A stretch of DNA of 64,000 nucleotides, taken from assembly GCF_013170825.1 (NCBI RefSeq), contig NZ_CP033365.1:2306001-2370000 (forward strand), in the 5' to 3' direction. The notes under the pieces are model-generated. The model was not told the DNA's origin. It saw only the letters and a list, made by a program, of their open reading frames with translations, and did not search any database. The position numbers and the translations under genes were made by a program. Positions 1-64,000 of the stretch are shown one piece after another (the stretch's first letter is position 1; each line of letters starts with the position of its first letter). The DNA comes from Mesorhizobium sp. NZP2298 (GTDB lineage: Bacteria; Pseudomonadota; Alphaproteobacteria; Rhizobiales; Rhizobiaceae).

Positions 1-768
1 GATCACACAATCGATCCTTGGGGAGGTCTCAATCCCTGGGAAATCTGGTTCTTCACGGTGCTGACGGCAGCGATCTCCTATCTCGGTTATATCGCCGTAC
101 GGGTCCTTGGCCCCACGAAAGGGCTGGTAGTGAGCGCGTTGGCCGGGGCGCTCATATCGTCAACGGCGGTGACGCTGGCTTTTGCCAGATCCGCCAAGGC
201 GGGTGGCGACGCAAAACCGTTAGCCGGAGGCGCTGCATTGGCGGCTATGGTCTCAATCCTGCGCGTCGCGACGATCGTTTTGCTGGTGCAGCCGCGGATG
301 GCTGGGACTATCGCGGCACCCATGCTGGCCGCGGCCTGCGCGTTCGGCGCCTCTGGATTTCTCCTGCTCACAGGTGTCCGTGATGGCGCGATACCGGTCG
401 TGTCAAACCGAAATCCGTTCGACCTCACCCCACTCATGGTTTTCGCCGCCACGTTTGGAATCGTTGCTGTCGCCAGTTCAGCCCTCGTTGGTCAATTGGG
501 TAGTGGAGGCCTGATTGCAACATCTGCTCTGTCCGGGACCTTCGATGTGGATGTCGCAACCTTAACGGCGACGCGAATGGCAGGGCAGGCCGTCTCTCTC
601 GAAACCGCTGGCCAGGCAACGCTGGCCGCTCTTGGAACGAATGCAATCGGACGAGTGGGGGTTGCGATCTTGATGGGCCCGCCTGGCTATTGGCTGCGCT
701 TTGCGGCAGCAACCTTGGTCGCGGCAATGTCGGCCGTGATTGCCTATCTCCTGATGCCATTGATCTGA
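1..768 (+). CDS. DUF4010 / MgtC-SapB-like membrane protein, C-terminal part (5' truncated by window edge)
   Basis: The frame is open from base 1 and ends at TGA 766-768, so only the last 255 residues are present and the true start lies upstream of the window. The visible part is almost entirely hydrophobic, with repeated Ala/Leu/Val-rich segments of membrane-spanning length. The stretch NPWEIWFFTVLTAAISYLGY followed by GPTKGL and SSTAVTLAFAR is what I know from DUF4010 proteins, which often carry an N-terminal MgtC domain. Its substrate is unknown; MgtC relatives act in magnesium homeostasis, and an MgtA-type ATPase follows on the same strand. The family call is from memory of its conserved segments and is moderately sure. 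Confidence 0.7.
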   Translation, partial: DHTIDPWGGLNPWEIWFFTVLTAAISYLGYIAVRVLGPTKGLVVSALAGALISSTAVTLAFARSAKAGGDAKPLAGGAALAAMVSILRVATIVLLVQPRMAGTIAAPMLAAACAFGASGFLLLTGVRDGAIPVVSNRNPFDLTPLMVFAATFGIVAVASSALVGQLGSGGLIATSALSGTFDVDVATLTATRMAGQAVSLETAGQATLAALGTNAIGRVGVAILMGPPGYWLRFAAATLVAAMSAVIAYLLMPLI

Positions 769-842
769 TCGGGATTGCCTCCTTTGGCGATCTCACTGGC
801 ATGATCCACGCACGCTGATCTTTTCCTGGACAGCAGGCGCGC

Positions 843-856
843 TTGATCCGCATCAA
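843..856. promoter_or_regulatory. FNR/FixK-type box (perfect)
   Basis: TTGATCCGCATCAA matches TTGA-N6-TCAA exactly. It lies 75 bp after the DUF4010 stop and 56 bp before the ATG of a small interrupted ORF (913-1053), the same spacing seen at other boxes here. It is too far (335 bp) from mgtA to be its usual activator site. Confidence 0.75.
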
Positions 857-912
857 CACGCCCTAAGTGGGAGACGTTATCCTGCGGCCACGCCCGTATC
901 TGCAGGAGAGGA

Positions 913-1053
913 ATGCGCGCAATGCCGCCAGTCGATTTGGTATCTGCCAATCGCCATGTTTCGTGATCACTGACCGTATCTCATGCCGAACTAGCAGCGA
1001 CGGTCGTAGCGCGCCGTACCGCATCGCTGTCCAATGTCTATCGTCCCGGATAG
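913..1053 (+). pseudogene. short ORF with internal stop downstream of a FixK box
   Basis: An ATG at 913 has an AGGAGAGGA ribosome-binding site directly before it. The frame reads 17 codons (begins MRAMPPVDLVSANRHVS), meets TGA at 964-966, and then stays open in the same frame for 28 codons (LTVSHAELAATVVARR and on) to TAG at 1051-1053. Together that is a 47-codon frame broken by one stop. I do not recognise the family. It sits 56 bp downstream of a perfect FixK box, so it may be the decayed or very short first gene of a hypoxia-induced unit. The rest of the 423-bp gap before mgtA holds only the two boxes listed. Confidence 0.35.
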
Positions 1054-1093
1054 GCGGGCGCAAAACCCATCGGTCAAACGGCATCCGATTCCC

Positions 1094-1107
1094 CTGATGC
1101 CAGTCAA
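1094..1107. promoter_or_regulatory. FNR/FixK-type box, one mismatch, before mgtA
   Basis: CTGATGCCAGTCAA differs from TTGA-N6-TCAA only in the first base and ends 84 bp before the mgtA ATG. Position and half-site fit an activator site, but the mismatch makes it less certain than the perfect boxes nearby. Confidence 0.45.
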
Positions 1108-1191
1108 GGCGCGATCATGCCGATGCCTTCTGAATTACGCTAGATTTGTCGTTGTCTCTTATGCAGCATCATTCCGGCAGGGAACACAGAC

Positions 1192-3801
1192 ATGGATGTT
1201 CAAAGCGTCACCAACGCGTCCAAGACAGACATCTACTGGTCAAGGCCAATTGAAGACCTCTTCATCGACCTACGTGCGAGGACGACCGGCCTTTCCGAAC
1301 CGGAAGCGCTGACGCGCCTAAACGAAGTCGGTCCGAACGCAATCGGCCGTAAAGGGACTGCCACCGCGCTCGGCACATTCGCGCGACAGTTCCGCAGCCC
1401 GCTGGTGTTGATCCTCGTATTTGCGGCAATCGTCTCCGTCTTTGTCGGAGAAGGCAGCGAAGCGGTGATCATTGGTGTTATCGTCCTGGCAAGTTGTACT
1501 CTCAGCTTCACGCAGGAGTATGGCGCCTCAAAAGCGATGCAAGCGCTGACGGCGCGGATATCGCGCAAGGCGCAAGTGCTGCGCGGCGGGGTGGAAACGT
1601 CCGTTGCCGCAGAAGAGTTGGTGCCCGGCGATGTCGTAAGGCTGTCAGCAGGCAACCTTGTGCCCGCCGACGGGGTGCTCCTGGAGGCACGTGACTTCAA
1701 CGTCTCCGAATCGGCACTGACCGGCGAGACCTTCCCTGTGGTGAAGGCACCAGGCCTATCGGCGCCCGATGCCCAGATCAGCCAGCGCAACAACACCGTC
1801 TTTACCGGGACGTCGGTGCGCAGCGGCACCGCAACGATGGTCGTGGCCAGAACTGGCGACCGAACGGAGTTCGCCTCGATCGCGGCGGTCGTGGCGCGCA
1901 ACGTGCCAGAGACCGAATTCAGCCGGGGAATCCGTCGCTTCGGCTATCTGATGACCGAAATCATGCTGGTCATCGTCATATTGGTGTTCTTCGCCAATCT
2001 CCTGCTTCACCGCCCGCCGATCGACTCGCTGTTGTTTTCCCTGGCGCTCGCCGTCGGCCTGACGCCGGAACTTTTGCCCGCCATCATCAGTGTCACGCTT
2101 GCGCGCGGCGCCCGCACGATGGCGGCCAATGGAGTCATCGTGCGCCGGCTCGATGCGATCGAAAATCTCGGCAGCATGGATCTCCTTTGCACCGACAAGA
2201 CGGGAACGCTCACGGAAGGCGTCATCCATCTCGACGCCTGCAATGGCATTGACGGCGCACCGTCGCCGGATGTGCATCGCTGGGCCTTGCTCAACGCGAC
2301 GCTTCAGACCGGGATGGCCAATCCGCTGGACGAGGCGATCGCCGCCGACGCAAAGCCGGACGATCGGCTTTCCGAGTACTCCAAGGTCGACGAGATTCCG
2401 TACGACTTCATCCGTAAACGGCTCTCGGTGGTGGTGCGGGGGCCGAGCGGCAACGACCTGATGATTTGCAAGGGCGCGGTCCAGAACGTGCTCGACGTCT
2501 GCTCGTCAGTCGTGACAGGAACGGAGACCAAGCCGCTCGACGCGGCGTACCGAACCGCAATCGATAGGATGGTGCATGACTGGTGCATGCAGGGCTACCG
2601 TGTACTCGGCCTCGCCGTCCGCCACCTCGCCCGGCAGGATGCATACCGCATGGAAGACGAGACCGGATTTTCATTCGCCGGCTTTCTTCTCTTTCTCGAC
2701 CCGCCAAAGCCCGGGATGGCGGAAATACTGGAATCGCTGAAAGATCGCGGCATCGCCGTCAAGGTCATCAGTGGCGACAATCGCTACGTGGTGGCGCATC
2801 TGGCCGAAACCGTTGGACTTGGCCACAAGAACATTCTCACGGGCGAGGAACTCACCAAGCTTACAAAGGAGGCGCTGTTTGGCCGGGTGCAGAGCACGGA
2901 TCTGTTCGTTGAGATCGATCCCAACCAGAAGGAGCGGATCATAGAAGCACTGAGGCGACGCGGCCACGTCGTCGGCTATCTCGGCGACGGTATCAACGAT
3001 GCCCCTGCCTTGCATGAAGCCGATGTCGGCATCTCCGTCGACGGCGCAGTGGACGTGGCGCGCGAGGCCGCCGACATGATCCTGCTCAAGCGCGATCTCG
3101 GCGTTTTGTCGCGCGGGGTCGACGATGGGCGCGCGACCTTCGCCAACACGATGAAGTACATTTCCATCGCGACCAGTGCCAATTTCGGCAACATGGTTTC
3201 GATGGCGATCGCATCGTTGGCGCTGCCGTTCCTGCCGCTGCTCGCCCCGCAGATTCTGCTCAACAATTTTCTCGCGGACATTCCGGCGCTAGCGATCGCC
3301 ACCGACACTGTCGACCCCGACCAGACCACCAAGCCAAGGCATTGGGACATCGGCTTCGTGCGCCGCTTCATGGTCACGTTCGGCCTCATCAGCTCCGCCT
3401 TCGACTTCTTGACCTTCGGTTTCCTTCTTCTGCTGGCGAAGGCAGACCCGGCAACTTTCCAGACCAGCTGGTTCGTCGAATCGCTGGCTACCCAACTCGG
3501 CATCCTGCTCGTCATCCGTACACACAAGGCCTTCTGGCGCAGCCGCCCAAGCGCGTTGCTTTGCTGGCTGGCGCTCGGCGTGGCCGTGCTTGCCTTCGCG
3601 ACTCCCTATCTGCCTTATGCGAACTGGCTCGGCTTCGTGCCCTTGCCGCTGTCGATCATGACTGGCCTGATCATCATCACGGTGCTTTATCTGGCAGTTT
3701 CGGAAGTCACCAAATCATGGTTCTTCGCGCGGGAACGGAATCGTGGAAGACACCGGCCAAACCACAAACGCCTGCGCAGGATAAGGAAAAGCTATCGGTA
3801 G
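1192..3801 (+). CDS. mgtA: P-type Mg2+-transporting ATPase (MgtA/MgtB type)
   Basis: The 869-residue protein has the full P-type ATPase order: an N-terminal cation-ATPase segment, the first membrane pair near residues 65-105, the actuator motif SALTGETFPV, a membrane pair containing VGLTPELLPAI, the phosphorylation motif DKTGT with Asp335, the hinge GDGINDAP, and six C-terminal membrane segments. LTPELLP and LLNNFLADIPALAIATD are typical of the P3B magnesium group. It should sit in the inner membrane and import Mg2+ at the cost of ATP. The ATG at 1192 follows a GCAGGGAA ribosome-binding site. A one-mismatch FixK box lies 84 bp upstream, suggesting low-oxygen control rather than, or besides, magnesium control. 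The C-terminal tail is unusually basic (RNRGRHRPNHKRLRRIRK). Confidence 0.9.
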   Translation: MDVQSVTNASKTDIYWSRPIEDLFIDLRARTTGLSEPEALTRLNEVGPNAIGRKGTATALGTFARQFRSPLVLILVFAAIVSVFVGEGSEAVIIGVIVLASCTLSFTQEYGASKAMQALTARISRKAQVLRGGVETSVAAEELVPGDVVRLSAGNLVPADGVLLEARDFNVSESALTGETFPVVKAPGLSAPDAQISQRNNTVFTGTSVRSGTATMVVARTGDRTEFASIAAVVARNVPETEFSRGIRRFGYLMTEIMLVIVILVFFANLLLHRPPIDSLLFSLALAVGLTPELLPAIISVTLARGARTMAANGVIVRRLDAIENLGSMDLLCTDKTGTLTEGVIHLDACNGIDGAPSPDVHRWALLNATLQTGMANPLDEAIAADAKPDDRLSEYSKVDEIPYDFIRKRLSVVVRGPSGNDLMICKGAVQNVLDVCSSVVTGTETKPLDAAYRTAIDRMVHDWCMQGYRVLGLAVRHLARQDAYRMEDETGFSFAGFLLFLDPPKPGMAEILESLKDRGIAVKVISGDNRYVVAHLAETVGLGHKNILTGEELTKLTKEALFGRVQSTDLFVEIDPNQKERIIEALRRRGHVVGYLGDGINDAPALHEADVGISVDGAVDVAREAADMILLKRDLGVLSRGVDDGRATFANTMKYISIATSANFGNMVSMAIASLALPFLPLLAPQILLNNFLADIPALAIATDTVDPDQTTKPRHWDIGFVRRFMVTFGLISSAFDFLTFGFLLLLAKADPATFQTSWFVESLATQLGILLVIRTHKAFWRSRPSALLCWLALGVAVLAFATPYLPYANWLGFVPLPLSIMTGLIIITVLYLAVSEVTKSWFFARERNRGRHRPNHKRLRRIRKSYR

Positions 3802-3818
3802 ACCTGAAGCAGGCAAAA

Positions 3819-3847
3819 CCTGACGCCGGTCAAAGACCGACGCCAGG
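3819..3847. terminator. hairpin between convergent mgtA and alcohol dehydrogenase genes
   Basis: A 13-bp inverted repeat with two imperfect positions and an AAA loop lies in the 87-bp gap between convergent genes. There is no clean U-tract, so it may be a bidirectional terminator or simply a stabilising 3' hairpin. Confidence 0.4.
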
Positions 3848-3888
3848 TTCTGTAACGATATATAACGAGATTAGGCCCGAAGCGAATA

Positions 3889-4929
3889 TCAAGCCGCTTC
3901 GATGATGACCTTGAGAGCATGGGTCTTCGCCGCGCTTCCGAACGTTTCGTAGGCATCCAGGATCTGATCGAGCTTGAAGCGGTGCGTGATCAGCTTCGAC
4001 GGATCGATCTTGCCTGAACGAACCGTCTTGAGCAGCATCGGCGTGGTGACGGTGTCCACCAGCCGCGTGGTGATGGCGATGTTCTGTGACCACAGTTTTT
4101 CGAGATGCAGGTCCACCTTGGTGCCGTGGACGCCGATATTGGCGATCGTGCCGCCGGGCGCGACGATTTCCTGGCACAGTTCGAATGTGGGTGGAATTCC
4201 GACTGCCTCGATCGCCGCATCGACACCACGTCCACCGGTAAGGGCAAGTACCTGCCGTTTGGCCTCTTCGCCGCTCGCCTTCACGGTCTGCGTGGCACCG
4301 AAGCGCCTTGCGGTCTCCAGCCGGTTCTCATCGAGGTCGACCATGATGATCTCGGCCGGCGAGTAGAACTGTGCCGTAAGCAATGCGGCAAGTCCGATCG
4401 GTCCGGAACCGACGATGGCGACCGTCGCGCCGGGCTCCACCTTGCCGTTGAGCACGCCGCATTCGAAGCCGGTCGGCAATATGTCGCTCAGCATCACCAG
4501 AGCTTCTTCATCGGCTCCTTCCGGGATCGGGTAGAGGCTGGTGTCTGCATGGGGGATGCGCACATATTCGGCCTGCGTGCCATCGATCGTGTTGCCGAGT
4601 ATCCAACCGCCTGTCGTGCAGTGGGAATACATGCCTTTCCGGCAATATTCGCATTTGCCGCATGCCGAGATGCAGGAGATCAGGACATGGTCGCCCTTCT
4701 TGAACTGGGTCACTCCGGCGCCAACCTCTTCAACGATACCGACGCCTTCGTGGCCAAGAATGCGGCCGGGCGTGCAGGTGGGCACATCGCCTTTCAGGAT
4801 ATGGAGGTCGGTACCGCAGATCGTGGTCTTGGTGACCTTTACGATCGCGTCGGTCGCGGCATTGATTCCAGGCACCGGGCGTTCCTCAAGGGATTTCTTC
4901 CCCGGTCCTTCATAAACGAGCGCTTTCAT
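3889..4929 (-). CDS. zinc-dependent alcohol dehydrogenase family protein
   Basis: The 346-residue protein is a medium-chain zinc dehydrogenase: catalytic-zinc ligands Cys38 (ICGTD) and the GHE motif, structural-zinc cysteines in CGKCEYCRKGMYSHC, and the NAD(P) fold GSGPIGLAAL. It should oxidise an alcohol or reduce an aldehyde or ketone with NAD(P)H in the cytoplasm; it resembles bacterial secondary-alcohol (isopropanol-type) dehydrogenases, but the substrate cannot be read from the sequence. The start ATG at 4929 lies 64 bp from a perfect FixK box, so induction under oxygen limitation is likely, which fits disposal of reducing power when respiration slows. It is not in an operon with the second dehydrogenase, which starts beyond the box. 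Confidence 0.85.
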   Translation of the reverse strand: MKALVYEGPGKKSLEERPVPGINAATDAIVKVTKTTICGTDLHILKGDVPTCTPGRILGHEGVGIVEEVGAGVTQFKKGDHVLISCISACGKCEYCRKGMYSHCTTGGWILGNTIDGTQAEYVRIPHADTSLYPIPEGADEEALVMLSDILPTGFECGVLNGKVEPGATVAIVGSGPIGLAALLTAQFYSPAEIIMVDLDENRLETARRFGATQTVKASGEEAKRQVLALTGGRGVDAAIEAVGIPPTFELCQEIVAPGGTIANIGVHGTKVDLHLEKLWSQNIAITTRLVDTVTTPMLLKTVRSGKIDPSKLITHRFKLDQILDAYETFGSAAKTHALKVIIEAA

Positions 4930-4993
4930 TCGACGTCTCCTTGGCTGGTCGTGAAATTCAGCTCATCCATGCGCTTCACAAACGAACTCGGTG

Positions 4994-5007
4994 TTGACCT
5001 CGGTCAA
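4994..5007. promoter_or_regulatory. FNR/FixK-type box (perfect)
   Basis: TTGACCTCGGTCAA is an exact TTGA-N6-TCAA palindrome 64 bp before the minus-strand alcohol dehydrogenase start at 4929. The rest of the 188-bp gap to the next gene shows nothing else. Confidence 0.8.
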
Positions 5008-5117
5008 CGAGGTGGCACGGAAATGGATTCCCCCGCGGCAGCGCCGTTCGGAGATGCCGGGATACGGGGGCCTACACGAAAAGGCCGCTGCTGGGGAAAA
5101 CGTCCCGGCGGCGAATG

Positions 5118-6110
5118 TCAATCGGCTTGCGGTACCAGCACCGCCGCGCCGCTCAGCCGGCCGGCGCGCAGGTCGGCAAGCGCCTCATTGGCACGATCGA
5201 GCGGATAGATCGTGGTGTACGTCTTCACTCCGGCTTTCTTCGCAATCGGAAAAAATTCCTCGGCGTCGTGTCGTGTCAGGTTGGCGACCGACATCAGGTG
5301 CCGCTCCTCCCACAGGATCGAGTATGGCATCCGGGGAATGTCGCTCATGTGGATTCCGCCGCAAACCACCACGCCGCCCTTGCGCACCCCACGCAAAGCC
5401 GCCGGGACGAGTTCGCCGACTGGCGCAAATATGATCGCGGTGTCGAGCGGAACGGGAGGCATCTGGTCGGAGCCCCCGACCCATACGGCGCCCAGGCTCT
5501 TGGCGAAATGCTGCGCCTCGACATCGCCAGCCCGCGTGAAGGCATAGACGTCGCGCCCCTGCCAGGCGCAGACCTGCGCGATGATGTGGGCGGCAGCGCC
5601 AAAGCCGTAGAGGCCGATCCGCTTTCCGTCCCCAGCCTTCTTCAGCGAGCGCCAACCGATCAGGCCGGCGCACAGCAAAGGCGCCTGTGCGACCGCACCG
5701 GCATCCTGATCGAGATCGAAAGTGAAGGCCGCATCGGCGACGACATGGGTCGCAAAACCGCCGTCTCGCGTATAGCCGGTGAAAAGCGGGCGATCGCAAA
5801 GGTTCTCCGCGTCGGATCGACAATAGGGACACTCGCCGCACGTGTGGCCGAGCCATGGGATGCCGGCCCGGCGGCCGATCCTTGCCCTGTCGACGCCTTC
5901 GCCCACCATATCGATGATGCCGACGATCTCGTGACCTGGCACTAGCGGCAGCTTCGGATGATCGAGATCGCCGTCCACGACATGAAGGTCGGTGCGGCAT
6001 ACGGCGCAGGCTTCCACCTTGAGCCTGATGTCACCCGGCCCAGGCACAGGATCGGGCCGCTCCATAAACACCAGAGGCCGTCCGATCGCCGTAAGCACCA
6101 TCGCCTTCAT
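5118..6110 (-). CDS. zinc-binding alcohol dehydrogenase (AdhP-like)
   Basis: The 330-residue medium-chain dehydrogenase has AVCRTDLHVV and PGHEIVG for the catalytic zinc, the four-cysteine structural-zinc loop CGECPYCRSDAENLC, and a nucleotide-binding segment GLYGFGAAAH that replaces the usual GxGGxG. The motif GYTRDGGFATHV is typical of the zinc-binding alcohol dehydrogenase subfamily found in hypoxia clusters of rhizobia. The start is ATG 6110, although the frame is open further upstream, because homology begins at MKAMVL. It follows the BON gene on the same strand after 71 bp, so the two probably share the promoter at 6912. Substrate unknown; alcohol or aldehyde turnover under low oxygen is inferred. 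Confidence 0.82.
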   Translation of the reverse strand: MKAMVLTAIGRPLVFMERPDPVPGPGDIRLKVEACAVCRTDLHVVDGDLDHPKLPLVPGHEIVGIIDMVGEGVDRARIGRRAGIPWLGHTCGECPYCRSDAENLCDRPLFTGYTRDGGFATHVVADAAFTFDLDQDAGAVAQAPLLCAGLIGWRSLKKAGDGKRIGLYGFGAAAHIIAQVCAWQGRDVYAFTRAGDVEAQHFAKSLGAVWVGGSDQMPPVPLDTAIIFAPVGELVPAALRGVRKGGVVVCGGIHMSDIPRMPYSILWEERHLMSVANLTRHDAEEFFPIAKKAGVKTYTTIYPLDRANEALADLRAGRLSGAAVLVPQAD

Positions 6111-6131
6111 GAACGCTGTCCCGCAATGAAG

Positions 6132-6159
6132 AGGAGGCGGACATGATTGACCGCCTCCT
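6132..6159. terminator. 9-bp perfect stem-loop between BON and dehydrogenase genes
   Basis: AGGAGGCGG and CCGCCTCCT pair perfectly around a 10-base loop in the intercistronic gap. In the direction of transcription (minus) no U-tract follows, so attenuation, mRNA processing or stabilisation of the upstream message is more likely than full termination. Confidence 0.4.
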
Positions 6160-6181
6160 ATATCTTTCTCACCGATGCACT

Positions 6182-6832
6182 TCAGCCAATGGTGAGCCGG
6201 TCGTCCACCATGTTGACGCCCGGTGCCGCCCAAGCAGCACGCGAGGCAGCGCTCCGCTCGGACCAGTCATGGACGTGACCTTCCAGCGTGACCTTGCCGC
6301 CGTCGAGCACCTTCACCCGGATCGCCTGCGCCTCGACCTCGGCACTACGCTTCAGCGCTCCCTCGATCCGCTGCTTGACGTCGAAAGCGGAAGCATGCGC
6401 CTTGACCGAAATGTCGTTCTGAACGCCGATCACACCAGCCAGATCGCGGATCGCATCGGCGGCAGCCATCTTCTGGTACTGCCACTCGACCTTACCGGTC
6501 AACGTCACCCAGCCCTTCTGGACTTTCACCTGGACGGCATCGTCAGGTACGGATGTATTCCAGTCGATCGAGTTGATGGCGCGCTTGGCGATTTCGTCAT
6601 CGGCCGTGCGGTTGGTGCCAAACGGGCGGACCTCGATCTCCTCGGCGATGCCCTTGACGCCTTTCACGCGGCGAACGACGTCCTCGACCGTGCTCTTTTG
6701 CGCATAGGTCGGAACATGGCCTGTCAGCGTGACCACGCCGCTCGCGACAGCAACCCCGATATCGGCCGCATCAATGCTGGGCTCGAAGTCGAGTTCATCG
6801 ATGATGTCCTGCTTCAAAGTGCTGTCGTCCAT
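6182..6832 (-). CDS. BON-domain protein with three BON repeats
   Basis: The 216-residue protein consists of three consecutive BON domains (about residues 5-70, 78-145 and 148-215), each with the pattern V-x-V-x-x-G-x-V-T-L-x-G-x-V (for example VASGVVTLTGHV, VQKGWVTLTGKV and VLDGGKVTLEGHV). BON domains bind phospholipid surfaces and occur in OsmY-like stress proteins. No signal peptide is visible, so unlike OsmY this one is probably cytoplasmic. It is the first gene of a two-gene unit with the downstream dehydrogenase and is divergent from cytochrome b561; a perfect FixK box lies 79 bp upstream. Its role is likely envelope or general stress protection under hypoxia (inference). Confidence 0.85.
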   Translation of the reverse strand: MDDSTLKQDIIDELDFEPSIDAADIGVAVASGVVTLTGHVPTYAQKSTVEDVVRRVKGVKGIAEEIEVRPFGTNRTADDEIAKRAINSIDWNTSVPDDAVQVKVQKGWVTLTGKVEWQYQKMAAADAIRDLAGVIGVQNDISVKAHASAFDVKQRIEGALKRSAEVEAQAIRVKVLDGGKVTLEGHVHDWSERSAASRAAWAAPGVNMVDDRLTIG

Positions 6833-6911
6833 GGTTCGTTACCTCGCCGTTGTGGCAGGAACTATTCCGTGCCTCGCAGAACAAGTGTCTCCGCAAAGCC
6901 CGCCGCTCGTG

Positions 6912-6925
6912 TTGATCCGTGTCAA
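6912..6925. promoter_or_regulatory. FNR/FixK-type box (perfect), divergent promoter
   Basis: TTGATCCGTGTCAA lies in the 162-bp gap between the divergent BON (start 6832) and cytochrome b561 (start 6995) genes, 79 and 69 bp from their starts, so it can serve both. Confidence 0.8.
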
Positions 6926-6994
6926 CGCGGGATGGCGAATTTTTCGAGAAATTCTGGCCAACTGGAAATATGATTGGACGGCAGGAGAGTGAAA

Positions 6995-7489
6995 ATGTCG
7001 ATTCAGGCAAGGCAGGGATACACCGCAACCCAGATCGGGCTGCATTGGATCATTGCGGCGATCGTGATCTTTCAACTGGTCTTCGGGGAGTCGATGAACT
7101 TCGTCGTCCGCGCAATCGAGAGAGGCACTGTGCCCACACCTTCCGAACAGCTCTGGGGCGACCTGCATTACTGGGCCGGATGGGCGATCCTGGGGCTGGT
7201 GGCGATCAGGCTGGCGATCCGCCTTTCGATTGGCGCGCCGGCATCCATTCAGCGTGGCTGGATGGATGTCGCCGCGCAGGCAAGCCACACGGCCTTCTAC
7301 GTAATGCTGGTGGCGATGCCAGTCCTCGGCCTGCTGGGTTACTATCTCGGCGACCCTTGGGCCGATATCCATACATGGGGCAAGCCCGTCTTCATCGTTC
7401 TGATCGGTCTGCATGCCTGCGCGGCACTTTATCACCAATTCTGGCTGAAGGATGGGACGTTACGGCGGATTCTCGTTCCAACCGCCTGA
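6995..7489 (+). CDS. cytochrome b561 family protein
   Basis: The 164-residue membrane protein has four hydrophobic segments and the family pattern of haem-ligating histidines: His in QIGLHWIIAA near residue 17, His in GDLHYWAGW, and His in GLHACAALYHQF near the C-terminus. Such proteins are inner-membrane di-haem cytochromes that pass electrons between quinol and an acceptor or quench superoxide. ATG 6995 has AGGAGAGTGAAA before it and is preferred over the in-frame start at 6974. The gene stands alone and shares a divergent FixK box with the BON unit. The insert after the first helix (MNFVVRAIERGTVPTPSEQ) is somewhat longer than in CybB, as I recall it. Confidence 0.85.
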   Translation: MSIQARQGYTATQIGLHWIIAAIVIFQLVFGESMNFVVRAIERGTVPTPSEQLWGDLHYWAGWAILGLVAIRLAIRLSIGAPASIQRGWMDVAAQASHTAFYVMLVAMPVLGLLGYYLGDPWADIHTWGKPVFIVLIGLHACAALYHQFWLKDGTLRRILVPTA

Positions 7490-7538
7490 TCAGGCCTTCG
7501 ACAAGAAGGACTAGCTTGTCCCGGTGCCGCAGGTCACC

Positions 7539-8627
7539 TCACGCTTGGGCCGTTCCCTGGGGTGATGTGGCGCCTGTCGGCATCGCCTTCATTTCCCTCC
7601 GGATCAGCCACAGACCCGGCAGCATCGGAAGCCAGAGCGTAAAACCGCGCAGAATGAGCGTTGCTGCAAGGCTGGTTTCGAGGCCGCCTCCCAGAAGGTG
7701 GAGCATGCCGACGCATGTTCCTTCGAACGTGCCGAGCCCCAACGGGATGGGCGACAACGTGGCTACCACCGAAGCCAACACGAAGCTCATGAAGGCACTT
7801 GCCGGGGAAAGCGCCAGACCCACGGCGTGGCCGGCACACCAGAGCGTCGCCGCATCGAGCAGGAAAACCGCACACTGGAAGACGACAGCCTCGAAAACCA
7901 CGCGGCCGTCACGAATGGTATCAAGGCGAACCTGGCGAAGCAGGGCGGAGAACCTGATGGCTGGCTGCCAACGCAGCACCGCGTGGGGAATGAACCGCCC
8001 ACGCGAACGGGTCACCGCCAGCACCGCCCCGGCAAGCAGCACCACGACCGCCACGAAGGCGATGGAGAGCGAGAGCCATGCCCCGCTAAGATCACCGAAA
8101 TGCCACAGCAGGACGAACGCGGACAGACCGGCCAGCAGATAGGCCGTATAATAGGAGAGGCCCGCAACCAGAAGCGCCGTGATCGCCGCTGGCGATCCAA
8201 CGCCGCGCCGCACGAGACCGCGAATGACCATGATGCTGCCGCTCACCCCGCCGCTCGGAAGAGCTTGATTGGCGAAGAGCTCGACCAGCGCCAGGCTGAG
8301 CAGGCTGGTCAATGGCCGCGCAGCTCCTGTCCGGCGCAGGACGCACCACCATACGCCGGCGGCACAGCCATAGGTCGCGAGTTGACAGAGCGCCGCGGCG
8401 GCAAGCCAGAGCGGATCCGCCCGACGCAGCGTCGTCAGAAATGTCTCGAAGTCACCGAAATGAAGGATGAAGGTAACGAGGCCAGCAAGGACCAACAGCC
8501 CGGCGCCCCATCCCGCCATCATCCCCAATGTGGCATGGGGATGATCGGGCAGGTTGACAAGAACTGCCTCGGGCGAAGGCGTTACGCCTTCGCTTGTTGA
8601 AGCTGACCGCGAGACGTCAGCCACCAT
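7539..8627 (-). CDS. COG0392 / lysylphosphatidylglycerol-synthase-type integral membrane protein
   Basis: The 362-residue protein has about eight membrane segments and the family motif ALPSGGVSGS, with a C-terminal block PLGLGTFEGTCVGMLHLLG that is characteristic of the UPF0104/COG0392 family, the membrane (flippase-like) half of MprF. No aminoacyl-transferase domain is attached, so lipid aminoacylation is not implied; lipid flipping or another envelope role is possible. The start ATG 8627 overlaps the last 11 bases of the ftsH reading frame, which points to translational coupling. A perfect 9-bp stem-loop (8573-8593) falls 12 codons after the start. Expression should follow the ftsH promoter with its FixK box at 10546. 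Confidence 0.75.
   Translation of the reverse strand: MVADVSRSASTSEGVTPSPEAVLVNLPDHPHATLGMMAGWGAGLLVLAGLVTFILHFGDFETFLTTLRRADPLWLAAAALCQLATYGCAAGVWWCVLRRTGAARPLTSLLSLALVELFANQALPSGGVSGSIMVIRGLVRRGVGSPAAITALLVAGLSYYTAYLLAGLSAFVLLWHFGDLSGAWLSLSIAFVAVVVLLAGAVLAVTRSRGRFIPHAVLRWQPAIRFSALLRQVRLDTIRDGRVVFEAVVFQCAVFLLDAATLWCAGHAVGLALSPASAFMSFVLASVVATLSPIPLGLGTFEGTCVGMLHLLGGGLETSLAATLILRGFTLWLPMLPGLWLIRREMKAMPTGATSPQGTAQA
8573..8593. repeat. perfect 9-bp stem-loop inside 5' coding region
   Basis: GCGAAGGCG-TTA-CGCCTTCGC is a perfect inverted repeat within codons 12-19 of the COG0392 gene. It could slow early translation or be a small dispersed palindrome; no second copy was noticed in the window. Confidence 0.5.
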
Positions 8628-10478
8628 GCCCCACTGCTTCCGCGACTGGAGTGACTTTGGCCTTCCCGGACAGGACCACGGGCACTTGGCCACGCTGCAA
8701 CGGGGGAAAATCGTCCGGCGTGATCGTCTCGTGCTCCAGGAGAAGTCTGGTACCCGCTTTGAGATCCGACATGTGCGCGCCGAGCAGATCCGTCGCGGCC
8801 AAATAGGCCTCATCGAGCATTTCCCGAACGGCGAGGTCGACCTCCCGCGCGGTCGCCTCCGAATAGTCCCGGGGATGGAGCGCTGATCCGTCCCCCAGCC
8901 ACTGCTGCTTCTGCTCCTCAAGCACGGCCTGACCGACCGAACTCATGCCGAAGCGCGTCACAATCTGGCGCGCGACATCGGTCGCCTTGGCGAGGTCGTC
9001 AGCCGCGCCCGTCGAGACTTCGCCATAGATGATCTCCTCGCGGCACGTCCCGCGAGCAAAGCCGTCATACGTTGCTTCAACTCGCTCGTGGTGATGAGGA
9101 AGCGATCGTCTGTTGGGCGCTGCAGCGTGTAGCCAAGTGAGCCGATCGAGCGCGGGATGATAGATACCTTATGCACCGGATCGGTCTTCGGCAGGTTCGT
9201 CGCGACCAGTGCGTGACCCATTTCGTGATAGGCAACCCGCTCGCGTTCCTCCGGTCGAAGCAGGCGGCCCCTTCTCTCCGAGCCGGCAACGATGCGCTCG
9301 ACCGCATTGGTGAAATCATCCATCGTCACCTTTTCGCCATTGCGCCGCGTGGCGAAGATCGCCGCCTCGTTGACCAGGTTGGCGAGATCCGCGCCGGTGA
9401 AGCCCGGGGTGATGGCGGCAATGTCGTCAACATTCACTTCCGGAGCAGCGGTGATTGCCTTCATGTGGACCTTCAGGATCGCCTGACGCCCCTTGCGGTC
9501 AGGTCGATCCAGAACGACCTGACGATCGAAACGTCCGGCGCGGGTCAGCGCCGGATCGAGAACTTCCGGGCGATTCGTCGCGGCAAGCAGCACGATGCCG
9601 ACACGCGGGTCGAAACCGTCAAGCTCCGACAGGAGCTGGTTCAGGGTCTGCTCCTTTTCGTCACCGCCGCCGTAGCCGGCAAACGGACTGCGCGCGCGCC
9701 CGAGAGCGTCGAGCTCGTCGATGAAGATGATGCAGGGTGCCGCCTGCCGTGCCTGTTGGAAGAGGTCGCGCACGCGGGCGGCACCCACGCCGACGAACAT
9801 CTCGACGAATTCCGAGCCAGAGATCGAGAAGAAAGGTACCTGTGCTTCGCCCGCGACCGCGCGCGCCATAAGCGTTTTGCCGGTGCCTGGCGGACCGACG
9901 AGCAGGATGCCTTTCGGAATACGCGCTCCGAGACGACCGTACTTATCCTTGTCCTTCAGGAAGGCGACGATTTCCTGGAGTTCCGCCTTGGCCTCGTCGA
10001 CACCAGCCACATCCTTGAAGGTTACGCCGGTCTTGCGCTCGACATAGACCTTGGCCTTTGACTTGCCGATATTGATCAGGCCCCCCATGCCTTGTCGGTC
10101 AGCATATCCACGAAAGACGAACATCCAGAGCCCGAAAAACACCAGGACCGGCAAGACCCATGACAGGATCGTGGTCAGCCAGTTGCTGTCGCTGCCGCCC
10201 GAAACCTTCACCCCAGCTTTCTCAAAAGTCTCGGCTGTAACCGGATCGACTTTGTTAGCGATGAAGAGCGTTTTTCCGTCTTGCGGCGTCTTGAACTGAC
10301 CCTGGATCGCGGACTCGGTGATCGTCACCGAGGCTACCTTCCCCTGATTCACCATCTGCATGAGATCGCTGTAGGAGAGTTGGGAGACATCGCGCGATGC
10401 CAACCACACCTGAAACAGGCCGAGCAGGAGGAAGGCAAAAATGAAATAGCCGATATTGAACTTGTTCTTACGGTCCAT
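8617..10478 (-). pseudogene. ftsH: ATP-dependent zinc metalloprotease FtsH, broken by a single-base deletion
   Basis: The intact part shows an N-terminal membrane helix (about 10-27), a periplasmic domain, a second helix (about 103-123), AAA motifs GPPGTGKT (195-202) and [12 protein letters not shown], and the zinc site HEMGH near residue 417. At about 9039-9041 one G is missing: GCCGCGAGGAGATC stands where GCCGCGGAGGAGATC (AAEEI) is expected. The frame then runs into unrelated residues, while the family sequence (IYGEVSTGAADDLAKATDVA and beyond) continues in the next frame to TGA 8617-8619. Restoring one base gives about 620 residues, slightly short for FtsH. The third zinc ligand, the Asp in AADDLAKAT, lies after the break, so the truncated product should be inactive unless ribosomes shift or the base is a sequencing error. 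It is probably an accessory, hypoxia-controlled second FtsH. Start ATG 10478; perfect FixK box 67 bp upstream. Confidence 0.85.
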
Positions 10479-10545
10479 GTCCGTTTCCCTCGGCTGATTT
10501 TCCAACGTTCGACGGCCTTTCTTTCACGTGTTTACCGACGTATCG

Positions 10546-10559
10546 TTGACTTCGGTCAA
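10546..10559. promoter_or_regulatory. FNR/FixK-type box (perfect) between ftsH and fixL
   Basis: TTGACTTCGGTCAA lies 67 bp before ftsH (minus) and 129 bp before fixL (plus). If it acts on fixL, FixK would feed back on the oxygen sensor. Confidence 0.8.
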
Positions 10560-10688
10560 ACATTGGCCCCCTACCGTGCAGGTTCTCGCGAAGCCATTTC
10601 CGATCCTTCACGATGCCAATATCAGCCGGAGCATCAGACCAGTCGCCAAGGCGTGTTGGCGATCCAGCTATTTTAATTGGTGGAACCT

Positions 10689-12197
10689 ATGCCGGCGAGA
10701 GACATACCTGGAATGAGCGGACGACTGCTTCAAATCATCTTCTCCAGACGATTTGAGGGGAGGGTGGGATACTTTCTGGCAGCGGTATTGGTTGCCGTCG
10801 TCTTCGCCATTCGCCTTGGCCTGCAGACATTGCTTGGCGACCAGGCAGCGTTCATCCTCTTCGTTCCGGTCATACTGGTGGCTTCGATCGCCGGGGGAAT
10901 AGGCCCCGGCTTGCTGGCAGTCGCGCTGTCGCTTGCCGGCGGGCTCTACATCAGTGGGTTTGGCGAAGACAGATGGCTGCAGCTGATCGTCGTCACGATT
11001 GTCGGTCTCGTGATCGCCTGGATGGGGGAGATGCTGCATCACGCCCGCCGTGCCATGGACAGGACTGAAAGCGCGCTCAAGGCCCGTGAAGCGCATCTTC
11101 GCTCGATTCTCGATACTGTTCCTGACGCGACGGTGGTGATCGACGCGCATGGCATCATCAATTCCTTCAGCGCTGCGGCCGTTCGTCAATTTGGCTACCC
11201 AGAGGAGGAAGCGATCGGCAAGAACGTTCACATGCTCATGCCCGAGCCCTATCATCGTGAGCATGACGGTTATCTTCACCGCTATCTGGCGACCGGCGAG
11301 AGGCGGATTATCGGCGTCGATCGCGTCGTCGTCGGGCGACGAAAGGACGGCTCGACTTTTCCCATGAAACTCACTGTCGGCGAGATGAAATCACCCGAAG
11401 GAGTCTTCTTCACAGGTTTTATCCGAGACCTCACGGAGCGTGAAGAATCCGAGGCGCGTCTACAGGAAATCCAGGGGGAACTGGCCCGGCTGGCCCGTCT
11501 CAATGAACTCGGCGAAATGGCTTCGACACTTGCTCACGAGCTCAACCAGCCGCTCGCCGCCATCGCCAATTACACGCAAGGGTGTGCGCGCCTGCTCAGG
11601 AATATGGACGATACCGTGGCTCTACAGATGAAAGACGCGCTTGAGGAGACGGCAAGGCAATCGCTGCGTGCCGGGGGCATCATTCGGCACCTGCGAGAAT
11701 TTGTGACGCGCGGCGAGACCGAAAAAACACGTGAAAATGTCCGCGGATTGATCGAAGAGGCCGGAGCCTTGGCGCTTGTCGGCTCTCGTGAGCGAGGCAT
11801 ACGGTCGGTGTTCGAATTTTCCGCAAACAACGGCATGGTGCTTGTCGACCGGGTGCAAATCCAGCAGGTTTTGATGAACCTGATGCGCAACGCCATGGAG
11901 GCCATGCGTGAAAGCGACCCGCGTGAGCTGATCGTTCGGACCTTGTCCGACGGGGATGGACATGTGGCCATTGAGGTCGCGGATACGGGTCCGGGAATAT
12001 CAGATGACATAGCGGCCCGTCTGTTTCAGCCTTTCGTCACTAGCAAGGCGAGCGGCATGGGCATCGGCCTTTCCATTTCCAGGCGCATTATCCAGGCCCA
12101 TGGGGGAGACATTTCAGTCAGCCGCAACGGTGAAGGGGGTGCGACCTTCCGTTTCTCACTACCAACAACCGGGAAAGAGCAAGCAGATGCAAATTGA
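10689..12197 (+). CDS. fixL: oxygen-sensing haem-PAS histidine kinase FixL
   Basis: The 502-residue protein has four N-terminal membrane segments (about 27-115), a PAS domain (about 127-250) and a histidine kinase core with His283 in ALHELNQP-like context ([16 protein letters not shown]), an N box ([10 protein letters not shown]) and G boxes ([19 protein letters not shown]). The haem PAS keeps the FixL signature [14 protein letters not shown]: His192 matches the proximal haem ligand (His200 of Bradyrhizobium, His194 of Sinorhizobium), and Arg198 and Arg212 match the ligand-sensing arginines 206 and 220. It should autophosphorylate when oxygen is low and pass phosphate to FixJ. ATG 10689 has GGTGG five bases upstream; a longer frame from TTG 10677 is possible. 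It overlaps fixJ by 11 bases. Confidence 0.95.
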
Positions 12198-12813
12198 CGA
12201 TTATGTCGTGCACATCGTCGATGATGAAGAACCGGTTCGCAAATCGCTTGCCTTTCTCCTCACGATCACGGGCTTCACGGTACGCCTCCATGATTCCGCC
12301 ACGAGTTTCCTGGCTGCTGCCCCTGGGCTCGGCAAGGCATGTCTTGTCACGGATCTCAGGATGCCGGACCTGGACGGCGTCGAGCTACTAAGCAGATTGA
12401 GGGATGCACATGCCATGGTTCCGTCTATCGTAATCACTGGCCATGGAGACGTATCGATGGCCGTCGCTGCCATGAAAGCAGGCGCCGTGGACTTTATCGA
12501 AAAACCCTTCGAAGACGAGGTGTTGATCGATGCCATCAAACGGGCGGCGGTTCTGCTCGACAAGACGCATGATGGTGCCGCGGATGCCTCGGTCGTCCAA
12601 TCTCGGCTTGAGCAGTTGTCAGATCGCGAGCGTCAAGTGTTCGCTGCCGTCGTTGCAGGCCTACCGAACAAGTCAATCGCCTACGACCTTGATATCAGCC
12701 CCCGCACCGTCGAGGTCCATCGAGCCAATGTCATGGCAAAGATGCAGGCAAAAAGCCTTCCAGAGCTCGTGCGCATGGCGCTCGCCACGGATTTTGGCGA
12801 CCAGAGGCATTAG
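12187..12813 (+). CDS. fixJ: response regulator FixJ
   Basis: The 208-residue protein has a receiver domain with acidic pair Asp12/Asp13, phosphoacceptor Asp56 (TDLRMPD) and Lys in FIEKPFE, then a LuxR-type helix-turn-helix with [22 protein letters not shown] and [17 protein letters not shown], near-identical to rhizobial FixJ. Phosphorylated by FixL under low oxygen, FixJ activates fixK and nif-type promoters in rhizobia. ATG 12187 lies inside the end of fixL (11-base overlap), so the pair is translationally coupled. No fixK gene is present in this window, so the next step of the cascade must be encoded elsewhere. Confidence 0.95.
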
Positions 12814-12920
12814 TATCGATCGCTGCTGACGTCTTGAAAATCGGTTACCATCGACATCCCTGCCACAATCACCGCGCTCGAACTACAGCCTGCGTTACCT
12901 TCCCACGGTGACTTGTCCCA

Positions 12921-12934
12921 TTGATCTGTAGCAA
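12921..12934. promoter_or_regulatory. FixK-type box (TTGA-N6-GCAA) before the FixT-like gene
   Basis: TTGATCTGTAGCAA fits the degenerate FixK2 consensus TTG(A/C)-N6-(T/G)CAA and ends 73 bp before the GTG start at 13008. In Sinorhizobium fixT is FixK-dependent, which agrees. Confidence 0.55.
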
Positions 12935-13007
12935 AGCGTCACTCGTCCGAACATGAGAAACGGTCATTGTCGACCAAATCGACTCGGAGGTCGGCGGAGG
13001 CCTGAAT

Positions 13008-13394
13008 GTGACCGCATCAGAGATTGTGCTTGTGGCAGCGCCGGATCAGGCTTTTCGGCGCTCGTTGGAATTCGCTTTGCAAAGTGCGGGCTTCCAAACC
13101 AGTAGCCATTTCTATGCGACAGCTGCTTTCGCCTCGGAGCGCGCAGGCGGAGCCGTCTGTGCCGTCATCGACGAGTGTGCCATCGAGGATTGGAAACTTG
13201 TGCCGGAGCAATTTCTTCGGTTCACCAAACCAATCATCCTCCTCGCCAGCCTCTTCCAGACTCCTCCGAGTTTACCAGGCGTGACATTCGTGATGAAGCC
13301 TTTCCTTGGTGAACCGCTTATCGAAGCTGTCTGCAACGCCATCGCCGGCGGTGTGAAGGGTTCCCTAAGTAGATACCCTTACGGATATGACTGA
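13008..13394 (+). CDS. degenerate single-domain receiver protein, candidate antikinase FixT
   Basis: The 128-residue protein is a lone receiver-like domain. The beta-1 acidic pair is lost (VLVAAPDQAF instead of VDDD), an Asp remains at the phosphoacceptor place (Asp55 in AVIDEC) and the conserved Lys is kept (Lys97 in VMKPF). Cysteines 51, 57 and 109 are present. FixT of Sinorhizobium and Caulobacter is a single receiver-like protein that inhibits FixL, and the Caulobacter one binds an Fe-S cluster; position straight after fixLJ and a FixK-type box upstream support the same job here. The start is GTG 13008 with GGAGG seven bases upstream; the ATG two bases earlier leads to a stop. The assignment is by context and fold, not by close sequence recall. 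Confidence 0.6.
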   Translation: MTASEIVLVAAPDQAFRRSLEFALQSAGFQTSSHFYATAAFASERAGGAVCAVIDECAIEDWKLVPEQFLRFTKPIILLASLFQTPPSLPGVTFVMKPFLGEPLIEAVCNAIAGGVKGSLSRYPYGYD

Positions 13395-13518
13395 ATTTCG
13401 GCATGCCCGGTTTTGCGTGATTGATCTCTCATCAGAAAAAGGGAGACGAACATGGCAGGCGGTGAAGGACCTTGTACCGGCCGCCCCGCCAGTGCCAGCC
13501 GCGGCCTGAGAGGAGGAG

Positions 13519-14052
13519 ATGATGCAGGATCTGCCGCTGGCGAAGGTCTATCAGCTTCTCGAACCAGGACCGGTCGTCCTGCTAACGACCGCGGATCGCG
13601 GCAAGGCCAATGTCATGACCATGTCTTGGCACATGATGCTGGAGTTCGAGCCGCCGCTGGTCGCCTGCGTGGTCAGCGAGGGCGATTACAGCTTCGCCGC
13701 GCTGCGCAAGACCAAGGAATGCGTCATCGCGATCCCTGCCGTCCAACTGGCCGCAAAGGTCGTCAAGATCGGCAACTGTTCAGGACGCGACGTGTCGAAG
13801 TTCGAGGAATTCGAGCTGACGCCAAAGCCGGCGGAATGGGTCTCTGCCCCTTTGATCGTGGAATGCTTCGCCAACCTCGAGTGCAAGGTGACCAATACGC
13901 GCTTCGTCAATCGATACGATCTCTTCGTGCTGGAGGTGGTCAAAGCGTGGATCGATCCGGCGCAGACAGACCCCAAGACAATCCATCACCACGGCTATGG
14001 AAAATTCGTCGTCGATGGCGAGACGATGATGCTTCCGTCCAAGATGAGGTGA
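13519..14052 (+). CDS. flavin reductase family protein (FMN-binding split barrel)
   Basis: The 177-residue protein has the flavin-reductase-like pattern: GPVVLLTTADRGKANVMTMSWHMMLEFEPPLVACVVS near the N-terminus (FMN-binding strand pair) and IVECFANLECKV in the middle. Members bind FMN and either reduce it with NAD(P)H or work as flavoprotein oxidoreductases in the cytoplasm. The ATG at 13519 follows GAGGAG directly; a second ATG is the next codon. The gene follows the FixT-like gene by 124 bp without a clear box of its own, so it may be read from the same promoter. The physiological substrate cannot be told. The longer overlapping frame from 13452 has no recognisable domain and was not used. 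Confidence 0.82.
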   Translation: MMQDLPLAKVYQLLEPGPVVLLTTADRGKANVMTMSWHMMLEFEPPLVACVVSEGDYSFAALRKTKECVIAIPAVQLAAKVVKIGNCSGRDVSKFEEFELTPKPAEWVSAPLIVECFANLECKVTNTRFVNRYDLFVLEVVKAWIDPAQTDPKTIHHHGYGKFVVDGETMMLPSKMR

Positions 14053-14062
14053 CTCGGACCGG

Positions 14063-14672
14063 TCAGGCTGCGGCGATCGGCAGTCGCCGGATTCGTTTGC
14101 CGGTGGCGGCGAACACCGTATTGGCGATTGCTGCTGCCGTTGGCACCGCGCCCGGTTCGCCGACACCGGTCGAGGCAAATTTGGCATCGCCGACAAAGAC
14201 AACCTCGATCGAGTTGGGCGCATCATGGACTGTGGCGACCGGGCAGTCCCGCCAGGAGGATGTTGTCACCACACCGTCCTTCACTTTGAGTTCCTCAAGC
14301 AGTGTCCAACTCGCCGCCTGCTGCACCCGCTCCAGCAGCGCCACAGCGGAAATGACCATGCCGCTGGTGCAGGCGCCGCACTGCATGGCGTCCTCGTCGA
14401 GGAAAGCCTGCTGGACCCGGATGGAGGACCTCGCCCCTCGCCAGGCCCTCGATCGTGACGATCTCCTTGCCGGCGGCATGCTCGACGACCGTCACGCAAG
14501 CCGGGACGGCCTTACGGTCGACCAACACATAGCAGGCACCGCAAGCGCCATGGCCGCAACCGTAATGCGCCCCGGTCAGACCGAGATCATCCCGCAGCAG
14601 GCTGAGAAGGGAAGAACCGGGCGGCACGTCCACGTCGCGTGCCTGGCCATTGACCGTGACGTGAATGGACAT
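14063..14672 (-). pseudogene. remnant: [2Fe-2S] subunit (IorA-like) fused by deletion to the C-terminus of the molybdopterin subunit (IorB-like)
   Basis: From ATG 14672 the frame encodes a plant-type ferredoxin domain (MSIHVTVNGQ, cluster motif GCGHGACGACYVLVD). After IVTIEGLARGEVLHP an extra G (forward strand CCC at 14416-14418) shifts the frame; the next frame continues correctly with VQQAFLDEDAMQCGACTSGM, the start of the second [2Fe-2S] domain. At SAVALLERVQQAASWTLLEE the sequence jumps into the end of the large molybdenum subunit of aldehyde or isoquinoline oxidoreductases, finishing GVGEPGAVPTAAAIANTVF and RIRRLPI. The second cluster domain is cut off and nearly all of the large subunit is gone. 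It is thus a double lesion, deletion fusion plus frameshift, and cannot make a working enzyme. It follows the nitroreductase gene by 5 bp. Confidence 0.8.
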
Positions 14673-14677
14673 GGTGT

Positions 14678-15229
14678 TCACCGGTTCCAGACGATCTTTG
14701 CCTTCTCGCGCAGGGTCGGCGAAGGAAGCGCCCGGCGGTGGCCGAGGACAATCGGCGCAACCGGTCGCCACTCGGCCGGGATGCCGAGTTCGGCTTTGAT
14801 CGCTGGCTCGTTCAGCCAGGCCCGCGAAAGACCGATCCAGCAAGTGCCCAGGCCTCTTGCGTGTGCGGCGAGCATGAAGTTTTCGCCGGCCAGGCAGCAA
14901 TCCTCGGACGACTGGCTTTCGCCGTTGACGGCGCAGATGACGACGAGTGCTGCCGCGCCGTGAAATATCTCGAAGGCCGGATCGGCTGCATGACCTGCCA
15001 ACGGCGAACTTGCTGGCAAATGTGCCCGCACGTAGCGTTTGGCTTCCGCCGAGAGTGCGTGCAGGCGCTCGCTTCCGCGCACGACGCCAAAGCCCCAAGG
15101 CTGGAGGTTCACCGCGCTCGGGGCCAGGATGGCAGCCCCGATCAATTCCTCGATCGTGCTTTCATCCACGGGATCGGGCGTGAATTCACGCACGGCACGA
15201 CGAGTGCGCAACGCTTCCATAAGGTCCAT
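14678..15229 (-). CDS. nitroreductase family protein
   Basis: The 183-residue protein opens with the FMN-binding motif RTRRAVREFTPDPV and continues with APSAVNLQPWGF and the C-terminal half AAHARGLGTCWIGL, all typical of NfsB/RutE-type nitroreductases. These are FMN-dependent NAD(P)H oxidoreductases of the cytoplasm acting on nitro compounds, quinones or enals; the substrate is not evident. ATG 15229 has GGAG six bases before it and is chosen over TTG 15241. A perfect FixK box sits 53 bp upstream and is shared with the divergent gene at 15353, so oxygen-limited induction is likely. It heads the operon containing the decayed iorA-iorB remnant. Confidence 0.85.
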   Translation of the reverse strand: MDLMEALRTRRAVREFTPDPVDESTIEELIGAAILAPSAVNLQPWGFGVVRGSERLHALSAEAKRYVRAHLPASSPLAGHAADPAFEIFHGAAALVVICAVNGESQSSEDCCLAGENFMLAAHARGLGTCWIGLSRAWLNEPAIKAELGIPAEWRPVAPIVLGHRRALPSPTLREKAKIVWNR

Positions 15230-15282
15230 GACACGCTCCAAGGCTGTTTCGCACCAATCTAGCGAACAATGCAGGTCACACT

Positions 15283-15296
15283 TTGATGCATCTCAA
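15283..15296. promoter_or_regulatory. FNR/FixK-type box (perfect), divergent promoter
   Basis: TTGATGCATCTCAA lies midway in the gap between nitroreductase (start 15229, 53 bp away) and the plus-strand gene at 15353 (56 bp away), so it can serve both directions. Confidence 0.8.
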
Positions 15297-15352
15297 TGCG
15301 CAGGACCTCGCATTCCATGAAAGTGGCGGGTGAACCGGACAGGAGAGAGAGA

Positions 15353-16027
15353 ATGGACGCTTGGGAAATTGTCGGCGTCTTCGATAGCGACGCCAAGATG
15401 CAAAAGGCCATAGACCAGCTTCTGATCTCAGGGTTCAATCATGCCGACGTCACGTTGCTGGCTTCAGAAGAGACGATCGAGAAAACTCCCGATCTGGCAT
15501 GGCATACGTCGCAGCATCTCGAAGATGATCCCGAGACGCCTCGGGCTGCTTATGTTTCTCCAGAATCATTCGGCGATGCGCAAGGCGCCTTGATCGCAAC
15601 GCTGATCTATATCGGCGCCGTTGGAACAGCCGGCCTCATCATCGGCGGCAGCGGTCCCTTGGGCGGCGCCATCGTCACCATCGCAGTCGCCGGCGGGCTC
15701 GGCGGAGCAGTCGGCACTTTGCTGGCCCGCATTCTGAAGAAACATCATGCCCATGATCTTGCTGATCATCTGGCTCGGGGAGGGCTCTTGCTGTGGGTCC
15801 GCACACCAAGCGTCTTCAAACAGGCGCGGGCGACGGAGATCTTGCGCCAGTACGGCGCAACGGATGTTCACGCGCACGACCTTCCGCTGGTGGATCAGGC
15901 AACGAAGTTGGCTGGGATGACGGCTTCGTACCTGGAGAACAGCAAAGCCCCTGACTTCGGGTCGCATTCCAGTCGGGCTGAATCCATTCAGCGAAGAAGC
16001 AACACAGGCGTTCAATCGGCAGCCTGA
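15353..16027 (+). CDS. hypothetical stress protein with glycine-zipper membrane segment
   Basis: The 224-residue protein has an N-terminal alpha/beta segment (WEIVGVFDSDAKMQKAIDQLLISGF) like the flexible 'general stress protein 17M' type domain, then a glycine-rich hydrophobic stretch of two potential membrane helices (about residues 80-130), a second alpha/beta segment (GGLLLWVRTPSVFKQARATEIL) and a polar tail. That layout, two ferredoxin-like halves around a glycine zipper, is seen in DUF1269-like and other small stress proteins, but I cannot name the family. ATG 15353 follows AGGAGAGAGA. The perfect FixK box at 15283 places it in the low-oxygen set. Membrane association is inferred from hydrophobicity only. 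Confidence 0.65.
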   Translation: MDAWEIVGVFDSDAKMQKAIDQLLISGFNHADVTLLASEETIEKTPDLAWHTSQHLEDDPETPRAAYVSPESFGDAQGALIATLIYIGAVGTAGLIIGGSGPLGGAIVTIAVAGGLGGAVGTLLARILKKHHAHDLADHLARGGLLLWVRTPSVFKQARATEILRQYGATDVHAHDLPLVDQATKLAGMTASYLENSKAPDFGSHSSRAESIQRRSNTGVQSAA

Positions 16028-16040
16028 TGATCTACGTCAA
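16027..16040. promoter_or_regulatory. FNR/FixK-type box, one mismatch, before the HlyD-RbbA operon
   Basis: ATGATCTACGTCAA differs from the consensus in its first base, begins at the stop codon of the preceding gene and ends 83 bp before the HlyD start at 16124. Confidence 0.4.
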
Positions 16041-16123
16041 TTTCAGGGACTGAGCGCTGCGATAATTGTGCGGCCTTGGGACATCATTGCCTCCCAAGGT
16101 CAACCGTTACCTGGAGCTGTACC

Positions 16124-17155
16124 ATGCGTTCTTCTTCACCACTGTTCATTGCCGCCGTGTTGATAGCAGGTATCGGCTTCGGAAGCGGGCGGGCGATGGC
16201 AACCGACGAAACGAGCTTCGGCGGAAGGCTGCAAGCGTTGTGGGAACGGCTGGGCGGCAAGCAACTCCCAGACGACATCGCCATGACAAACGGCCGCATC
16301 GAGGCCGAAGAGGTACTGGTTTCAGCCAAGCTTGCCGGCCGTGTGACAGAAGTCCTGGTAGATGAGGGCCAGACCGTCGATGCCGGTGCTGTCGTGGCGC
16401 GAATGGATACCGCCGATCTTCAGGCGCAGTTAGCCGGCGCGCAAGCGGAGGTTAGACGCTCAGAAAAGGCGGCGACTGAAGCTGAAGCCTTGATCGCGCA
16501 GCGCGACAGCGAACTCGTGCTTGCCCAGCAGGAATATGATCGCGCGTCCACTTTGAATGCCCGTGGTTATGGCACCAGGCAGGATCTCGACCTGCGGCGA
16601 AGTCAGCTGACTGCCACTCAGGCCGCCGGCGCTGCCGCGGCGGCGGGCCTCGAAGAGGCACATGCCGCGACAGATGCCGCCCGCGCCGAGGTCGCTCGGA
16701 TCCAGTCATCCCTTAGTGACGCGGTCCTCATAGCTCCACGGCGAGGCAGGGTAGAGTACAAGCTCGTGCAGTCCGGCGAAGTGGTCGCCGCCGGCGCCCC
16801 CATCGTTACGCTTCTTGACCTTTCGGATGTCTACATGACCGTTTTCCTGCCCGCGCAAGCAGCGGGACGTCTCGCCATCGGTGACGACGCACGCATAATT
16901 CTCGATCCCGCCCCCGAGTATGTGGTCCCGGCCACGGTTTCCTTTGTTGCATCGGACGCGCAGTTCACGCCGAAGACCGTGGAAACGAGCGACGAACGGG
17001 AGAAACTGATGTTCCGCGTCAAACTGCAGATCGCTTCGAGCCTGCTCAAGCAATATGAGGCGCAGGTGAAGATCGGCGTGCGTGGCGTAGCGTACGTACG
17101 TACCAGCCGTACGGCGGTTTGGCCGTCTGAGCTCGACGTGAAGCTGCCGCAATGA
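16124..17155 (+). CDS. HlyD-family periplasmic adaptor subunit
   Basis: The 343-residue protein starts with a signal anchor (PLFIAAVLIAGIGFGSG), followed by a lipoyl-like half (VSAKLAGRVTEVLVDEGQTVDAGAVVARMD), a long alpha-helical hairpin rich in Ala, Glu and Gln (about 110-210), the second lipoyl half (VLIAPRRGRVEYKLVQSGEVVAAGAPIVTLLD) and a beta-barrel domain. It should link an inner-membrane exporter to an outer-membrane channel. The TGA overlaps the ATG of the following RbbA-like gene, so this adaptor belongs with that ABC exporter and resembles the YbhG/YhiI type. The start ATG 16124 is chosen because the signal anchor begins there; a frame from 16076 adds non-conserved residues. Substrate unknown. 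Confidence 0.88.
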   Translation: MRSSSPLFIAAVLIAGIGFGSGRAMATDETSFGGRLQALWERLGGKQLPDDIAMTNGRIEAEEVLVSAKLAGRVTEVLVDEGQTVDAGAVVARMDTADLQAQLAGAQAEVRRSEKAATEAEALIAQRDSELVLAQQEYDRASTLNARGYGTRQDLDLRRSQLTATQAAGAAAAAGLEEAHAATDAARAEVARIQSSLSDAVLIAPRRGRVEYKLVQSGEVVAAGAPIVTLLDLSDVYMTVFLPAQAAGRLAIGDDARIILDPAPEYVVPATVSFVASDAQFTPKTVETSDEREKLMFRVKLQIASSLLKQYEAQVKIGVRGVAYVRTSRTAVWPSELDVKLPQ

Positions 17156-19872
17156 GTGAGACCGCTGCGCGTCTCGATCACGTCGTTCACCGCTATGGCA
17201 AGACCCTGGCTCTCGACAATATCGATCTCGTCATTCCAGCTGGATGCATGGCGGGCCTCATTGGGCCCGATGGGGTAGGCAAGTCGACCGTGCTCGGGCT
17301 TGTCTCCGGCGTTGTCCGCGTCCAGACCGGAAATGTCCAGGTCCTCGGCGGCGACATTGTCGATGCAAACCAACGACGTTCGATTTGCGCGCGCGTCGCC
17401 TATATGCCGCAGGGACTCGGTAGCAATCTCTATCCGACGCTGGGTGTTGCGGAAAACCTCGACTTTTTCGGCCGCCTTTTCGGGCAGGACAGCGCTGAGC
17501 GCCGCGCCCGCATCGACGAACTTCTCGCCGCCACGGGCCTTGCCCAATTCCGTGACCGGCCGGTCGGCAAACTCTCGGGCGGAATGAAGCAGAAGCTCGG
17601 CATTTGCTCAGCGCTTATCCATGACCCAGATCTGCTCATCCTCGACGAGCCGACCACTGGCATCGATCCCCTATCGCGACGACAGTTCTGGGACCTCATT
17701 GCCGGAATGCGCAAGCGCCGCCCCGCCATGAGCGTCCTCGTCGCCACCGCTTACATGGAAGAGGCGGAGCGCTTCGACTGGTTGGCCGCCATGCACGGTG
17801 GGCGCATCATCGCCACCGGCAGTCCGGCAGAAATCAGGAAACAGACAGGCCAGGCCACGCTGGAGCGTGCCTTTGTTGCCTTGATGCCGGAAGACGTACG
17901 ACAGGCGGATGTGGCGGTGAAGGTTGCGCCGCGCGTCGTTCACGACGGTGTCCCGGCAATCGAGGCCGAAGGCCTGACGCGCCGCTTCGGTGCCTTCACC
18001 GCGGTTGATCACGTGAGCTTTCGCATCGAGAAGGGCGAGATCTTCGGTTTTCTCGGCTCGAACGGTTCCGGCAAAAGTACGACCATGAAGATGTTAACCG
18101 GCCTTCTGCCTGCCAGTGAGGGCAAGGCAGCGCTGTTCGGCCAGCCACTGGACGCAGGCGATATGGCGACCCGCCGGCGCGTCGGCTACATGTCACAGTC
18201 CTTTTCGCTCTACGGCGAACTGAGCGTGCGGCAAAACCTGGTGCTGCACGCGCAACTGTTCGGCATGCCGCATAACGAAATCGAACCCCGTGTCGAAGAG
18301 ATGCTCAACCGCTTTGACCTTTCTGGTGTCGTCGCCAGCCGGCCAGAGAGTCTGCCGCTTGGCATCCGCCAGCGGTTGCAACTCGCAGTCGCAGTCATCC
18401 ATCGACCCGAGATCCTCATCCTGGACGAACCGACCTCAGGCGTCGATCCGGTCGCCCGTGATGGGTTCTGGCGCTTCCTCATTGCCCTGTCGAGGGAGGA
18501 CGGCGTCACCATCTTCCTGTCCACCCATTTTATGAACGAGGCCGAGCGCTGTGACCGCATCTCGCTAATGCATGACGGCAAGGTGCTCGCGGTTGGTAGC
18601 CCGCTCGAACTGAAGGAACAGCGCAGGAAACAGACGCTTGAGGACGTCTTCATTGAGGTACTCGAGAAAGCCGGGATGGGAAAGGAAGTCGGGACCGCAA
18701 ATCTCGCCGCCCCGACCCCATCAAAAAAGCCCGTCAGGTCCAGGGTCATTGATCCCCGTCGTCTGTGGGCTTATGCGTGGCGCGAGGCACTCGAAATCAT
18801 CCGTGACCCGGCGCGACTGGCTTTTGCCTTCCTCGGACCGATAATTCTGCTTCTCACCTTCGGCTATGGCATATCCTTCGATGTCGAGCGTCTGCCGTTC
18901 GCAGCTTTCGATCAGGACCGAACCGCGCAGAGCAGGCAATTGCTGGAAAGCTTCCAGGGGTCACGCTATTTCGACGAGCGGCCATCCATCTCGTCGCCGG
19001 AGGACATGGAAGCACGGCTGAGAAGCGGTGAACTGAAGCTCGCTGTCGAGGTTCCGCCGGATTTCGGTCGGGACCTCCTGCGCAAGCGCCAACCTGAAGT
19101 CGCCGTCTGGCTCGATGGCGCCATGCCCTTCCGCGCCGAGACAACGCGGGGCTACGTCACAGGTCTCGCACTGAGCTATGTTGCAGACGAGGCGATGCGG
19201 CAAGGCGGCAAAACCGTCTCGCCCTATCCGATCGAAATCGAGCCACGCTTCCGTTACAATCAGGCGTTCAAGAGCGTGAACGCCATCGTGCCCAGCGTCA
19301 TCGTGCTCATGCTCGTGCTGATCCCGGCGATCATGACGGCGATCGGCATCGTCAAAGAAAAGGAGACAGGCTCGATCGCCAATTTCCGGGCGACGCCCGT
19401 TACCCGCGTCGAGTTCCTGCTTGGCAAGCAACTTCCTTACGTGGTGATCGCCTTTCTGAGCTTCCTTTCGCTCGTGATTTTGGCGCGGCTGGTCTTCGGG
19501 GTGCCCCTGAAGGGATCCTTTGCGATGCTCGCTGTCGGCACGCTTGCCTATGTTCTCGCGACGACCGGCTTCGGCCTGCTCATATCGAGCTTCGTCAAAA
19601 CACAGGTCGCCGCCATCTTCGCCACCGCGATCATCGCCATGATTCCGGCCGTGAACTTCTCCGGCCTGCTGGTGCCCGTCTCATCCCTTTCCGGCAGTGG
19701 ACGGCTGATGGGACTAGCCTTCCCGGCTGCCTGGTATCAGCCGATCAGTGTCGGTGTCTTCGACAAGGGACTCGGTTTCCTGGCACTGTGGCCGAACCTC
19801 GCCGTGCTCGTCCTCTTCGGCCTAGGCTTTATCGCCGCCGCGGTGGTTGCGCTGCGCAAGCAGGGAGCGTGA
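17152..19872 (+). CDS. rbbA: RbbA-like ABC exporter: two ATPase domains fused to a permease
   Basis: The 906-residue protein has two ABC ATPases and an ABC-2 permease in one chain. The first has Walker A GPDGVGKST, signature LSGGMKQ and Walker B LLILDEPTTGID; the second (from about 265) has GSNGSGKST, a signature altered to LPLGIRQ and ILILDEPTSGVD. From about 535 comes an ABC-2 domain with one N-terminal helix, a large periplasmic part and five C-terminal helices. Length and order match Escherichia coli RbbA (YhiH), described as a ribosome-associated ATPase but organised as a drug-type exporter. The operon HlyD-RbbA-permease with overlapping or near-touching genes points to a tripartite efflux pump lacking only an outer-membrane channel here. 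The weak second signature (no SGG) suggests unequal ATPase sites. Confidence 0.88.
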   Translation: MSETAARLDHVVHRYGKTLALDNIDLVIPAGCMAGLIGPDGVGKSTVLGLVSGVVRVQTGNVQVLGGDIVDANQRRSICARVAYMPQGLGSNLYPTLGVAENLDFFGRLFGQDSAERRARIDELLAATGLAQFRDRPVGKLSGGMKQKLGICSALIHDPDLLILDEPTTGIDPLSRRQFWDLIAGMRKRRPAMSVLVATAYMEEAERFDWLAAMHGGRIIATGSPAEIRKQTGQATLERAFVALMPEDVRQADVAVKVAPRVVHDGVPAIEAEGLTRRFGAFTAVDHVSFRIEKGEIFGFLGSNGSGKSTTMKMLTGLLPASEGKAALFGQPLDAGDMATRRRVGYMSQSFSLYGELSVRQNLVLHAQLFGMPHNEIEPRVEEMLNRFDLSGVVASRPESLPLGIRQRLQLAVAVIHRPEILILDEPTSGVDPVARDGFWRFLIALSREDGVTIFLSTHFMNEAERCDRISLMHDGKVLAVGSPLELKEQRRKQTLEDVFIEVLEKAGMGKEVGTANLAAPTPSKKPVRSRVIDPRRLWAYAWREALEIIRDPARLAFAFLGPIILLLTFGYGISFDVERLPFAAFDQDRTAQSRQLLESFQGSRYFDERPSISSPEDMEARLRSGELKLAVEVPPDFGRDLLRKRQPEVAVWLDGAMPFRAETTRGYVTGLALSYVADEAMRQGGKTVSPYPIEIEPRFRYNQAFKSVNAIVPSVIVLMLVLIPAIMTAIGIVKEKETGSIANFRATPVTRVEFLLGKQLPYVVIAFLSFLSLVILARLVFGVPLKGSFAMLAVGTLAYVLATTGFGLLISSFVKTQVAAIFATAIIAMIPAVNFSGLLVPVSSLSGSGRLMGLAFPAAWYQPISVGVFDKGLGFLALWPNLAVLVLFGLGFIAAAVVALRKQGA

Positions 19873-19873
19873 G

Positions 19874-20995
19874 ATGATCGCTTCCTTGGTCAGGATTCTG
19901 CGCCTTGGTGTCAAGGAACTCTATAGCCTTCGATCCGATCCGGTCCTGATGCTGCTGATCCTTTATACTTTCACCTTCGCCATCTATACCGTGGCGACGG
20001 GCGCGAAATTCGAGGTGGAGAATGCATCCGTCGCCGTCGTCGACGAAGACCATTCCATGCTTTCCGCCCGGCTGCGCGACGCGCTCATGAAACCTTTCTT
20101 CAAGGAGCCTGTATTGATCGACGCGGATCAGATCGATCCGGCCATGGATTCCGGACGCTTCGTCTTCGTCGTCGAAATACCGCCGAAACTCGAGCAGGAC
20201 GTGATCGCCGGCCGGCATCCTTCGATTGGCCTCGACATCGACGCGACCGCCATGTCACAGGCCGGCAACGGCGCCTCCTACATCCAGAGCATCCTCTTCC
20301 AGGAAGTGCTCACCGCGATGCCCAACGTTGCGCAGATCGATCCAATTCAACTCGTGGTCCGCGCCAAGTTCAATCCCAATCTCAAATCCGAATGGTTCAC
20401 CGCCGTCATGCAGGTGATCAACAATATCAGCATTCTCGCGGTAATTCTGGCAGGCGCGGCTCTCATCCGTGAGCGTGAGCACGGCACGATTGAGCACCTT
20501 CTCGTCATGCCCGTAAGGCCTGTCGAGATCATGCTCGCCAAGATATGGGCAAATGGTCTGGTCATCGTGGTAGCGGCGATCCTGTCGCTGCTTATGGTCG
20601 TCGAGCTTTTGTTGGGCGTTCCCGTCGCCGGCTCGCTTACGCTGTTCGTGATGTCTGCGGTCCTTTACCTCTTCTCAGTCACAGCGCTCGGCATTCTCAT
20701 CGCCACCGTGTCGACCTCCATGGCTCAGTTTGGCCTGATCGCCATGCCGGTTCTGGTGGTCATGAACCTTCTGTCGGGCAGTACGACCCCAATGGAGAGC
20801 ATGCCGACCTGGCTTCAGAAAGCGATGATGATCTCACCGTCGACGCATTTCGTCGCCCTGTCACAGGCGGTCCTCTATCGCGGCGCGGGCTTGGCAATCG
20901 TGTGGCCACAGATGCTGGCGCTCGTTCTTATAGGAGTCCTGTTTTTCTGGCTCGCGTCGCTCCGGTTCCGCAAGGCGCTGCTGACCATGCAGTAG
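19874..20995 (+). CDS. ABC-2 type permease (YhhJ-like)
   Basis: The 373-residue membrane protein has an N-terminal helix (VLMLLILYTFTFAIYTVATGA), a periplasmic domain of about 150 residues, and five C-terminal helices beginning at NNISILAVILAGAALIREREHGTIEHLLVMPVRP, the ABC-2 permease signature. It follows the RbbA-like gene after one base, and should form a heterodimeric channel with that protein's permease half, as YhhJ does with RbbA. ATG 19874 is preferred to the upstream in-frame start because it follows GGAGCGTGAG. It is the last gene of the operon; the hairpin downstream at 21029 terminates the opposite strand rather than this gene. Confidence 0.87.
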   Translation: MIASLVRILRLGVKELYSLRSDPVLMLLILYTFTFAIYTVATGAKFEVENASVAVVDEDHSMLSARLRDALMKPFFKEPVLIDADQIDPAMDSGRFVFVVEIPPKLEQDVIAGRHPSIGLDIDATAMSQAGNGASYIQSILFQEVLTAMPNVAQIDPIQLVVRAKFNPNLKSEWFTAVMQVINNISILAVILAGAALIREREHGTIEHLLVMPVRPVEIMLAKIWANGLVIVVAAILSLLMVVELLLGVPVAGSLTLFVMSAVLYLFSVTALGILIATVSTSMAQFGLIAMPVLVVMNLLSGSTTPMESMPTWLQKAMMISPSTHFVALSQAVLYRGAGLAIVWPQMLALVLIGVLFFWLASLRFRKALLTMQ

Positions 20996-21028
20996 CGCTG
21001 ATACCGGGATGGCCTTCCTAGGGGTGCT

Positions 21029-21057
21029 GAAAAAAGAAAACCCCGGAAGGGCCGGGG
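21029..21057 (-). terminator. rho-independent terminator of the minus-strand gene at 21105
   Basis: On the minus strand CCCCGG-CCCTT-CCGGGG is followed by TTTTCTTTTTT, a clear intrinsic terminator 48 bp after the stop codon at 21105. Confidence 0.85.
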
Positions 21058-21104
21058 TAGTTCAGTGTCGTTAAACGACTTGGGAGGGCAACGAATAGTG
21101 GAGA

Positions 21105-21761
21105 TCAGGCAGCCTGACCATTCGGCTGAACATTAGCAACTGCCCCGCTGGCAGTCGCCGCAGGCGCAAGGCCGTCCATATGGATGGAAGTCGGCGGAAC
21201 CGTGCCGGAGGTTTCTACAAATGGGAAAGGCGCCGGCCGGGAAACAGCGGCTTCATTGCCGGACGGATTGCCAGCCATCGGCAATTGTTGGGACGACACC
21301 ACTTCGTTCCAGACGGCCGTGATGGCGTATTGGGTCTCGGTCGCAATGACGCAATAGCCCTTAGGATCCATGGCATAGAGTGTCGCTCCGGCATCGTTGC
21401 GGATCTGCCGGAACGCTTGGTCGATGACCTCGAGGCAGGCCGATACTTGCTGCATGCCGGGCAGGCGCGCATGCCGCTGCATGTCCACGAGCCGGAACGC
21501 CTCCACACCTTCCTGCCCGATGCTCTCGCCCTCGCGGCCGAGCTCGAAGAAGACGTTGACGACAGGCAACATGCCGCGGATAGCCGCATAGACAGTCATC
21601 GCCTCCTGCGGCGTGCAGGCAACCAGATGCGGCGGGTTCGCCACCGCCACCCCGGAACCGGCCCGCAAACCGAGGGACGCGGCAATCTCATGCTCCAGCC
21701 ACTGGCGCACCTCGGGTGGGGCGGTTCGGATCTGTTCAGGGCTTAATGTAATTCCGACCAT
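21105..21761 (-). CDS. hypothetical protein, FixK-box controlled
   Basis: The 218-residue protein is not one I recognise. It opens with GITLSPEQIRTAPPEVRQWLEHEIAASLGL, a helical segment, continues with a globular mixed alpha/beta part (EAMTVYAAIRGMLPVVNVFFELGRE, DMQRHARLPGMQQVSACLEVIDQAF) and ends in a Pro/Ala-rich, probably disordered tail from about 165. No signal peptide or membrane segment is evident. It has a strong terminator downstream and a perfect FixK box 58 bp upstream, shared with the Bax-inhibitor gene, so it is a single-gene hypoxia-responsive unit. The frame remains open far upstream across the opposite-strand gene, but ATG 21761 is where coding character begins. Confidence 0.7.
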   Translation of the reverse strand: MVGITLSPEQIRTAPPEVRQWLEHEIAASLGLRAGSGVAVANPPHLVACTPQEAMTVYAAIRGMLPVVNVFFELGREGESIGQEGVEAFRLVDMQRHARLPGMQQVSACLEVIDQAFRQIRNDAGATLYAMDPKGYCVIATETQYAITAVWNEVVSSQQLPMAGNPSGNEAAVSRPAPFPFVETSGTVPPTSIHMDGLAPAATASGAVANVQPNGQAA

Positions 21762-21819
21762 GACGTCGCTCTCCACTACCAATCTGCTGAAATCAAAACA
21801 GAGTGCAGAAGAGCGGACG

Positions 21820-21833
21820 TTGATCCGAGTCAA
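21820..21833. promoter_or_regulatory. FNR/FixK-type box (perfect), divergent promoter
   Basis: TTGATCCGAGTCAA sits in the 132-bp gap, 58 bp from the minus-strand start at 21761 and 60 bp from the plus-strand start at 21894. Confidence 0.8.
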
Positions 21834-21893
21834 TTCAGAGCGGTCAATATGGTGCGAACGTTCCTTCTCAAATCGTGATGATGGAGCAAACCC

Positions 21894-22619
21894 ATGGCGC
21901 GCAGCCCCGGAAATATCCGTAGAACCGGCTTCGATGTGGGTTCGCACACTGCCGCTGATTTCGATCCGGGTCTGCGCCAGTACATGCTCAAGGTCTACAA
22001 CTTCATGGGCGGCGGCCTGCTCGTCAGCGGTGCGGCCGGCTATCTCGCGGCGACAACAGGCTTCTATGAGCAAATCGCAGGCACGCCGCTGATCTGGGTG
22101 GTGATGTTTGCTCCCCTCGTCGCCGTCATTTTCCTCAGTTTTCGAATTGACCGGATGAGCCTCGCCGCGGCGCAAACGACGTTCTGGATTTATGCGGTCT
22201 TGATGGGCCTGTCTCTCTCGGGAATTTTTCTGGTCTACACAGGCGCGAGTGTCACCAGGACCTTCTTCATCGCTGCGGCGACCTTCGGGGCTATGAGCCT
22301 TTACGGATACACGACCGGGCGCGATCTGACGCGTGTGGGCTCGTTTCTGTTCATGGGGCTGATCGGCATCATCCTGGCGAGCCTGATCAATCTTTTCGTC
22401 GGCTCCTCCGCTCTTGAATTTGCCATCTCCCTGATAGGTGTAGTGCTCTTCATTGGCCTCACGGCCTACGATACGCAACGGATCAAGGATATCTATGTGG
22501 AAGGTGATTGGGATGAAGCGTCATCGAAAAAGGCCCTGATCGGCGCGCTAACCCTCTATCTCGATTTCATCAACCTCTTCGTCATGCTGCTCCAGTTCAC
22601 TGGCGACCGGCGCGATTGA
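21894..22619 (+). CDS. Bax inhibitor-1 / YccA family membrane protein
   Basis: The 241-residue protein has seven hydrophobic segments after a polar N-terminus. Family features include LRQYMLKVYNFMGGGLLVSGAAGYL for helix 1, SFRIDRMSLAAAQTTFWIYA, GYTTGRDLTRVGSFLFMGLIGI and the C-terminal acidic cluster with TAYDTQRIKD and LDFINLFVMLLQF. Members are pH-sensitive Ca2+ leak channels or modulators of membrane proteases; Escherichia coli YccA binds FtsH, which is notable because an ftsH lies in this same region. Start ATG 21894 is 60 bp from a perfect FixK box. No operon partner follows closely. Confidence 0.88.
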   Translation: MARSPGNIRRTGFDVGSHTAADFDPGLRQYMLKVYNFMGGGLLVSGAAGYLAATTGFYEQIAGTPLIWVVMFAPLVAVIFLSFRIDRMSLAAAQTTFWIYAVLMGLSLSGIFLVYTGASVTRTFFIAAATFGAMSLYGYTTGRDLTRVGSFLFMGLIGIILASLINLFVGSSALEFAISLIGVVLFIGLTAYDTQRIKDIYVEGDWDEASSKKALIGALTLYLDFINLFVMLLQFTGDRRD

Positions 22620-22652
22620 TCGCCACCTATCTTGCTTCGGAACGAGACCGAA

Positions 22653-22826
22653 ATGTCGAACCGATTGGAGGAGCACTTATTCACCGTGGTGATCACTCCA
22701 GAACAATGTCGAGCTGCACGTATCCTGGCCAAGATCGGTCGGACTGCGCTTGCAGCGCGGACCAATATCGGCCCATCCGATGCAACAGTCGAAGTGTTGT
22801 CTCGCCAACTGGCGCCGACGGCATAG
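22653..22826 (+). CDS. small HTH-like protein (57 residues)
   Basis: The ORF opens MSNRLEEHLFTVVITPEQCRA and contains AARILAKIGRTALAARTNIG and TVEVLSRQLAPTA. The ITPEQCRAAR opening followed by an LAxxxxxxxTVxxxxRxxxxP pattern resembles small XRE-type DNA-binding proteins common in rhizobia, though the helix-turn-helix core is poorly conserved. It could be a real small regulator, a decayed one, or chance. The remaining part of the 352-bp gap between the Bax-inhibitor and CYTH-CHAD genes holds no clear box. Confidence 0.35.
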   Translation: MSNRLEEHLFTVVITPEQCRAARILAKIGRTALAARTNIGPSDATVEVLSRQLAPTA

Positions 22827-22971
22827 AGTTGAGCAGGATTGATGCGAGAAAGCCGTTGACTGATACCGTCTCGGCGATAGTCGGACTCACCCAGACGACC
22901 ACAAGGACAAGCATGCGAAACACCGCTTTGCGTCGTGCTGTTTGATACTCAAGGGAGACGTTCCAAAACCC

Positions 22972-24534
22972 ATGTCGAGTCACCAGGAAATCGAGCTTAA
23001 GTTGGAACTGCCACTGGCATCGTTCCCATCCATAGAGAACGTTCCAATGGTGCGGCAGGCAGCGGAAGCAGCCGAGACGAAGCAGCTCAATTCCGTCTAC
23101 TTCGATACGGATAAATCCAAACTGCGGAAGGCTGGCATATCACTTCGTGTTCGCTCCGACGGACGGCACCATATCCAGACAGTCAAGTGCGAGCACAGCT
23201 CTTCTCCAGACCTCACCACGCGAGGCGAGTGGGAAACCGAGATAGAGGGAACGATACCCGATCTCGACGCGGCCGGCGATACGGCTCTGAAACCACTGCT
23301 GTCAAAGAAGTTTGCCCGGGCACTGAAACCGGTCTTCCAGACCCAAACCGAACGAAAGACGCTCCCCATCAAGACCGCTCATGCCACCATGGAACTCGCG
23401 CTTGACCACGGCCAGATCGTGACCGGCAATAAGACCGAAGCGATTTGCGAGATCGAGATCGAGCTCAAGCAGGGAGATCGCACGGAACTGTTCAAGTTGG
23501 CCCGGTCGCTCGCGAACGCTGCGCCATTGCGGCTTTCAGTCCGCAGTAAGGCGGAGCGCGGATATGAATTGATCGATGACGAACCTGCGCAAGCGGCTCT
23601 CGCTGGGAAAATCACACTTCAGTCCGGCACGGACGTCACGGCAGCTTTTCGGCAAATTGCGGAATCCTGCCTCCGTCAGATCACCGCCAATTGGGAGGCG
23701 GTAAATCGTGGCGATCCGGAAGGCGTTCACCAGATGCGCGTCGGGCTCCGGCGATTACTCGCTGCTATTTCGCTCTTTTCACAGATGCTCGGCGACCGGC
23801 AAAGCGCCCTGATCAAGACGGAGCTGAAATGGCTCGCTGATGAGCTCGCTCAAGCGAGAGAACTCCACGTCTTCTCGGCTGGCATCCTCGCACGCCTGCG
23901 GAAGGCATACGCTGGCGACGATGCTTTCAAGGTTTTCGATGGAGAGGTCGGCCGGCTTCGGGCGCAAGCAGAAGCCCGAGCACGCACGGCTATCGAGACC
24001 GATAGGTTCCGCAATCTGCTTCTTGACACGGCTGAATGGATCCAAGCCGGAGACTGGATAATATCGGATGACGCATTGCGTGGCAGTCTCAAGGATCACA
24101 ACATCGACGACTTTGCCCGCCAAGCGCTTTCATCACGAACCTCGAAGATCGTAAAGCGGAGCAGGAAGCTAGACGACCTTGATGCTCGCCAGCGGCACAA
24201 GCTGCGTATCGCGGCAAAAAAACTTCGCTATGGCAGCGAATTCTTCCAGAGCCTTTTCCAGAGCGAAACCTCAAAGAGACACCAGGCAAAATTTCTGCGC
24301 ATCCTGGAGCGCCTGCAGGACCATCTCGGCAATCTCAACGACATTGTCGGACATACTCAGTTGTGCAGATCGATGGTCGAGGACACATCGTCCGCAGCAA
24401 ATCCAAATGCCCGGCAGATTGCGTTCTTTGCAGGGGTCGTCTCGGGCACCGAAGCAGCGCGAAGTGAGAAGCTTGTGCGATCAAGCACTCATATTCATGA
24501 CAAACTCGGCAAGGCAAAGCCATTCTGGGACTGA
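22972..24534 (+). CDS. CYTH and CHAD domain protein
   Basis: The 520-residue protein has an N-terminal CYTH domain (about 4-200) with the EIELKLEL signature and the tunnel-fold residues SVYFDTDKSKLRKAGISLRVR, and a C-terminal CHAD domain (about 225-510) rich in conserved His and Arg, such as VHQMRVGLRRLLAAI, ELAQARELHVF and RHKLRIAAKKLRYGSEFF. CYTH enzymes hydrolyse triphosphate or polyphosphate in a metal-dependent manner; CHAD domains bind polyphosphate. The fusion is therefore probably a polyphosphate- or triphosphate-directed enzyme, acting in the cytoplasm or on granules. Start ATG 22972 follows AGGGAGACG; no FixK box was found in front of it, unlike most neighbours. Confidence 0.88.
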   Translation: MSSHQEIELKLELPLASFPSIENVPMVRQAAEAAETKQLNSVYFDTDKSKLRKAGISLRVRSDGRHHIQTVKCEHSSSPDLTTRGEWETEIEGTIPDLDAAGDTALKPLLSKKFARALKPVFQTQTERKTLPIKTAHATMELALDHGQIVTGNKTEAICEIEIELKQGDRTELFKLARSLANAAPLRLSVRSKAERGYELIDDEPAQAALAGKITLQSGTDVTAAFRQIAESCLRQITANWEAVNRGDPEGVHQMRVGLRRLLAAISLFSQMLGDRQSALIKTELKWLADELAQARELHVFSAGILARLRKAYAGDDAFKVFDGEVGRLRAQAEARARTAIETDRFRNLLLDTAEWIQAGDWIISDDALRGSLKDHNIDDFARQALSSRTSKIVKRSRKLDDLDARQRHKLRIAAKKLRYGSEFFQSLFQSETSKRHQAKFLRILERLQDHLGNLNDIVGHTQLCRSMVEDTSSAANPNARQIAFFAGVVSGTEAARSEKLVRSSTHIHDKLGKAKPFWD

Positions 24535-24554
24535 TCGAAACCGCGCAAAGAGAG

Positions 24555-25073
24555 TCAGGCGGTTCCCAGTTTCTTCGAAACGAGCAAAAGCGTGGGGTCA
24601 TCCGGATATGAATGGACGGTAAACCCCATGTTTTTCTCCAACTCGATCGCGTCGTGACTGGCTCGGCTCTCGATCGATTCAATCACCTTCAACCCCCATC
24701 TTTCAGCTTGACCGACCACGAAGGCGAGCATTTCCCAACCAATTCCATGATCCCTGTAGTCGGCGCGGATCGAAATTGCGACCTCACCACGGCCGCTCGT
24801 GCCTTCCCGTGCCAGCATGGCCGTGGCAACCGGAGTATGATTGTCTTCGAGAAAGCCGATATAGGTTTCTACCGTGCGATGGTCGACGTGGGTCATTTCA
24901 TGGATCTGCTCCGGCGGCACTTGCCTCATGCCTGCCAAGAAACGGAAGTGCAAATCTTCTAGGCGCACGTGATGAAATAGCTCATCAAGGATTGCATCGT
25001 CATCCGCGCCCGCCGGCCGCACGATAATATTGAGCCCCGTACGGGAAATAAGTTTCCAGGTGTGACCAGCCAT
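24555..25073 (-). CDS. GNAT family acetyltransferase
   Basis: The 172-residue protein shows the GNAT fold: an N-terminal strand with IVRPAGADDDAILDELFHHV, RFLAGMRQVP, a central strand AISIRADYRDHGIGWEMLAFVVGQAERWGL in which R-DHGIG replaces the usual acetyl-CoA loop Q/R-x-x-G-x-G, and a C-terminal HDAIELEKNMGF. The N-terminal RP-x-x-x-D-D-x-x-L-x-x-x-F-x-x-x-x-x-x-x-x-x-RF pattern recalls the acetyltransferase domain of Pat-type protein lysine acetyltransferases, so a protein substrate is possible. It is convergent with the CYTH-CHAD gene (20-bp gap). A FixK2-type box (one variant base) lies 66 bp upstream of ATG 25073. Confidence 0.8.
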   Translation of the reverse strand: MAGHTWKLISRTGLNIIVRPAGADDDAILDELFHHVRLEDLHFRFLAGMRQVPPEQIHEMTHVDHRTVETYIGFLEDNHTPVATAMLAREGTSGRGEVAISIRADYRDHGIGWEMLAFVVGQAERWGLKVIESIESRASHDAIELEKNMGFTVHSYPDDPTLLLVSKKLGTA

Positions 25074-25139
25074 TTGCCTACTCCGATAAAAGTTCGAATG
25101 CCCCTGATAGCCACTAGATCCGGCTGCACGCGGAAATCC

Positions 25140-25153
25140 TTGAGCTAGCGCAA
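25140..25153. promoter_or_regulatory. FixK-type box (TTGA-N6-GCAA) before the GNAT gene
   Basis: TTGAGCTAGCGCAA fits TTG(A/C)-N6-(T/G)CAA and starts 66 bp upstream of the minus-strand GNAT start. It is part of a 524-bp gap that otherwise holds the perfect box at 25338 and a small ORF. Confidence 0.5.
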
Positions 25154-25337
25154 ATCGACGCGAATTTAAGTGCCGCAAGCATGCAACGCGCTTGCAGCCG
25201 TCAAAATTGGAAGAGGATCATTCCTTGGACCGCGCGGGATTGATCATAAGACCCATGTAGCTGTTTGACGGGCCATCGGCGCACGGAAAAACCAAGATCT
25301 CCTACCCAAGCCGGCTCATCAATATTCCGCAGCGCAC

Positions 25338-25351
25338 TTGATCCGGCTCAA
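25338..25351. promoter_or_regulatory. FNR/FixK-type box (perfect) upstream of the protease unit
   Basis: TTGATCCGGCTCAA is an exact match. It is 246 bp from the protease start but 55 bp from the ATG of the small ORF at 25407, the spacing typical of this region. Confidence 0.75.
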
Positions 25352-25406
25352 AACGGCAACTCGCCAGCCGTCATAGACTTCAGGTGTTAGATGCCCAAGG
25401 GGTTGC

Positions 25407-25601
25407 ATGAAAAGCGCGCCAGAACCTGCACAGCCGCCTGAACGACAGGGGATCAAAGCTGGAGCACGCGGTTGGCAAAGATCGACGAATCGCAAGTTGG
25501 CGTCGCGGTCGTTTCCAGCAAGGGCAACTTCGGTTGATCTTGGGCAGGAATCAGCGCTTGCCGAAAATGCGTGTCTCCGTGACGATGACATGGATCGATG
25601 A
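25407..25601 (+). CDS. small hypothetical ORF overlapping the protease start
   Basis: This 64-codon frame begins at an ATG with AGGGG four bases upstream, 55 bp after a perfect FixK box, and its TGA overlaps the ATG of the protease gene (ATGA), as in translationally coupled pairs. The product (MKSAPEPAQPPERQGIKAGA and on) is polar and resembles nothing I know. Position argues for translation; composition does not. It may be an untranslated leader instead. Confidence 0.3.
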   Translation: MKSAPEPAQPPERQGIKAGARGWQRSTNRKLASRSFPARATSVDLGQESALAENACLRDDDMDR

Positions 25602-26983
25602 TGATCACTTTCTCTCTACGCATATTAGTGACGGTCGTGTGGTTCGCCCTTTCGGTTGCGTCGATGACATGCCCCGTAAAGGCAGCGTTCTCATTTGTTC
25701 CAACGACCCAAGCCTCGCTCGCTCCAATGCTCGAACGGGTCCTTCCAACCGTCGTTAGCATCGTGGTGCAAGGCCAGAATGGATCGCCTCCAGACACAAA
25801 TGCCTCGGATTCCCTGCCCCAACAATTCTCCGCTCTTTCCGGGGATGCCGGACAACAACGCGGGTTCGTCGCGGCAGGTGCCGGCGTCATCATCGATGCC
25901 GCGAATGGATACATCCTCACCAACAACCATGTCATCCAGAATGGGGACACAATCGAAGTCATCCTCAATGACGGCCGCACCTTCCAGGCTCAGCTCGTCG
26001 GAAACGATGCCGAAACAGATCTCGCCGTCATAAAGATCGCGGCCGACCATCTGACGGCACTGCCTTTCGGAGATTCTTCAAAACTCCGCGTCGGCGATTA
26101 TGTCGTCGCGATTGGCAATCCGTTTGGGTTAGGGCAAACGGCGACGATGGGTATCGTCAGCGCACTAGGCCGGTCAGGACTGGGAAGCGGCTACGAAAAT
26201 TATGTCCAGACCGATGCCTCGATCAACCCAGGCAATTCGGGCGGCCCCCTCGTCGGCCTCGATGGTAAACTCGTCGGAATCAGCAGCGCGATCATCGGGC
26301 CAAACGGTGGAAATGTCGGCATCGGCTTTGCCATTCCGGCCGCGATGGCAAAACAGATAACGGAACAGCTTGTTGCCTACGGTGAGGTACGACGCGTGCA
26401 GCTCGGGGTGGTGGTGCAGGATCTTACGCCGAATCTCGCCAAGGCGTTTCGTATCGACATACAATCGGGAGCTGTTGTGAACCAGATTTTGTCAGGTTCA
26501 GTGGCTGAAGGGGCTGGTGTTGCTGTGGGTGACATCATCACCGCGATAAACGGAGCAAGCGTGGAAAATGCGGCTCGTCTCAAGAACATCATGAGCGCGA
26601 TGTCGCCGGATACTTCCGCGAAGTTGTCGATGATCCGTCACGGCAGTCCATTGACCATTACGGCTAGACTTTCCATGGAGGGAAACGCTCGCCAGACGCA
26701 GATCGCGGGGGTGGGTCATCTCGACTCAGTCATCCTCAGCGATTTCGAGACGATATCGGGAATGGGAAACAAAAAGGCGGACGGAGCCCTGGTTCTGGCG
26801 GTGGGAGAAGACAGCGGAGCGGCTGATGCCGGTCTGGCGGCGGACGACGTGATCCTGAGCGTCAATCAGCAGGTCGTTCATTCGCCAGAAGAAGTATTGG
26901 AGCTGGTACATCAATCTCCCTCCGGCTCTCTACTGCTCGGTATCTATCGTGACGGAGGCATGTATTTCCTGGCCATCCAGTGA
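25598..26983 (+). CDS. DegP/DegQ-like periplasmic serine protease with two PDZ domains
   Basis: The 461-residue protein starts with a signal peptide (ITFSLRILVTVVWFALSVAS, cleavage probably near VKAAFS). The trypsin-like domain has the triad His111 (TNNHVI), Asp141 (ETDLAV) and Ser214 (GNSGGP). Two PDZ domains follow (about 270-360 with RRVQLGVVVQDL and VGDIITAINGASVEN, and about 370-460 with ADDVILSVNQQV). It should degrade or refold misfolded periplasmic proteins. The start is the first of two ATGs at 25598, overlapping the stop of the small ORF upstream. A perfect FixK box lies 246 bp upstream. The exact Deg subtype cannot be settled. Confidence 0.88.
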   Translation: MMITFSLRILVTVVWFALSVASMTCPVKAAFSFVPTTQASLAPMLERVLPTVVSIVVQGQNGSPPDTNASDSLPQQFSALSGDAGQQRGFVAAGAGVIIDAANGYILTNNHVIQNGDTIEVILNDGRTFQAQLVGNDAETDLAVIKIAADHLTALPFGDSSKLRVGDYVVAIGNPFGLGQTATMGIVSALGRSGLGSGYENYVQTDASINPGNSGGPLVGLDGKLVGISSAIIGPNGGNVGIGFAIPAAMAKQITEQLVAYGEVRRVQLGVVVQDLTPNLAKAFRIDIQSGAVVNQILSGSVAEGAGVAVGDIITAINGASVENAARLKNIMSAMSPDTSAKLSMIRHGSPLTITARLSMEGNARQTQIAGVGHLDSVILSDFETISGMGNKKADGALVLAVGEDSGAADAGLAADDVILSVNQQVVHSPEEVLELVHQSPSGSLLLGIYRDGGMYFLAIQ

Positions 26984-27030
26984 GACGTGTATTTGCTTAG
27001 GTCAAAGCTGTTCGCGGCAACAAGCACAGA

Positions 27031-27213
27031 ATGTGGCAACCGATATCAACCGCACCTTCTGATCGGGATCTTGAAGTGGCCGTGATAGACCGGGATGGTC
27101 CACACGCGTTTGTTTTTGCTTGCCGGCGTGCTCTCCACGGCTGGATCAAATCCGGAACGCAGGAGCGGATCGAGATTTGCCCGACGCATTGGCGAGATTG
27201 GAAGAATGAGGCT
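27031..27213 (+). pseudogene. fragment of a small conserved rhizobial protein (WQPISTAP type)
   Basis: The frame opens MWQPISTAPSDRDLEVAVID and ends its recognisable part at RIEICPTHWRDWKN, a small protein of about 60-70 residues that I recall as frequent and uncharacterised in Rhizobiales. Instead of a stop, the frame runs open to 27618 with low-complexity polar sequence, overlapping the HlyD gene, so the normal stop is probably lost by mutation or frameshift. A real fused product cannot be excluded. No good ribosome-binding site is seen. The rest of the 436-bp gap before 27420 contains the FixK-type box at 27349. Confidence 0.4.
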
Positions 27214-27348
27214 GTCCAACAAGCGGGGCGAACCTCGAATCGGCCGCACGATACTCATCAGAACCAACGACGGAAAAATCGTCCTTCATATGCCCCGAGA
27301 GCATCGGTTCACCCAGACAAAGGGCAATTATCGGCAACCGCACGGCAT

Positions 27349-27362
27349 TTGACTTGGCGCAA
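27349..27362. promoter_or_regulatory. FixK-type box (TTGA-N6-GCAA) before the HlyD/MacB operon
   Basis: TTGACTTGGCGCAA fits TTG(A/C)-N6-(T/G)CAA and ends 57 bp before the HlyD start at 27420. Confidence 0.55.
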
Positions 27363-27419
27363 GGTGACAGGCGTGCGCCAAGTCTACTGGAGGAGTGCGC
27401 TGCTTTCCTCGGAGCCGTC

Positions 27420-28691
27420 ATGTTACAAACCAATACTGACCTGCACCCAGCCACATCGCGCAAATCCCGCCTGTCCGCTGCGGGGCATTTTGCCTGGGTC
27501 CATAAATGGTCGCTGGCGACACTTTTTGTGCTGGCGGTCGCAATTGCCTTGGCGCTTGCGCGCTGGCTGGTGGGTCCCGAAGTCGTCGTCTATCCCGTGG
27601 TCCGCGGCGATCTCGTGAAAACCGTCGTCGCCAGCGGCCATGTGGAGACGCCTTACCGCGTCGATATCGGGAGCCAGATCACCGGCACGGTAGAGGACGT
27701 GCTGGTCGACGAAGGACAAACCGTCAAGCAGGGGCAGCCGCTCATTGCCCTCGAACCCACGGAGCTCAAGGCTGCGATGGTCGAAGCGCAAGGCGCCGTC
27801 GCGCAGGCCGATGCGCGAATGCGGCAGATACGCGAACTCACCTTGCCGGCGGCCCAGGAGGCATTGAAGCAGGCGCGCGCCACACTCGTCAACGCGGAGG
27901 CAGCCTTCCAGAGGGCGGATCAGCTTTCCAGGACAGGCTTCGGCACCCAGGCGACCCTCGACGCTGCTACGAAGGATCTTGACGTCGCACATACGCAGGT
28001 CCGCACCGCGGAGTTGGAAGTCTACACCTCGCAGCCCGACGGCAGCGACTATGTGATGGCGCAAACGCAACTAGGGCAGGCGCAGGCCAATCTTGCGACC
28101 GCGCAGGCCCGCCTCGCCTATGCCACCATCAGATCACCTCGAGACGGGGTTCTCATAACCCGCAATGTCGAGCGCGGCGCCGTTGTCCAGCCAGGAAACG
28201 CGCTTCTTGTGCTTGCGCCCGCCGGCAACATCCAATTGGTGCTTCAGATCGACGAGAAGAATCTCGGCCTGCTTGAAATGGGACAGGCGGCGATAGCGTC
28301 GGCGGATGCCTATCCCAACCAGCGTTTCGATGCCGAGGTATCGTACATCAACCCATCTGTCGACATCGCGCGCGCATCTATCGAGGTGAAACTCACGGTC
28401 ACAAAGCCCCCGACCTACTTGCGCCAGGACATGACAGTGTCAGTGGACATCAGCGTCGACAAGCGTACGTCAACACTCATTGTTCCGGCTCGAGTGGTGC
28501 ATGATCCCACATCTGCGTCACCTTGGGTTCTTGTGGTTCGCAATGGCCGGCCGAGCGAACAGGCAGTCCGGACCGGCCTTCGGGCAAGTGACCAAGTCGA
28601 GATACTGGACGGTCTTTCGCAGGGCGACCTTGTCGTCCCGGTTGCCGCGGGTGTCAGAGCGGGCCAGCGTATCAGACCGGTGACGCCGTGA
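27420..28691 (+). CDS. efflux RND/ABC periplasmic adaptor subunit (MacA-like)
   Basis: The 423-residue protein has a signal anchor (SLATLFVLAVAIALALARWL), a lipoyl half VETPYRVDIGSQITGTVEDVLVDEGQTVKQGQPLIALE, a long helical hairpin (about 95-215), the second lipoyl half YATIRSPRDGVLITRNVERGAVVQPGN and a beta-barrel plus membrane-proximal domain ending GLSQGDLVV. It is the first gene of a three-gene unit with a MacB-like permease and an ABC ATPase, all overlapping, so it should be the periplasmic adaptor of a MacAB-type exporter. Start ATG 27420 follows GGAGCCGTC. A FixK2-type box lies 57 bp upstream. No TolC homologue is in the window. Confidence 0.88.
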   Translation: MLQTNTDLHPATSRKSRLSAAGHFAWVHKWSLATLFVLAVAIALALARWLVGPEVVVYPVVRGDLVKTVVASGHVETPYRVDIGSQITGTVEDVLVDEGQTVKQGQPLIALEPTELKAAMVEAQGAVAQADARMRQIRELTLPAAQEALKQARATLVNAEAAFQRADQLSRTGFGTQATLDAATKDLDVAHTQVRTAELEVYTSQPDGSDYVMAQTQLGQAQANLATAQARLAYATIRSPRDGVLITRNVERGAVVQPGNALLVLAPAGNIQLVLQIDEKNLGLLEMGQAAIASADAYPNQRFDAEVSYINPSVDIARASIEVKLTVTKPPTYLRQDMTVSVDISVDKRTSTLIVPARVVHDPTSASPWVLVVRNGRPSEQAVRTGLRASDQVEILDGLSQGDLVVPVAAGVRAGQRIRPVTP

Positions 28692-29917
28692 AGCGCTGGC
28701 TGACATTCGCCTGGATCGCGGCACTCAGGTTCCTGGCCGAAGGACGGATGCAGACGGGCTTTATCCTTAGCGGCATTGCCATCGGCGTTGGCGTGATCGT
28801 GTTCATGTCAGCCATGCTTACCAGTGTCCAGACCAATTTCACCAACCGGGTGCTCACCTCGCAGCCGCAGATCCAAATCGTGCCGCCCGATGAAGTCGCC
28901 CGGCCGCTAAGGCTGCACGACGATGGGGTGATCGAGGCGGCCATCGTGCAGCGGCCGACGCAGCGCATCCTGTCTGTCGATCAGTGGCAGACGATCCTTG
29001 CGACGATGCGGTCGCGCCAGGACGTGGTCATCGCGTCACCCACCGTGTCGGGCTCAGCTCTTGCGGTGCGGGGCGATGCCAGCCGCAGCATCAGCATCCT
29101 TGGGATGGAACCGGACGACTACTTCCGCATCGTGCGCGTCCCAGACTACATCACCGTCGGTGATTCCAGCCTTGGCTCCGACGATATCCTTGTCGGCGTC
29201 GATCTCGCCAACGACCTTGGGGCGACGGTCGGCGACAAGCTCAACGTGACCACGGCCGCGGGTGGCAGCCGCATCCTGACCATCCAAGGCATCTTCGACC
29301 TCGGCAGCAAAGGAGCGAATGAGCGCAACACCTATGTCGCGCTGCGAACAGCGCAAAGCCTGCTTGACCTGATCGGCGGCGTGACGACGATCGACCTAAC
29401 CGTCACCGACGTCTATGCGGCCGAGACCGTCGCGCAAGATATCCAAGCCACCCTTCCCATTGAGGCTGACAGCTGGATCAAAACCAACGCCCAGTTCTTC
29501 ACCGCCATCAGCGCCCAGAACCTCTCCAGTACGCTCATTCGCCTCTTCGTAGGCTTGTCGGTCGCATTCGGTATCGCGGCCGTGCTCGTGGTGTCGGTCC
29601 TCCAGCGTTCGAAGGACATCGGCATCCTGCGCGCCATGGGAAGTTCGCGCGGACAGATCCTGAGGATATTCCTCATCCAGGGTGGCGTGCTCGGCTTCCT
29701 CGGCTCGCTCGTCGGTTCCGTCCTCGGCGCTGCCGCACTGCTGGTTTGGCATCGCTATGCCCGCCAGGCTAACGGTTCGGAGTTGTTCCCTCTCGTGATC
29801 GAGCCAAGTCTCTTCTTATCATCGGCAGCACTTGCCACACTCACCGGCGTTGTAGCGGGAATTGTGCCGGCGCTGCGCGCCGCAAGCCTCGATCCGGTGG
29901 AGGCGATCCGTGGCTGA
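28688..29917 (+). CDS. ABC transporter permease of the FtsX/MacB/LolC type
   Basis: The 409-residue protein has one N-terminal membrane helix ([20 protein letters not shown]), a large periplasmic core domain of about 230 residues, and three C-terminal helices starting at [38 protein letters not shown], the FtsX signature. Its end, LDPVEAIRG, is typical of the group. Unlike MacB the ATPase is a separate gene, which follows directly. The start is GTG 28688, overlapping the HlyD stop (GTGA), and the stop overlaps the start of the ATPase gene. It should transmit ATP-driven movement to the periplasmic adaptor for export of an unknown lipid, peptide or drug. Confidence 0.87.
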
Positions 29918-30641
29918 TCTGCTTGCCCTCGAAGGCATTCGCAAGTCCTTCAACGTCGGCACGCCCGTCGAGACCGAAGTGCTCCACGGTATCGACCTTG
30001 CCATGCGCGCGGGAGAATTTGTGGCATTGATGGGCCCGTCCGGCTCCGGCAAGAGCACGCTTCTCAATATCATAGGGCTGCTCGACCGCCCGACTTCCGG
30101 CCGCCTGTCAATTGCGGGCGAAGACACGACGCGGCTTTCGGAGGCATCATTGACCCACCTGCGTGGCCACGCCATCGGCTTTGTCTTCCAGTACCACTAT
30201 TTGATCTCAGCCTTCACCGCGCATGAAAATGTGATGATGCCGATGCTTGTCGACCATGGCCGGCCTGACGCGACGATGGCGCGACGCGCCGACGAACTCC
30301 TCGACCAGGTCGGCCTTGGGCGTTGGCGCGACAATCGGGCGATGAACATGTCCGGCGGCCAGCAGCAGCGCGTCGCCATTGCCCGCGCCCTGGTGATGAA
30401 CCCTTCGCTGGTGCTCGCCGATGAACCAACGGGCAATCTCGATACCGTCTCGGCCGACGGCGTCTTCGAGTTGATGCGGCGGTTCAACAGGGAGCGTGGG
30501 ACGACCTTCTTGATTGTCACACACAACCATGATCTCGCCGACCGTTGCGATCGCATGATCGAAGTCATCGACGGCCAGATTACCCAGGATCATGACAATC
30601 CGGGCGAAAAGGAGGCTACGCTGACGCAACCGTCTCCTTGA
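29910..30641 (+). CDS. ABC transporter ATP-binding protein (LolD/MacB-ATPase type)
   Basis: The 243-residue ATPase has Walker [10 protein letters not shown], a Q-loop in [18 protein letters not shown], signature [15 protein letters not shown], Walker [13 protein letters not shown] and the H-loop THNHD. The pattern VFQxxxLxxxxTxxEN with ADEPTGNLD is that of the LolD/FtsE/MacB class. It pairs with the FtsX-type permease, whose stop it overlaps. GTG 29910 is taken as start because homology begins at [10 protein letters not shown]; the longer frame from 29862 lies inside the permease gene. It is the last gene of the MacAB-like operon. Confidence 0.88.
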
Positions 30642-30681
30642 AGTCAGGCGGATGGCGAGCATGTTGTCGAAATTGCGCGCT

Positions 30682-30695
30682 TTGCGGTCGGTCAA
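30682..30695. promoter_or_regulatory. FixK-type box (TTGC-N6-TCAA) before uspA
   Basis: TTGCGGTCGGTCAA fits TTG(A/C)-N6-(T/G)CAA and ends 54 bp before the GTG at 30750, or 114 bp before the ATG at 30810. Confidence 0.5.
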
Positions 30696-30749
30696 GAGGA
30701 CATCAGGCTCAACCGGGATTTCGACCGGACATCCGGATAGCCGGAGTTC

Positions 30750-31670
30750 GTGGCAAGCCCTGAGCAAATCGACGCGATTCATCGCTTACATGAGGAGCTT
30801 GCACGACCGATGAGTAAGGACTCGAAAATAAGCGCCGATGGCCCAAAATGCATCCTGGTCGGCATTCCTGCCATGGAAGTCTTCCAGACTACAGCTGCCG
30901 TCAAATACGCTATCGATCTGGCATCTGCGCATGGCGCATCGCTGTCACTGTATGTTCTCCCATCACCGTTGCCGCAACCCTTCCCTTTGACGGCAGGAAC
31001 AGCTTCGACGTGGGTTGAGCAGGAGGTTGACCGGCTCGAGCGACTGTCGTCCGCGACATTGCACGGCGCCAGCGAGCTCATTTCCCGGGCGAATGTCGAC
31101 CTTGTCGCGGAGCAGGCACATTCGCCCTTCGAGCGGCGAGACGCCCGCTTTGTCCAGTTAGCTCGGGTCCACGACCTGACCGTGCTGGATGCTGCGGATG
31201 CAGCTGATGAGTTAGCGCGAAATGCTATTGAGGACGCGCTTTTCGACAGCGGCCGCCCCGTTATTGTCGTCCCGCCATCCGGCGTTTTTTCCGCTTCGGG
31301 CAGAATGGCGATTGCCTGGGACGGAAGCGCGCGCGCCGCGCGTGCAGTGAAGGACGCCCTTGGCCTTCTGGCCACGGCGAAGTCGGTCGTTGCGGTGACC
31401 GTGACCAATGAGAAGGATCTGTCACGCATGGCGCCAGGCGCTGACCTGTCGACCTATCTCGCGCGGCACGACATAACATGCAGACTCGCAACCCTTGCCG
31501 AAGGGAAAGGCGATGTTGGAGCACGGATAAGATCATTTGCCGCCGACGAGGACGTCGACATGATTGTCATGGGGGCCTTCGTGCATTCCCGCTTTCGCGA
31601 GGCCATCCTTGGCGGTGCGACGAGATCACTTCTCGACAACTGTTCCGTTCCGATCCTCATGGCGCACTAG
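30750..31670 (+). CDS. universal stress protein, UspA family, tandem domain
   Basis: The 306-residue protein contains two Usp-like folds: the first (about 32-170) begins KCILVGIPAMEVFQTTAAVKYAIDLASAHGASLSLY and lacks the ATP motif; the second (about 180-306) has RMAIAWDGSARAARAVKDAL and the ATP-binding-like ending DMIVMGAFVHSRFREAILGGATRSLLDNCSVPILMAH (G-x2-H-x9-G-x-S/T pattern). Usp proteins protect cells in stasis, hypoxia or oxidative stress in the cytoplasm. The start is uncertain: GTG 30750 is 54 bp from a FixK-type box and gives a helical extension, ATG 30810 lies nearer the first domain. It is the last gene of the accessory region before the tRNA gene. Confidence 0.82.
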   Translation: MASPEQIDAIHRLHEELARPMSKDSKISADGPKCILVGIPAMEVFQTTAAVKYAIDLASAHGASLSLYVLPSPLPQPFPLTAGTASTWVEQEVDRLERLSSATLHGASELISRANVDLVAEQAHSPFERRDARFVQLARVHDLTVLDAADAADELARNAIEDALFDSGRPVIVVPPSGVFSASGRMAIAWDGSARAARAVKDALGLLATAKSVVAVTVTNEKDLSRMAPGADLSTYLARHDITCRLATLAEGKGDVGARIRSFAADEDVDMIVMGAFVHSRFREAILGGATRSLLDNCSVPILMAH

Positions 31671-32053
31671 CCCGGTAGCGGGGCGCCTTCGGAGTTGCGA
31701 GATGCCCACCTAGGGACGCATCATGATCTTCCTGCTGTCCAGTCCCGGATAGGATAGCGGAGAGCGGCACGGCATTCTGCTTCCTCGGAATCAGTCATGA
31801 CGGCCTCCGGCTCCATTCCACGAAGATGGCGAGGTCTTGCAGGACGCGCCAGCCCAATGCTCGAGTACCATACCGATCATCTCCAACGAGGTGCCCCGGG
31901 GTGGCGCTCTCGCCCACTTTGTTGACCGATGTAGCTATAGCTGAACGAACTGGGAAATGGTGTAGGAGTGGCGTGGGGTATGCAAGACTTATGAATCTAA
32001 GGCAGCCTACCGGCATGTCCTCTCTGTAAGTCACTAATATTTATTAAGAAATT
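31671..32053. other. gene-free stretch beside tRNA-Met
   Basis: The 383 bp between uspA and the 3' end of tRNA-Met hold no credible ORF, no integrase remnant that I recognise and no second copy of the tRNA 3' end. Just before the tRNA it becomes AT-rich (ATATTTATTAAGAAATTT). It marks the border between the FixK-box region and the conserved chromosome. Confidence 0.6.
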
Positions 32054-32130
32054 TGGTAGCGGGAGAGGGACTTGAACCCCCGACCCCAGGATTATGATTC
32101 CCGTGCTCTAACCAACTGAGCTACCCCGCC
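32054..32130 (-). tRNA. tRNA-Met (anticodon CAT, elongator type)
   Basis: On the minus strand the 77-base gene starts GGCGGGGTAGCTCAGTTGG and ends CTCCCGCTACCA with CCA encoded. Acceptor stem, D-arm (GCTC/GAGC), anticodon stem CGGGA/TCCTG with loop ATCATAA, and T-arm GGGGG/TTCAAGT/CCCTC fold as expected. The CAT anticodon with this body is the alphaproteobacterial elongator tRNA-Met; tRNA-Ile2 with modified CAT is less likely because its acceptor stem differs. Its 3' end faces the accessory region, the usual orientation for island integration. Confidence 0.93.
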
Positions 32131-32370
32131 AGGGCGGCGAAAGGCCCGAAATCCACCTTAAATCGAAAGGCATTTCGAGGCGTTCGCCAAGGTCGCGCGG
32201 ATATAAGGTTGGGAGGGCGAGCCTGTCAAGCTTCGAAGCATTCCTTATCGCCGCATATTCTCATTGCCGAAAAAAGCTTTGCCGCGTGGACATTTGGTTG
32301 CAACCGCCGGGGTTGAGTTCGAAGGGGCACGTCGCTATGTCTCGGCCAAGAGTTTTTAGAGTTGAAACAG

Positions 32371-33336
32371 ATGAAGCCGCGCATTGCAGTCCTCGGTTGC
32401 GGATACTGGGGCAGCAACCATATCCGCACCCTCAAGGCGCTTGGCGCGCTGTACGCGGTTTCCGACGTCAACCGGGCGCGAGCCGAAGGCTTTGCCAGCG
32501 AACAGGATTGCCTGGCGATCGATCCCGACCAGCTGTTTGGCCGGGACGATATCGACGCCATCGTCATGGCCTTGCCGCCGCAGTTCCATGCCGACCTTTC
32601 CGTGCGCGCCGCCGAAAGCGGCAAGGACCTGCTGGTGGAAAAGCCGATCGCGCTGACGGTGCCGGATGCCGAGCGTGCGGTGCAGGCGGCGAAGGACAAT
32701 GGTCGCGTCTTCATGGTTGGCCATGTCCTGCGTTTCCATCCCGCCTTCGAGACGCTGAAGGGGCTGATCGACAATGGCGAGCTCGGTGAGGTCCGCTACA
32801 TACATTCGCACCGGCTCGGCCTTGGCAAGTTCCACACCGAGAACGATGCGCTGTGGGATCTGGCGCCGCATGATTTGTCGATGATCCTGGCCATAACCGG
32901 CACCGAGCCGATCGAGGTGCGCGGCGAGGGCGCCGCACTCCTCGACAATCTCAGCGACTTCGCGCATCTGCACATGCGCTTCCCCAACGGCCTGCGCAGC
33001 CATCTTTTCACCTCGCGGCTCAATCCCTACCGCGAGCGGCGTCTGACCGTGGTCGGCACCAAGGCGATGGCGGTGTTCGACGATGTCGAGCCGTGGGAGC
33101 GCAAGCTTGCCGTCTACCGCCACGCGGTCTGGCAGGACAGCGGCCAATGGGCGTTCACCACCAACGAGCCATCCTATGTCGCGGTCGCGCAAGGCATGCC
33201 GCTGACGCGCGAGCTGGAGCATTTCATCCACTGCATCGAGACGCGGTCCGAACCGCGTACCAGCGGCGAGGAAGCGATCAGGGTGCTGCGCATCCTGACG
33301 GCGGGAACGGTCACCCACACCAAATCGAAAGACTGA
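32371..33336 (+). CDS. Gfo/Idh/MocA family oxidoreductase
   Basis: The 321-residue protein has the N-terminal Rossmann motif AVLGCGYWGSNHIRTLKALG, the conserved VEKPIALT segment with the catalytic-site Lys-Pro, and a C-terminal alpha/beta domain containing DLAPHDLSMILAITG. GYWG and the C-terminal sequence recall WlbA/WbpB-type UDP-sugar 3-dehydrogenases, so a nucleotide sugar is a plausible substrate, but no polysaccharide genes are near. NAD(P) is the likely cofactor. ATG 32371 is used; TTG 32362 would add three residues. It is convergent with mnmA, separated by 15 bp. Confidence 0.85.
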   Translation: MKPRIAVLGCGYWGSNHIRTLKALGALYAVSDVNRARAEGFASEQDCLAIDPDQLFGRDDIDAIVMALPPQFHADLSVRAAESGKDLLVEKPIALTVPDAERAVQAAKDNGRVFMVGHVLRFHPAFETLKGLIDNGELGEVRYIHSHRLGLGKFHTENDALWDLAPHDLSMILAITGTEPIEVRGEGAALLDNLSDFAHLHMRFPNGLRSHLFTSRLNPYRERRLTVVGTKAMAVFDDVEPWERKLAVYRHAVWQDSGQWAFTTNEPSYVAVAQGMPLTRELEHFIHCIETRSEPRTSGEEAIRVLRILTAGTVTHTKSKD

Positions 33337-33351
33337 GAAGGCGCCGGCCGT

Positions 33352-34542
33352 CTATTCGGCGGGAATTCGCGCCGGCCTTGCCGCCAGCCTCGTCAGCATG
33401 GCCTCGGCCTCGGCGCCACGCTCGGAGCGCTCGATGAAACCGCCGCCGAAGATGCGGGCTTCGTTGCCGTCATCGGAATAGAGCACGCACGCCTGTCCGG
33501 GCGCGATGCCGGATTCGCCGTCCGCCAATTCGACTGATGTCACGCCTGCCTCATGGCGCAGCACCGCTGGACGCGGCGGCCTGGTGGAGCGCACCTTGGC
33601 GAACAGTTCGATGCCGCCGGCGGGCACATTGGCGAGCGGGCCGTCGCCAAGCCAGTTCATGTTGCGCAGATAGATCTTGTGCGTCTCCAGCGCCTCGCGC
33701 GGGCCGACCACGACGCGGGCCCGTTCGGCGTCGAGATGGACGACATAAAGCGGCTCGCCGGAGGCGATGCCGATGCCGCGGCGCTGGCCGATCGTGTAGC
33801 GCAGGATGCCTTCATGGCGGCCGAGCACGCGGCCATCGATGTGCACGATGTCGCCCGGATTGGCGGCGGACGGCTTCAGCTTGGCGATGATATCGGAATA
33901 TTTGCCCTGCGGCACGAAGCAGATGTCCTGGCTGTCCTGCTTGGCGGCCACCGTCAGCCCCATCTCCTCGGCAATCGCGCGAACCTGCGGCTTCGACAGG
34001 CCGCCCAGGGGAAAGCGCAGATAGTCGATCTGCGCCTGCGTGGTGGCAAACAGGAAATAGCTCTGGTCGCGATCGGCATCGACCGGCCGGTAGAGCGCGC
34101 GGTGGGCGCCATTGGCGCCGGAGCGGATATAGTGGCCGGTGGCGAGGGCGTCGGCGCCAAGCTCCTTGGCGGTGGCCAGGAGATCGGCGAACTTCACCGT
34201 CTGGTTGCAGGAGACGCAAGGAATGGGGGTCTCGCCGGCGACATAGCTCTCGGCGAAGGGGTCGATGACCGCCTTGCGGAAACGCTCCTCATAGTCGAGC
34301 ACATAGTGGGGAATGCCCAACGTCTCCGAGACGCGGCGGGCATCGTCGATGTCCTGTCCGGCGCAGCATGAGCCAGCCCGGTGTGTCGCCGCGCCGTGGT
34401 CGTAAAGCTGCAAGGTGACGCCGACGACATCATAGCCCTCGCGCTTCAACAGGCCGGCGACCACGGACGAATCCACGCCGCCCGACATGGCGACGACGAT
34501 GCGGGTGTTTTCGGGACGTCCGGGAAGGTCGAGACTGTTCAT
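33352..34542 (-). CDS. mnmA: tRNA-specific 2-thiouridylase MnmA
   Basis: The 396-residue protein has the ATP pyrophosphatase loop [15 protein letters not shown], the first catalytic cysteine in [11 protein letters not shown] and the second in [13 protein letters not shown], plus the C-terminal beta-barrel beginning GLHR-like at [19 protein letters not shown]. It transfers sulfur to U34 of Lys, Glu and Gln tRNAs in the cytoplasm. The start ATG 34542 lies just before the P-loop; the open frame upstream is not conserved. It carries a short C-terminal extension ([18 protein letters not shown]) beyond the usual end. It is divergent from sciP. Confidence 0.95.
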
Positions 34543-34829
34543 GATGCTTTCATTCTGCGCGGCGTCTGAATGCCAATGTCGAGAATATAGGTCAAGCTTT
34601 CCCACGACGCCAGCTTGCACGCCGATTCACGGATTGCTGACGATCCGCCATCCGTCGGATTTTTCCCAACCAATTCAAGGCTTCGAGCCCGATGTTTCAA
34701 ATGCCTGCGAAAAGACTAACGCGCCGTTCACGATCCTTACCTAGTCATTAGGGTCTGCTTAGGCAATTTTTAAAGCTGTGGCGGTAACGTGGCGGGGATT
34801 GGGTCTTTGAGTTTTTTGTAGAGAGTACG

Positions 34830-35105
34830 ATGACCGATCTGGTTAGACCTAGAGTCAAGTATGTTATTGGGCCTGACGGCAGCCCTCTTACGATTGCCGA
34901 TCTGCCGCCGACGAACACGCGTCGCTGGGTTATCCGGCGCAAGGCGGAAGTGGTCGCGGCGGTGCGCGGCGGGCTTTTGAGCCTTGAAGAGGCATGCCAG
35001 CGCTACAAGCTGACCACCGAGGAATTCCTGTCCTGGCAGGCGTCGATCGACGAATATGGCCTTGCCGGGCTGCGCACCACGCGCATCCAGCAATACCGGC
35101 ACTAG
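34830..35105 (+). CDS. sciP: CtrA inhibitor SciP (DUF1153)
   Basis: The 91-residue protein has the DUF1153 signature: GPDGSPLTIADLPPTNTRRWVIRRKAEVVAAVRGGLLSLEEAC and the helix-turn-helix YKLTTEEFLSWQASIDEYGLAGLRTTRIQQYR. In Caulobacter SciP binds CtrA and CtrA-regulated promoters and limits their activity after division. It lies 1.7 kb from ctrA here. The ATG at 34830 is the only sensible start. A strong intrinsic terminator follows, so it is a single-gene unit. Confidence 0.92.
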   Translation: MTDLVRPRVKYVIGPDGSPLTIADLPPTNTRRWVIRRKAEVVAAVRGGLLSLEEACQRYKLTTEEFLSWQASIDEYGLAGLRTTRIQQYRH

Positions 35106-35123
35106 AGCCGGCCTGGCACAGTC

Positions 35124-35156
35124 AAAGGGCGCGGTACTCCGCGCCCTTTTGCTTTT
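35124..35156 (+). terminator. rho-independent terminator after sciP
   Basis: GGGCGCGG-TACT-CCGCGCCC is a perfect 8-bp stem followed by TTTTGCTTTT. Confidence 0.9.
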
Positions 35157-35193
35157 CCAGACAGGTTCCTGGTCCTGAGGCAATTTCCCGCGG

Positions 35194-35533
35194 TCAGACC
35201 GTTAGCGCCACCTTGCCGATCGGTCTGGTGGCGAGAAAGGCGTTAGCGGTCGCGCGCTGGCCTGTGCCCCCGGTTGTGTCGTTCAGGTTCAGCAAGGACA
35301 CCAGCACACCCCATTCGTGATGACCTTCAGAAAGTGTTCTGCGTGCTCGCCGCCGATTGGGCCCAGCACCAGATCGATGTCGCTGATCCGGCTGGTAAAA
35401 TCGCGCCATCGACCGGATTGATGCCGGCGGCCTTGACGCGAACCAGCGCTTCACTAGCCTTTGCCGTCGGGTCGGGCTGATCGGCAATGACAAGGACGTC
35501 TGGTCCGCCGACGGAATTCTGGATAACGGCACG
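35194..35533 (-). pseudogene. quinone oxidoreductase / zinc-type dehydrogenase remnant
   Basis: Reading the minus strand from 35533, RAVIQNSVGGPDVLVIADQP and AGINPVDGAIL give the N-terminus of a medium-chain quinone oxidoreductase, without a start codon (ACG precedes). After about 55 residues the family sequence stops; the end of the fragment, ATANAFLATRPIGKVALTV with stop near 35197, looks like the C-terminus of the same family. The central nucleotide-binding part is missing and frames differ, so it is a deletion remnant. Confidence 0.6.
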
Positions 35534-35554
35534 CGTGGGATTTCTCTCGCTTGG

Positions 35555-35824
35555 TTGCTGCCGCTATCATCTGCCCGCAAGCTCGAAGGCATCACGCCCA
35601 AGACGCTGACGCAGACGCTGCGCGTGCTGGAGCGTGACGGCCTGGGGCGGCGTGGGATCTTCCCGGTCATTCCGCCGCGCGTCGAATATGAATTGACCGA
35701 ACTCGGCCAGGACCTGGCGGGACTGCTCACCCAGATCAGGGCCTGGGCGGAACAGCATGCCCCAGACATCAAGGATGCGCGAGCCAGGGCGATTGCGGCA
35801 AATGAAGGCGAATGGGCCGCCTAG
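35555..35824 (+). pseudogene. HxlR-type winged-helix regulator, C-terminal remnant
   Basis: The frame encodes LEGITPKTLTQTLRVLERDGL and PPRVEYELTELGQDLAGLLTQIRAWAEQH, the recognition helix, wing and C-terminal helix of HxlR regulators. The first 40 or so residues, including the HxlR opening with its redox cysteine, are absent; upstream sequence is the divergent dehydrogenase remnant. HxlR regulators often sit divergent to the quinone oxidoreductase they control, so the two remnants look like one decayed pair joined by a deletion over their shared promoter. Confidence 0.65.
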
Positions 35825-35940
35825 GGCAGCTCGCCGCATTATTTCTTGTTTTTACGCAAGTCCGTACGGAAAACCGCCAGGCACTTTCCTGGAATTGCTC
35901 CAGCTGCGCGCCCGCGGGCACGCCGACGATCTCGGCCTGT

Positions 35941-36318
35941 TCAACCGATCATGGCACTGCGGCCGCCGATCTCGGCTTCGCGAATCTTGGTGTCACGCGA
36001 TTCCAGCATTTCGGCCTTGGAAAGCTCCGCTTCAGCTTCGCCGAGTAGTGATTCGGCAGCGCTTCGCTGTTGCGCGAGGTCGCTTTGCGAATTTCTGAGG
36101 TTGTCGCGGCGCAAGCGTGCCGCCTTGGCGAAGGTCGGATAGGCGAAATGATTGATGTCGGTGATGCCGGCTTTCTTTTCCTCGGCGGTGATTTGAAGCT
36201 CCAGTTCGACGGCCATGCGTTCGAACTCGGCGATCATCATGTCGAGTTGCAGCAGCTGCCGCCGCTTCTCATTCACCTGAAACTGTTTCAGCCGAACGAG
36301 GTTTTCACGTGACTTCAT
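35941..36318 (-). CDS. FliJ-like coiled-coil protein
   Basis: The 125-residue protein is nearly all helical and charged: KSRENLVRLKQFQVNEKRRQLLQLDMMIAEFERMAVELELQ is a continuous heptad pattern, followed by AARLRRDNLRNSQSDLAQQRSAAESLLGEAEAELSKAEML. It resembles FliJ, the flagellar export chaperone that pairs with FliI, and related proteins beside ctrA in Rhizobiales. No other flagellar gene is near. Start ATG 36318 is chosen by coding character. It is divergent from ctrA across a 451-bp regulatory gap. Confidence 0.65.
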   Translation of the reverse strand: MKSRENLVRLKQFQVNEKRRQLLQLDMMIAEFERMAVELELQITAEEKKAGITDINHFAYPTFAKAARLRRDNLRNSQSDLAQQRSAAESLLGEAEAELSKAEMLESRDTKIREAEIGGRSAMIG

Positions 36319-36471
36319 GATTCGGTACTCCCGGAAACGCACACCCGCACATATCGTCCAAACCACCTGGAAACGCCCAGGCGTTGCCCGTGTCCACCGG
36401 CTTTCCCCGAACTATGGGAAACAAAACCCTAAAGTTTTTTGCCGACGGTAACCATTCGTTTACGGGCATTG

Positions 36472-36684
36472 TTAATCATACGGGTCAGGGCTTAAGGCCG
36501 GGTAAAAATTCCGGTCGCCGAAGCGAAGGCGCGTCGATGAGTCCCTGGAGTCGCTTAGTCCAGGTTATTAATGTGTTGCATTAGGAATTTGGGTCTGGGA
36601 TTCGTTATTAGATTCAAGAGGGTGTAGAAAGGGGTTAAAAAATCTGATACCGTCATGGACGGGAAATTAGGTTTTGTTAACCAT
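36472..36684. promoter_or_regulatory. ctrA upstream region with GANTC methylation sites and CtrA-like half-sites
   Basis: Three CcrM sites lie within 70 bp: GAGTC 36548-36552, GATTC 36599-36603 and GATTC 36611-36615. CtrA-like half-sites are TTAACCAT at 36677-36684 and TTAATCAT at 36472-36479. This fits ctrA control by DNA methylation state and self-regulation, as established in Caulobacter. The 451-bp gap is notably AT-rich near 36590-36680. Confidence 0.55.
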
Positions 36685-36769
36685 TCGATGGCAGCCTCTG
36701 CACAAGGCAACCACTGCTCCGGGGCAGGACGGGTCGTGAAATGGTCCGGCAGCAGAAAAGGGGAATGAA

Positions 36770-37465
36770 ATGCGTGTTCTGCTGATAGAAGATGACAGTG
36801 CAACCGCACAAAGCATCGAACTGATGCTGAAATCGGAAAGTTTCAATGTCTATACGACGGACCTCGGCGAAGAGGGTGTCGATCTGGGCAAACTCTACGA
36901 CTACGACATCATCCTTCTCGATCTCAACCTACCCGATATGTCCGGCTACGAGGTCTTGAGAACGCTTCGTCTCTCCAAGGTGAAGACGCCTATCCTCATC
37001 CTCTCCGGCATGGCCGGCATCGAGGACAAGGTTCGCGGCCTGGGCTTCGGTGCCGACGACTACATGACGAAGCCGTTCCACAAGGACGAGCTGGTGGCGC
37101 GCATCCACGCCATCGTGCGGCGCTCCAAGGGCCACGCCCAGTCGGTCATCACCACCGGTGACCTGGTGGTCAACCTCGACGCCAAGACCGTTGAGGTCGG
37201 CGGCCAGCGCGTGCACCTGACCGGCAAGGAATACCAGATGCTGGAGCTGCTCTCGCTGCGCAAGGGCACCACGCTCACCAAGGAAATGTTCCTCAACCAT
37301 CTCTATGGCGGCATGGACGAGCCGGAGCTGAAGATCATCGACGTCTTCATCTGCAAGCTGCGCAAGAAGCTCGACGCCGCGTCCGGTGGCCAGAACTACA
37401 TCGAGACGGTCTGGGGCCGCGGCTATGTGCTGCGTGAACCCGAGGACATCCGCGTCAGCGCCTGA
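36770..37465 (+). CDS. ctrA: cell-cycle master regulator CtrA
   Basis: The 231-residue OmpR-type regulator has Asp8/Asp9, phosphoacceptor Asp51 (LLDLNLPD), Lys in MTKPFHKDE and the winged-helix domain with [34 protein letters not shown] and ending GRGYVLREP. The sequence is essentially that of CtrA across alphaproteobacteria. Phosphorylated through CckA and ChpT, it represses replication initiation and controls division, motility and envelope genes. The 5' gap holds methylation and CtrA-like sites; an intrinsic terminator follows. Confidence 0.97.
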
Positions 37466-37491
37466 GCCACCCGACTGTTGTCGTCTTCGAC

Positions 37492-37517
37492 AAAAAACCC
37501 GGCTTCGGCCGGGTTTT
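37492..37517 (+). terminator. rho-independent terminator after ctrA
   Basis: AAAAAACCCGGC-TTCG-GCCGGGTTTTT is a perfect stem with a stable tetraloop and flanking A/T tracts, possibly bidirectional for the convergent response-regulator gene. Confidence 0.9.
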
Positions 37518-37657
37518 TGCGTCAGCGGTCAGCAATGGCGGTGGCTGCCGGAGCAATTCCAGGAAGGCGTGACACGGTTTTCCGTCCGGATTTGCGTGCA
37601 AGACAATGAGATAGAGCGGTTCGGTGTTTCCATGAAACGGTGAACCGTTCCGGCGTC

Positions 37658-38026
37658 TCAGGCTGCGATCTTAAGGGTGCGAAAGCGCTCGAGCAGCTGC
37701 GGGCGATTGAACGGCTTCAGGAGATAGCCCTGGGCGCCTGCGCGCTTGGCCCGCATGATCGACGCGATATCGAGTTCGACCAGCGAGATCAGGATCTGCG
37801 GCTTTATCGGACTCTCCATGGCGCGTACGCGGCGGATGAGGTCAACCGCCTGGACGTCCGGCAGGGCACCGTCGACCACGATGATGTCGGGCATGTCGGC
37901 GGCGCACATCTCCAGTGCATCAAGCCCGCTGGCCGCTTCGATGACCATCATGTCGGAACCGCCCAGGATGCGTTTTGCAACCTTCCTGATGACGCTTGAA
38001 TCGTCGACGAACATGCAGCGTTTCAT
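37658..38026 (-). CDS. single-domain response regulator beside chpT
   Basis: The 122-residue protein is one receiver domain with intact active site: Asp8/Asp9 (FVDDSS), phosphoacceptor Asp52 (IIVVDGALPD), Ser in place of Thr at beta-4 (ILISLVEL) and Lys in GYLLKPFN. No output domain is present. It lies between ctrA and chpT, convergent with ctrA and 216 bp downstream of chpT on the same strand, so a role in the ChpT-CtrA phosphorelay is likely. It is not obviously CpdR or DivK by sequence; a CheY-like adaptor is possible. Confidence 0.82.
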   Translation of the reverse strand: MKRCMFVDDSSVIRKVAKRILGGSDMMVIEAASGLDALEMCAADMPDIIVVDGALPDVQAVDLIRRVRAMESPIKPQILISLVELDIASIMRAKRAGAQGYLLKPFNRPQLLERFRTLKIAA

Positions 38027-38242
38027 TCCGGGTCCTCTTTGCCCTTGGGCAATCCGGTCGTGCGGGGCATCTGCTGCGCACCCTAGACCAATCTGGTAAA
38101 GAACCCGGAAAGCCATTGGGTAAAATTTTTGCAAAGATGCGTTTGAGAGGCTTTTTCTTTGCGGATGCTTCGATGGCGCTTCCGGCTGAGCCATCACGAC
38201 AATATTACGCCGCTGAAATACTTTGCTCTGTCGACAAGCTGC

Positions 38243-38872
38243 TCAGGCTGCCGAAAGTACGATTTCTTCCGCCGTCGCGTGGATCGATATCGTCATGCCG
38301 GCCTCGCGGGCCAGAAGCAGTGTATAGTAGGGCTGCACCGAATGCGCATCGATCGGCTCTTCCGGCTTGTGGCCGGAATGCAGTTCGAGGAATTTCGGCG
38401 GCACGCGCAGCATCGGGCCGCTTGCCGACAGGGAAATGCGCGGCTCGGTTTCGAGATTCTCGAGGGTGACGACCAGCTTGCCGCCACGCGGAATGGCGGC
38501 ATTGGCGACCAGGATCAGGTTGAGCAGCAGCTTGACCTTGTTCTTGGGCAGCAGCGCGCGGGCCCCGTTCCAGGTCAGTTCCGGCTTTTCATTCTTGAGG
38601 AAGGCGATCGCCACCGCTTCGGCGTCGCCGGTGTCGATCAGCATGCCGGCAGAACCGGCCGCGCCGAAGGCGATACGGGCGAACTGCAGCCTGGCCGAAG
38701 CGTTCATGGCGCTCTGGCGGATGAGCCGCATGGCGTCTTCGTCGGCGCCGCCCTCGTCAAGCAGTTCGAGCCCGTTGTTGATCGCGCCGACCGGCGAGAT
38801 GATGTCGTGGCACACGCGGCTGCACAGAAGCGCCGCCAGGTCAGGCGCGGAAAGGGTGAACAGATCGGCCAT
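38243..38872 (-). CDS. chpT: histidine phosphotransferase ChpT
   Basis: The 209-residue protein has the dimerisation helix with the phosphorylated His22 (LLCSRVCHDIISPVGAINNGLELL) and a degenerate kinase-like C-terminal domain with no ATP-binding G boxes, as in ChpT. It relays phosphate from CckA to CtrA and CpdR in the cytoplasm. ATG 38872 is chosen because the conserved sequence starts at MADLFTLSAPDLAALL. It is divergent from eipA. Confidence 0.93.
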   Translation of the reverse strand: MADLFTLSAPDLAALLCSRVCHDIISPVGAINNGLELLDEGGADEDAMRLIRQSAMNASARLQFARIAFGAAGSAGMLIDTGDAEAVAIAFLKNEKPELTWNGARALLPKNKVKLLLNLILVANAAIPRGGKLVVTLENLETEPRISLSASGPMLRVPPKFLELHSGHKPEEPIDAHSVQPYYTLLLAREAGMTISIHATAEEIVLSAA

Positions 38873-39142
38873 CGGTGAAAATCCCTGCAAAATTCCACAA
38901 TTCGTGGCCGAGCGATTGATTATCGCGCCTGCGCACACGAATCATGCTCCAACCCGAGGCTTTCTGAATACACAGCACTCGTAGGTACAGCAACAAACCC
39001 AAAATTGTCGTCTGGCAAATGGCGTGTTCGCGCAGGCCGCCGGCGCCGCGCGACCCCAAAGCCAGCCTTCGAACCGCCATCTTCCTGTGGGAGTTAATGG
39101 TTGAAAAAGAATTACGGCATAGTTTGCCCCTAACTGTCATCC

Positions 39143-39157
39143 TTAACGGCCGCCTAA
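39143..39157. promoter_or_regulatory. CtrA-type site, one mismatch, upstream of eipA
   Basis: TTAA-CGGCCGC-CTAA differs in one base from TTAA-N7-TTAA and lies 57 bp before the start at 39215. Brucella eipA is a known CtrA target. The rest of the 342-bp gap to chpT shows nothing definite. Confidence 0.4.
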
Positions 39158-39214
39158 AGAGCCGGACCGGATGCGAGGCGTCGGCGAAAGTGCTCCATGA
39201 CGGAGATTGGAAGC

Positions 39215-39796
39215 ATGTTTTCCCGATTCTATGACCGGAGTGTACTCCGTGTCTTCTCAATGGCGATCACGCTCATCGGCGTCCTCGTCTTCTCGACTTC
39301 AGCCCTGCGGGCCCAGGAATATACCGCTCAGGAGATTGTCGATTCCGGTCACAAGTTCTTCGGCGCGACATCGGGCGGGCTCGCCACGGTCGTGGAGAAG
39401 ATCTTCGCCTCCTACGGCCTGCCCAATGGCTATCTCCTCGGTGAGGAGGGGTCGGGTGCGCTGATCGGCGGCCTGACCTATGGCGAAGGCACGCTCTACA
39501 CCAAGAATGCCGGCGACCACAAAGTGTTCTGGCAAGGCCCGTCGCTGGGCTGGGATTTCGGCGGCGAGGGGTCCCGGGTGATGATGCTGGTCTACAATCT
39601 CGACGATGTCGGCAACCTCTACAACCGCTATGGCGGCGTGGCCGGTTCGGCCTATGTGGTGGCGGGTGTCGGCTTCAATGTGCTGAAGAACAACAATGTG
39701 CTTCTGGTGCCGATCCGCACCGGTGTCGGCGCCCGGCTCGGCGTCAATCTCGGCTACCTGAAGCTGACCGAGCGGGCGACCTGGAATCCGTTCTGA
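39215..39796 (+). CDS. eipA: DUF1134 periplasmic envelope-integrity protein EipA
   Basis: The 193-residue product has a signal peptide (VFSMAITLIGVLVFSTSALRAQEY, cleavage after LRA) and a DUF1134 domain rich in beta strands: GATSGGLATVVEKIF, GSGALIGGLTYGEGTLYTK, PSLGWDFGGEGSRVMMLVYNL and RTGVGARLGVNLGYL. In Brucella EipA is a periplasmic barrel protein needed for envelope stress resistance, encoded beside chpT and ctrA and controlled by CtrA; the same arrangement appears here. ATG 39215 has GGAG nine bases upstream; ATG 39197 is an alternative that adds six residues. Confidence 0.88.
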   Translation: MFSRFYDRSVLRVFSMAITLIGVLVFSTSALRAQEYTAQEIVDSGHKFFGATSGGLATVVEKIFASYGLPNGYLLGEEGSGALIGGLTYGEGTLYTKNAGDHKVFWQGPSLGWDFGGEGSRVMMLVYNLDDVGNLYNRYGGVAGSAYVVAGVGFNVLKNNNVLLVPIRTGVGARLGVNLGYLKLTERATWNPF

Positions 39797-39931
39797 TTCC
39801 AGTCCGCCGTGACCGCAATGCCGGCTTTTCCGTGGGAATTGTAGGTCGGTGATGATGCATGCGCCGCGGCAGGCTCTTGCCGCAGCGCCGGATTTCCGCC
39901 ATGCCAGTATGATGCGGTCCAGTCCAGGTGG

Positions 39932-41107
39932 TTGCCGCCGATAGCGGGTTGTCTTTTGGTTCAGTCGGTCCTGTTCTTTGCCCTCGGCTTTCTCTGCGCC
40001 GGCTTTCTGGCGCTGATCGTGGCCCCGGCTGTCTGGCGGCGAGCGGTCTCCCTGACCCGCAGGCGCATCGAGGCCTCTATCCCGCTGACGCAGGCCGAGA
40101 TCCAGGCCGACAAGGACCGGATCAGGGCCGAGTACGCCATGTCGACGCGCCGCCTCGAGATGAACGTCAAGGCGTTGCGCGAAAAGGCGGCGGAACAACT
40201 CGTCGAGATCAATCGCGGCCGCGAGGCGTTGAAGGGGCTGGCGGTCGAGCGCACGGACAAGAATCACGCGCTCGCGGAACTTGGCGCCAAAAACGAAGCA
40301 TTGCGGCAGCGTGAAGAGGAGCTGCACCAGCTTTCTGAGCGGCTCAAGGAAACCGAACGCAAGCTGGAGAAGCGGGCGCTCGAACTCGAAAAGCTGGAGC
40401 ACATGTACGACGACGCCAGTTTTTCCTCCAGCAGCCGGCAAATCGAGCTCGTGGCGCGCGAGTCCGAATTGCAGAAGCTCGCCAGCGACATCTCGCTGCT
40501 GCGCGGCCAGCGCAAGGAAGCCGACCGGCGCCATCAGGAAATCGCGGCCGAAAGCAAGGCCGCGCGCGATGCCCTGAAGGCGGAGAAGAAAAGGGCGGCC
40601 GAACTCGACAAGAAGGTCGAACGGCTGCTGGCGACGCTCGCCGACCGCGAGGACAAGCTCGACCGGCGCGAGAAGGAACTGGTGCGGCTGCGCGAAAAGG
40701 CGAAGGCCGAGGACGGCGCACCGGCCTTGCGGCTGGTCGGCAGGCCGGATGAAGCGGGAAGGGATGACGAGGCCGCGAGGCGCGACGACCTGGACCAGGC
40801 GATCGCCAAGCTCGACAGCGATCGCGAACGGCTGGAGGCCAGGTTGACGGCGCTGGCGCGCGAGAACAAGCGGCTCAAGGCGGATCTCGGCGCCGTGGCA
40901 TCGTCGGGTTCGGCGAATGGCAGCGCCGCGCTGCGCGAGCAGATGAACGAGTTGGCGGCTGAAGTCGTCCACCTGACGGCCAAGCTCGAGGGACCTGATT
41001 CGCCGATCGCAAAAGCGCTGGCGGGCCCGCAGGACGGCCGATCCGACGGCGGCGACCTCAGTCTCGCCGACCGCGTGCGGGCGTTGCAGAAAGCGGCCAC
41101 GAACTGA
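39932..41107 (+). CDS. membrane-anchored coiled-coil protein
   Basis: The 391-residue protein has one N-terminal membrane helix (VLFFALGFLCAGFLALIVAPAVW), then continuous charged coiled coil from about 40 to 270 (for example RREELHQLSERLKETERKLEKRALELEKLE), a short polar break and a second coiled coil to the end. The helix is followed by RRAVSLTRRRIEASIPLTQAEIQADKDRIRAEYAMS, a sequence I recall as conserved in rhizobial proteins of unknown function. A scaffold role in the envelope or at the pole is possible but not shown. The start is a TTG at 39932, as no ATG or GTG is placed before the membrane helix. Confidence 0.7.
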   Translation: MPPIAGCLLVQSVLFFALGFLCAGFLALIVAPAVWRRAVSLTRRRIEASIPLTQAEIQADKDRIRAEYAMSTRRLEMNVKALREKAAEQLVEINRGREALKGLAVERTDKNHALAELGAKNEALRQREEELHQLSERLKETERKLEKRALELEKLEHMYDDASFSSSSRQIELVARESELQKLASDISLLRGQRKEADRRHQEIAAESKAARDALKAEKKRAAELDKKVERLLATLADREDKLDRREKELVRLREKAKAEDGAPALRLVGRPDEAGRDDEAARRDDLDQAIAKLDSDRERLEARLTALARENKRLKADLGAVASSGSANGSAALREQMNELAAEVVHLTAKLEGPDSPIAKALAGPQDGRSDGGDLSLADRVRALQKAATN

Positions 41108-41142
41108 AGTGGCCGCAGTGCCACCGTCGTGCTCTTGCTGCG

Positions 41143-41940
41143 CTAATGATGTGAGAAATGATGCAGGGCGATGGCCGAGGCGGCGGCGACGTTCAGGCTG
41201 TCGAAGCCTTTCGACATTGTGATCCGCACGGTCTGCAGGCTGGCTAGCAGGTTTTCGGGCAGGCCTTCGCCCTCGGTGCCGAGATAGAGCGCCAGGCGTT
41301 CGGCCGGCCTTGCATCGCGTATGTCGGTTCGCCCGCGCGGCGACAGGGCGAATTGTTCAAAACCCCGTTCGGCGAGCGTTGCGACAAAGCCAGGGGCATC
41401 GGTGAAGGATGCGAACGGGATCTTGAGCGCGGCGCCGACAGAAACGCGAATTGCCTTGCGGTATAGCGGATCGCAGCATGTCGCGTCCATCAGCACCGCA
41501 TCGGCGCCGAAGGCGGCGGCATTGCGAAAGATCGAACCCATATTGTCGTGGTTGGCGATGCCGACCAGCACCACCACCAGGGCCCGGTCGGGCAAGGCAT
41601 CCAGCAATGGCCCGGTCGCTTGCGGCGGCTCCTTGCGGCCGATGGCCAGGATGCCGCGATGCATGTGGAAGCCGGCGATCGCGTCCATCACCGCACTGGT
41701 GACGACATAGACCGGCAGGTTCGCCGGCGCCTTGTACAGGATGTCGCCCAGGCCGCCGAGCCGGTTTTCCAGGACCAGGATGGATTCGGCGCCGAAGCGG
41801 CCAGACGACAGGAGCAGGTCGAGCACCACCTTGCCTTCGGCGACGAAACGCCCATGCCTGCCGGCGAGATCGCGTTCGCGGATATCAAGATAGGCGGCGA
41901 CCCTGGGATCGCCCGGGTCTTCGATGCGAATTGGGTCCAT
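41143..41940 (-). CDS. SpoU/TrmH-family RNA methyltransferase
   Basis: The 265-residue protein has an N-terminal L30e-like substrate-binding domain (RHGRFVAEGKVVLDLLL) and the SPOUT knot motifs VVLVGIANHDNMGSIFRNAAAFGADAV, LALYLGTEGEGLPENLL and the closing ITMSKGFDSLNVAAASAIALHHF. It should 2'-O-methylate a ribose in rRNA or tRNA with S-adenosylmethionine. In the last motif the usual IPM-x-G appears as ITMSKG. The precise target nucleotide is not deducible. Confidence 0.9.
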   Translation of the reverse strand: MDPIRIEDPGDPRVAAYLDIRERDLAGRHGRFVAEGKVVLDLLLSSGRFGAESILVLENRLGGLGDILYKAPANLPVYVVTSAVMDAIAGFHMHRGILAIGRKEPPQATGPLLDALPDRALVVVLVGIANHDNMGSIFRNAAAFGADAVLMDATCCDPLYRKAIRVSVGAALKIPFASFTDAPGFVATLAERGFEQFALSPRGRTDIRDARPAERLALYLGTEGEGLPENLLASLQTVRITMSKGFDSLNVAAASAIALHHFSHH

Positions 41941-42043
41941 ATCCTCCGCTCAAATATCGAGAGCGTGGTTTGTGCGTCGAGGAAGACGCGCAGGCCACGT
42001 TCCGGAAATCGTCAGCGAGGTAGACGGCCGCGGCCGCGTCCGG

Positions 42044-42412
42044 TCAAGTGCCGGCGCGGCGCAATCTCTGCGCCATCTGGGACAGATCCTCCTTGCCGCC
42101 GCCGAAAATACCATCCAGCACGACAAGCAACTCGCGCACCGCATCGGAGTTGCAGGAGTAGTAGATCATCTGGCGGTCGCGGCGGGTTTCCACAAGGTCA
42201 AGCGCCCGCAACTTGGCCAGATGCTGCGAGAGGGCGGATTGGCTGAGCATCACCTTTTCGGCGATAGCGCCGACCGACATTTCACCGTCGATCAGATGGC
42301 TCATGATCAATAGCCGTTTTTCGTTGCCCATCAGCATCAGAAATTCGGCAGCCGATTCGGCGTTGGCGATTAGCTTTGTCGAGACCATGAATGCCCCATG
42401 CTGTTTGCTCAT
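42044..42412 (-). CDS. ArsR-family regulator, NolR-like
   Basis: The 122-residue winged-helix protein shows AEFLMLMGNEKRLLIMSHLIDGEMSVGAIAEKVMLSQSALSQHLAKLRALDLVETRRDRQMIYYSC. The recognition helix LSQSALSQHLAKLR matches that of NolR, the global nodulation regulator of Sinorhizobium, and the related BigR. No metal-binding CxC motif of classic ArsR is present. NolR-type proteins repress nodulation and quorum-sensing genes; targets here are unknown. Two starts are possible, ATG 42412 and ATG 42388. Confidence 0.82.
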   Translation of the reverse strand: MSKQHGAFMVSTKLIANAESAAEFLMLMGNEKRLLIMSHLIDGEMSVGAIAEKVMLSQSALSQHLAKLRALDLVETRRDRQMIYYSCNSDAVRELLVVLDGIFGGGKEDLSQMAQRLRRAGT

Positions 42413-42543
42413 CAAGGCGCCATGGGGGCAATGGTGCCTGAATCCATAAATCCACTAGCGAAAGGCCACCGACGAGTCAGCGCCCTTCACGAAGGGTAGA
42501 ACATTTCTTTCAAATCTCAAGTGTTGCTTTCGATCAAATGCAA

Positions 42544-43326
42544 TTAAGTTTCGTTGGTTGCCTGCCCGGCAGCAGCCCGGCCGCTCCTGGCCATGGCGAC
42601 CAGAATGGGTCGCAGGTCCTGTGCTGCCACCAGGGGTTGCGGAAAGAATACCCGGCAAACATTGTCTTTCGACACCAAATCCATGCCATCGGCGTCCAAA
42701 CCCGCGATGCTCCAGCCGTCGCCAGATGCCCCGGCATAATGATGCGCATAAACCGCGATCGCGTCGAGATGATCCGCGTTCATGTGCTCGATGGCGGATT
42801 GTTCGCTCGCCGCAAGCTCTTCGACGACGGGCCCGCCGGTGACGAGATCGGAGCGATCGAGCAGATAGGCCTTGCCGAAACCGCCATTGAGGCTGGCGCG
42901 CTCCGGCTCGAGGCGAAAGATCGAGAAGTCGCCAAGCGCGGCATAGAGGCTCGCCTTGGGATTGCGGTTGAGATAGCGGCGCTCGGCACGAGCATGCGCG
43001 TCAGAGCCGCGGTCCAGCCGCGACGCCCGGCAGATCAGAGTCAGGCGCGGATGCGCCAGCGGGTCGCCCTTGCCGGGCTCGCCGAGCAGCAGGGAACAGC
43101 GGGGATCGGCAAGGATGGCAGGCGTATGCGCCGAAAGCATCGAGACCAGGATCAGCGGCACGCCGTCGATGTCGGTGGCGACACCGACCCGGCTTGCCAG
43201 CGGCGACCCGGTCTGCACCTCCAGCACCGCCAGTGCGCCGAAGCGGGCACTGCGCAGAAGTGTTTTCGCCAATCGGATTGCCTCGGCGTCGGTGTCGCGG
43301 ATCACATCCTTCTTTCGGTCGTCCAA
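42544..43326 (-). CDS. HugZ-like protein (FMN-binding split barrel plus DUF2470)
   Basis: The 260-residue protein has an N-terminal pyridoxamine-phosphate-oxidase-like barrel (ARFGALAVLEVQTGSPLASRVGVATDIDGVPLILVSMLSAHT) and a C-terminal DUF2470-type domain with the motif EQSAIEHMNADHLDAIAVYAHHY. This combination is that of HugZ-type haem-utilisation proteins, in which the C-terminal histidines bind haem, and of related uncharacterised flavoproteins. Haem degradation is possible, but no haem uptake genes are adjacent. Start ATG 43326. Confidence 0.82.
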   Translation of the reverse strand: MDDRKKDVIRDTDAEAIRLAKTLLRSARFGALAVLEVQTGSPLASRVGVATDIDGVPLILVSMLSAHTPAILADPRCSLLLGEPGKGDPLAHPRLTLICRASRLDRGSDAHARAERRYLNRNPKASLYAALGDFSIFRLEPERASLNGGFGKAYLLDRSDLVTGGPVVEELAASEQSAIEHMNADHLDAIAVYAHHYAGASGDGWSIAGLDADGMDLVSKDNVCRVFFPQPLVAAQDLRPILVAMARSGRAAAGQATNET

Positions 43327-43471
43327 GGTTCTCGCCCTGCTAAGTTGATTTTTCTATTCCACTTATCAGACGATGATGCCGCTCTTGGCAAGCGTTCCAT
43401 GCATGTCGCCATTCTAAAACCGCCCGGCACCCGCGACTCGAGGCCGTGGGCAGGCTCTTGGGCGACATGCA

Positions 43472-44233
43472 TTACCTCGGCGCCATGCGGATGGCGCCGT
43501 CGAGGCGGATGGTTTCGCCGTTCAGCATCTGGTTTTCTATGATGTGCATGGCAAGGGCGGCATATTCGGATGGTTCGCCGAGGCGGGACGGGAAAGGCAC
43601 GGCGGCGCCCAGGGAGTCCTGCACGTCCTGCGGCATGCCGGCCATCATCGGGGTCTTGAAGATGCCGGGCGCGATGGTGCAGACCCGAATGCCGGAACGG
43701 GCAAGGTCGCGCGCCACCGGCAGTGTCATGCCGACCACGCCGCCCTTTGAGGCGGAGTACGCGGCCTGGCCGATCTGGCCGTCATAGGCGGCGACCGAAG
43801 CGGTGTTGACGATGACGCCACGCTCGCCACCCTGCAGCGGCTCGAGCCTGGCGGCGCGGTCGGCGACGAGGCGGATCATGTTGAAGGTGCCGATCAGGTT
43901 GACCTCGATCACCTTGCGGTATTGGTCGAGCGGATGGGGCCCATCCTTGCCGATCGTCTTCACGCCAATGGCGATGCCGGCGCAATTGACCAGGATGCGC
44001 GGCTCGCCCAGCTTGCTTGCCGTCTCGGCGACGGCTGAGGCGCCACTGTCGGCGCTGCTGACGTCGCATTGCACGGCAATGCCGGCGATGTCGGCCGCGA
44101 CCTTGGCGGCGCGATCGATGCCGACGTCGAAGATGGCGACGCGAGCGCCCTTGGCGGCAAGCGCACGCGCCGTTGCCTCGCCAAGGCCGGAGCCGCCACC
44201 GGTCACGATCGCGATCTGGCCGTTCGGATTCAT
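43472..44233 (-). CDS. SDR family oxidoreductase (3-hydroxyacyl-CoA dehydrogenase type 2-like)
   Basis: The 253-residue short-chain dehydrogenase has [15 protein letters not shown] (cofactor loop), NCAGIA, catalytic Ser in [17 protein letters not shown] with the active-site Tyr and Lys, and the ending [17 protein letters not shown], which is characteristic of the HSD17B10-like group acting on short branched 3-hydroxyacyl-CoA. Asp at the end of beta-2 (AIFDVG) indicates NAD preference. ATG 44233 is used. It is a single gene. Confidence 0.88.
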
Positions 44234-44356
44234 GGCGTCATCCTTTCCTAAAAGCGGTTCAATTCCCGTGGGAAACCGTTTCACATTTTTCCTGGAATTG
44301 CTCCAGGAGGACACGACGGATCAGGCCTAGATCGAGGGGCCAGGTCAAGCCATCGC

Positions 44357-44881
44357 CTAGACGTGCTCGGCGACCCTGGCCTGGCTGGCATGACCGACCT
44401 CGCCCGTGAGCCTGGCAACCGCGCCCGGCGTGATCTCGTGCGACAAAAGGCGGTCGAGGTCGACGGGACGCGGCATCGAGATCTGGCCGCGCGGGATGCG
44501 CTTGAAGCCGAGCGGCCCGTAATAGGGTTCGTCGCCGACCAGTATGACGGCCGGTGCCCCGGACTTTGCGGCGGCCTCCAGTGCGATCGCCACCAGCCGG
44601 CGGCCGATGCCGAGATTCTTGAAGGCCGGCCGCACGGCAAGCGGCCCGAGCATCAGCGCGCGGCCGGCACCGGCGGCAATGCGGGTCATGCGCACCGAGG
44701 CGACGACGATATCGCCGTCGACCGCGACGAAGGACAACCCACGCTCGTGGCCGCCGGCTTCGCGGATCTTGTAGGCGGCAAGCACGAAACGGCCAGGCCC
44801 GAAGGCCTCGTCATTGATGGCTTCGATTTCAGGGTCGTGCGCCGGAGTTTCCGGCAGGTATTTCACGTCGGCAAGGCTCAT
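44357..44881 (-). CDS. GNAT family N-acetyltransferase (YhbS-like)
   Basis: The 174-residue protein has INDEAFGPGRFVLAAYKIRE, LGPLAVRPAFKNLGIGRRLVAIALEAA with the acetyl-CoA loop R-x-x-G-x-G as KNLGIGR, and VILVGDEPYYGPLGFKRIPRG, a pattern of YhbS/COG3153 acetyltransferases. Substrate unknown. ATG 44881 is chosen because homology begins at MSLADVKYLPETPAHD. Single gene, 123 bp downstream of nothing in common with the SDR gene. Confidence 0.84.
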   Translation of the reverse strand: MSLADVKYLPETPAHDPEIEAINDEAFGPGRFVLAAYKIREAGGHERGLSFVAVDGDIVVASVRMTRIAAGAGRALMLGPLAVRPAFKNLGIGRRLVAIALEAAAKSGAPAVILVGDEPYYGPLGFKRIPRGQISMPRPVDLDRLLSHEITPGAVARLTGEVGHASQARVAEHV

Positions 44882-45146
44882 GGTCTTTGCGTTCCGGTAG
44901 AGGAGGAAAGGTTGCTGCGAACGGCAGCATTCGCCAGTCAGCGCTTCAAGCGCGGGCGCCCTTTCGTCGTCGGTCAAACCGGATCAAAGCAAAGTCGAAC
45001 ATGCGGAGTGTCCGCTAGCATCAATTTTCGGCCGCCGCAATCGGCGCCTTCGCTGGCCCTATCGATTGACAATCTGTTCAGCCCTGAATGATTTCCGGCC
45101 TGCCGCATCGCGCTCTACATGAGGTGGAAACGCGAAAGGACATCCC

Positions 45147-46136
45147 ATGGGATTGCTGGTCGACGGCAAATGGCAGGACCGCTGGTACGGCACCAAGGAA
45201 AGCGGCGGCAAGTTCGTGCGGCCGCAATCGCAATGGCGCGACTGGATCACGCGCGACGGAACGCCCGCCGGAGACCGCGGCCGCGGTTTCAAGGCCGAGC
45301 CCGGCCGTTATCACCTGTATGTCTCGCTCGCCTGTCCGTGGGCGCACCGGACGCTGATCTTTCGCGCGCTGAAGAAGCTCGAGGGGATTATCTCGGTCTC
45401 GGTTGTGCATCATTTCATGGGCGCGAATGGCTGGACGTTTCTCGCCGAAGACGGAGCCACCGGCGACACGCTCTACGGCCTCGATTTCCTGCACGAGATC
45501 TATACCAAGGCGGATCCAGCCTATTCGGGCCGGGTGACGGTGCCGGTGCTGTGGGACAAAAAGGAGCAGACCATCGTCTCCAATGAGTCTTCCGAAATCA
45601 TCCGGATGCTCAACTCAGCCTTCGACGAATGGGGTGACGCCAGCCTCGATTTCTATCCTGAAGCGTTGCGGGGCGAGATCGATGCGATCAACGCGCTGGT
45701 CTATCCCGCCATCAACAACGGTGTCTACCGCGCGGGCTTCGCCACCACGCAGGCGGCCTACGAGGAAGCCTTCGGCGAGCTGTTCTCGGCGCTCGACACT
45801 CTGGAGGATCGCCTTTCCAGGCAACGCTATCTGGTGGGCGATCGCATCACCGAGGCCGACTGGCGGCTGTTCACCACGCTGGTGCGTTTCGACCCGGTCT
45901 ATGTCGGCCATTTCAAGTGCAATTTGCGCCGCATCGCCGACTATCCGAACCTGTCGAACTATTTGCGCGACCTCTATCAGGTGCCTGGTGTCGCCGGCAC
46001 GGTGAACCTGCATCACATCAAGGCGCATTATTACGGCAGTCATGAAACGATCAATCCGACACGGATCGTGCCGGTAGGGCCGGAACTGGACTATGCCGCG
46101 CCGCATGACCGGGCCCGGTTCGGGGAGCTGGCCTGA
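45147..46136 (+). CDS. glutathionyl-hydroquinone reductase (Xi-class GST, YqjG/PcpF type)
   Basis: The 329-residue protein has the Xi-class motif LACPWAHRTLIFRALK with catalytic Cys63, VPVLWDKKEQTIVSNESSEIIRML, and the C-terminal helical domain with DRITEADWRLFTTLVRFDPVYVGHFKCN and SNYLRDLYQVPGV. These enzymes remove glutathione from glutathionyl-hydroquinones in the cytoplasm. ATG 45147 follows GAAAGGACATCCC. The stop is one base away from the convergent NUDIX gene. Confidence 0.93.
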   Translation: MGLLVDGKWQDRWYGTKESGGKFVRPQSQWRDWITRDGTPAGDRGRGFKAEPGRYHLYVSLACPWAHRTLIFRALKKLEGIISVSVVHHFMGANGWTFLAEDGATGDTLYGLDFLHEIYTKADPAYSGRVTVPVLWDKKEQTIVSNESSEIIRMLNSAFDEWGDASLDFYPEALRGEIDAINALVYPAINNGVYRAGFATTQAAYEEAFGELFSALDTLEDRLSRQRYLVGDRITEADWRLFTTLVRFDPVYVGHFKCNLRRIADYPNLSNYLRDLYQVPGVAGTVNLHHIKAHYYGSHETINPTRIVPVGPELDYAAPHDRARFGELA

Positions 46137-46137
46137 T

Positions 46138-46632
46138 CTACCAGTGGGGCGATGTCGGCTCATCCCGAAAAACCTCGGCGATCCGCCGGAGCGTCGCTGG
46201 CGTCGTGCCTTCCGGCAAGCGATCCAGCGGGAAGAAACCGGCTTCGGCGATCTCGTGGTCCGGCTGCTTCGGTGCCGTCTGGCTGAAATGCTCGATCAGG
46301 TACAAACCGACATGGTCGCGGCGGCTGGAGCGGCGGTTGAAATGCATCGATTTGAGAACCGGCGGCGCGGTCAGCGCGATGTTGCCTTCCTCGGCGAGTT
46401 CCCGCGCCAATGCTTCGGCCAGCGTTTCGCCTGTTTCGACGCCGCCGCCGGGAAGCTGCCAGCCCGGCACATAGGTATGTCGGATGAGGAAAACCGAATT
46501 GTTGGCGGCGTCATGGATGAGGCCGCGCACGCCGAGCGTCATTGGCCGCCGCAGCACGAAATAGAGATGGAACAGTCTGGCGCGCAGCCCCGGCCAACCG
46601 GTCTGGCGGAAGGCATCTTCCGGATTTGCCAT
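46138..46632 (-). CDS. NUDIX hydrolase
   Basis: The 164-residue protein holds a complete Nudix box: GGGVETGETLAEALARELAEEGNI, with the metal-binding Glu residues in RELAEEG. It opens with a hydrophobic patch (RLFHLYFVLRRPMTLGVRGL), as in the group annotated as NUDIX-domain phosphohydrolases near membrane proteins. It hydrolyses a nucleoside-diphosphate-linked substrate of unknown identity. It is divergent from the metallophosphoesterase gene, with starts 71 bp apart. Confidence 0.9.
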   Translation of the reverse strand: MANPEDAFRQTGWPGLRARLFHLYFVLRRPMTLGVRGLIHDAANNSVFLIRHTYVPGWQLPGGGVETGETLAEALARELAEEGNIALTAPPVLKSMHFNRRSSRRDHVGLYLIEHFSQTAPKQPDHEIAEAGFFPLDRLPEGTTPATLRRIAEVFRDEPTSPHW

Positions 46633-46703
46633 CAGGTGCGAAACCCTGGGTGATAAGGAAACCTTGAGTGGAAAGCGGGACGCTGGTCGCCTATGAGGGA
46701 TGG

Positions 46704-47633
46704 ATGTTCAGGCTCGCGCATATTTCCGATGTCCATCTGGGGCCGCTCCCCGATGTATCCTATCGCGATCTCGCCTCCAAGCGCGTGCTCGGCTACGTCA
46801 ACTGGCAGCGCAACCGCCGCCGTCACATGCACGATGCTGTCATCGATGCCATCACCGCCGATATCAAGGCGCAGAACCCCGACCATCTCGCGGTCACCGG
46901 CGACTTGGTCAATCTGGCGCTCGACGGCGAGATCGAGATGGCCAAACACTGGCTGGAGACGCTGGGATCGCCGCATGATGTTTCGGTGGTTCCGGGAAAC
47001 CACGACGCCTACGTGCCTGGCGCCTTCGACAAGGTCTGCCGCGCATGGGCGGCCTGGATGAGCGGCGACGGCGTCAACGCACCGGTCGACCGCAACGCAT
47101 TTCCCTATCTGCGCGTGCGCGGCAATGTCGCGCTGATCGGCGTCTCGACGGCGCGTGCCACGGCTCCCTTCATGGCCAACGGCTTCTTCATGGAGGGGCA
47201 GGCGGAGCGGCTCGGCAAGATCCTTCGCGACACGGCCGCGCAAGGCCTGTTTCGCGCGATCATGATCCACCATCCGCCGGTGCGCGGCGCCGTCTCGCAG
47301 CACAAGCGCCTGTTCGGCATCGCCCGCTTCCACAAGATCATCCGCCGGCACGGCGCGGAGCTCGTCCTGCACGGACATTCGCATCTACCCTCACTGTTCC
47401 AGATCGGTCCGCGCGACGCCAAGGTTCCGGTGGTCGGCGTCGCCGCCGCCGGTCAGGCGCCGGGAGGCAAGCATCCGGCGGCACAGTACAATCTGTTCGA
47501 CATCGATGGCGAAAAGGGCAATTGGCGGATCCGCCTGACGCGGCGCGGCCTGACCGGGCCTGCGATACCGCCTACCGATCTGCAGACCATGGAACTGGGT
47601 GTGGAGGCCAGCGCTTCTATTGCCGCAGGCTGA
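46704..47633 (+). CDS. calcineurin-type metallophosphoesterase
   Basis: The 309-residue protein has all dimetal motifs: HISDVHLG, TGDLVN, PGNHD, IMIHHPPV and LHGHSHLP. It hydrolyses a phosphoester in the cytoplasm, in the style of cAMP phosphodiesterases (CpdA) or lipid phosphoesterases; the substrate is not evident. ATG 46704 has GAGGG at proper spacing; the frame from 46668 is not conserved. Its 3' end overlaps that of the convergent gene at 47617 by 17 bp. Confidence 0.9.
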   Translation: MFRLAHISDVHLGPLPDVSYRDLASKRVLGYVNWQRNRRRHMHDAVIDAITADIKAQNPDHLAVTGDLVNLALDGEIEMAKHWLETLGSPHDVSVVPGNHDAYVPGAFDKVCRAWAAWMSGDGVNAPVDRNAFPYLRVRGNVALIGVSTARATAPFMANGFFMEGQAERLGKILRDTAAQGLFRAIMIHHPPVRGAVSQHKRLFGIARFHKIIRRHGAELVLHGHSHLPSLFQIGPRDAKVPVVGVAAAGQAPGGKHPAAQYNLFDIDGEKGNWRIRLTRRGLTGPAIPPTDLQTMELGVEASASIAAG

Positions 47634-48231
47634 ACACCATAGCCACGAGGCGGTCCCAGAACAGGGCAACCGACACCGCCAGGCCGACCAGGGCGCCGGC
47701 AGCGATCAGGCCAAGGCCTGACAGGAAGGCCGACCAGCCCTTGCCGCGCGTCGTCGAGCGCAGCGGCGGCTCGGCTTCCGTCACCTGGGCGCGCTTCATG
47801 CCGGCGACGGCCGGTTCGACCCCGCCTTCCATCATCCTCTGCCGCTCGACGATGCGCTCGGCGACATAGCGAGTCACGGAATCGGCAATCGGCTTCATCT
47901 CGGTCGATTCGGCAAGCACCACGCGGCCAATGCGAGTGTCCTTGAGGAAGCGGTAGGTGCGGCGGTCGCGGCCCATCGCGACATGGCTGACGGCATCGAT
48001 CCACAGGCGCGGTTGTAGCCCGGAGGAAACGACGAAATCGAAATTGTCCATGTCGGCGGGCACGTCGGCGAAGACAGGCGCAAGTTCAGCTGCCAGGAGA
48101 TCGAGGCGCATGCGATGCGCCTCGCGCATGTCGATGACGACATCGTCGCGGTCGGCGAAGGCGTTCTTCACATCACGGATTGCATCGGACAGTTTTCTCG
48201 ACGGATCGATCTTTTCGCCTGCGTCCTTCAT
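47617..48231 (-). CDS. hypothetical protein with C-terminal membrane helix, behind a CtrA site
   Basis: The 204-residue protein has a soluble N-terminal part (KLSDAIRDVKNAFADRDDVVIDMREAHRMRLDLLAAEL, then DNFDFVVSSGLQPRLWIDAVSHVAMGRDRRTYRFLKDTRIGRVVL), a polar linker, and a tail anchor GLGLIAAGALVGLAVSVALFW near residues 175-195. The N-terminus faces the cytoplasm if it is a tail-anchored protein. I recall similar uncharacterised rhizobial proteins but no function. A perfect CtrA site ends 24 bp before its ATG at 48231, which ties it to the cell cycle. Confidence 0.7.
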   Translation of the reverse strand: MKDAGEKIDPSRKLSDAIRDVKNAFADRDDVVIDMREAHRMRLDLLAAELAPVFADVPADMDNFDFVVSSGLQPRLWIDAVSHVAMGRDRRTYRFLKDTRIGRVVLAESTEMKPIADSVTRYVAERIVERQRMMEGGVEPAVAGMKRAQVTEAEPPLRSTTRGKGWSAFLSGLGLIAAGALVGLAVSVALFWDRLVAMVFSLRQ

Positions 48232-48254
48232 CGGCGTCTGCCTCGCGGGGTTGG

Positions 48255-48269
48255 TTAACACGCAGTTAA
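48255..48269. promoter_or_regulatory. CtrA binding site (perfect TTAA-N7-TTAA)
   Basis: TTAACACGCAGTTAA, followed by C, is an exact full CtrA site. It begins 24 bp upstream of the minus-strand start at 48231; such closeness to the start suggests overlap with the core promoter. Confidence 0.7.
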
Positions 48270-48340
48270 CACAGCCGCCGGCAAAATGCACTGGCGAGAT
48301 AGACGGCGCGCGGCGCTGGGCACCGTTGCGGCGGAAGACC

Positions 48341-49144
48341 TCAACCAGTCGCGGTGGCGAGTCTCGGGCGAATGGTCCTGGCGCGACGGTTCATATTGCG
48401 CTGGATGATGTTAGCCACCAGATCGGGTGCTTCCTCGACCAGCATATGGCCGGCCTCAAGCACGTGATGCACATGAAAGCGCGCCGGCAGGTCATCCGCC
48501 TGGGTGAAGGGCAGCACCGCGTCATCACTGCCCCACACCACCATCACCGGCATGGCCAGCCTCTCCAACTGGTCGCGCGGGATGACGCCTTGCCGGTCGT
48601 CCCTGGTCATGGCGGCGGCGATCTCGACGAGTTTTTCCAGTTGCCCGGGCCGTTTGCGCATGTCGCAGAGGGTGTCGGCGGCGTGATCAAAAGGCCGTGC
48701 CCGTGGTCCCGACATCGCTGCAAGGCAGGCGCGGATCTCGGATGGGCTGCGTGCGCCGGCATAGCGACGCAACAGTGGCCCGTTGATTTCCGGGCCGAAG
48801 CCGCCGGGCGCCAGCAGGGTCAGCGAGGCCACCTTCTCCGGCTCGGCCAGCGCCATCAGGGTCGCCACCGCTCCGCCCATCGAATGCCCTACGAGATGGA
48901 TCCGTTTGGCCGCGCGCGCCGCAAGATCGGCAAGAACAGCCCTTGCCGCGACCTTTGCAGGCCCGGCGCCCGGAAAATCGAGCGACAGGCCATGCCCCGG
49001 CAAGTCGTAAGCAAGCGTGCGCACGGAAGGCGCGAGCGAGGCGACCACGTCGCGCCAGCCGTCGGAGCAACCGCCAAAACCGTGCAGCAGGACGATGGTC
49101 TTCGAGCCAACACCCTGTTCGGTGGCATGGAGCGATGAGATCAT
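48341..49144 (-). CDS. alpha/beta hydrolase
   Basis: The 267-residue protein has the oxyanion motif LLHGFGGCSDGW, nucleophile elbow GHSMGGA (Ser), Asp in VVWGSDDAVLP and the catalytic His in LEAGHMLVEEAP. These features define a cytoplasmic alpha/beta hydrolase of the haloalkane-dehalogenase or esterase-like group; substrate unknown. The frame starts with two candidate codons near 49144. The 223 bp between it and the next gene show no clear regulatory motif. Confidence 0.87.
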   Translation of the reverse strand: MISSLHATEQGVGSKTIVLLHGFGGCSDGWRDVVASLAPSVRTLAYDLPGHGLSLDFPGAGPAKVAARAVLADLAARAAKRIHLVGHSMGGAVATLMALAEPEKVASLTLLAPGGFGPEINGPLLRRYAGARSPSEIRACLAAMSGPRARPFDHAADTLCDMRKRPGQLEKLVEIAAAMTRDDRQGVIPRDQLERLAMPVMVVWGSDDAVLPFTQADDLPARFHVHHVLEAGHMLVEEAPDLVANIIQRNMNRRARTIRPRLATATG

Positions 49145-49367
49145 GATCGCGGAAGGTGTTAAATTGCGGGAAAACTCGAAATGTGGGTGGATTGCTCCTT
49201 GTCCAGCCGGATGACCAGTAAAGTTTTCGCGACTGGCGCCTGGGCGCGAGCATGCGATTCCATGGCTTTGACGGCAAAGCCGGCTAAATCAGCGCGATTG
49301 TGGCTTTATCCGCCGCTCGCGGGCGTCCAACCATCCGTTGGTCCAAACAGGTCCGGTCTATTGGACA

Positions 49368-51131
49368 TCAGCTGGCGTTGCCGAGTCCGGCGGCGCGCAA
49401 GGCGCCGACCAGGCGTTCGGTCAGGTCGGCCGGATATTTTCGGTCGATGAAGGTCGCACGCGGATTGACAGCGAATCTCGGGAACTTGGTGCTCAGCTCA
49501 TCGATCAGCTTTCGCGCTTGACCGTCCTGGCCGGAGATCCTGGCGCCGATCAGGCGGGCGGCGAGGTAGTGCGATTTCGTTGCGGTCGTTCGCAGGGCGG
49601 AACTGGCGATGGCCGCCTTGTTCGCGTCGCCGAGCATGAGTTCGCCAGCGAAAAGCCCGAAATCCCACCAGGTCGGATGGCCGCTGGAGGCATCCACCGC
49701 ATGGGCCAGGATCGGAGTCCCCTCGGCGTACCGGCCGGTGAAGATCAGCCCATAGCCATAAGCGGCGGCCATGGCGAGATCGTAGGGATTAAGGTCATAG
49801 GCCTTGCGCATCCAGCGCAGGGCCTCGTCGGCGTTGCCGATACGCGAATTGATGTAGCCGTAGGAGCGATGCGCATAGGGGCTGGTCGGCCCCATCTGCA
49901 CGGCGCGATGCGCGAATGTCATCGCCTTCTCGATCGTCGCGTCCGGCGGATAGGCGTAGTGGTCGTTCACAGCCTCCAGATGCAGCGAGGCGAGCTCCGA
50001 ATAGACCAGCGGCGATCTGGCGCCATTGTCGGCAAGGGTTTCGAGGCAGCGATAGGCGGCCTCGTGCGTCTTGGCGTTCTGGTCGAGATAATATTTGTCG
50101 TTGAGCAACAGGCATTGCGTCAGTGCGGTCTGAATGCCGCTCTGCTCGATATAGCTGTAGATGGTGCCGGACGCGGGAAGGGCGGAACTTAGTATGCCGG
50201 CGATACGGTCCTCGACGGCCGATGGCGCGCTGTCGGCGGCGGTCAGGTTGCGCGACAAAAGTACCCGTCCGGTCGCCACGCTCTGCAATTCGATGGTCAC
50301 GTCGCCAGCACCCGGTCCAGGCAGGACATCGAAGATGAAGCTTGTCGCGCTGGCGACCGAATCGGTCTTGTCGACTGTGTCGCGACCAATGAAGTCGATA
50401 GTGTCGAAGCCGCTCAGGCCGGCGCGGAGCGCCGCGGCAACGCGGCTGGCGTCGGTGCCGCCGGCCTTGACGGCGATATAGACGAGCGGCAAGGCCTCGC
50501 TCGCAGGCGACGATGCGATGCTGCTGGTCTGGCCGGCGGCCTCGACCGCTGCCGGCACGTCGCCGCCCGCGAGCAGCGCGCCGCTGCCCTGACGCATGAT
50601 CAGAACGCTGAGCATGGCGATGACCAGGGCGATCGCCATCCAGAAGAACCTGAGATGGCGCGCAACCGAGGGACCGGCAGAGGGCACGGCAGGCAATCCC
50701 GCGGCGGGGGCAGCGTCGCCGGATGGTTCGGGCAGAGCAGGCGCAGGTTCGGCCTGTCCGGCAGGTTCCACGGTTTCCGGCAAACGGATCGCGTTGAGCT
50801 CATAGGCCGGGACGTAGCCGCCGCGTGGAATGGCGATGCGGACGGGTTCGGCGATGCCTTCATTGGCGAAATACTGCTGCAGCAGTTCGCGCAGCCTGCC
50901 TGCCTGCACTCGCACCACGGCATCGGTCGACGGATCGAAATCGCCGTCCTTGCCGAAGACGTCCATGGCGATGGAAAAGCCCTTCAGCCTGTCGGCTTCG
51001 CCGGCCTGCTCGCGTTCGACGAGATAACGGATCAGCTTGCGCGCGCGCTCGGATCTTCCGAACGTTTCGCTGGCAAGCAGTCGCTCCAGTGTCTCGCGCA
51101 CTGCGGGGGCGGCAGGCGTGGCATGCTGCAA
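49368..51131 (-). CDS. TPR protein with N-terminal regulator-like domain and one membrane helix
   Basis: The 587-residue protein opens with a domain (about 5-115) that reads ETLERLLASETFGRSERARKLIRYLVE and DVFGKDGDFDPSTDAVVRVQAGRLRELLQQYF and ends IPRGGYVPAYEL. I know this domain from the front of adenylate-cyclase-like and TPR proteins of rhizobia, where it looks like a DNA- or protein-binding helical module. A membrane helix follows (FFWMAIALVIAMLSVLIM, about 168-186), then a periplasmic-type domain and TPR-like helical repeats to the end (EALRWMRKAYDLNPYDLAMAAAYG). The topology resembles ToxR/CadC sensors. Function unknown. The start ATG is 51131. Confidence 0.65.
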   Translation of the reverse strand: MQHATPAAPAVRETLERLLASETFGRSERARKLIRYLVEREQAGEADRLKGFSIAMDVFGKDGDFDPSTDAVVRVQAGRLRELLQQYFANEGIAEPVRIAIPRGGYVPAYELNAIRLPETVEPAGQAEPAPALPEPSGDAAPAAGLPAVPSAGPSVARHLRFFWMAIALVIAMLSVLIMRQGSGALLAGGDVPAAVEAAGQTSSIASSPASEALPLVYIAVKAGGTDASRVAAALRAGLSGFDTIDFIGRDTVDKTDSVASATSFIFDVLPGPGAGDVTIELQSVATGRVLLSRNLTAADSAPSAVEDRIAGILSSALPASGTIYSYIEQSGIQTALTQCLLLNDKYYLDQNAKTHEAAYRCLETLADNGARSPLVYSELASLHLEAVNDHYAYPPDATIEKAMTFAHRAVQMGPTSPYAHRSYGYINSRIGNADEALRWMRKAYDLNPYDLAMAAAYGYGLIFTGRYAEGTPILAHAVDASSGHPTWWDFGLFAGELMLGDANKAAIASSALRTTATKSHYLAARLIGARISGQDGQARKLIDELSTKFPRFAVNPRATFIDRKYPADLTERLVGALRAAGLGNAS

Positions 51132-51316
51132 GTGTCGATCCTCTCGAAGTCGGCACAGGTTGAGGCACGATCATATAGTGCCCGCATCGCCACACAAGTA
51201 CGCAGCCCTTATGCGATCGCGTACCTAACCGGATAATTTTCCGGTGGTTAATGGCCAGGGGCGCGGTCGGTCACGGGACGACGCGGATGGATGTGGCCAA
51301 GCTCTTGTTCCGGCTT

Positions 51317-51357
51317 GAAAAAATAGCGGCGCGAGAGCCAGTCGAATCTCTCGCGCC
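51317..51357 (-). terminator. rho-independent terminator after leuA
   Basis: On the minus strand GGCGCGAGAG and CTCTCGCGCC form a perfect 10-bp stem with a 10-base loop, followed by GCTATTTTTTC. It lies 17 bp after the leuA stop. Confidence 0.88.
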
Positions 51358-51373
51358 GATGACCCGCAAAATG

Positions 51374-53272
<1,899 letters not shown>

Positions 53273-53273
<1 letters not shown>

Positions 53274-53389
53274 CAGCGAACCCGGCGATCGCCGATAAGG
53301 CCGAGAAGAAGCAGGGTCGAGGCAAGCGCGCGCACGGTCTCGCCGGCAAAGCCGGTCTGACGGGAAGCGGTGGTGGCGCGCGTGTTCAT
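53273..53389 (-). CDS. leuL: leucine-rich leader peptide of leuA (38 codons)
   Basis: The ORF starts MNTRATTASRQTGF and contains ALASTLLLLGLIGDRRVR before the stop: four consecutive leucine codons (CTG CTT CTT CTC), then Gly and another Leu, six Leu in the last 18 residues. It ends 138 bp before the leuA start and leads straight into a long hairpin. This is the classic layout of ribosome-mediated attenuation by leucine supply. The alternative start ATG 53401 adds four residues. I infer the function; the sequence shows the Leu run and hairpin. Confidence 0.65.
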
Positions 53390-53546
53390 GCCGGCTCTCA
53401 TACAGGAGCGGCCCGTGAGAGGCAAGCGGGCCGGTATCCGTCGACTATTATCCCCAATGGGGATGCTCTTTCCCGCACGCCGCAAATGCGCCAGACTTGG
53501 GCGCCGGCGGGGCTGCGGTGCGCCATCGCGGGGAAGGGGGTCGTCC

Positions 53547-54713
53547 ATGAATTTCGTGTTCTTCTCGCCGCATTTCCCCGCCAATGGCGCCGATTTCTGC
53601 GACCGGCTGAAGAAGGCGGGCGCCACAGTGCTCGGCATTGGCGATGCGCCCCACGATGCGCTGGACGGCAAGCTGAAAGCAGCACTTTCGGAATATTACC
53701 GCGTCGCCGACATGGAGGACTACGATGCGGTGTTCCGGGCGATAGGCCATTTCATCCACAGATGGGGCCGCATCGACCGCTTCGAATCGCTCAACGAGCA
53801 CTGGCTGGAACTGGAAGCCAACATCCGCACCGATTTCAACATCTACGGCACCAAGCTCGATTTCGTGAAGAACCTGAAGCGCAAGAGCCGCATGCGCGCC
53901 TTCTTCCGCAAGAGCGGCGTCGAGACGATCGCGCAGCGCAAATGCTCCGACCGCGCCGGCGCCATGACCTTCATCCGCCGCGTCGGCTATCCCGTCGTGG
54001 TGAAGCCGGATTCGGGCTCCGGCGCCTCGAACACCTTCAAGATCTCCAACGCCAAGGAGCTCGACCAGTTCTTCCGGGACAAGCCCGAGGACGTGACCTT
54101 CGTCATGGAGCAGTTCATCGAGGGGCTGGTGGTGACCTATGACGGGCTGGTCAACCGCGACGGCGAGGTGGTGCTGGCGGCCAGCCACCGCTATGATCAG
54201 AGCGTCATGGAGGTGGTCAACAAGGACCGCCACATGAGCTACACCTGCTTTCCCCGGATCCGACCTGTTGTCGAGGAGGCCGGACGCAAGATCCTGAAGG
54301 CGTTCGACGTGCGCGAGCGCTTCTTCCACATCGAGCTGTTCGAGACCCGGGACGACCGGATCATCGCGCTGGAGGTCAACATGCGGCCGCCCGGCGCCTG
54401 GATGACCGACGCGATCAACTACACGTTCGACATCGACGTCTATGCGGCATGGGCCGAGATGGTGGTCAAGGACGCCGCCGGCGGGCCCTATGAGGGCAAA
54501 TATTTCACCGCCTATGCCAGCCGCAAGCGGCACCTCCACTATTTGCACAGCCATGAGGACGTGCTAGCGGCGCACCGCGACAAGATCGTCCACCATCAGC
54601 CCATAGAAGAGGTTTTCAGCCGCGCCATGGGAAATTACGCCTACCAGATGCGCTCGAAGGATCAGGCTGATCTGCGTGAGGCGGTCGCCTATATCCACGC
54701 GGAAAAGGCTTAA
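53547..54713 (+). CDS. ATP-grasp domain protein (carboxylate-amine ligase-like)
   Basis: The 388-residue protein has a pre-ATP-grasp Rossmann part (VFFSPHFPANGADFCDRLKKAGATVLGIGD) and an ATP-grasp domain with VGYPVVVKPDSGSGASNTFKI (ATP-binding loop), VMEQFIEGLVVTYDGLV and the metal site in ALEVNMRPPGAWMTDAINYTF. Such enzymes activate a carboxylate by phosphorylation and couple it to an amine, thiol or similar group. It begins an operon with an esterase-like gene (4-bp gap) and an NTF2-like gene (overlap), suggesting a small unknown pathway. ATG 53547 follows GGGAAGGGGG. It is divergent from the leuA leader. Confidence 0.82.
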   Translation: MNFVFFSPHFPANGADFCDRLKKAGATVLGIGDAPHDALDGKLKAALSEYYRVADMEDYDAVFRAIGHFIHRWGRIDRFESLNEHWLELEANIRTDFNIYGTKLDFVKNLKRKSRMRAFFRKSGVETIAQRKCSDRAGAMTFIRRVGYPVVVKPDSGSGASNTFKISNAKELDQFFRDKPEDVTFVMEQFIEGLVVTYDGLVNRDGEVVLAASHRYDQSVMEVVNKDRHMSYTCFPRIRPVVEEAGRKILKAFDVRERFFHIELFETRDDRIIALEVNMRPPGAWMTDAINYTFDIDVYAAWAEMVVKDAAGGPYEGKYFTAYASRKRHLHYLHSHEDVLAAHRDKIVHHQPIEEVFSRAMGNYAYQMRSKDQADLREAVAYIHAEKA

Positions 54714-54717
54714 GGCG

Positions 54718-55494
54718 ATGGACATCTCCTATCACAAGCATTTCGCCCGCAATCTCGGCCGCGACATGGAATACAAGCGCTACGGCCATGCCGGCCGACC
54801 TGTGGTGGTGTTCCCGACCTCGCAGGGACGGTTCTACCAGTTCGAGGATTCCGGCGGGGTGGGCGCACTGGCCGAATTCATCGACACCGGCCGCATCCAG
54901 CTGTTCACGGTCGACGGCATCGATTCGGAATCCTTCTTCGACAAGCATCACGACGCCGCGCACCGCATCGCCCGGCACGAGGCCTATTTCCGCTATGTGC
55001 GCGAGGAGGCGCTGCCGGAATTTTTGTCCACCGCAGCGGCCGCCAATGGCGGGCGCAAGCTGAAGCCCTTGTTTTCAGGCTGTTCGATGGGCGGCTACCA
55101 CTCTTCGAACTTCGTCTTCCGCTTTCCGGAGCTGGCCAGCGGCGTCATCTCGCTGTCGGGCGTCTATTCGGCCCGCGATTTCTTCGGCAAGGCGCTGGAG
55201 GGCGACATCTTCCACAACTCGCCGCTCGATTATCTGCCCGGCATCGTCGACCCCAAGCTGCTGGCTCGCTTGAAGGCGCTGAGGCTGATCTTCTGCTGCG
55301 GGCAGGGCGCATGGGAAGAGCGCATGCTGGTCGAGACGCGCCAGCTGGAGCAGATACTGCGCGACAAGTCGATTCCGGCCTGGGTCGACTATTGGGGTGG
55401 CGATGTCAGCCATGATTGGCCATGGTGGCACAAGCAGCTGGTCTATTTCTTTGGCCGCTGGCTGGATGATGACCTGATGCACAGATTGGACTGA
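54718..55494 (+). CDS. esterase family protein (enterochelin-esterase/antigen-85-like fold)
   Basis: The 258-residue alpha/beta hydrolase has the elbow GCSMGGYHSSNFVFRFPEL with nucleophile Ser near residue 122, an Asp candidate in DGIDSESFFD and WVDYWGGDVSHDWPWWHKQL with the catalytic His. The motif GCSMGGY and the late His in SHDWPWW place it with COG4947/esterase-D-like proteins. It lies 4 bp behind the ATP-grasp gene, and the stop overlaps the start of the next gene, so the three products probably act on one metabolite. Function beyond ester or amide cleavage is unknown. Confidence 0.82.
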   Translation: MDISYHKHFARNLGRDMEYKRYGHAGRPVVVFPTSQGRFYQFEDSGGVGALAEFIDTGRIQLFTVDGIDSESFFDKHHDAAHRIARHEAYFRYVREEALPEFLSTAAAANGGRKLKPLFSGCSMGGYHSSNFVFRFPELASGVISLSGVYSARDFFGKALEGDIFHNSPLDYLPGIVDPKLLARLKALRLIFCCGQGAWEERMLVETRQLEQILRDKSIPAWVDYWGGDVSHDWPWWHKQLVYFFGRWLDDDLMHRLD

Positions 55495-55808
55495 TGACCA
55501 CACCCGACCCCATCCGCCGCTTCGTCGAAGCCACCAACAAGGGTGACACGGAAGCCTTTCTCGATACCTTTGCCGACGACGCGTTCCTGAGCGACTGGGG
55601 ACGATCGTTCCAGGGCCGCGAGCAGATCGCGCGCTGGAACCAGTCGGACAATATCGGCGTGAAGTCACATCTGAGCATCGTCAGCGTCACGCCGGCGGGC
55701 GGCACTTATCGCGTCCGCTTCGCCGTCAAGGGCAAGGGCTTCAACGGCGAAGGCGACATGACTTTCACGCTGGATGGTGACCGCATAGCGAGCCTCGTCA
55801 TCACTTGA
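55494..55808 (+). CDS. NTF2-like (SnoaL-type) protein
   Basis: The 104-residue protein has the NTF2-like cone fold pattern: DPIRRFVEATNKGDTEAFLDTFADDAFLSDWGRSFQGREQIARW, then beta strands to the end (GDMTFTLDGDRIASLVIT). These are small isomerases, hydrolases or binding proteins. Its ATG overlaps the esterase TGA (TGATG). It is the third member of the ATP-grasp operon. No catalytic residues can be assigned with confidence. Confidence 0.8.
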   Translation: MTTPDPIRRFVEATNKGDTEAFLDTFADDAFLSDWGRSFQGREQIARWNQSDNIGVKSHLSIVSVTPAGGTYRVRFAVKGKGFNGEGDMTFTLDGDRIASLVIT

Positions 55809-55823
55809 TGTCGTCGCGGATGA

Positions 55824-57356
55824 TCATGCCTCCTGGCACGCCGTCAGCGGGACCGCCTCGTGTTCTGTCGCCGATCCGCGGCGCAGGCCGAGGAAGACGA
55901 CAAGGGCGGTGACGACGGTGATTACGGCCAGCACGATCAGCAGCCGATCGAACGCCGTCTCATAGGTCTCGACCAGAACGCTGGCATTGGCCACCGGCAA
56001 ATATTGCGCCGTTTCACCGACATTGCCGGTGACCAGCAATTGCGCCGCGGCGGCCGCGTCCGCGGAAGATGCGCCTCGAGTGGCGAGTTGTGCCGCAGTG
56101 AAGCCCGACAGGATCGCCATGACGATGGCCAGCGCCACGCCCTCGCAGGCGACACGGGTGGTGTTGAAGATGCCGACCGCCATGCCGGCGCGCTCCTTCG
56201 GCACGACGCTGACGGCGAGCCCGTCCATCAATCCCCAGGGCAGAGCGATGCCGATGCCGATCAGCATCAGCGGCGCTACCAGCGCGATGGCGACCGGTGG
56301 TGTCAGGCTCAGCCAGACGAGGCCGGCGGCGGCGATGAGCAGGCCCGCGCCGCAGATCGTGGCCGGAGCGATCCAGCGCGCCAACTGGCCGGCAAGCAAG
56401 GGCAGGATCAGCAATGGTCCCGAGAGGCAGATCATCAATTGCCCGGCCTTGATCTCGCTCATCCCTTCGATGCCGATGAAGCGGATCGGCAACAGCACCA
56501 GCAGGACGACGAAGCCATAGGCGGGTGCCGCCGCCAGGAACTGGACGCCGACGAAGCGGGAAAAGCGAAACAGGGTGAGATCGAGCATCGGCCGGCGCAC
56601 GCGCCGCTCAACGATGACGAAGGCTGCGAAGAAGAGTACTGCCGCCGCGATCAACGCGATGACGACGGGATCGGTCCAGCCGGTCTGCGGCGCCTGCAGC
56701 ACGCCATAAGTCAGCGCGGCTAGCGCGACGGTGAAGGTGCCGGCTCCCGCCCAGTCGAGTCCGGTTGCATCCGGGTCGCGCGATTCCCTGATGGTGCACA
56801 GGCCGAGGGCCGCCGCGGCGATCGCGAGCACTGCAACCAGAACAAAGATCGACCGCCAGCCGAATGCAGAAATGAGCAGGCCGGAGGCGATAGGGCCGAA
56901 GGCCAGGCCGATGCCGAAACTGGTGCCGAGGAAGGAGAAGGCGCGCAACCGCAGCGGTCCCTCGAATTCCTGGGCAAGTGCGGAGGCGCCGCCGGCGAAG
57001 GCCAAGGCACTGCCGATCCCTTGCGCGGCCCTGAACATGTCGAACCAGACGATGTCGGGCGCCAGCATCGCGCCGAGTGATGCCATGACATAAAGGCAGA
57101 GGCCGGCAAGGAAGACGCGCTTGCGACCATGGTTGTCAGCCAGCGCTCCCGATGCCATCAGGCCGGCGCCGAAGGTCAGCATGAAGGCGTTCGTCACCCA
57201 ATTGAGCGCGATCGGGCTGCCGCCGAGATCGGCCGCGATGCGGGAGAGCGCGACGGCCGGGCCGGTGAAGGTCAAGGGCATCGTCATCGCGGCAAGGCAT
57301 ACCGACAAGAGCACGAGCCATCTCGCGGTCGGGCCGGTTGTGTTCTGCAAGGTCAT
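55824..57356 (-). CDS. MFS transporter, DHA2-type (14 TM)
   Basis: The 510-residue membrane protein has motif A (GALADNHGRKRVFLAG), motif C-like segment GPIASGLLISAFGWRSIF and about 14 helices, the drug:H+ antiporter-2 layout. It should export a drug or metabolite through the inner membrane. Start ATG 57356. The divergent LysR gene 148 bp away probably controls it. Substrate unknown. Confidence 0.87.
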   Translation of the reverse strand: MTLQNTTGPTARWLVLLSVCLAAMTMPLTFTGPAVALSRIAADLGGSPIALNWVTNAFMLTFGAGLMASGALADNHGRKRVFLAGLCLYVMASLGAMLAPDIVWFDMFRAAQGIGSALAFAGGASALAQEFEGPLRLRAFSFLGTSFGIGLAFGPIASGLLISAFGWRSIFVLVAVLAIAAAALGLCTIRESRDPDATGLDWAGAGTFTVALAALTYGVLQAPQTGWTDPVVIALIAAAVLFFAAFVIVERRVRRPMLDLTLFRFSRFVGVQFLAAAPAYGFVVLLVLLPIRFIGIEGMSEIKAGQLMICLSGPLLILPLLAGQLARWIAPATICGAGLLIAAAGLVWLSLTPPVAIALVAPLMLIGIGIALPWGLMDGLAVSVVPKERAGMAVGIFNTTRVACEGVALAIVMAILSGFTAAQLATRGASSADAAAAAQLLVTGNVGETAQYLPVANASVLVETYETAFDRLLIVLAVITVVTALVVFLGLRRGSATEHEAVPLTACQEA

Positions 57357-57457
57357 GGATTTTCCTATCTGAAGCAGCATCGGCCGGCATGGCGCATGGG
57401 TTGCGGCGTCGGTCGCAGCCACAAGATAGTTCGGCGGCCTTTCAGGAAAAACGCTAC

Positions 57458-57473
57458 TATATCTCCGGATATA
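57458..57473. promoter_or_regulatory. inverted repeat TATATC-N4-GATATA before the LysR gene
   Basis: A perfect 6-bp inverted repeat lies between the divergent MFS and LysR genes, 31 bp before the LysR start, a usual place for a LysR autoregulatory site. Confidence 0.5.
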
Positions 57474-57504
57474 CCGGACTGAAACGCTCGAATGGAGGAG
57501 CGCA

Positions 57505-58386
57505 GTGGATCGTCTCAATGGCCTTCTGGCCTTCGCCCGCACCGCCGAGCTTGGCAGTTTCATCGCCGCCGGGCGTGCGCTCGGCATCTCTGCCTCCGCC
57601 GTTGGCAAGAGTGTCGCAAGGCTCGAACAGGAACTCGGCGTGCGCCTTCTGCAGCGCAGCACGCGACGCATCGGGCTGACGGAAGAGGGCAGGCTGTTCA
57701 ACGAGCGGGTACGCCGCATCCTCGACGACATCGACGATGCCGAGGCGATGCTGTCGCGGACGCGGGAGACGCCGCACGGTCGGCTGCGCGTCTCGACCCC
57801 GATCGTCACCTATCATCTGCTGCTGCCGGTGCTGTCGGAGTTCATGGCCCGCTATCCCGAGATCGAGCTCGATATCGATTTCAACGATCGCATCGTCGAT
57901 GTCATCGAGGAAGGCGTCGATGTCGCCATCCGCAGCGGCGAGCTGCCGGATTCCCGCCTGGTGGCGCGGCCGCTCACACCGTTTCGGCTGCTTCTGTGCG
58001 CCGCGCCTTCCTATGTCGAGCGTCATGGCGCGCCGAGGGTGCCGGCCGATCTCGCCCGGCATTTCGGCATCCGCTTCCGCTTCCCCAACAGCGGCAAGCT
58101 GCAGGAGTGGCCGTTCATCGCCGATGCCGCCGACCCACGCTCGATGCTGACCTGCAACAACATGGAAGCCTTGAAGGGCGCCACGATCGCCGGTCTCGGT
58201 ATCGGCTGCATGCCCGATTTCCTGGTGCGGGAAGCGTTGCGTGACGGCAGGCTGCGCACCGTGCTGGACGATCATGTCGATGGCCGTGGCCAGTTCCGGA
58301 TGCTGTGGCCCTCCAATCGCCATTTGTCGCCGAAGGTGCGCGTCTTCGTCGATTTCCTTCCCGAGCGCCTCGCCATGGCGCGATAG
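57505..58386 (+). CDS. LysR family transcriptional regulator
   Basis: The 293-residue protein has the LysR helix-turn-helix near the N-terminus (LLAFARTAELGSFIAAGRALGISASAVGKSVARLEQELGVRLLQRSTRRIGLTEEG) and a periplasmic-binding-protein-like effector domain (about 90-290). The phrase RSTRRIGLTEEG is typical of the CrgA/DsdC-like subgroup. The start is GTG 57505 with GGAG before it. It probably regulates the divergent MFS exporter. Confidence 0.9.
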   Translation: MDRLNGLLAFARTAELGSFIAAGRALGISASAVGKSVARLEQELGVRLLQRSTRRIGLTEEGRLFNERVRRILDDIDDAEAMLSRTRETPHGRLRVSTPIVTYHLLLPVLSEFMARYPEIELDIDFNDRIVDVIEEGVDVAIRSGELPDSRLVARPLTPFRLLLCAAPSYVERHGAPRVPADLARHFGIRFRFPNSGKLQEWPFIADAADPRSMLTCNNMEALKGATIAGLGIGCMPDFLVREALRDGRLRTVLDDHVDGRGQFRMLWPSNRHLSPKVRVFVDFLPERLAMAR

Positions 58387-58413
58387 GCAGGCCAGCGGGG
58401 CACGGCCTCCGGC

Positions 58414-58457
58414 CGGCCCGGGTTCACGGTCTTCGATCGGCCCGGGGTCACGGTCTT
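58414..58457. repeat. tandem direct repeat, two 20-bp copies
   Basis: CGGCCCGGGTTCACGGTCTT at 58414-58433 is repeated at 58438-58457 with one change, at 24-bp period, just upstream of the MarR operator palindrome. Confidence 0.7.
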
Positions 58458-58467
58458 GTGATTTCGA

Positions 58468-58503
58468 GATATGAAGTTAAACTTTGAAGTTTAGCTTCAT
58501 ATC
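58468..58503. promoter_or_regulatory. 36-bp near-perfect palindrome, likely MarR operator
   Basis: GATATGAAG, one unpaired position, TAAACTT, TG, AAGTTTA, one unpaired position and CTTCATATC give 16 of 17 pairs around a 2-base centre. It ends 15 bp before the MarR start and is AT-rich, as MarR operators are. It is probably the autoregulatory site of the downstream operon. Confidence 0.75.
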
Positions 58504-58518
58504 TACTACAAAGCCGCC

Positions 58519-58980
58519 ATGAAAGATCAGTCGCCCCCGCAGAACGATCCCGAAGTCGCGCATGCGCTGGCCCTGGCGGCCGAGCTTCGGGTGGTGGCCG
58601 GCAGGCTGATCCGGCGGCTGCGCGAACAGGCCGATACCGGTGATTTGACCATGTCGCAGAAATCGGCGCTGCTTCATCTGGAGCGCGAGGGTCCGGCGAC
58701 GGTGACGACGCTGGCGCGCGCCCAGGATATGCGTCCGCAGTCGATGGGCGCCATTGTGTCAGCACTGCAACTGGCCGGTCTGGTGGAAGGCGCGCCGGAT
58801 CCTGCCGATGGCCGGCAGATCCTCCTGTCGCTTACGGCAGCCTGCCGGGACATGATCGCGACCGGGCGGGCGGCACGACAGGATTGGTTGTTCCGCGCCA
58901 TCCAGGCGACCCTTGACCGCGAGGAGCAGGAGCAACTCGCAGGCGCCGTCGAATTGTTGAAACGGCTCGCCGACTCCTGA
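58519..58980 (+). CDS. MarR family transcriptional regulator
   Basis: The 153-residue protein has the winged helix LTMSQKSALLHLEREGPATVTTLARAQDMRPQSMGAIVSALQLAGLVEGAPDPADGRQILLSLT, with the D-x-R wing motif, and long N- and C-terminal dimerisation helices. No redox cysteine is in the usual N-terminal place. It heads a same-strand run of hydrolase, membrane protein and MFS exporter genes and sits beside a strong palindrome, so it probably represses them until a ligand binds. Confidence 0.9.
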   Translation: MKDQSPPQNDPEVAHALALAAELRVVAGRLIRRLREQADTGDLTMSQKSALLHLEREGPATVTTLARAQDMRPQSMGAIVSALQLAGLVEGAPDPADGRQILLSLTAACRDMIATGRAARQDWLFRAIQATLDREEQEQLAGAVELLKRLADS

Positions 58981-59032
58981 CTTTTCAATATCCGCGATCC
59001 ACGCCGCCGTTCGACCGCCGAAAGGAAGCATA

Positions 59033-59596
59033 ATGGCAGTCACCACGCTTGACCCGAAGACCGCACTCATCGTCATCGATCTGCAAAAGGGGATCGTTTC
59101 GCTACCCTGTGCCCATCCGATCGGCGACGTCATACAGCGGGCCGGCGCGCTCGCCGATGCGTTCCGCGGCCGCGCCTTGCCGGTAGTGCTCGTCAACGTC
59201 GCCGGCGCGCCTTCGGGCCGGACGGAGCAGGCGCCGCGCGCGCGGGAATTTCCCGCCGGCTGGACTGATCTTGTCCCCGAACTGAAGCGGCAGCGGGAGG
59301 ATCACATCGTGACCAAGCGCACCGTGGGCGCCTTCGTCAACACCGATCTCGAAGCCTGGCTGAAGGGCGAGGGCGTCACCCAGGTGGTGATCGCCGGCGT
59401 CTCCACCTGCATGGGCGTCGAAGCGACCGCCCGTCACGCTCGCGATCTCGGGTTCAACGTTACGCTCGCCATCGATGCCATGACCGACATGAACCTCGAT
59501 GCCCATACCAACAGCATCGCGCATATTTTCCCGAGGCTGGGCGAAAACGGCACGACACAGGACATCCTCGATCTCTTGGCCAAGGGGAGTGCCTGA
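59033..59596 (+). CDS. isochorismatase-family cysteine hydrolase
   Basis: The 187-residue protein has the catalytic triad pattern: Asp in TALIVIDLQKGIV, Lys in VTKRTVGAF and Cys in VIAGVSTCMGVEATARHARDLG, followed by the cis-peptide context. This is the isochorismatase/nicotinamidase fold; the substrate is unknown. It follows marR by 52 bp and overlaps no gene; the next ORF starts one base after its stop. It belongs to the MarR-led operon. Confidence 0.87.
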   Translation: MAVTTLDPKTALIVIDLQKGIVSLPCAHPIGDVIQRAGALADAFRGRALPVVLVNVAGAPSGRTEQAPRAREFPAGWTDLVPELKRQREDHIVTKRTVGAFVNTDLEAWLKGEGVTQVVIAGVSTCMGVEATARHARDLGFNVTLAIDAMTDMNLDAHTNSIAHIFPRLGENGTTQDILDLLAKGSA

Positions 59597-59597
59597 C

Positions 59598-59927
59598 ATG
59601 CAATGGATCGACTGTGTGTCCTATTTCCTTGGTGGCGCCGTGCTGACGAATGCCGTGCCGCATTTCGTCAGCGGCGTGATGGGGCGGCCTTTTCAAAGTC
59701 CCTTCGCCAAGCCGCGCGGCCAGGGCCATTCCTCCTCGACAGTGAATGCTCTGTGGGGATTTCTGAACCTGGCGGTCGGTTATCTCCTGGTGGTCCGTGT
59801 CGGGGATTTCGACCTGCGATCCACCGCTGATGTCGTCGCGTTGGGGTTGGGCACCCTCCTCATGGGGGTGGCGATGGCACGCATGTTCGGCCGCTTCAAC
59901 GGCGGCAATGCCCCAGTTGACGGATGA
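59598..59927 (+). CDS. small integral membrane protein
   Basis: The 109-residue protein has two or three membrane segments (IDCVSYFLGGAVLTNAVPHFVSG, ALWGFLNLAVGYLLVV, VVALGLGTLLMGVAMARMFG) and no domain I can name. It starts one base after the hydrolase stop and its TGA overlaps the ATG of the MFS gene, so it is clearly translated within the operon. Confidence 0.8.
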   Translation: MQWIDCVSYFLGGAVLTNAVPHFVSGVMGRPFQSPFAKPRGQGHSSSTVNALWGFLNLAVGYLLVVRVGDFDLRSTADVVALGLGTLLMGVAMARMFGRFNGGNAPVDG

Positions 59928-61213
59928 GCGGCCCGGCAAAAGGCACGTTCCGTTCGCTGGCCAATTTCAACTACCGGATCTGGGCCGGCGGCGCGATCGT
60001 GTCCAATGTGGGAACCTGGATGCAGCGCACCGCCCAGGACTGGCTGGTGCTGACCCAACTGACCCACAACAACGCGACCGCCATGGGCGTGGTGATGGCG
60101 CTGCAATTCGCGCCGCAGATCCTCTTGCTGCCATGGACCGGCTTTGCCGCCGATCATCTCGACCGGCGCAAGCTGCTGCTCGCCACGCAAGCCGCCATGG
60201 GCCTGCTCGCGCTCGGTCTCGGCCTGCTCACCGTCGCCGGGCTGGTGCAATTGTGGCACGTCTATCTGTTCGCATTCCTGCTCGGCTGCACGACCGCGTT
60301 TGATTCACCAGCGCGCCAGACATTCGTCTCGGATCTGGTCGGCGAGACAGACCTGTCGAATGCCGTGGCGTTGAATTCCACCTCGTTCAATGTCGCGCGC
60401 ATGATCGGGCCTGCCGTCGCCGGCGCCCTTATCGCCTCCGTCGGCTCCGGCTGGGTGTTCCTGATCAACGCGGCATCTTTTGCCGCTGTCCTTGCCTCGC
60501 TCGGCCTGCTGCGCCTCGGTGAGCTTCACCTGAAGGACAAGACGCAGCGGAGCCGCGGCAGGCTTGCCGAGGGTTTTGCCTATGTATGGAAGCGTCCCGA
60601 TCTCAAAACCATCCTTCTGATGCTTTTCCTGATCGGAACGTTCGGGCTCAACTTCCCGATCTTCATCTCGACCATGTCCGTTTCCGTCTTTCACGCGGGC
60701 GCCGGCCAGTACGGTCTGTTGACGTCGACCATGGCGATCGGATCGGTCACCGGCGCATTGCTGGCGGCCCGGCGCGAGCAGCCCCGCCTGGTGTTTCTTC
60801 TGGCGGGCGCCGCGATCTTTGGCCTTGGCTTCAGCCTGGCCGCGATCATGCCCAATTACTGGCTGTTCGGCCTGGCGCTCGTTGTCATCGGCGTCTCGGC
60901 GCAGACAATGACAACCTCGACGATCGGTCTGGTGCAGCTTTCGACCGAACCTGCCATGCGTGGGCGTGTGATGGCGATCCTGCTGGCCATAACGTTGGGC
61001 GGCACCGCTCTCGGCGCGCCGGTGGTCGGCTGGGTGGCCGATGATGTCGGCCCACGCTGGGCGCTTGGCGTGGCCGCCATTGCCGGCTTTGCGGCGGCTC
61101 TCGTCGGGGTTCGCTATCTCGCGAGGTATCGCCACTTGCGCGTGCGGATCGAGGCCGGACGTCTCCGCTTCGACCTCGATGATGGCAAAGCCGAGCCGGC
61201 AGAGGCCGGATAG
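59924..61213 (+). CDS. MFS transporter, EntS/MFS_3-type
   Basis: The 429-residue protein has twelve hydrophobic segments, the N-terminal signature FRSLANFNYRIWAGGAIVSNVGTWMQRTAQDWLV, motif A GFAADHLDRRKLLLATQ, and the second-half loop GWVADDVGPRWALG. It resembles enterobactin exporter-like MFS_3 proteins. It should export a small molecule as the last member of the MarR-led unit. Start ATG 59924 overlaps the preceding stop. Confidence 0.87.
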   Translation: MSGPAKGTFRSLANFNYRIWAGGAIVSNVGTWMQRTAQDWLVLTQLTHNNATAMGVVMALQFAPQILLLPWTGFAADHLDRRKLLLATQAAMGLLALGLGLLTVAGLVQLWHVYLFAFLLGCTTAFDSPARQTFVSDLVGETDLSNAVALNSTSFNVARMIGPAVAGALIASVGSGWVFLINAASFAAVLASLGLLRLGELHLKDKTQRSRGRLAEGFAYVWKRPDLKTILLMLFLIGTFGLNFPIFISTMSVSVFHAGAGQYGLLTSTMAIGSVTGALLAARREQPRLVFLLAGAAIFGLGFSLAAIMPNYWLFGLALVVIGVSAQTMTTSTIGLVQLSTEPAMRGRVMAILLAITLGGTALGAPVVGWVADDVGPRWALGVAAIAGFAAALVGVRYLARYRHLRVRIEAGRLRFDLDDGKAEPAEAG

Positions 61214-61339
61214 GGTCTTCTCCGGCGTCCCGATGAAAATATGATCACTTAGTCAAGTTCTTGATGGAAACCCCGGCGCTGTGATCGCGCTGTCGCAAGG
61301 CGAGAACATCGATATTAGCTGGCTCTACCGGCCGGCCGC

Positions 61340-61557
61340 GAAGCCGGCACCGCAGGCCTGCTGCCGACCGCCCTGCGCGAGCGCGGCCACGATGCGCTTG
61401 CCGACGGCCTCTTCGTGTGGGCGGGATGCGAGTTCACCGACTTCCGCGAGATCCGCAAGATCGTGCGCAAGGAATGGGCCTGCCGCGCGACGGGCATCTG
61501 GTCACCGCTTACTGGCGCCGCGGCGCGCAGGGCGAAAATGGGGGCGGCGAGGAATGA
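61340..61557 (+). pseudogene. siderophore-interacting protein (SIP) C-terminal remnant, frameshifted
   Basis: From 61340 the frame reads EAGTAGLLPTALRERGHDAL and LFVWAGCEFTDFREIRKIVRKEW, then one G is missing after TGG and the family sequence continues in the next frame as GLPRDGHLVTAYWRRGAQGENG to TGA 61555-61557. This is the end of the NAD(P)-ferric-siderophore reductase family. The N-terminal FAD-binding domain is gone. It explains the 367-bp gap between the MFS and AbrB genes; the first 120 bp of that gap are otherwise empty. Confidence 0.6.
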
Positions 61558-61580
61558 GGCACCGATGGCGCTGAAGCAGG

Positions 61581-62684
61581 TCAGTCCCGGATGCTTCTGG
61601 CCACCAGCCGCGCGACGCTCGGGCCGATGAGCAGCACGATCAGGAAACGCGCCGATTGCAGCGCCATGACGAAGGAGATGTCGACGTTCTGTGCCGCGGC
61701 GGCGATGATGGCGACGCTGTCCATGCCGCCGGGGCTGGTCGCCAGATAGGCGGTCAGCGGATCGATGCCCAGGAGATGGCTGATCAGGAAGGCGAGCCCG
61801 CCGCAGAATGCGATCAGCGCCACGATCGAGGCGATGATCTGCGGCAGAGCGCGCGTTGCATGGCGCAGGATCGGCCTGGTGAAATTCAACCCGATCGACC
61901 AGCCAACCATGGCGTAGCTGACCGCCAGCAGCCATGGCGGCAGCTGCATCTCGACGCCAAGGCCGAGATGGATGACGGCGCCGAAGATGAAGGTGCCGAG
62001 GAAGAAGGGCGAGGGCAGCCGGCACAGCTTTCCCGCCACCCCACCTGCGACTGCGATGCCGATGGTGGTCGCGAAGGCTTGGGCATCGATCTGCGGAAAC
62101 CAGATGATCGGCGGGATTTCGATGCCCGACGTGTCGACCCACATCTTGGCGACGATCGCCGCTGTCATCGAGACGAAGATGACGCGCAGATACTGCATGA
62201 AGGCGACGAGGCGCTGGTCGGCGCCGAAAGCGCCGGCCATCAGCACCATGGCGGTGGCGGCCCCCGGCGAAGAGCCCCAGACGGCGGTGGTGCCGGGCAG
62301 GATGCGCCAACGGCTGATCAGCCAGCCAAGCAGGCTGGAGGCCGCTACCGTGGCGATCACCACGCCAAGGAACAGCGGCCACTCGGCGTAGAAGACAGGG
62401 AAGATGTCGGCCGAGATCGATGCGGCGACGAGACAGCCGACAATGGCCTGGGCGGAGCCGAACAGCAGGCGAGGCACGCGTACCGTGGCGCCATTGGTGC
62501 CGGCAACGATCGCCGCCAGCATTGGCCCGATCAGCAGCGCTGCCGGCAAGGCTGCAACTTCGAGCGCGCCGGCAAACAGGGCGGAGATGGTGAGCAGGAT
62601 CAGCCATTGCCAGGGCCTGCCTATCCGCGCCATGCGCTCGGTGGCGGGCTGGTCAGGAGGTGGCTGCTGGGCCGAGGAATCCAT
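61581..62684 (-). CDS. AbrB-family integral membrane protein
   Basis: The 367-residue protein has about ten membrane segments with the repeated family motif: LPAALLIGPMLAAIVAG in the first half and YLATSPGGMDSVAIIAAA in the second, with GSSPGAATAMVLMAGAFGAD between. This is COG3180 (AbrB, often mislabelled ammonia monooxygenase). Transport function is unclear. The start ATG 62684 is 90 bp from the antitoxin gene upstream on the same strand. Confidence 0.85.
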   Translation of the reverse strand: MDSSAQQPPPDQPATERMARIGRPWQWLILLTISALFAGALEVAALPAALLIGPMLAAIVAGTNGATVRVPRLLFGSAQAIVGCLVAASISADIFPVFYAEWPLFLGVVIATVAASSLLGWLISRWRILPGTTAVWGSSPGAATAMVLMAGAFGADQRLVAFMQYLRVIFVSMTAAIVAKMWVDTSGIEIPPIIWFPQIDAQAFATTIGIAVAGGVAGKLCRLPSPFFLGTFIFGAVIHLGLGVEMQLPPWLLAVSYAMVGWSIGLNFTRPILRHATRALPQIIASIVALIAFCGGLAFLISHLLGIDPLTAYLATSPGGMDSVAIIAAAAQNVDISFVMALQSARFLIVLLIGPSVARLVARSIRD

Positions 62685-62774
62685 TCTTCGGTCTTAGACC
62701 TGGCGCGTGAAAATGCGAACCACGGTTTACGAAAAAATGATGGTTTCACGCGTCCTGGCGCCGAGTAACAGCTT

Positions 62775-63014
62775 TCATATGTTGGCGCCGAACCGTTGCT
62801 CGATCTCATCGCGACCCATGCGGTCGAAATCTTCAGGGACTGAAAGGCCGGTCATAAAACCAACCCGTCGCTTCTGCGGTGCGGGCTGATCGATAGGCAC
62901 GATTCTGGCCAATGGCTTGCCGGCGTTGGTGATGATGAACGACTCACCTTTGGCTACCTGTCTTACGAGGCGCGACAGATGGGCTTTCGCATCGCGAATG
63001 TTTACCGTTCGCAT
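62775..63014 (-). CDS. Phd/YefM-type antitoxin, without adjacent toxin
   Basis: The 79-residue protein begins MRTVNIRDAKAHLSRLVRQVAKGESFIITNAGKPLARIVPI, the Phd/VapB-type DNA-binding fold, and ends with a toxin-neutralising-like tail (EDFDRMGRDEIEQRF). ATG 63014 has a GGAG-like AGGAGCAA before it. The usual toxin gene (PIN or RelE) is missing: downstream is the AbrB gene after 90 bp, upstream the monooxygenase. It may be an orphan or have lost its toxin. Confidence 0.8.
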   Translation of the reverse strand: MRTVNIRDAKAHLSRLVRQVAKGESFIITNAGKPLARIVPIDQPAPQKRRVGFMTGLSVPEDFDRMGRDEIEQRFGANI

Positions 63015-63064
63015 CAAAGGTTGCTCCTCAAAGACCGCCACCGTGTGGGCATTAGCCGTCCGGC

Positions 63065-63373
63065 TCAATCCGTCTTGCCGTCAGCCAGCCCAAAGCCACC
63101 GACGGGGTGGGTTTCCACCTGGAACTCGAAGCCGGCGATGAAGGGCCGCGCCTTGGCGATGGCCGCTTGGACTTCCGGAAGCTGCAACGAGGCCTTGTGG
63201 CTTTCAGCGTCGGTCCACACTTCAGTGACCCAGATCGCATCGGCATCCGCGGGGTCACGAGCGATGATGTAACTCAGGCAACCGGGCAGGGCGCCGGTGC
63301 TGTCGCGCAGCAGGTCCATGACCGCGTCGCGCTGGCCGCGCGCCGCCCGCATCTTGCCGATCAGTCCGTACAT
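63065..63373 (-). CDS. antibiotic biosynthesis monooxygenase domain protein (YgiN-like)
   Basis: The 102-residue protein has the ABM ferredoxin-like fold pattern: MYGLIGKMRAARGQRDAVMDLLRDSTGALPGCLSYIIARDPADADAIWVTEVWTDAESHKASL. YgiN-type proteins oxidise quinols or act on reactive small molecules. ATG 63373. It lies 64 bp downstream of the SDR gene on the same strand, so the two may form one unit. Confidence 0.86.
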   Translation of the reverse strand: MYGLIGKMRAARGQRDAVMDLLRDSTGALPGCLSYIIARDPADADAIWVTEVWTDAESHKASLQLPEVQAAIAKARPFIAGFEFQVETHPVGGFGLADGKTD

Positions 63374-63437
63374 TCTGTTGCCTCCCCTTCAAAGTCTCCG
63401 ACAAGAGTATGCGGGCTTTCAGTATGCAGATAGCCTG

Positions 63438-64000
63438 TCACGGCATCAACTGGCCGCCATTCACCTCGATCACCTGGCCGGTGATGTAACCGCTCAGCAG
63501 GTCCGACGAGAGGAACAGATAGGCGCCGACGCAGTCTTGCGCCGTGCCGGCCCGCCCCTGCGGAATTGTGGCGACCATGCCCTTGATCTGCTCCTCGGTC
63601 GAATAGCGCTCGTGGAACGGGGTGAGAATGGTACCGGGCGCCACGGCGTTGACGCGGATGCCGAAGCCGATCAGCTCCTTGGCCATGCCGCGCGTCACAT
63701 TGGAGACGAAGGCCTTGGCCGACCCATAGAGACCGGCACCGCCGCCCGCACCATTGCGCGCGGCGATCGAGGAGGTGTTGACGATGAAGCCGCCCTGCTT
63801 CTTCAGCCACGGGATTGCCTTGCGGGAGGCGGTCAGCACCGAGCGCGCATTGAGGTCCATCACCGCGTCATAATGCGCTTCGGTCTGCTCGGCGTAGGGC
63901 ACCCGGCCGAGCATGCCGCCGGCATTGTTGACCAGTCCGTCGAGACGGCCGAAATGCCGCGCACTGTCCTCGACAACGCGTTCGACATCGGCGGGAACCG
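63438..64000 (-). CDS. SDR family oxidoreductase, N-terminus outside the window
   Basis: The frame is open to base 64000, so the N-terminal cofactor loop is not included. Visible motifs are VNNAGGMLG, catalytic Ser in VNTSSIAARNG, LYGSAKAFV with Tyr and Lys, VRGMAKEL-type helix and the end SDLLSGYITGQVIEVNGGQLMP. It is a classical short-chain dehydrogenase of unknown substrate. Confidence 0.87.
   Translation of the reverse strand, partial: VPADVERVVEDSARHFGRLDGLVNNAGGMLGRVPYAEQTEAHYDAVMDLNARSVLTASRKAIPWLKKQGGFIVNTSSIAARNGAGGGAGLYGSAKAFVSNVTRGMAKELIGFGIRVNAVAPGTILTPFHERYSTEEQIKGMVATIPQGRAGTAQDCVGAYLFLSSDLLSGYITGQVIEVNGGQLMP

Follow-up and report, generated by a model that had tools for sequence, protein, structure and literature searches.

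The DNA to the left of a tRNA-Met gene in the window (the whole stretch of 64,000 nucleotides analysed) had been read, from the sequence alone, as a 30-kb FixK/FNR-type regulon carrying its own oxygen sensor, which raises the questions of whether these genes are one regulon, which regulator would read their promoters and whether the segment is part of the core genome. The features concerned are listed in Table 1.

Table 1. Features of the proposed island and its tRNA-side edge (window coordinates; scores in bits)
Feature	Position	Strand	Remarks
Exact box TTGATCCGCATCAA	843..856		335 bp before Mg-type P-ATPase; score 20.2
Near box, 1 mismatch	1094..1107		84 bp before P-ATPase start; score 12.3
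Magnesium-type P-type ATPase, MgtA-like	1192..3801	+	TIGR01524, 749 bits (cut-off 611)
Zinc-type alcohol dehydrogenase 1	3889..4929	-	PF08240/PF00107
Exact box	4994..5007		64 bp before dehydrogenase 1
Zinc-binding alcohol dehydrogenase 2	5118..6110	-	TIGR02822 above cut-off
BON-domain protein	6182..6832	-	PF04972, 3 stretches
Exact box	6912..6925		Common to BON (79 bp) and cytochrome b561 (69 bp)
Cytochrome b561	6995..7489	+	PF01292
FtsH-type protease	8617..10478	-	Two reading frames, 8958-10478 and 8617-8961
Exact box	10546..10559		67 bp before ftsH, 117 bp before fixL
FixL-type membrane heme-PAS histidine kinase	10677..12197	+	His196, Arg216
FixJ response regulator	12187..12813	+	NF006900, 307 bits (cut-off 255)
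Near box TTGATCTGTAGCAA	12921..12934		73 bp before FixT-like gene; score 15.1
FixT-like degenerate receiver	13008..13394	+	NF051882 weak, 26 bits (cut-off 150)
FixJ-type site TAAGTAGATACCCTTA	13366..13381	+	3 mismatches to S. meliloti fixK site
fixK leader relic	13382..13456	+	Promoter, ribosome site, ATG at 13452; gene absent
Flavin-reductase-domain gene	13519..14052	+	PF01613; behind fixK promoter
Nitroreductase-family protein	14678..15229	-	PF00881
Exact box	15283..15296		Common to nitroreductase (53 bp) and 15353 gene (56 bp)
YflT-like stress protein, weak match	15353..16027	+	PF11181 below cut-off
Degenerate box	16027..16040		155 bp before exporter; score 8.6, chance level
HlyD / RbbA-type ABC / ABC-2 permease exporter operon	16196..20995	+	
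Exact box	21820..21833		Common to 21105-21761(-) (58 bp) and Bax-inhibitor gene (60 bp)
Bax1-I family membrane protein	21894..22619	+	PF01027
CYTH-CHAD protein	22972..24534	+	PF01928, PF05235
GNAT acetyltransferase	24555..25073	-	PF00583
Degenerate box	25140..25153		66 bp before GNAT; score 7.5, chance level
Exact box	25338..25351		Between GNAT (264 bp) and Deg protease (246 bp)
Do/DegP-type protease	25598..26983	+	TIGR02037, just above cut-off
Degenerate box	27349..27362		165 bp before MacA-like gene; score 8.4, chance level
MacA/MacB-type exporter operon	27528..30641	+	
Degenerate box	30682..30695		54 bp before Usp reading frame; score 8.5, chance level
Universal stress protein	30750..31670	+	PF00582
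tRNA-Met (CAT)	32054..32130	-	DNA common with congeners starts <=70 bases from its 3' end

Clustering of FixK/FNR-type boxes

All seven exact TTGA-N6-TCAA sites of the sequence-only reading were recovered at their coordinates and there was no further exact site in the window, against a mean of 0.57 and a maximum of 3 in dinucleotide shuffles. Across the 7.34 Mb genome 95 distinct exact sites were found (20 for the reversed-pattern control), forming three dense clusters of 11, 8 and 13 sites. The genome-wide enrichment that had been suggested as a check was assessed with exact sites: the 11-site cluster, to which the island belongs, occupies 36.8 kb, and in 2000 rounds of random placement of the 95 sites no stretch of 36.8 kb ever held more than 7. 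The cluster was thus confirmed while its length was not; 30 kb is too short because the cluster begins 11.5 kb outside the left end of the window, at genome position 2294541, where phosphoketolase/acetate kinase and arginine deiminase genes are located.

Six near matches had also been counted, of which those at 12921 (15.1 bits) and 1094 (12.3 bits) scored well, while those at 16027, 25140, 27349 and 30682 reached only 7.5-8.6, scores which Markov sequence yields 8-10 times in every 64 kb and which are at chance level. The lack of sites to the right of the tRNA held for exact sites but not for the degenerate FixK2-type pattern, which matched at 38039, 42524 (score 8.9) and 52929. A distance of 53-85 bp to the start codon was found for five of the seven exact sites (4994, 6912, 10546, 15283 and 21820) but not for 843 and 25338, where the nearest start is 246-335 bp away (gene starts were taken from our own gene caller or from open reading frames). 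The palindrome at 10546 is most likely an ftsH box and not a fixL box.

Promoter architecture and conservation of the boxes

The TTGA-N6-TCAA core falls within the published FixK/FnrN consensus, TTGANCNNGATCAANG (PMC4999443), as do the sites pooled from this genome's own and related regions. These pooled sites, which are not independent because homologues are among them, were intergenic in 370 of 382 cases (coding fraction 0.807), and 70% had G at +2. A TANNNT hexamer was observed to begin 22 bases downstream of the box in 38 of 375 pairs and 23 bases downstream in 13, compared with at most 4 pairs at any other offset after the box; a -10 peak at 22-23 bases is the spacing predicted by class II activation. 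A spacing that would centre the boxes near -41.5, as had been anticipated, was seen in the pooled sites only; the window's own promoters, taken singly, had no clear -10 element. In 1.47 Mb around 80 fixL loci of the order there were 234 exact sites, versus 6 for the reversed pattern. Many members of the order have boxes clustered near fixL, and gene families there are shared among them.

Position relative to homologous genes was conserved in part. An exact box was found upstream of 8 of 10 BON and 7 of 7 ftsH orthologues (2 of 3 for each in the congener comparison), of 5 of 7 orthologues of the exporter behind the 16027 box and, at 67 bp, of the single GNAT orthologue found. The MacA-like gene had an exact box in its one orthologue (0 of 1 in the congener comparison) and Usp around the start in 8 of 15 (0 of 2), while a degenerate box preceded all 12 orthologues of the FixT-like gene and was exact in one. 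Among congener homologues, exact boxes lay before the arginine-operon permease (4/4), Hsp20 (4/4), FixN (6/7) and HemA (6/7), were rare before acetate kinase (1/3), dehydrogenase 2 (1/4) and island fixL (1/10), and were not found before mgtA (0/6), phosphoketolase (0/3) or DegP (0/1); the reversed-pattern control gave an upstream match in none of 384 genes in this comparison. Site density, intergenic position, agreement with the consensus, -10 spacing and partial positional conservation strongly support the prediction that the region is a FixK/FNR-type regulon cluster.

An origin of the palindromes by chance or from a dispersed repeat was also considered. With 20 matches of the reversed control, background surely accounts for some of the 95 genome sites, but density, intergenic bias, -10 spacing and the spacers of the window's seven exact sites, which all differ, effectively refute such an origin.

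A FixL-type sensor without an adjacent fixK

The proposed oxygen sensor is predicted to be a FixL-type heme kinase. His196 and Arg216 of its heme-PAS domain align with FixL structures as the proximal histidine and the equivalent of Arg220 in the reference numbering, and Arg216 aligns with the residue that is alanine in entry 1y28. HisKA and HATPase domains are present and the FixJ gene is adjacent. The name "FixL-type" is used because the protein scores 523 bits, below the NCBI FixL cut-off of 850, which the core FixL (566 bits) of a second fixLJ pair in this genome also misses; the core FixL is without the membrane part of the island FixL, a type present in 10 of 61 genomes. The degenerate receiver gene adjoining fixLJ, under a FixK-type box, is termed only "FixT-like" because its score misses the NF051882 cut-off, and a homologue occupies the same position in 38 of 70 fixL loci.

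Of 70 related loci, 52 have fixK less than 4 kb after fixLJ. A FixJ-type site was found there in 21 of the 70, all of them with fixK (reversed-motif control 0), and the motif must be regarded as loose because no such site at <=3 mismatches was seen in 31 of those 52 fixK-bearing loci. In the island fixL, fixJ and the FixT-like gene are retained and the place of fixK is occupied by a flavin reductase, whose paralogue at genome position 7137915, with exact boxes upstream, has 68% identity to it. The leader in front of the flavin reductase shares 46 of 58 bases with the promoter of the genome's own fixK, and positions 13427-13456 have 87% identity over 30 bases to the L021 fixK start (E 0.014), with homology extending through the ribosome site and ATG; no remnant of fixK past leader and ATG was found in the island.

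A regulon holding both sensor and regulator, as the sequence-only reading implied, would fit the proximity of fixL, fixJ, the FixT-like gene and seven exact boxes, as well as the frequent presence of fixK in related loci. However, no FixK/FNR (CRP/FNR) gene was found in the window (150 of 218 candidates scored; 27 of 27; tblastn), so that the cluster is not self-contained; fixK is reduced to leader and ATG, a second fixLJ lies elsewhere, and the sites extend left of the window and into two other clusters. Such an arrangement is highly improbable and is contradicted in this genome.

Only one FixK was found, encoded at contig position 7.10 Mb (protein at genome 7101594), 4.8 Mb along, behind a predicted FixJ-type site of its own (genome 7101505) and 29 kb from the second fixLJ. 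Scoring of all 27 candidates gave no other FixK, the closest being 40% identical to it. The 188 bits of this FixK fall short of the NCBI FixK cut-off of 300 (a Caulobacter-type model, still the best match), and it is called FixK because of its position beside fixLJ in relatives, its lack of a cysteine cluster and this best match. The island sensor probably works through this core fixK.

The boxes could instead be read mainly by FnrN, which senses oxygen directly through Fe-S, or by an NO regulator of NnrR/DNR type, the island FixLJ being incidental or serving only the flavin reductase. Candidates for such readers are an FnrN-like protein at genome 7111301-7111831 that has a cysteine cluster (186 bits on the FnrL model, cut-off 300), an NnrR-like protein at 7103609 and another protein of FNR type at 2608756, close to cydAB-like genes, the last two named by eye. 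The FixK, FnrN and NnrR-type families have nearly identical sites (PMC4999443, PMC2908626). These readers are inseparable by sequence. As several of the same gene families occur in FixLJ-linked FixK regulons (PMC2908626, Table 1), a main role of FnrN or NnrR is regarded as rather unlikely.

A variable segment beside tRNA-Met

DNA shared with congeners starts at 32054 in 20 of 29 comparisons, at most 9 bases to the left in 6, and at 32027, 32026 and 31985 in 3, which places the edge at or near the tRNA 3' end, as in an integrative element. None of the 29 had a detectable DNA match to the 1.5 kb adjoining the tRNA on its left when this piece was compared alone. In the other nine genomes with an island-type FixL, FixL and this tRNA were found on one contig in three, 0.47-3.6 Mb apart, and on separate contigs in six. 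No tyrosine integrase (PF00589, the only recombinase family searched) was found in the region, with 11 elsewhere in the genome, and a search for a direct repeat of the tRNA 3' end (24-base pattern, <=2 mismatches) gave one genome copy only. Unusual codon use marks the island and also core cluster C, and is weak evidence of transfer because core cluster C shows the same.

It is likely that the region is an accessory low-oxygen survival island of a Mesorhizobium, a soil bacterium, in a variable segment next to tRNA-Met, and that its heme FixL feeds the core fixK. Ancestral co-location of the core regulon, with no horizontal acquisition and a tRNA-side edge due to local rearrangement, would agree with the clustering of boxes near fixL in many members of the order, where gene families are shared, and with the lack of PF00589 integrase and tRNA repeat. 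The limited occurrence of island-type FixL, its distance from the tRNA in the three single-contig cases and the lack of congener matches beside the tRNA argue against co-location, which is considered unlikely.

Proposed circuit

In the accessory island so envisaged, low oxygen would lead the island FixL to phosphorylate FixJ, which would act on the core fixK as well as directly on the fixK promoter relic at 13366, facing the flavin reductase. FixK, with help from the Fe-S type FnrN, would then bind the boxes centred near -41. The predicted output is fermentation by way of phosphoketolase/acetate kinase and arginine deiminase, together with uptake of Mg, stress proteins, proteases and exporters; the FixT-like protein, whose gene has a box of its own, may damp FixL. 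More tentatively, the island may have been rewired, with fixK lost and its leader kept, the flavin reductase brought under FixJ and two FixL types converging on one core FixK; it would then be an intermediate step in circuit rewiring, gene gone and promoter kept. If true, an acquired oxygen sensor would retune the host's whole low-oxygen regulon, and the accessory FixL is predicted to give core genes, e.g. fixNOQP, a different oxygen threshold.

Comparison with known systems

S. meliloti has a membrane FixL and a FixT circuit. The island resembles its fixLJ-fixK-fixT circuit in having FixL, FixJ, a FixT-like receiver and a FixJ site, and is unlike it in that fixK is absent behind its promoter, with a flavin reductase instead. 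The S. meliloti FixJ site before fixK is given as TAAGTAATTTCCCTTA (PMC4999443). Integration of elements at a tRNA-Met gene is documented for Mesorhizobium (PMC9973854, PMC8627217); in contrast to such elements, neither a PF00589 integrase nor a direct repeat was found for the island.

That such genes cluster near fixLJ is already known from Rhodopseudomonas (compare Burkholderia lxa): R. palustris RPA4235-4239 and RPA4249 are FixK targets and neighbours by locus number (PMC2908626). Like the island, the FixK regulon of Bradyrhizobiaceae (Bradyrhizobium FixK2, R. palustris) includes fixLJ and genes for an HlyD/ABC exporter, zinc alcohol dehydrogenase, phosphoketolase, Hsp20 and CBS proteins, all of them FixK targets there (PMC2908626, including Table 1). 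The island's host is not one of the Bradyrhizobiaceae, and, unlike in that family, there is no fixK beside the island fixLJ, a membrane FixL exists besides the core FixL, and the segment has a tRNA-Met edge.

The low-oxygen-activated (lxa) locus of Burkholderia cenocepacia, a low-oxygen cluster of 50 contiguous genes that include six for universal stress proteins, is similar in that its FixK/Anr-type regulator is encoded outside the cluster; the passages describing the locus mention no sensor kinase in it (PMC6127331). Co-expression was measured for lxa, in a different lineage, whereas that of the island is predicted from its sequence. The island would be a clear case in which regulon members stay side by side in an accessory block that has its own sensor and yet seems to depend on a core regulator encoded elsewhere.

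Exact sites in the genome

The sequence-only reading had claimed seven exact TTGA-N6-TCAA palindromes, and all seven were recovered at their positions, compared with 0.57 expected from shuffled sequence. The genome (a single contig of 7,336,816 bases, of which the window takes up 2306001-2370000) was found to contain 95 distinct exact sites against 20 of the reversed control pattern; three clusters were identified (see table), while the other 63 sites are scattered. Random placement (2000 trials) gave at most 7 sites in any 36.8 kb against the 11 of cluster A, the block under study. The loci surrounding fixL in named relatives were likewise dense in boxes (234 exact sites in 1.47 Mb compared to 6 reversed; 80 loci, L021-L100). 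Gene order varied among the congener regions examined.

Clusters of exact TTGA-N6-TCAA sites in the genome (contig coordinates)
Cluster	Coordinates	Exact sites	Remark
A	2294541-2331351	11	block under study
B	4188601-4198688	8	
C	7092283-7138477	13	

To the left of the window, the cluster A box at 2294541 is flanked by phosphoketolase and acetate kinase genes, one on each side, and the box at 2300688 precedes an operon of permease, arginine deiminase, ornithine carbamoyltransferase and carbamate-kinase-type genes, whose permease has an exact box before all four of its congener homologues. Within the window, cluster A carries genes for a Mg-type P-ATPase, dehydrogenases, BON, cytochrome b561, exporters, proteases, a nitroreductase, a Bax-inhibitor family protein and Usp. 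From its predicted genes, the content reads as fermentation and stress survival without oxygen. Cluster B (L004-L005, 10 kb) contains Hsp20, GroEL, BON, Nramp-like and CBS genes, with Usp-like genes named by eye. Cluster C (L007-L009) contains a FixN-type oxidase, a copper nitrite-reductase-type (nirK-type) gene, FixK, an FnrN-like protein and a second FixL/FixJ pair, while hemN, hemA and the remainder of a fixNOQP-GHIS run were assigned by eye. A search for NifH gave a single full-length PF00142 hit (6950724), possibly NifH itself and possibly a related protein.

Boxes as probable promoter elements

Sites were pooled from clusters A-C, twenty congener regions (22.8-40 kb) and the 80 fixL loci; homologous sites are included, and the pooled sites are hence non-independent. 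Among distinct pooled sites, 370 of 382 lay outside called genes, non-coding DNA making up 19% (our own gene caller). When each site was oriented relative to a gene start at a distance of 40-200 bp (375 pairs), G was found at the second base after the box in 70%, in agreement with the FnrN/FixK consensus TTGANCNNGATCAANG published in PMC4999443. The motif TANNNT began at base 22 in 38 pairs and at base 23 in 13, with no other offset exceeding 4. If its first T is taken as -12, the box centre would fall at -40.5 or -41.5, a class II position, near the -41.5 that the sequence-only reading had proposed to check. Site counts against shuffles, the properties of the pooled sites and random placement together led us to reject chance or a repeat as the origin of the palindromes.

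A scoring matrix trained without cluster A identified nine sites of at least 12 bits left of the tRNA and none to the right (1.55 expected). Of the six near matches that had also been claimed, four scored only 7.5-8.6, a level expected 8-10 times per 64 kb. Box position in relatives lends some support to weak near boxes at the exporter, Usp and GNAT genes: an exact box was found before 5 of 7 exporter orthologues, 8 of 15 Usp orthologues carry one near their start, and the sole GNAT orthologue has one at 67 bp, the weak box here being at 66. In the congener regions no exact box was found upstream of mgtA (0/6), phosphoketolase (0/3), Usp (0/2), DegP (0/1) or MacA (0/1). Across all families in these regions, an exact box lay within 300 bp of 116 of 384 genes matching clusters A-C, compared to 37 of 294 others.

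The island and core FixL sensors

The gene at 10677-12197 of the window (the island fixL of cluster A) encodes PAS, HisKA and HATPase domains, with a DUF4118 membrane part slightly under cut-off (25.7 of 28.4). Its PAS domain aligned without gaps to FixL heme domains, giving His196 as the heme histidine; His196 and Arg216 align with reference heme-pocket residues which we take to be those named His200 and Arg220. Arg216 aligns with a position occupied by Ala in mutant entry 1y28. The closest FixL relatives in named genomes are from Mesorhizobium (76-79% identity) and Shinella (76%), a kinship by which the organism is placed in Mesorhizobium; the core FixL of cluster C (7131415-7132530) is 56% identical. 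Counted from the listing of 61 genomes, core-type FixL (55-58%) occurred in 38 and island-type FixL (at least 70%, own genome included) in 10.

The case for a box-driven loop on island fixL through the box at 10546 is weak, because this box is conserved with the neighbouring ftsH (7/7 orthologues; 2/3 in congener regions) and an exact box precedes island fixL in only 1 of 10 congener regions. The figure for fixL generally was 18 of 80 loci, and for core fixL 9 of 10 congener regions. The FtsH-type gene (8617-10478, minus strand) is broken into two frames of 506 and 114 amino acids, either by a recent frameshift or by a sequence error; homologues in three congeners are single frames of 606-612 amino acids.

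A fixK promoter without fixK

Seventy fixL loci extended 4 kb or more downstream; fixK followed fixLJ in 52 of them, and a FixT-like gene was present in 38. A FixJ-type site (at most 3 mismatches) was identified in 21, every one of which has fixK; 31 fixK-bearing loci had no such site at this threshold, and the reversed motif was found in none of the 70. The window has a FixJ-type site at 13366, 1.17 kb past fixL as in the nearest relatives, and no fixK was found after it in the window. In a scan of the window and L001-L020 (21 pieces of this genome totalling 464 kb out of 7.34 Mb), the two sites most similar to the S. meliloti FixJ site were that at 13366 and one at 7101505, the latter 89 bp upstream of the sole fixK found; the window leader and this fixK promoter are identical at 46 of 58 positions. 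Homology of the leader to the nearest relatives (L021, L022) reaches the ribosome site and ATG at 13452 and then stops, and a flavin reductase gene, 68% identical to a cluster C paralogue with boxes upstream, begins at 13519. A search for a fixK remnant past the leader returned only chance-level pieces using tblastn (best E 0.66), and blastn likewise showed nothing of the gene beyond leader and ATG. The relic ATG opens a 503-codon frame (13452-14963, plus strand) which crosses the flavin reductase gene in a different frame and is probably meaningless at the prevailing base composition.

All 27 candidates from a whole-genome FixK search were scored, the runner-up being 40% identical. That the FixK found is the island fixK relocated was rejected: it shares 92% identity with core-type fixK from one congener (G048) and 68-74% with fixK beside island-type FixL elsewhere, the exception being 81% to a fixK some 17 kb from island-type fixL (G005). 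With a single FixK found and the next best at 40%, the island sensor would presumably act through this core fixK, located 29 kb from core fixLJ.

The segment beside tRNA-Met

The start of DNA shared with congeners was located by sensitive BLAST in 29 tRNA loci, being those fetched out of 60 congeners matched. It fell at the tRNA-Met 3' end (32054) in 20 loci; in six it lay at most 9 bases to the left of that point, and in the last three at 32027, 32026 and 31985. Queried alone, the 1.5 kb adjoining the tRNA on its left gave detectable shared DNA in none of the 29. Of 20 congener flanks (19-20 kb; L161-L180), 18 lacked any segment longer than 150 bp (E 1e-20) in common with 2266-2390 kb of this genome, while one had 5.4 kb of the left flank and another 2.3 kb of the left flank plus 154 bp at the tRNA. 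As the adjoining DNA differs among most of these congeners, it is a hypervariable site of the genus. The gap between flanking markers, read by hand, is 66.6 kb here and 0.4-147 kb in the 7 congeners whose two markers keep this order and lie no more than 150 kb apart; in the remaining genomes the markers were on other contigs, further apart, otherwise ordered or unmatched.

PMC9973854 and PMC8627217 document tRNA-Met as an integration site in Mesorhizobium. No PF00589 integrase, no repeat of the tRNA and no element boundaries by either were found for the segment, and we therefore call it a variable segment and not an integrative element. Foreign origin from codon use alone was set aside, codon use in core cluster C being shifted too. 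An ARAGORN call of tRNA-Ala(cgc) at window 56714-56782 (plus strand) lies within a called gene on the opposite strand and is probably false.

Comparison with known systems

The FixK regulon best defined in Bradyrhizobiaceae includes, according to PMC2908626, FixL, FixJ, an HlyD/ABC exporter, Hsp20, phosphoketolase, CBS and a zinc alcohol dehydrogenase, with RPA4235-4239 (in part), RPA4249, RPA1672 and RPA1673 given as FixK-dependent. FixK sites before fixLJ are described in PMC4999443, and PMC6127331 describes the lxa locus of Burkholderia as an unbroken low-oxygen cluster of 50 genes. Among the titles and abstract openings covered, a scope with most subscription journals outside it, no fixK promoter left without fixK was found. 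The kind of cluster is thus already known; what is new, within the literature covered, is a variant lacking fixK, with its FixJ promoter kept and an address bounded by a tRNA.
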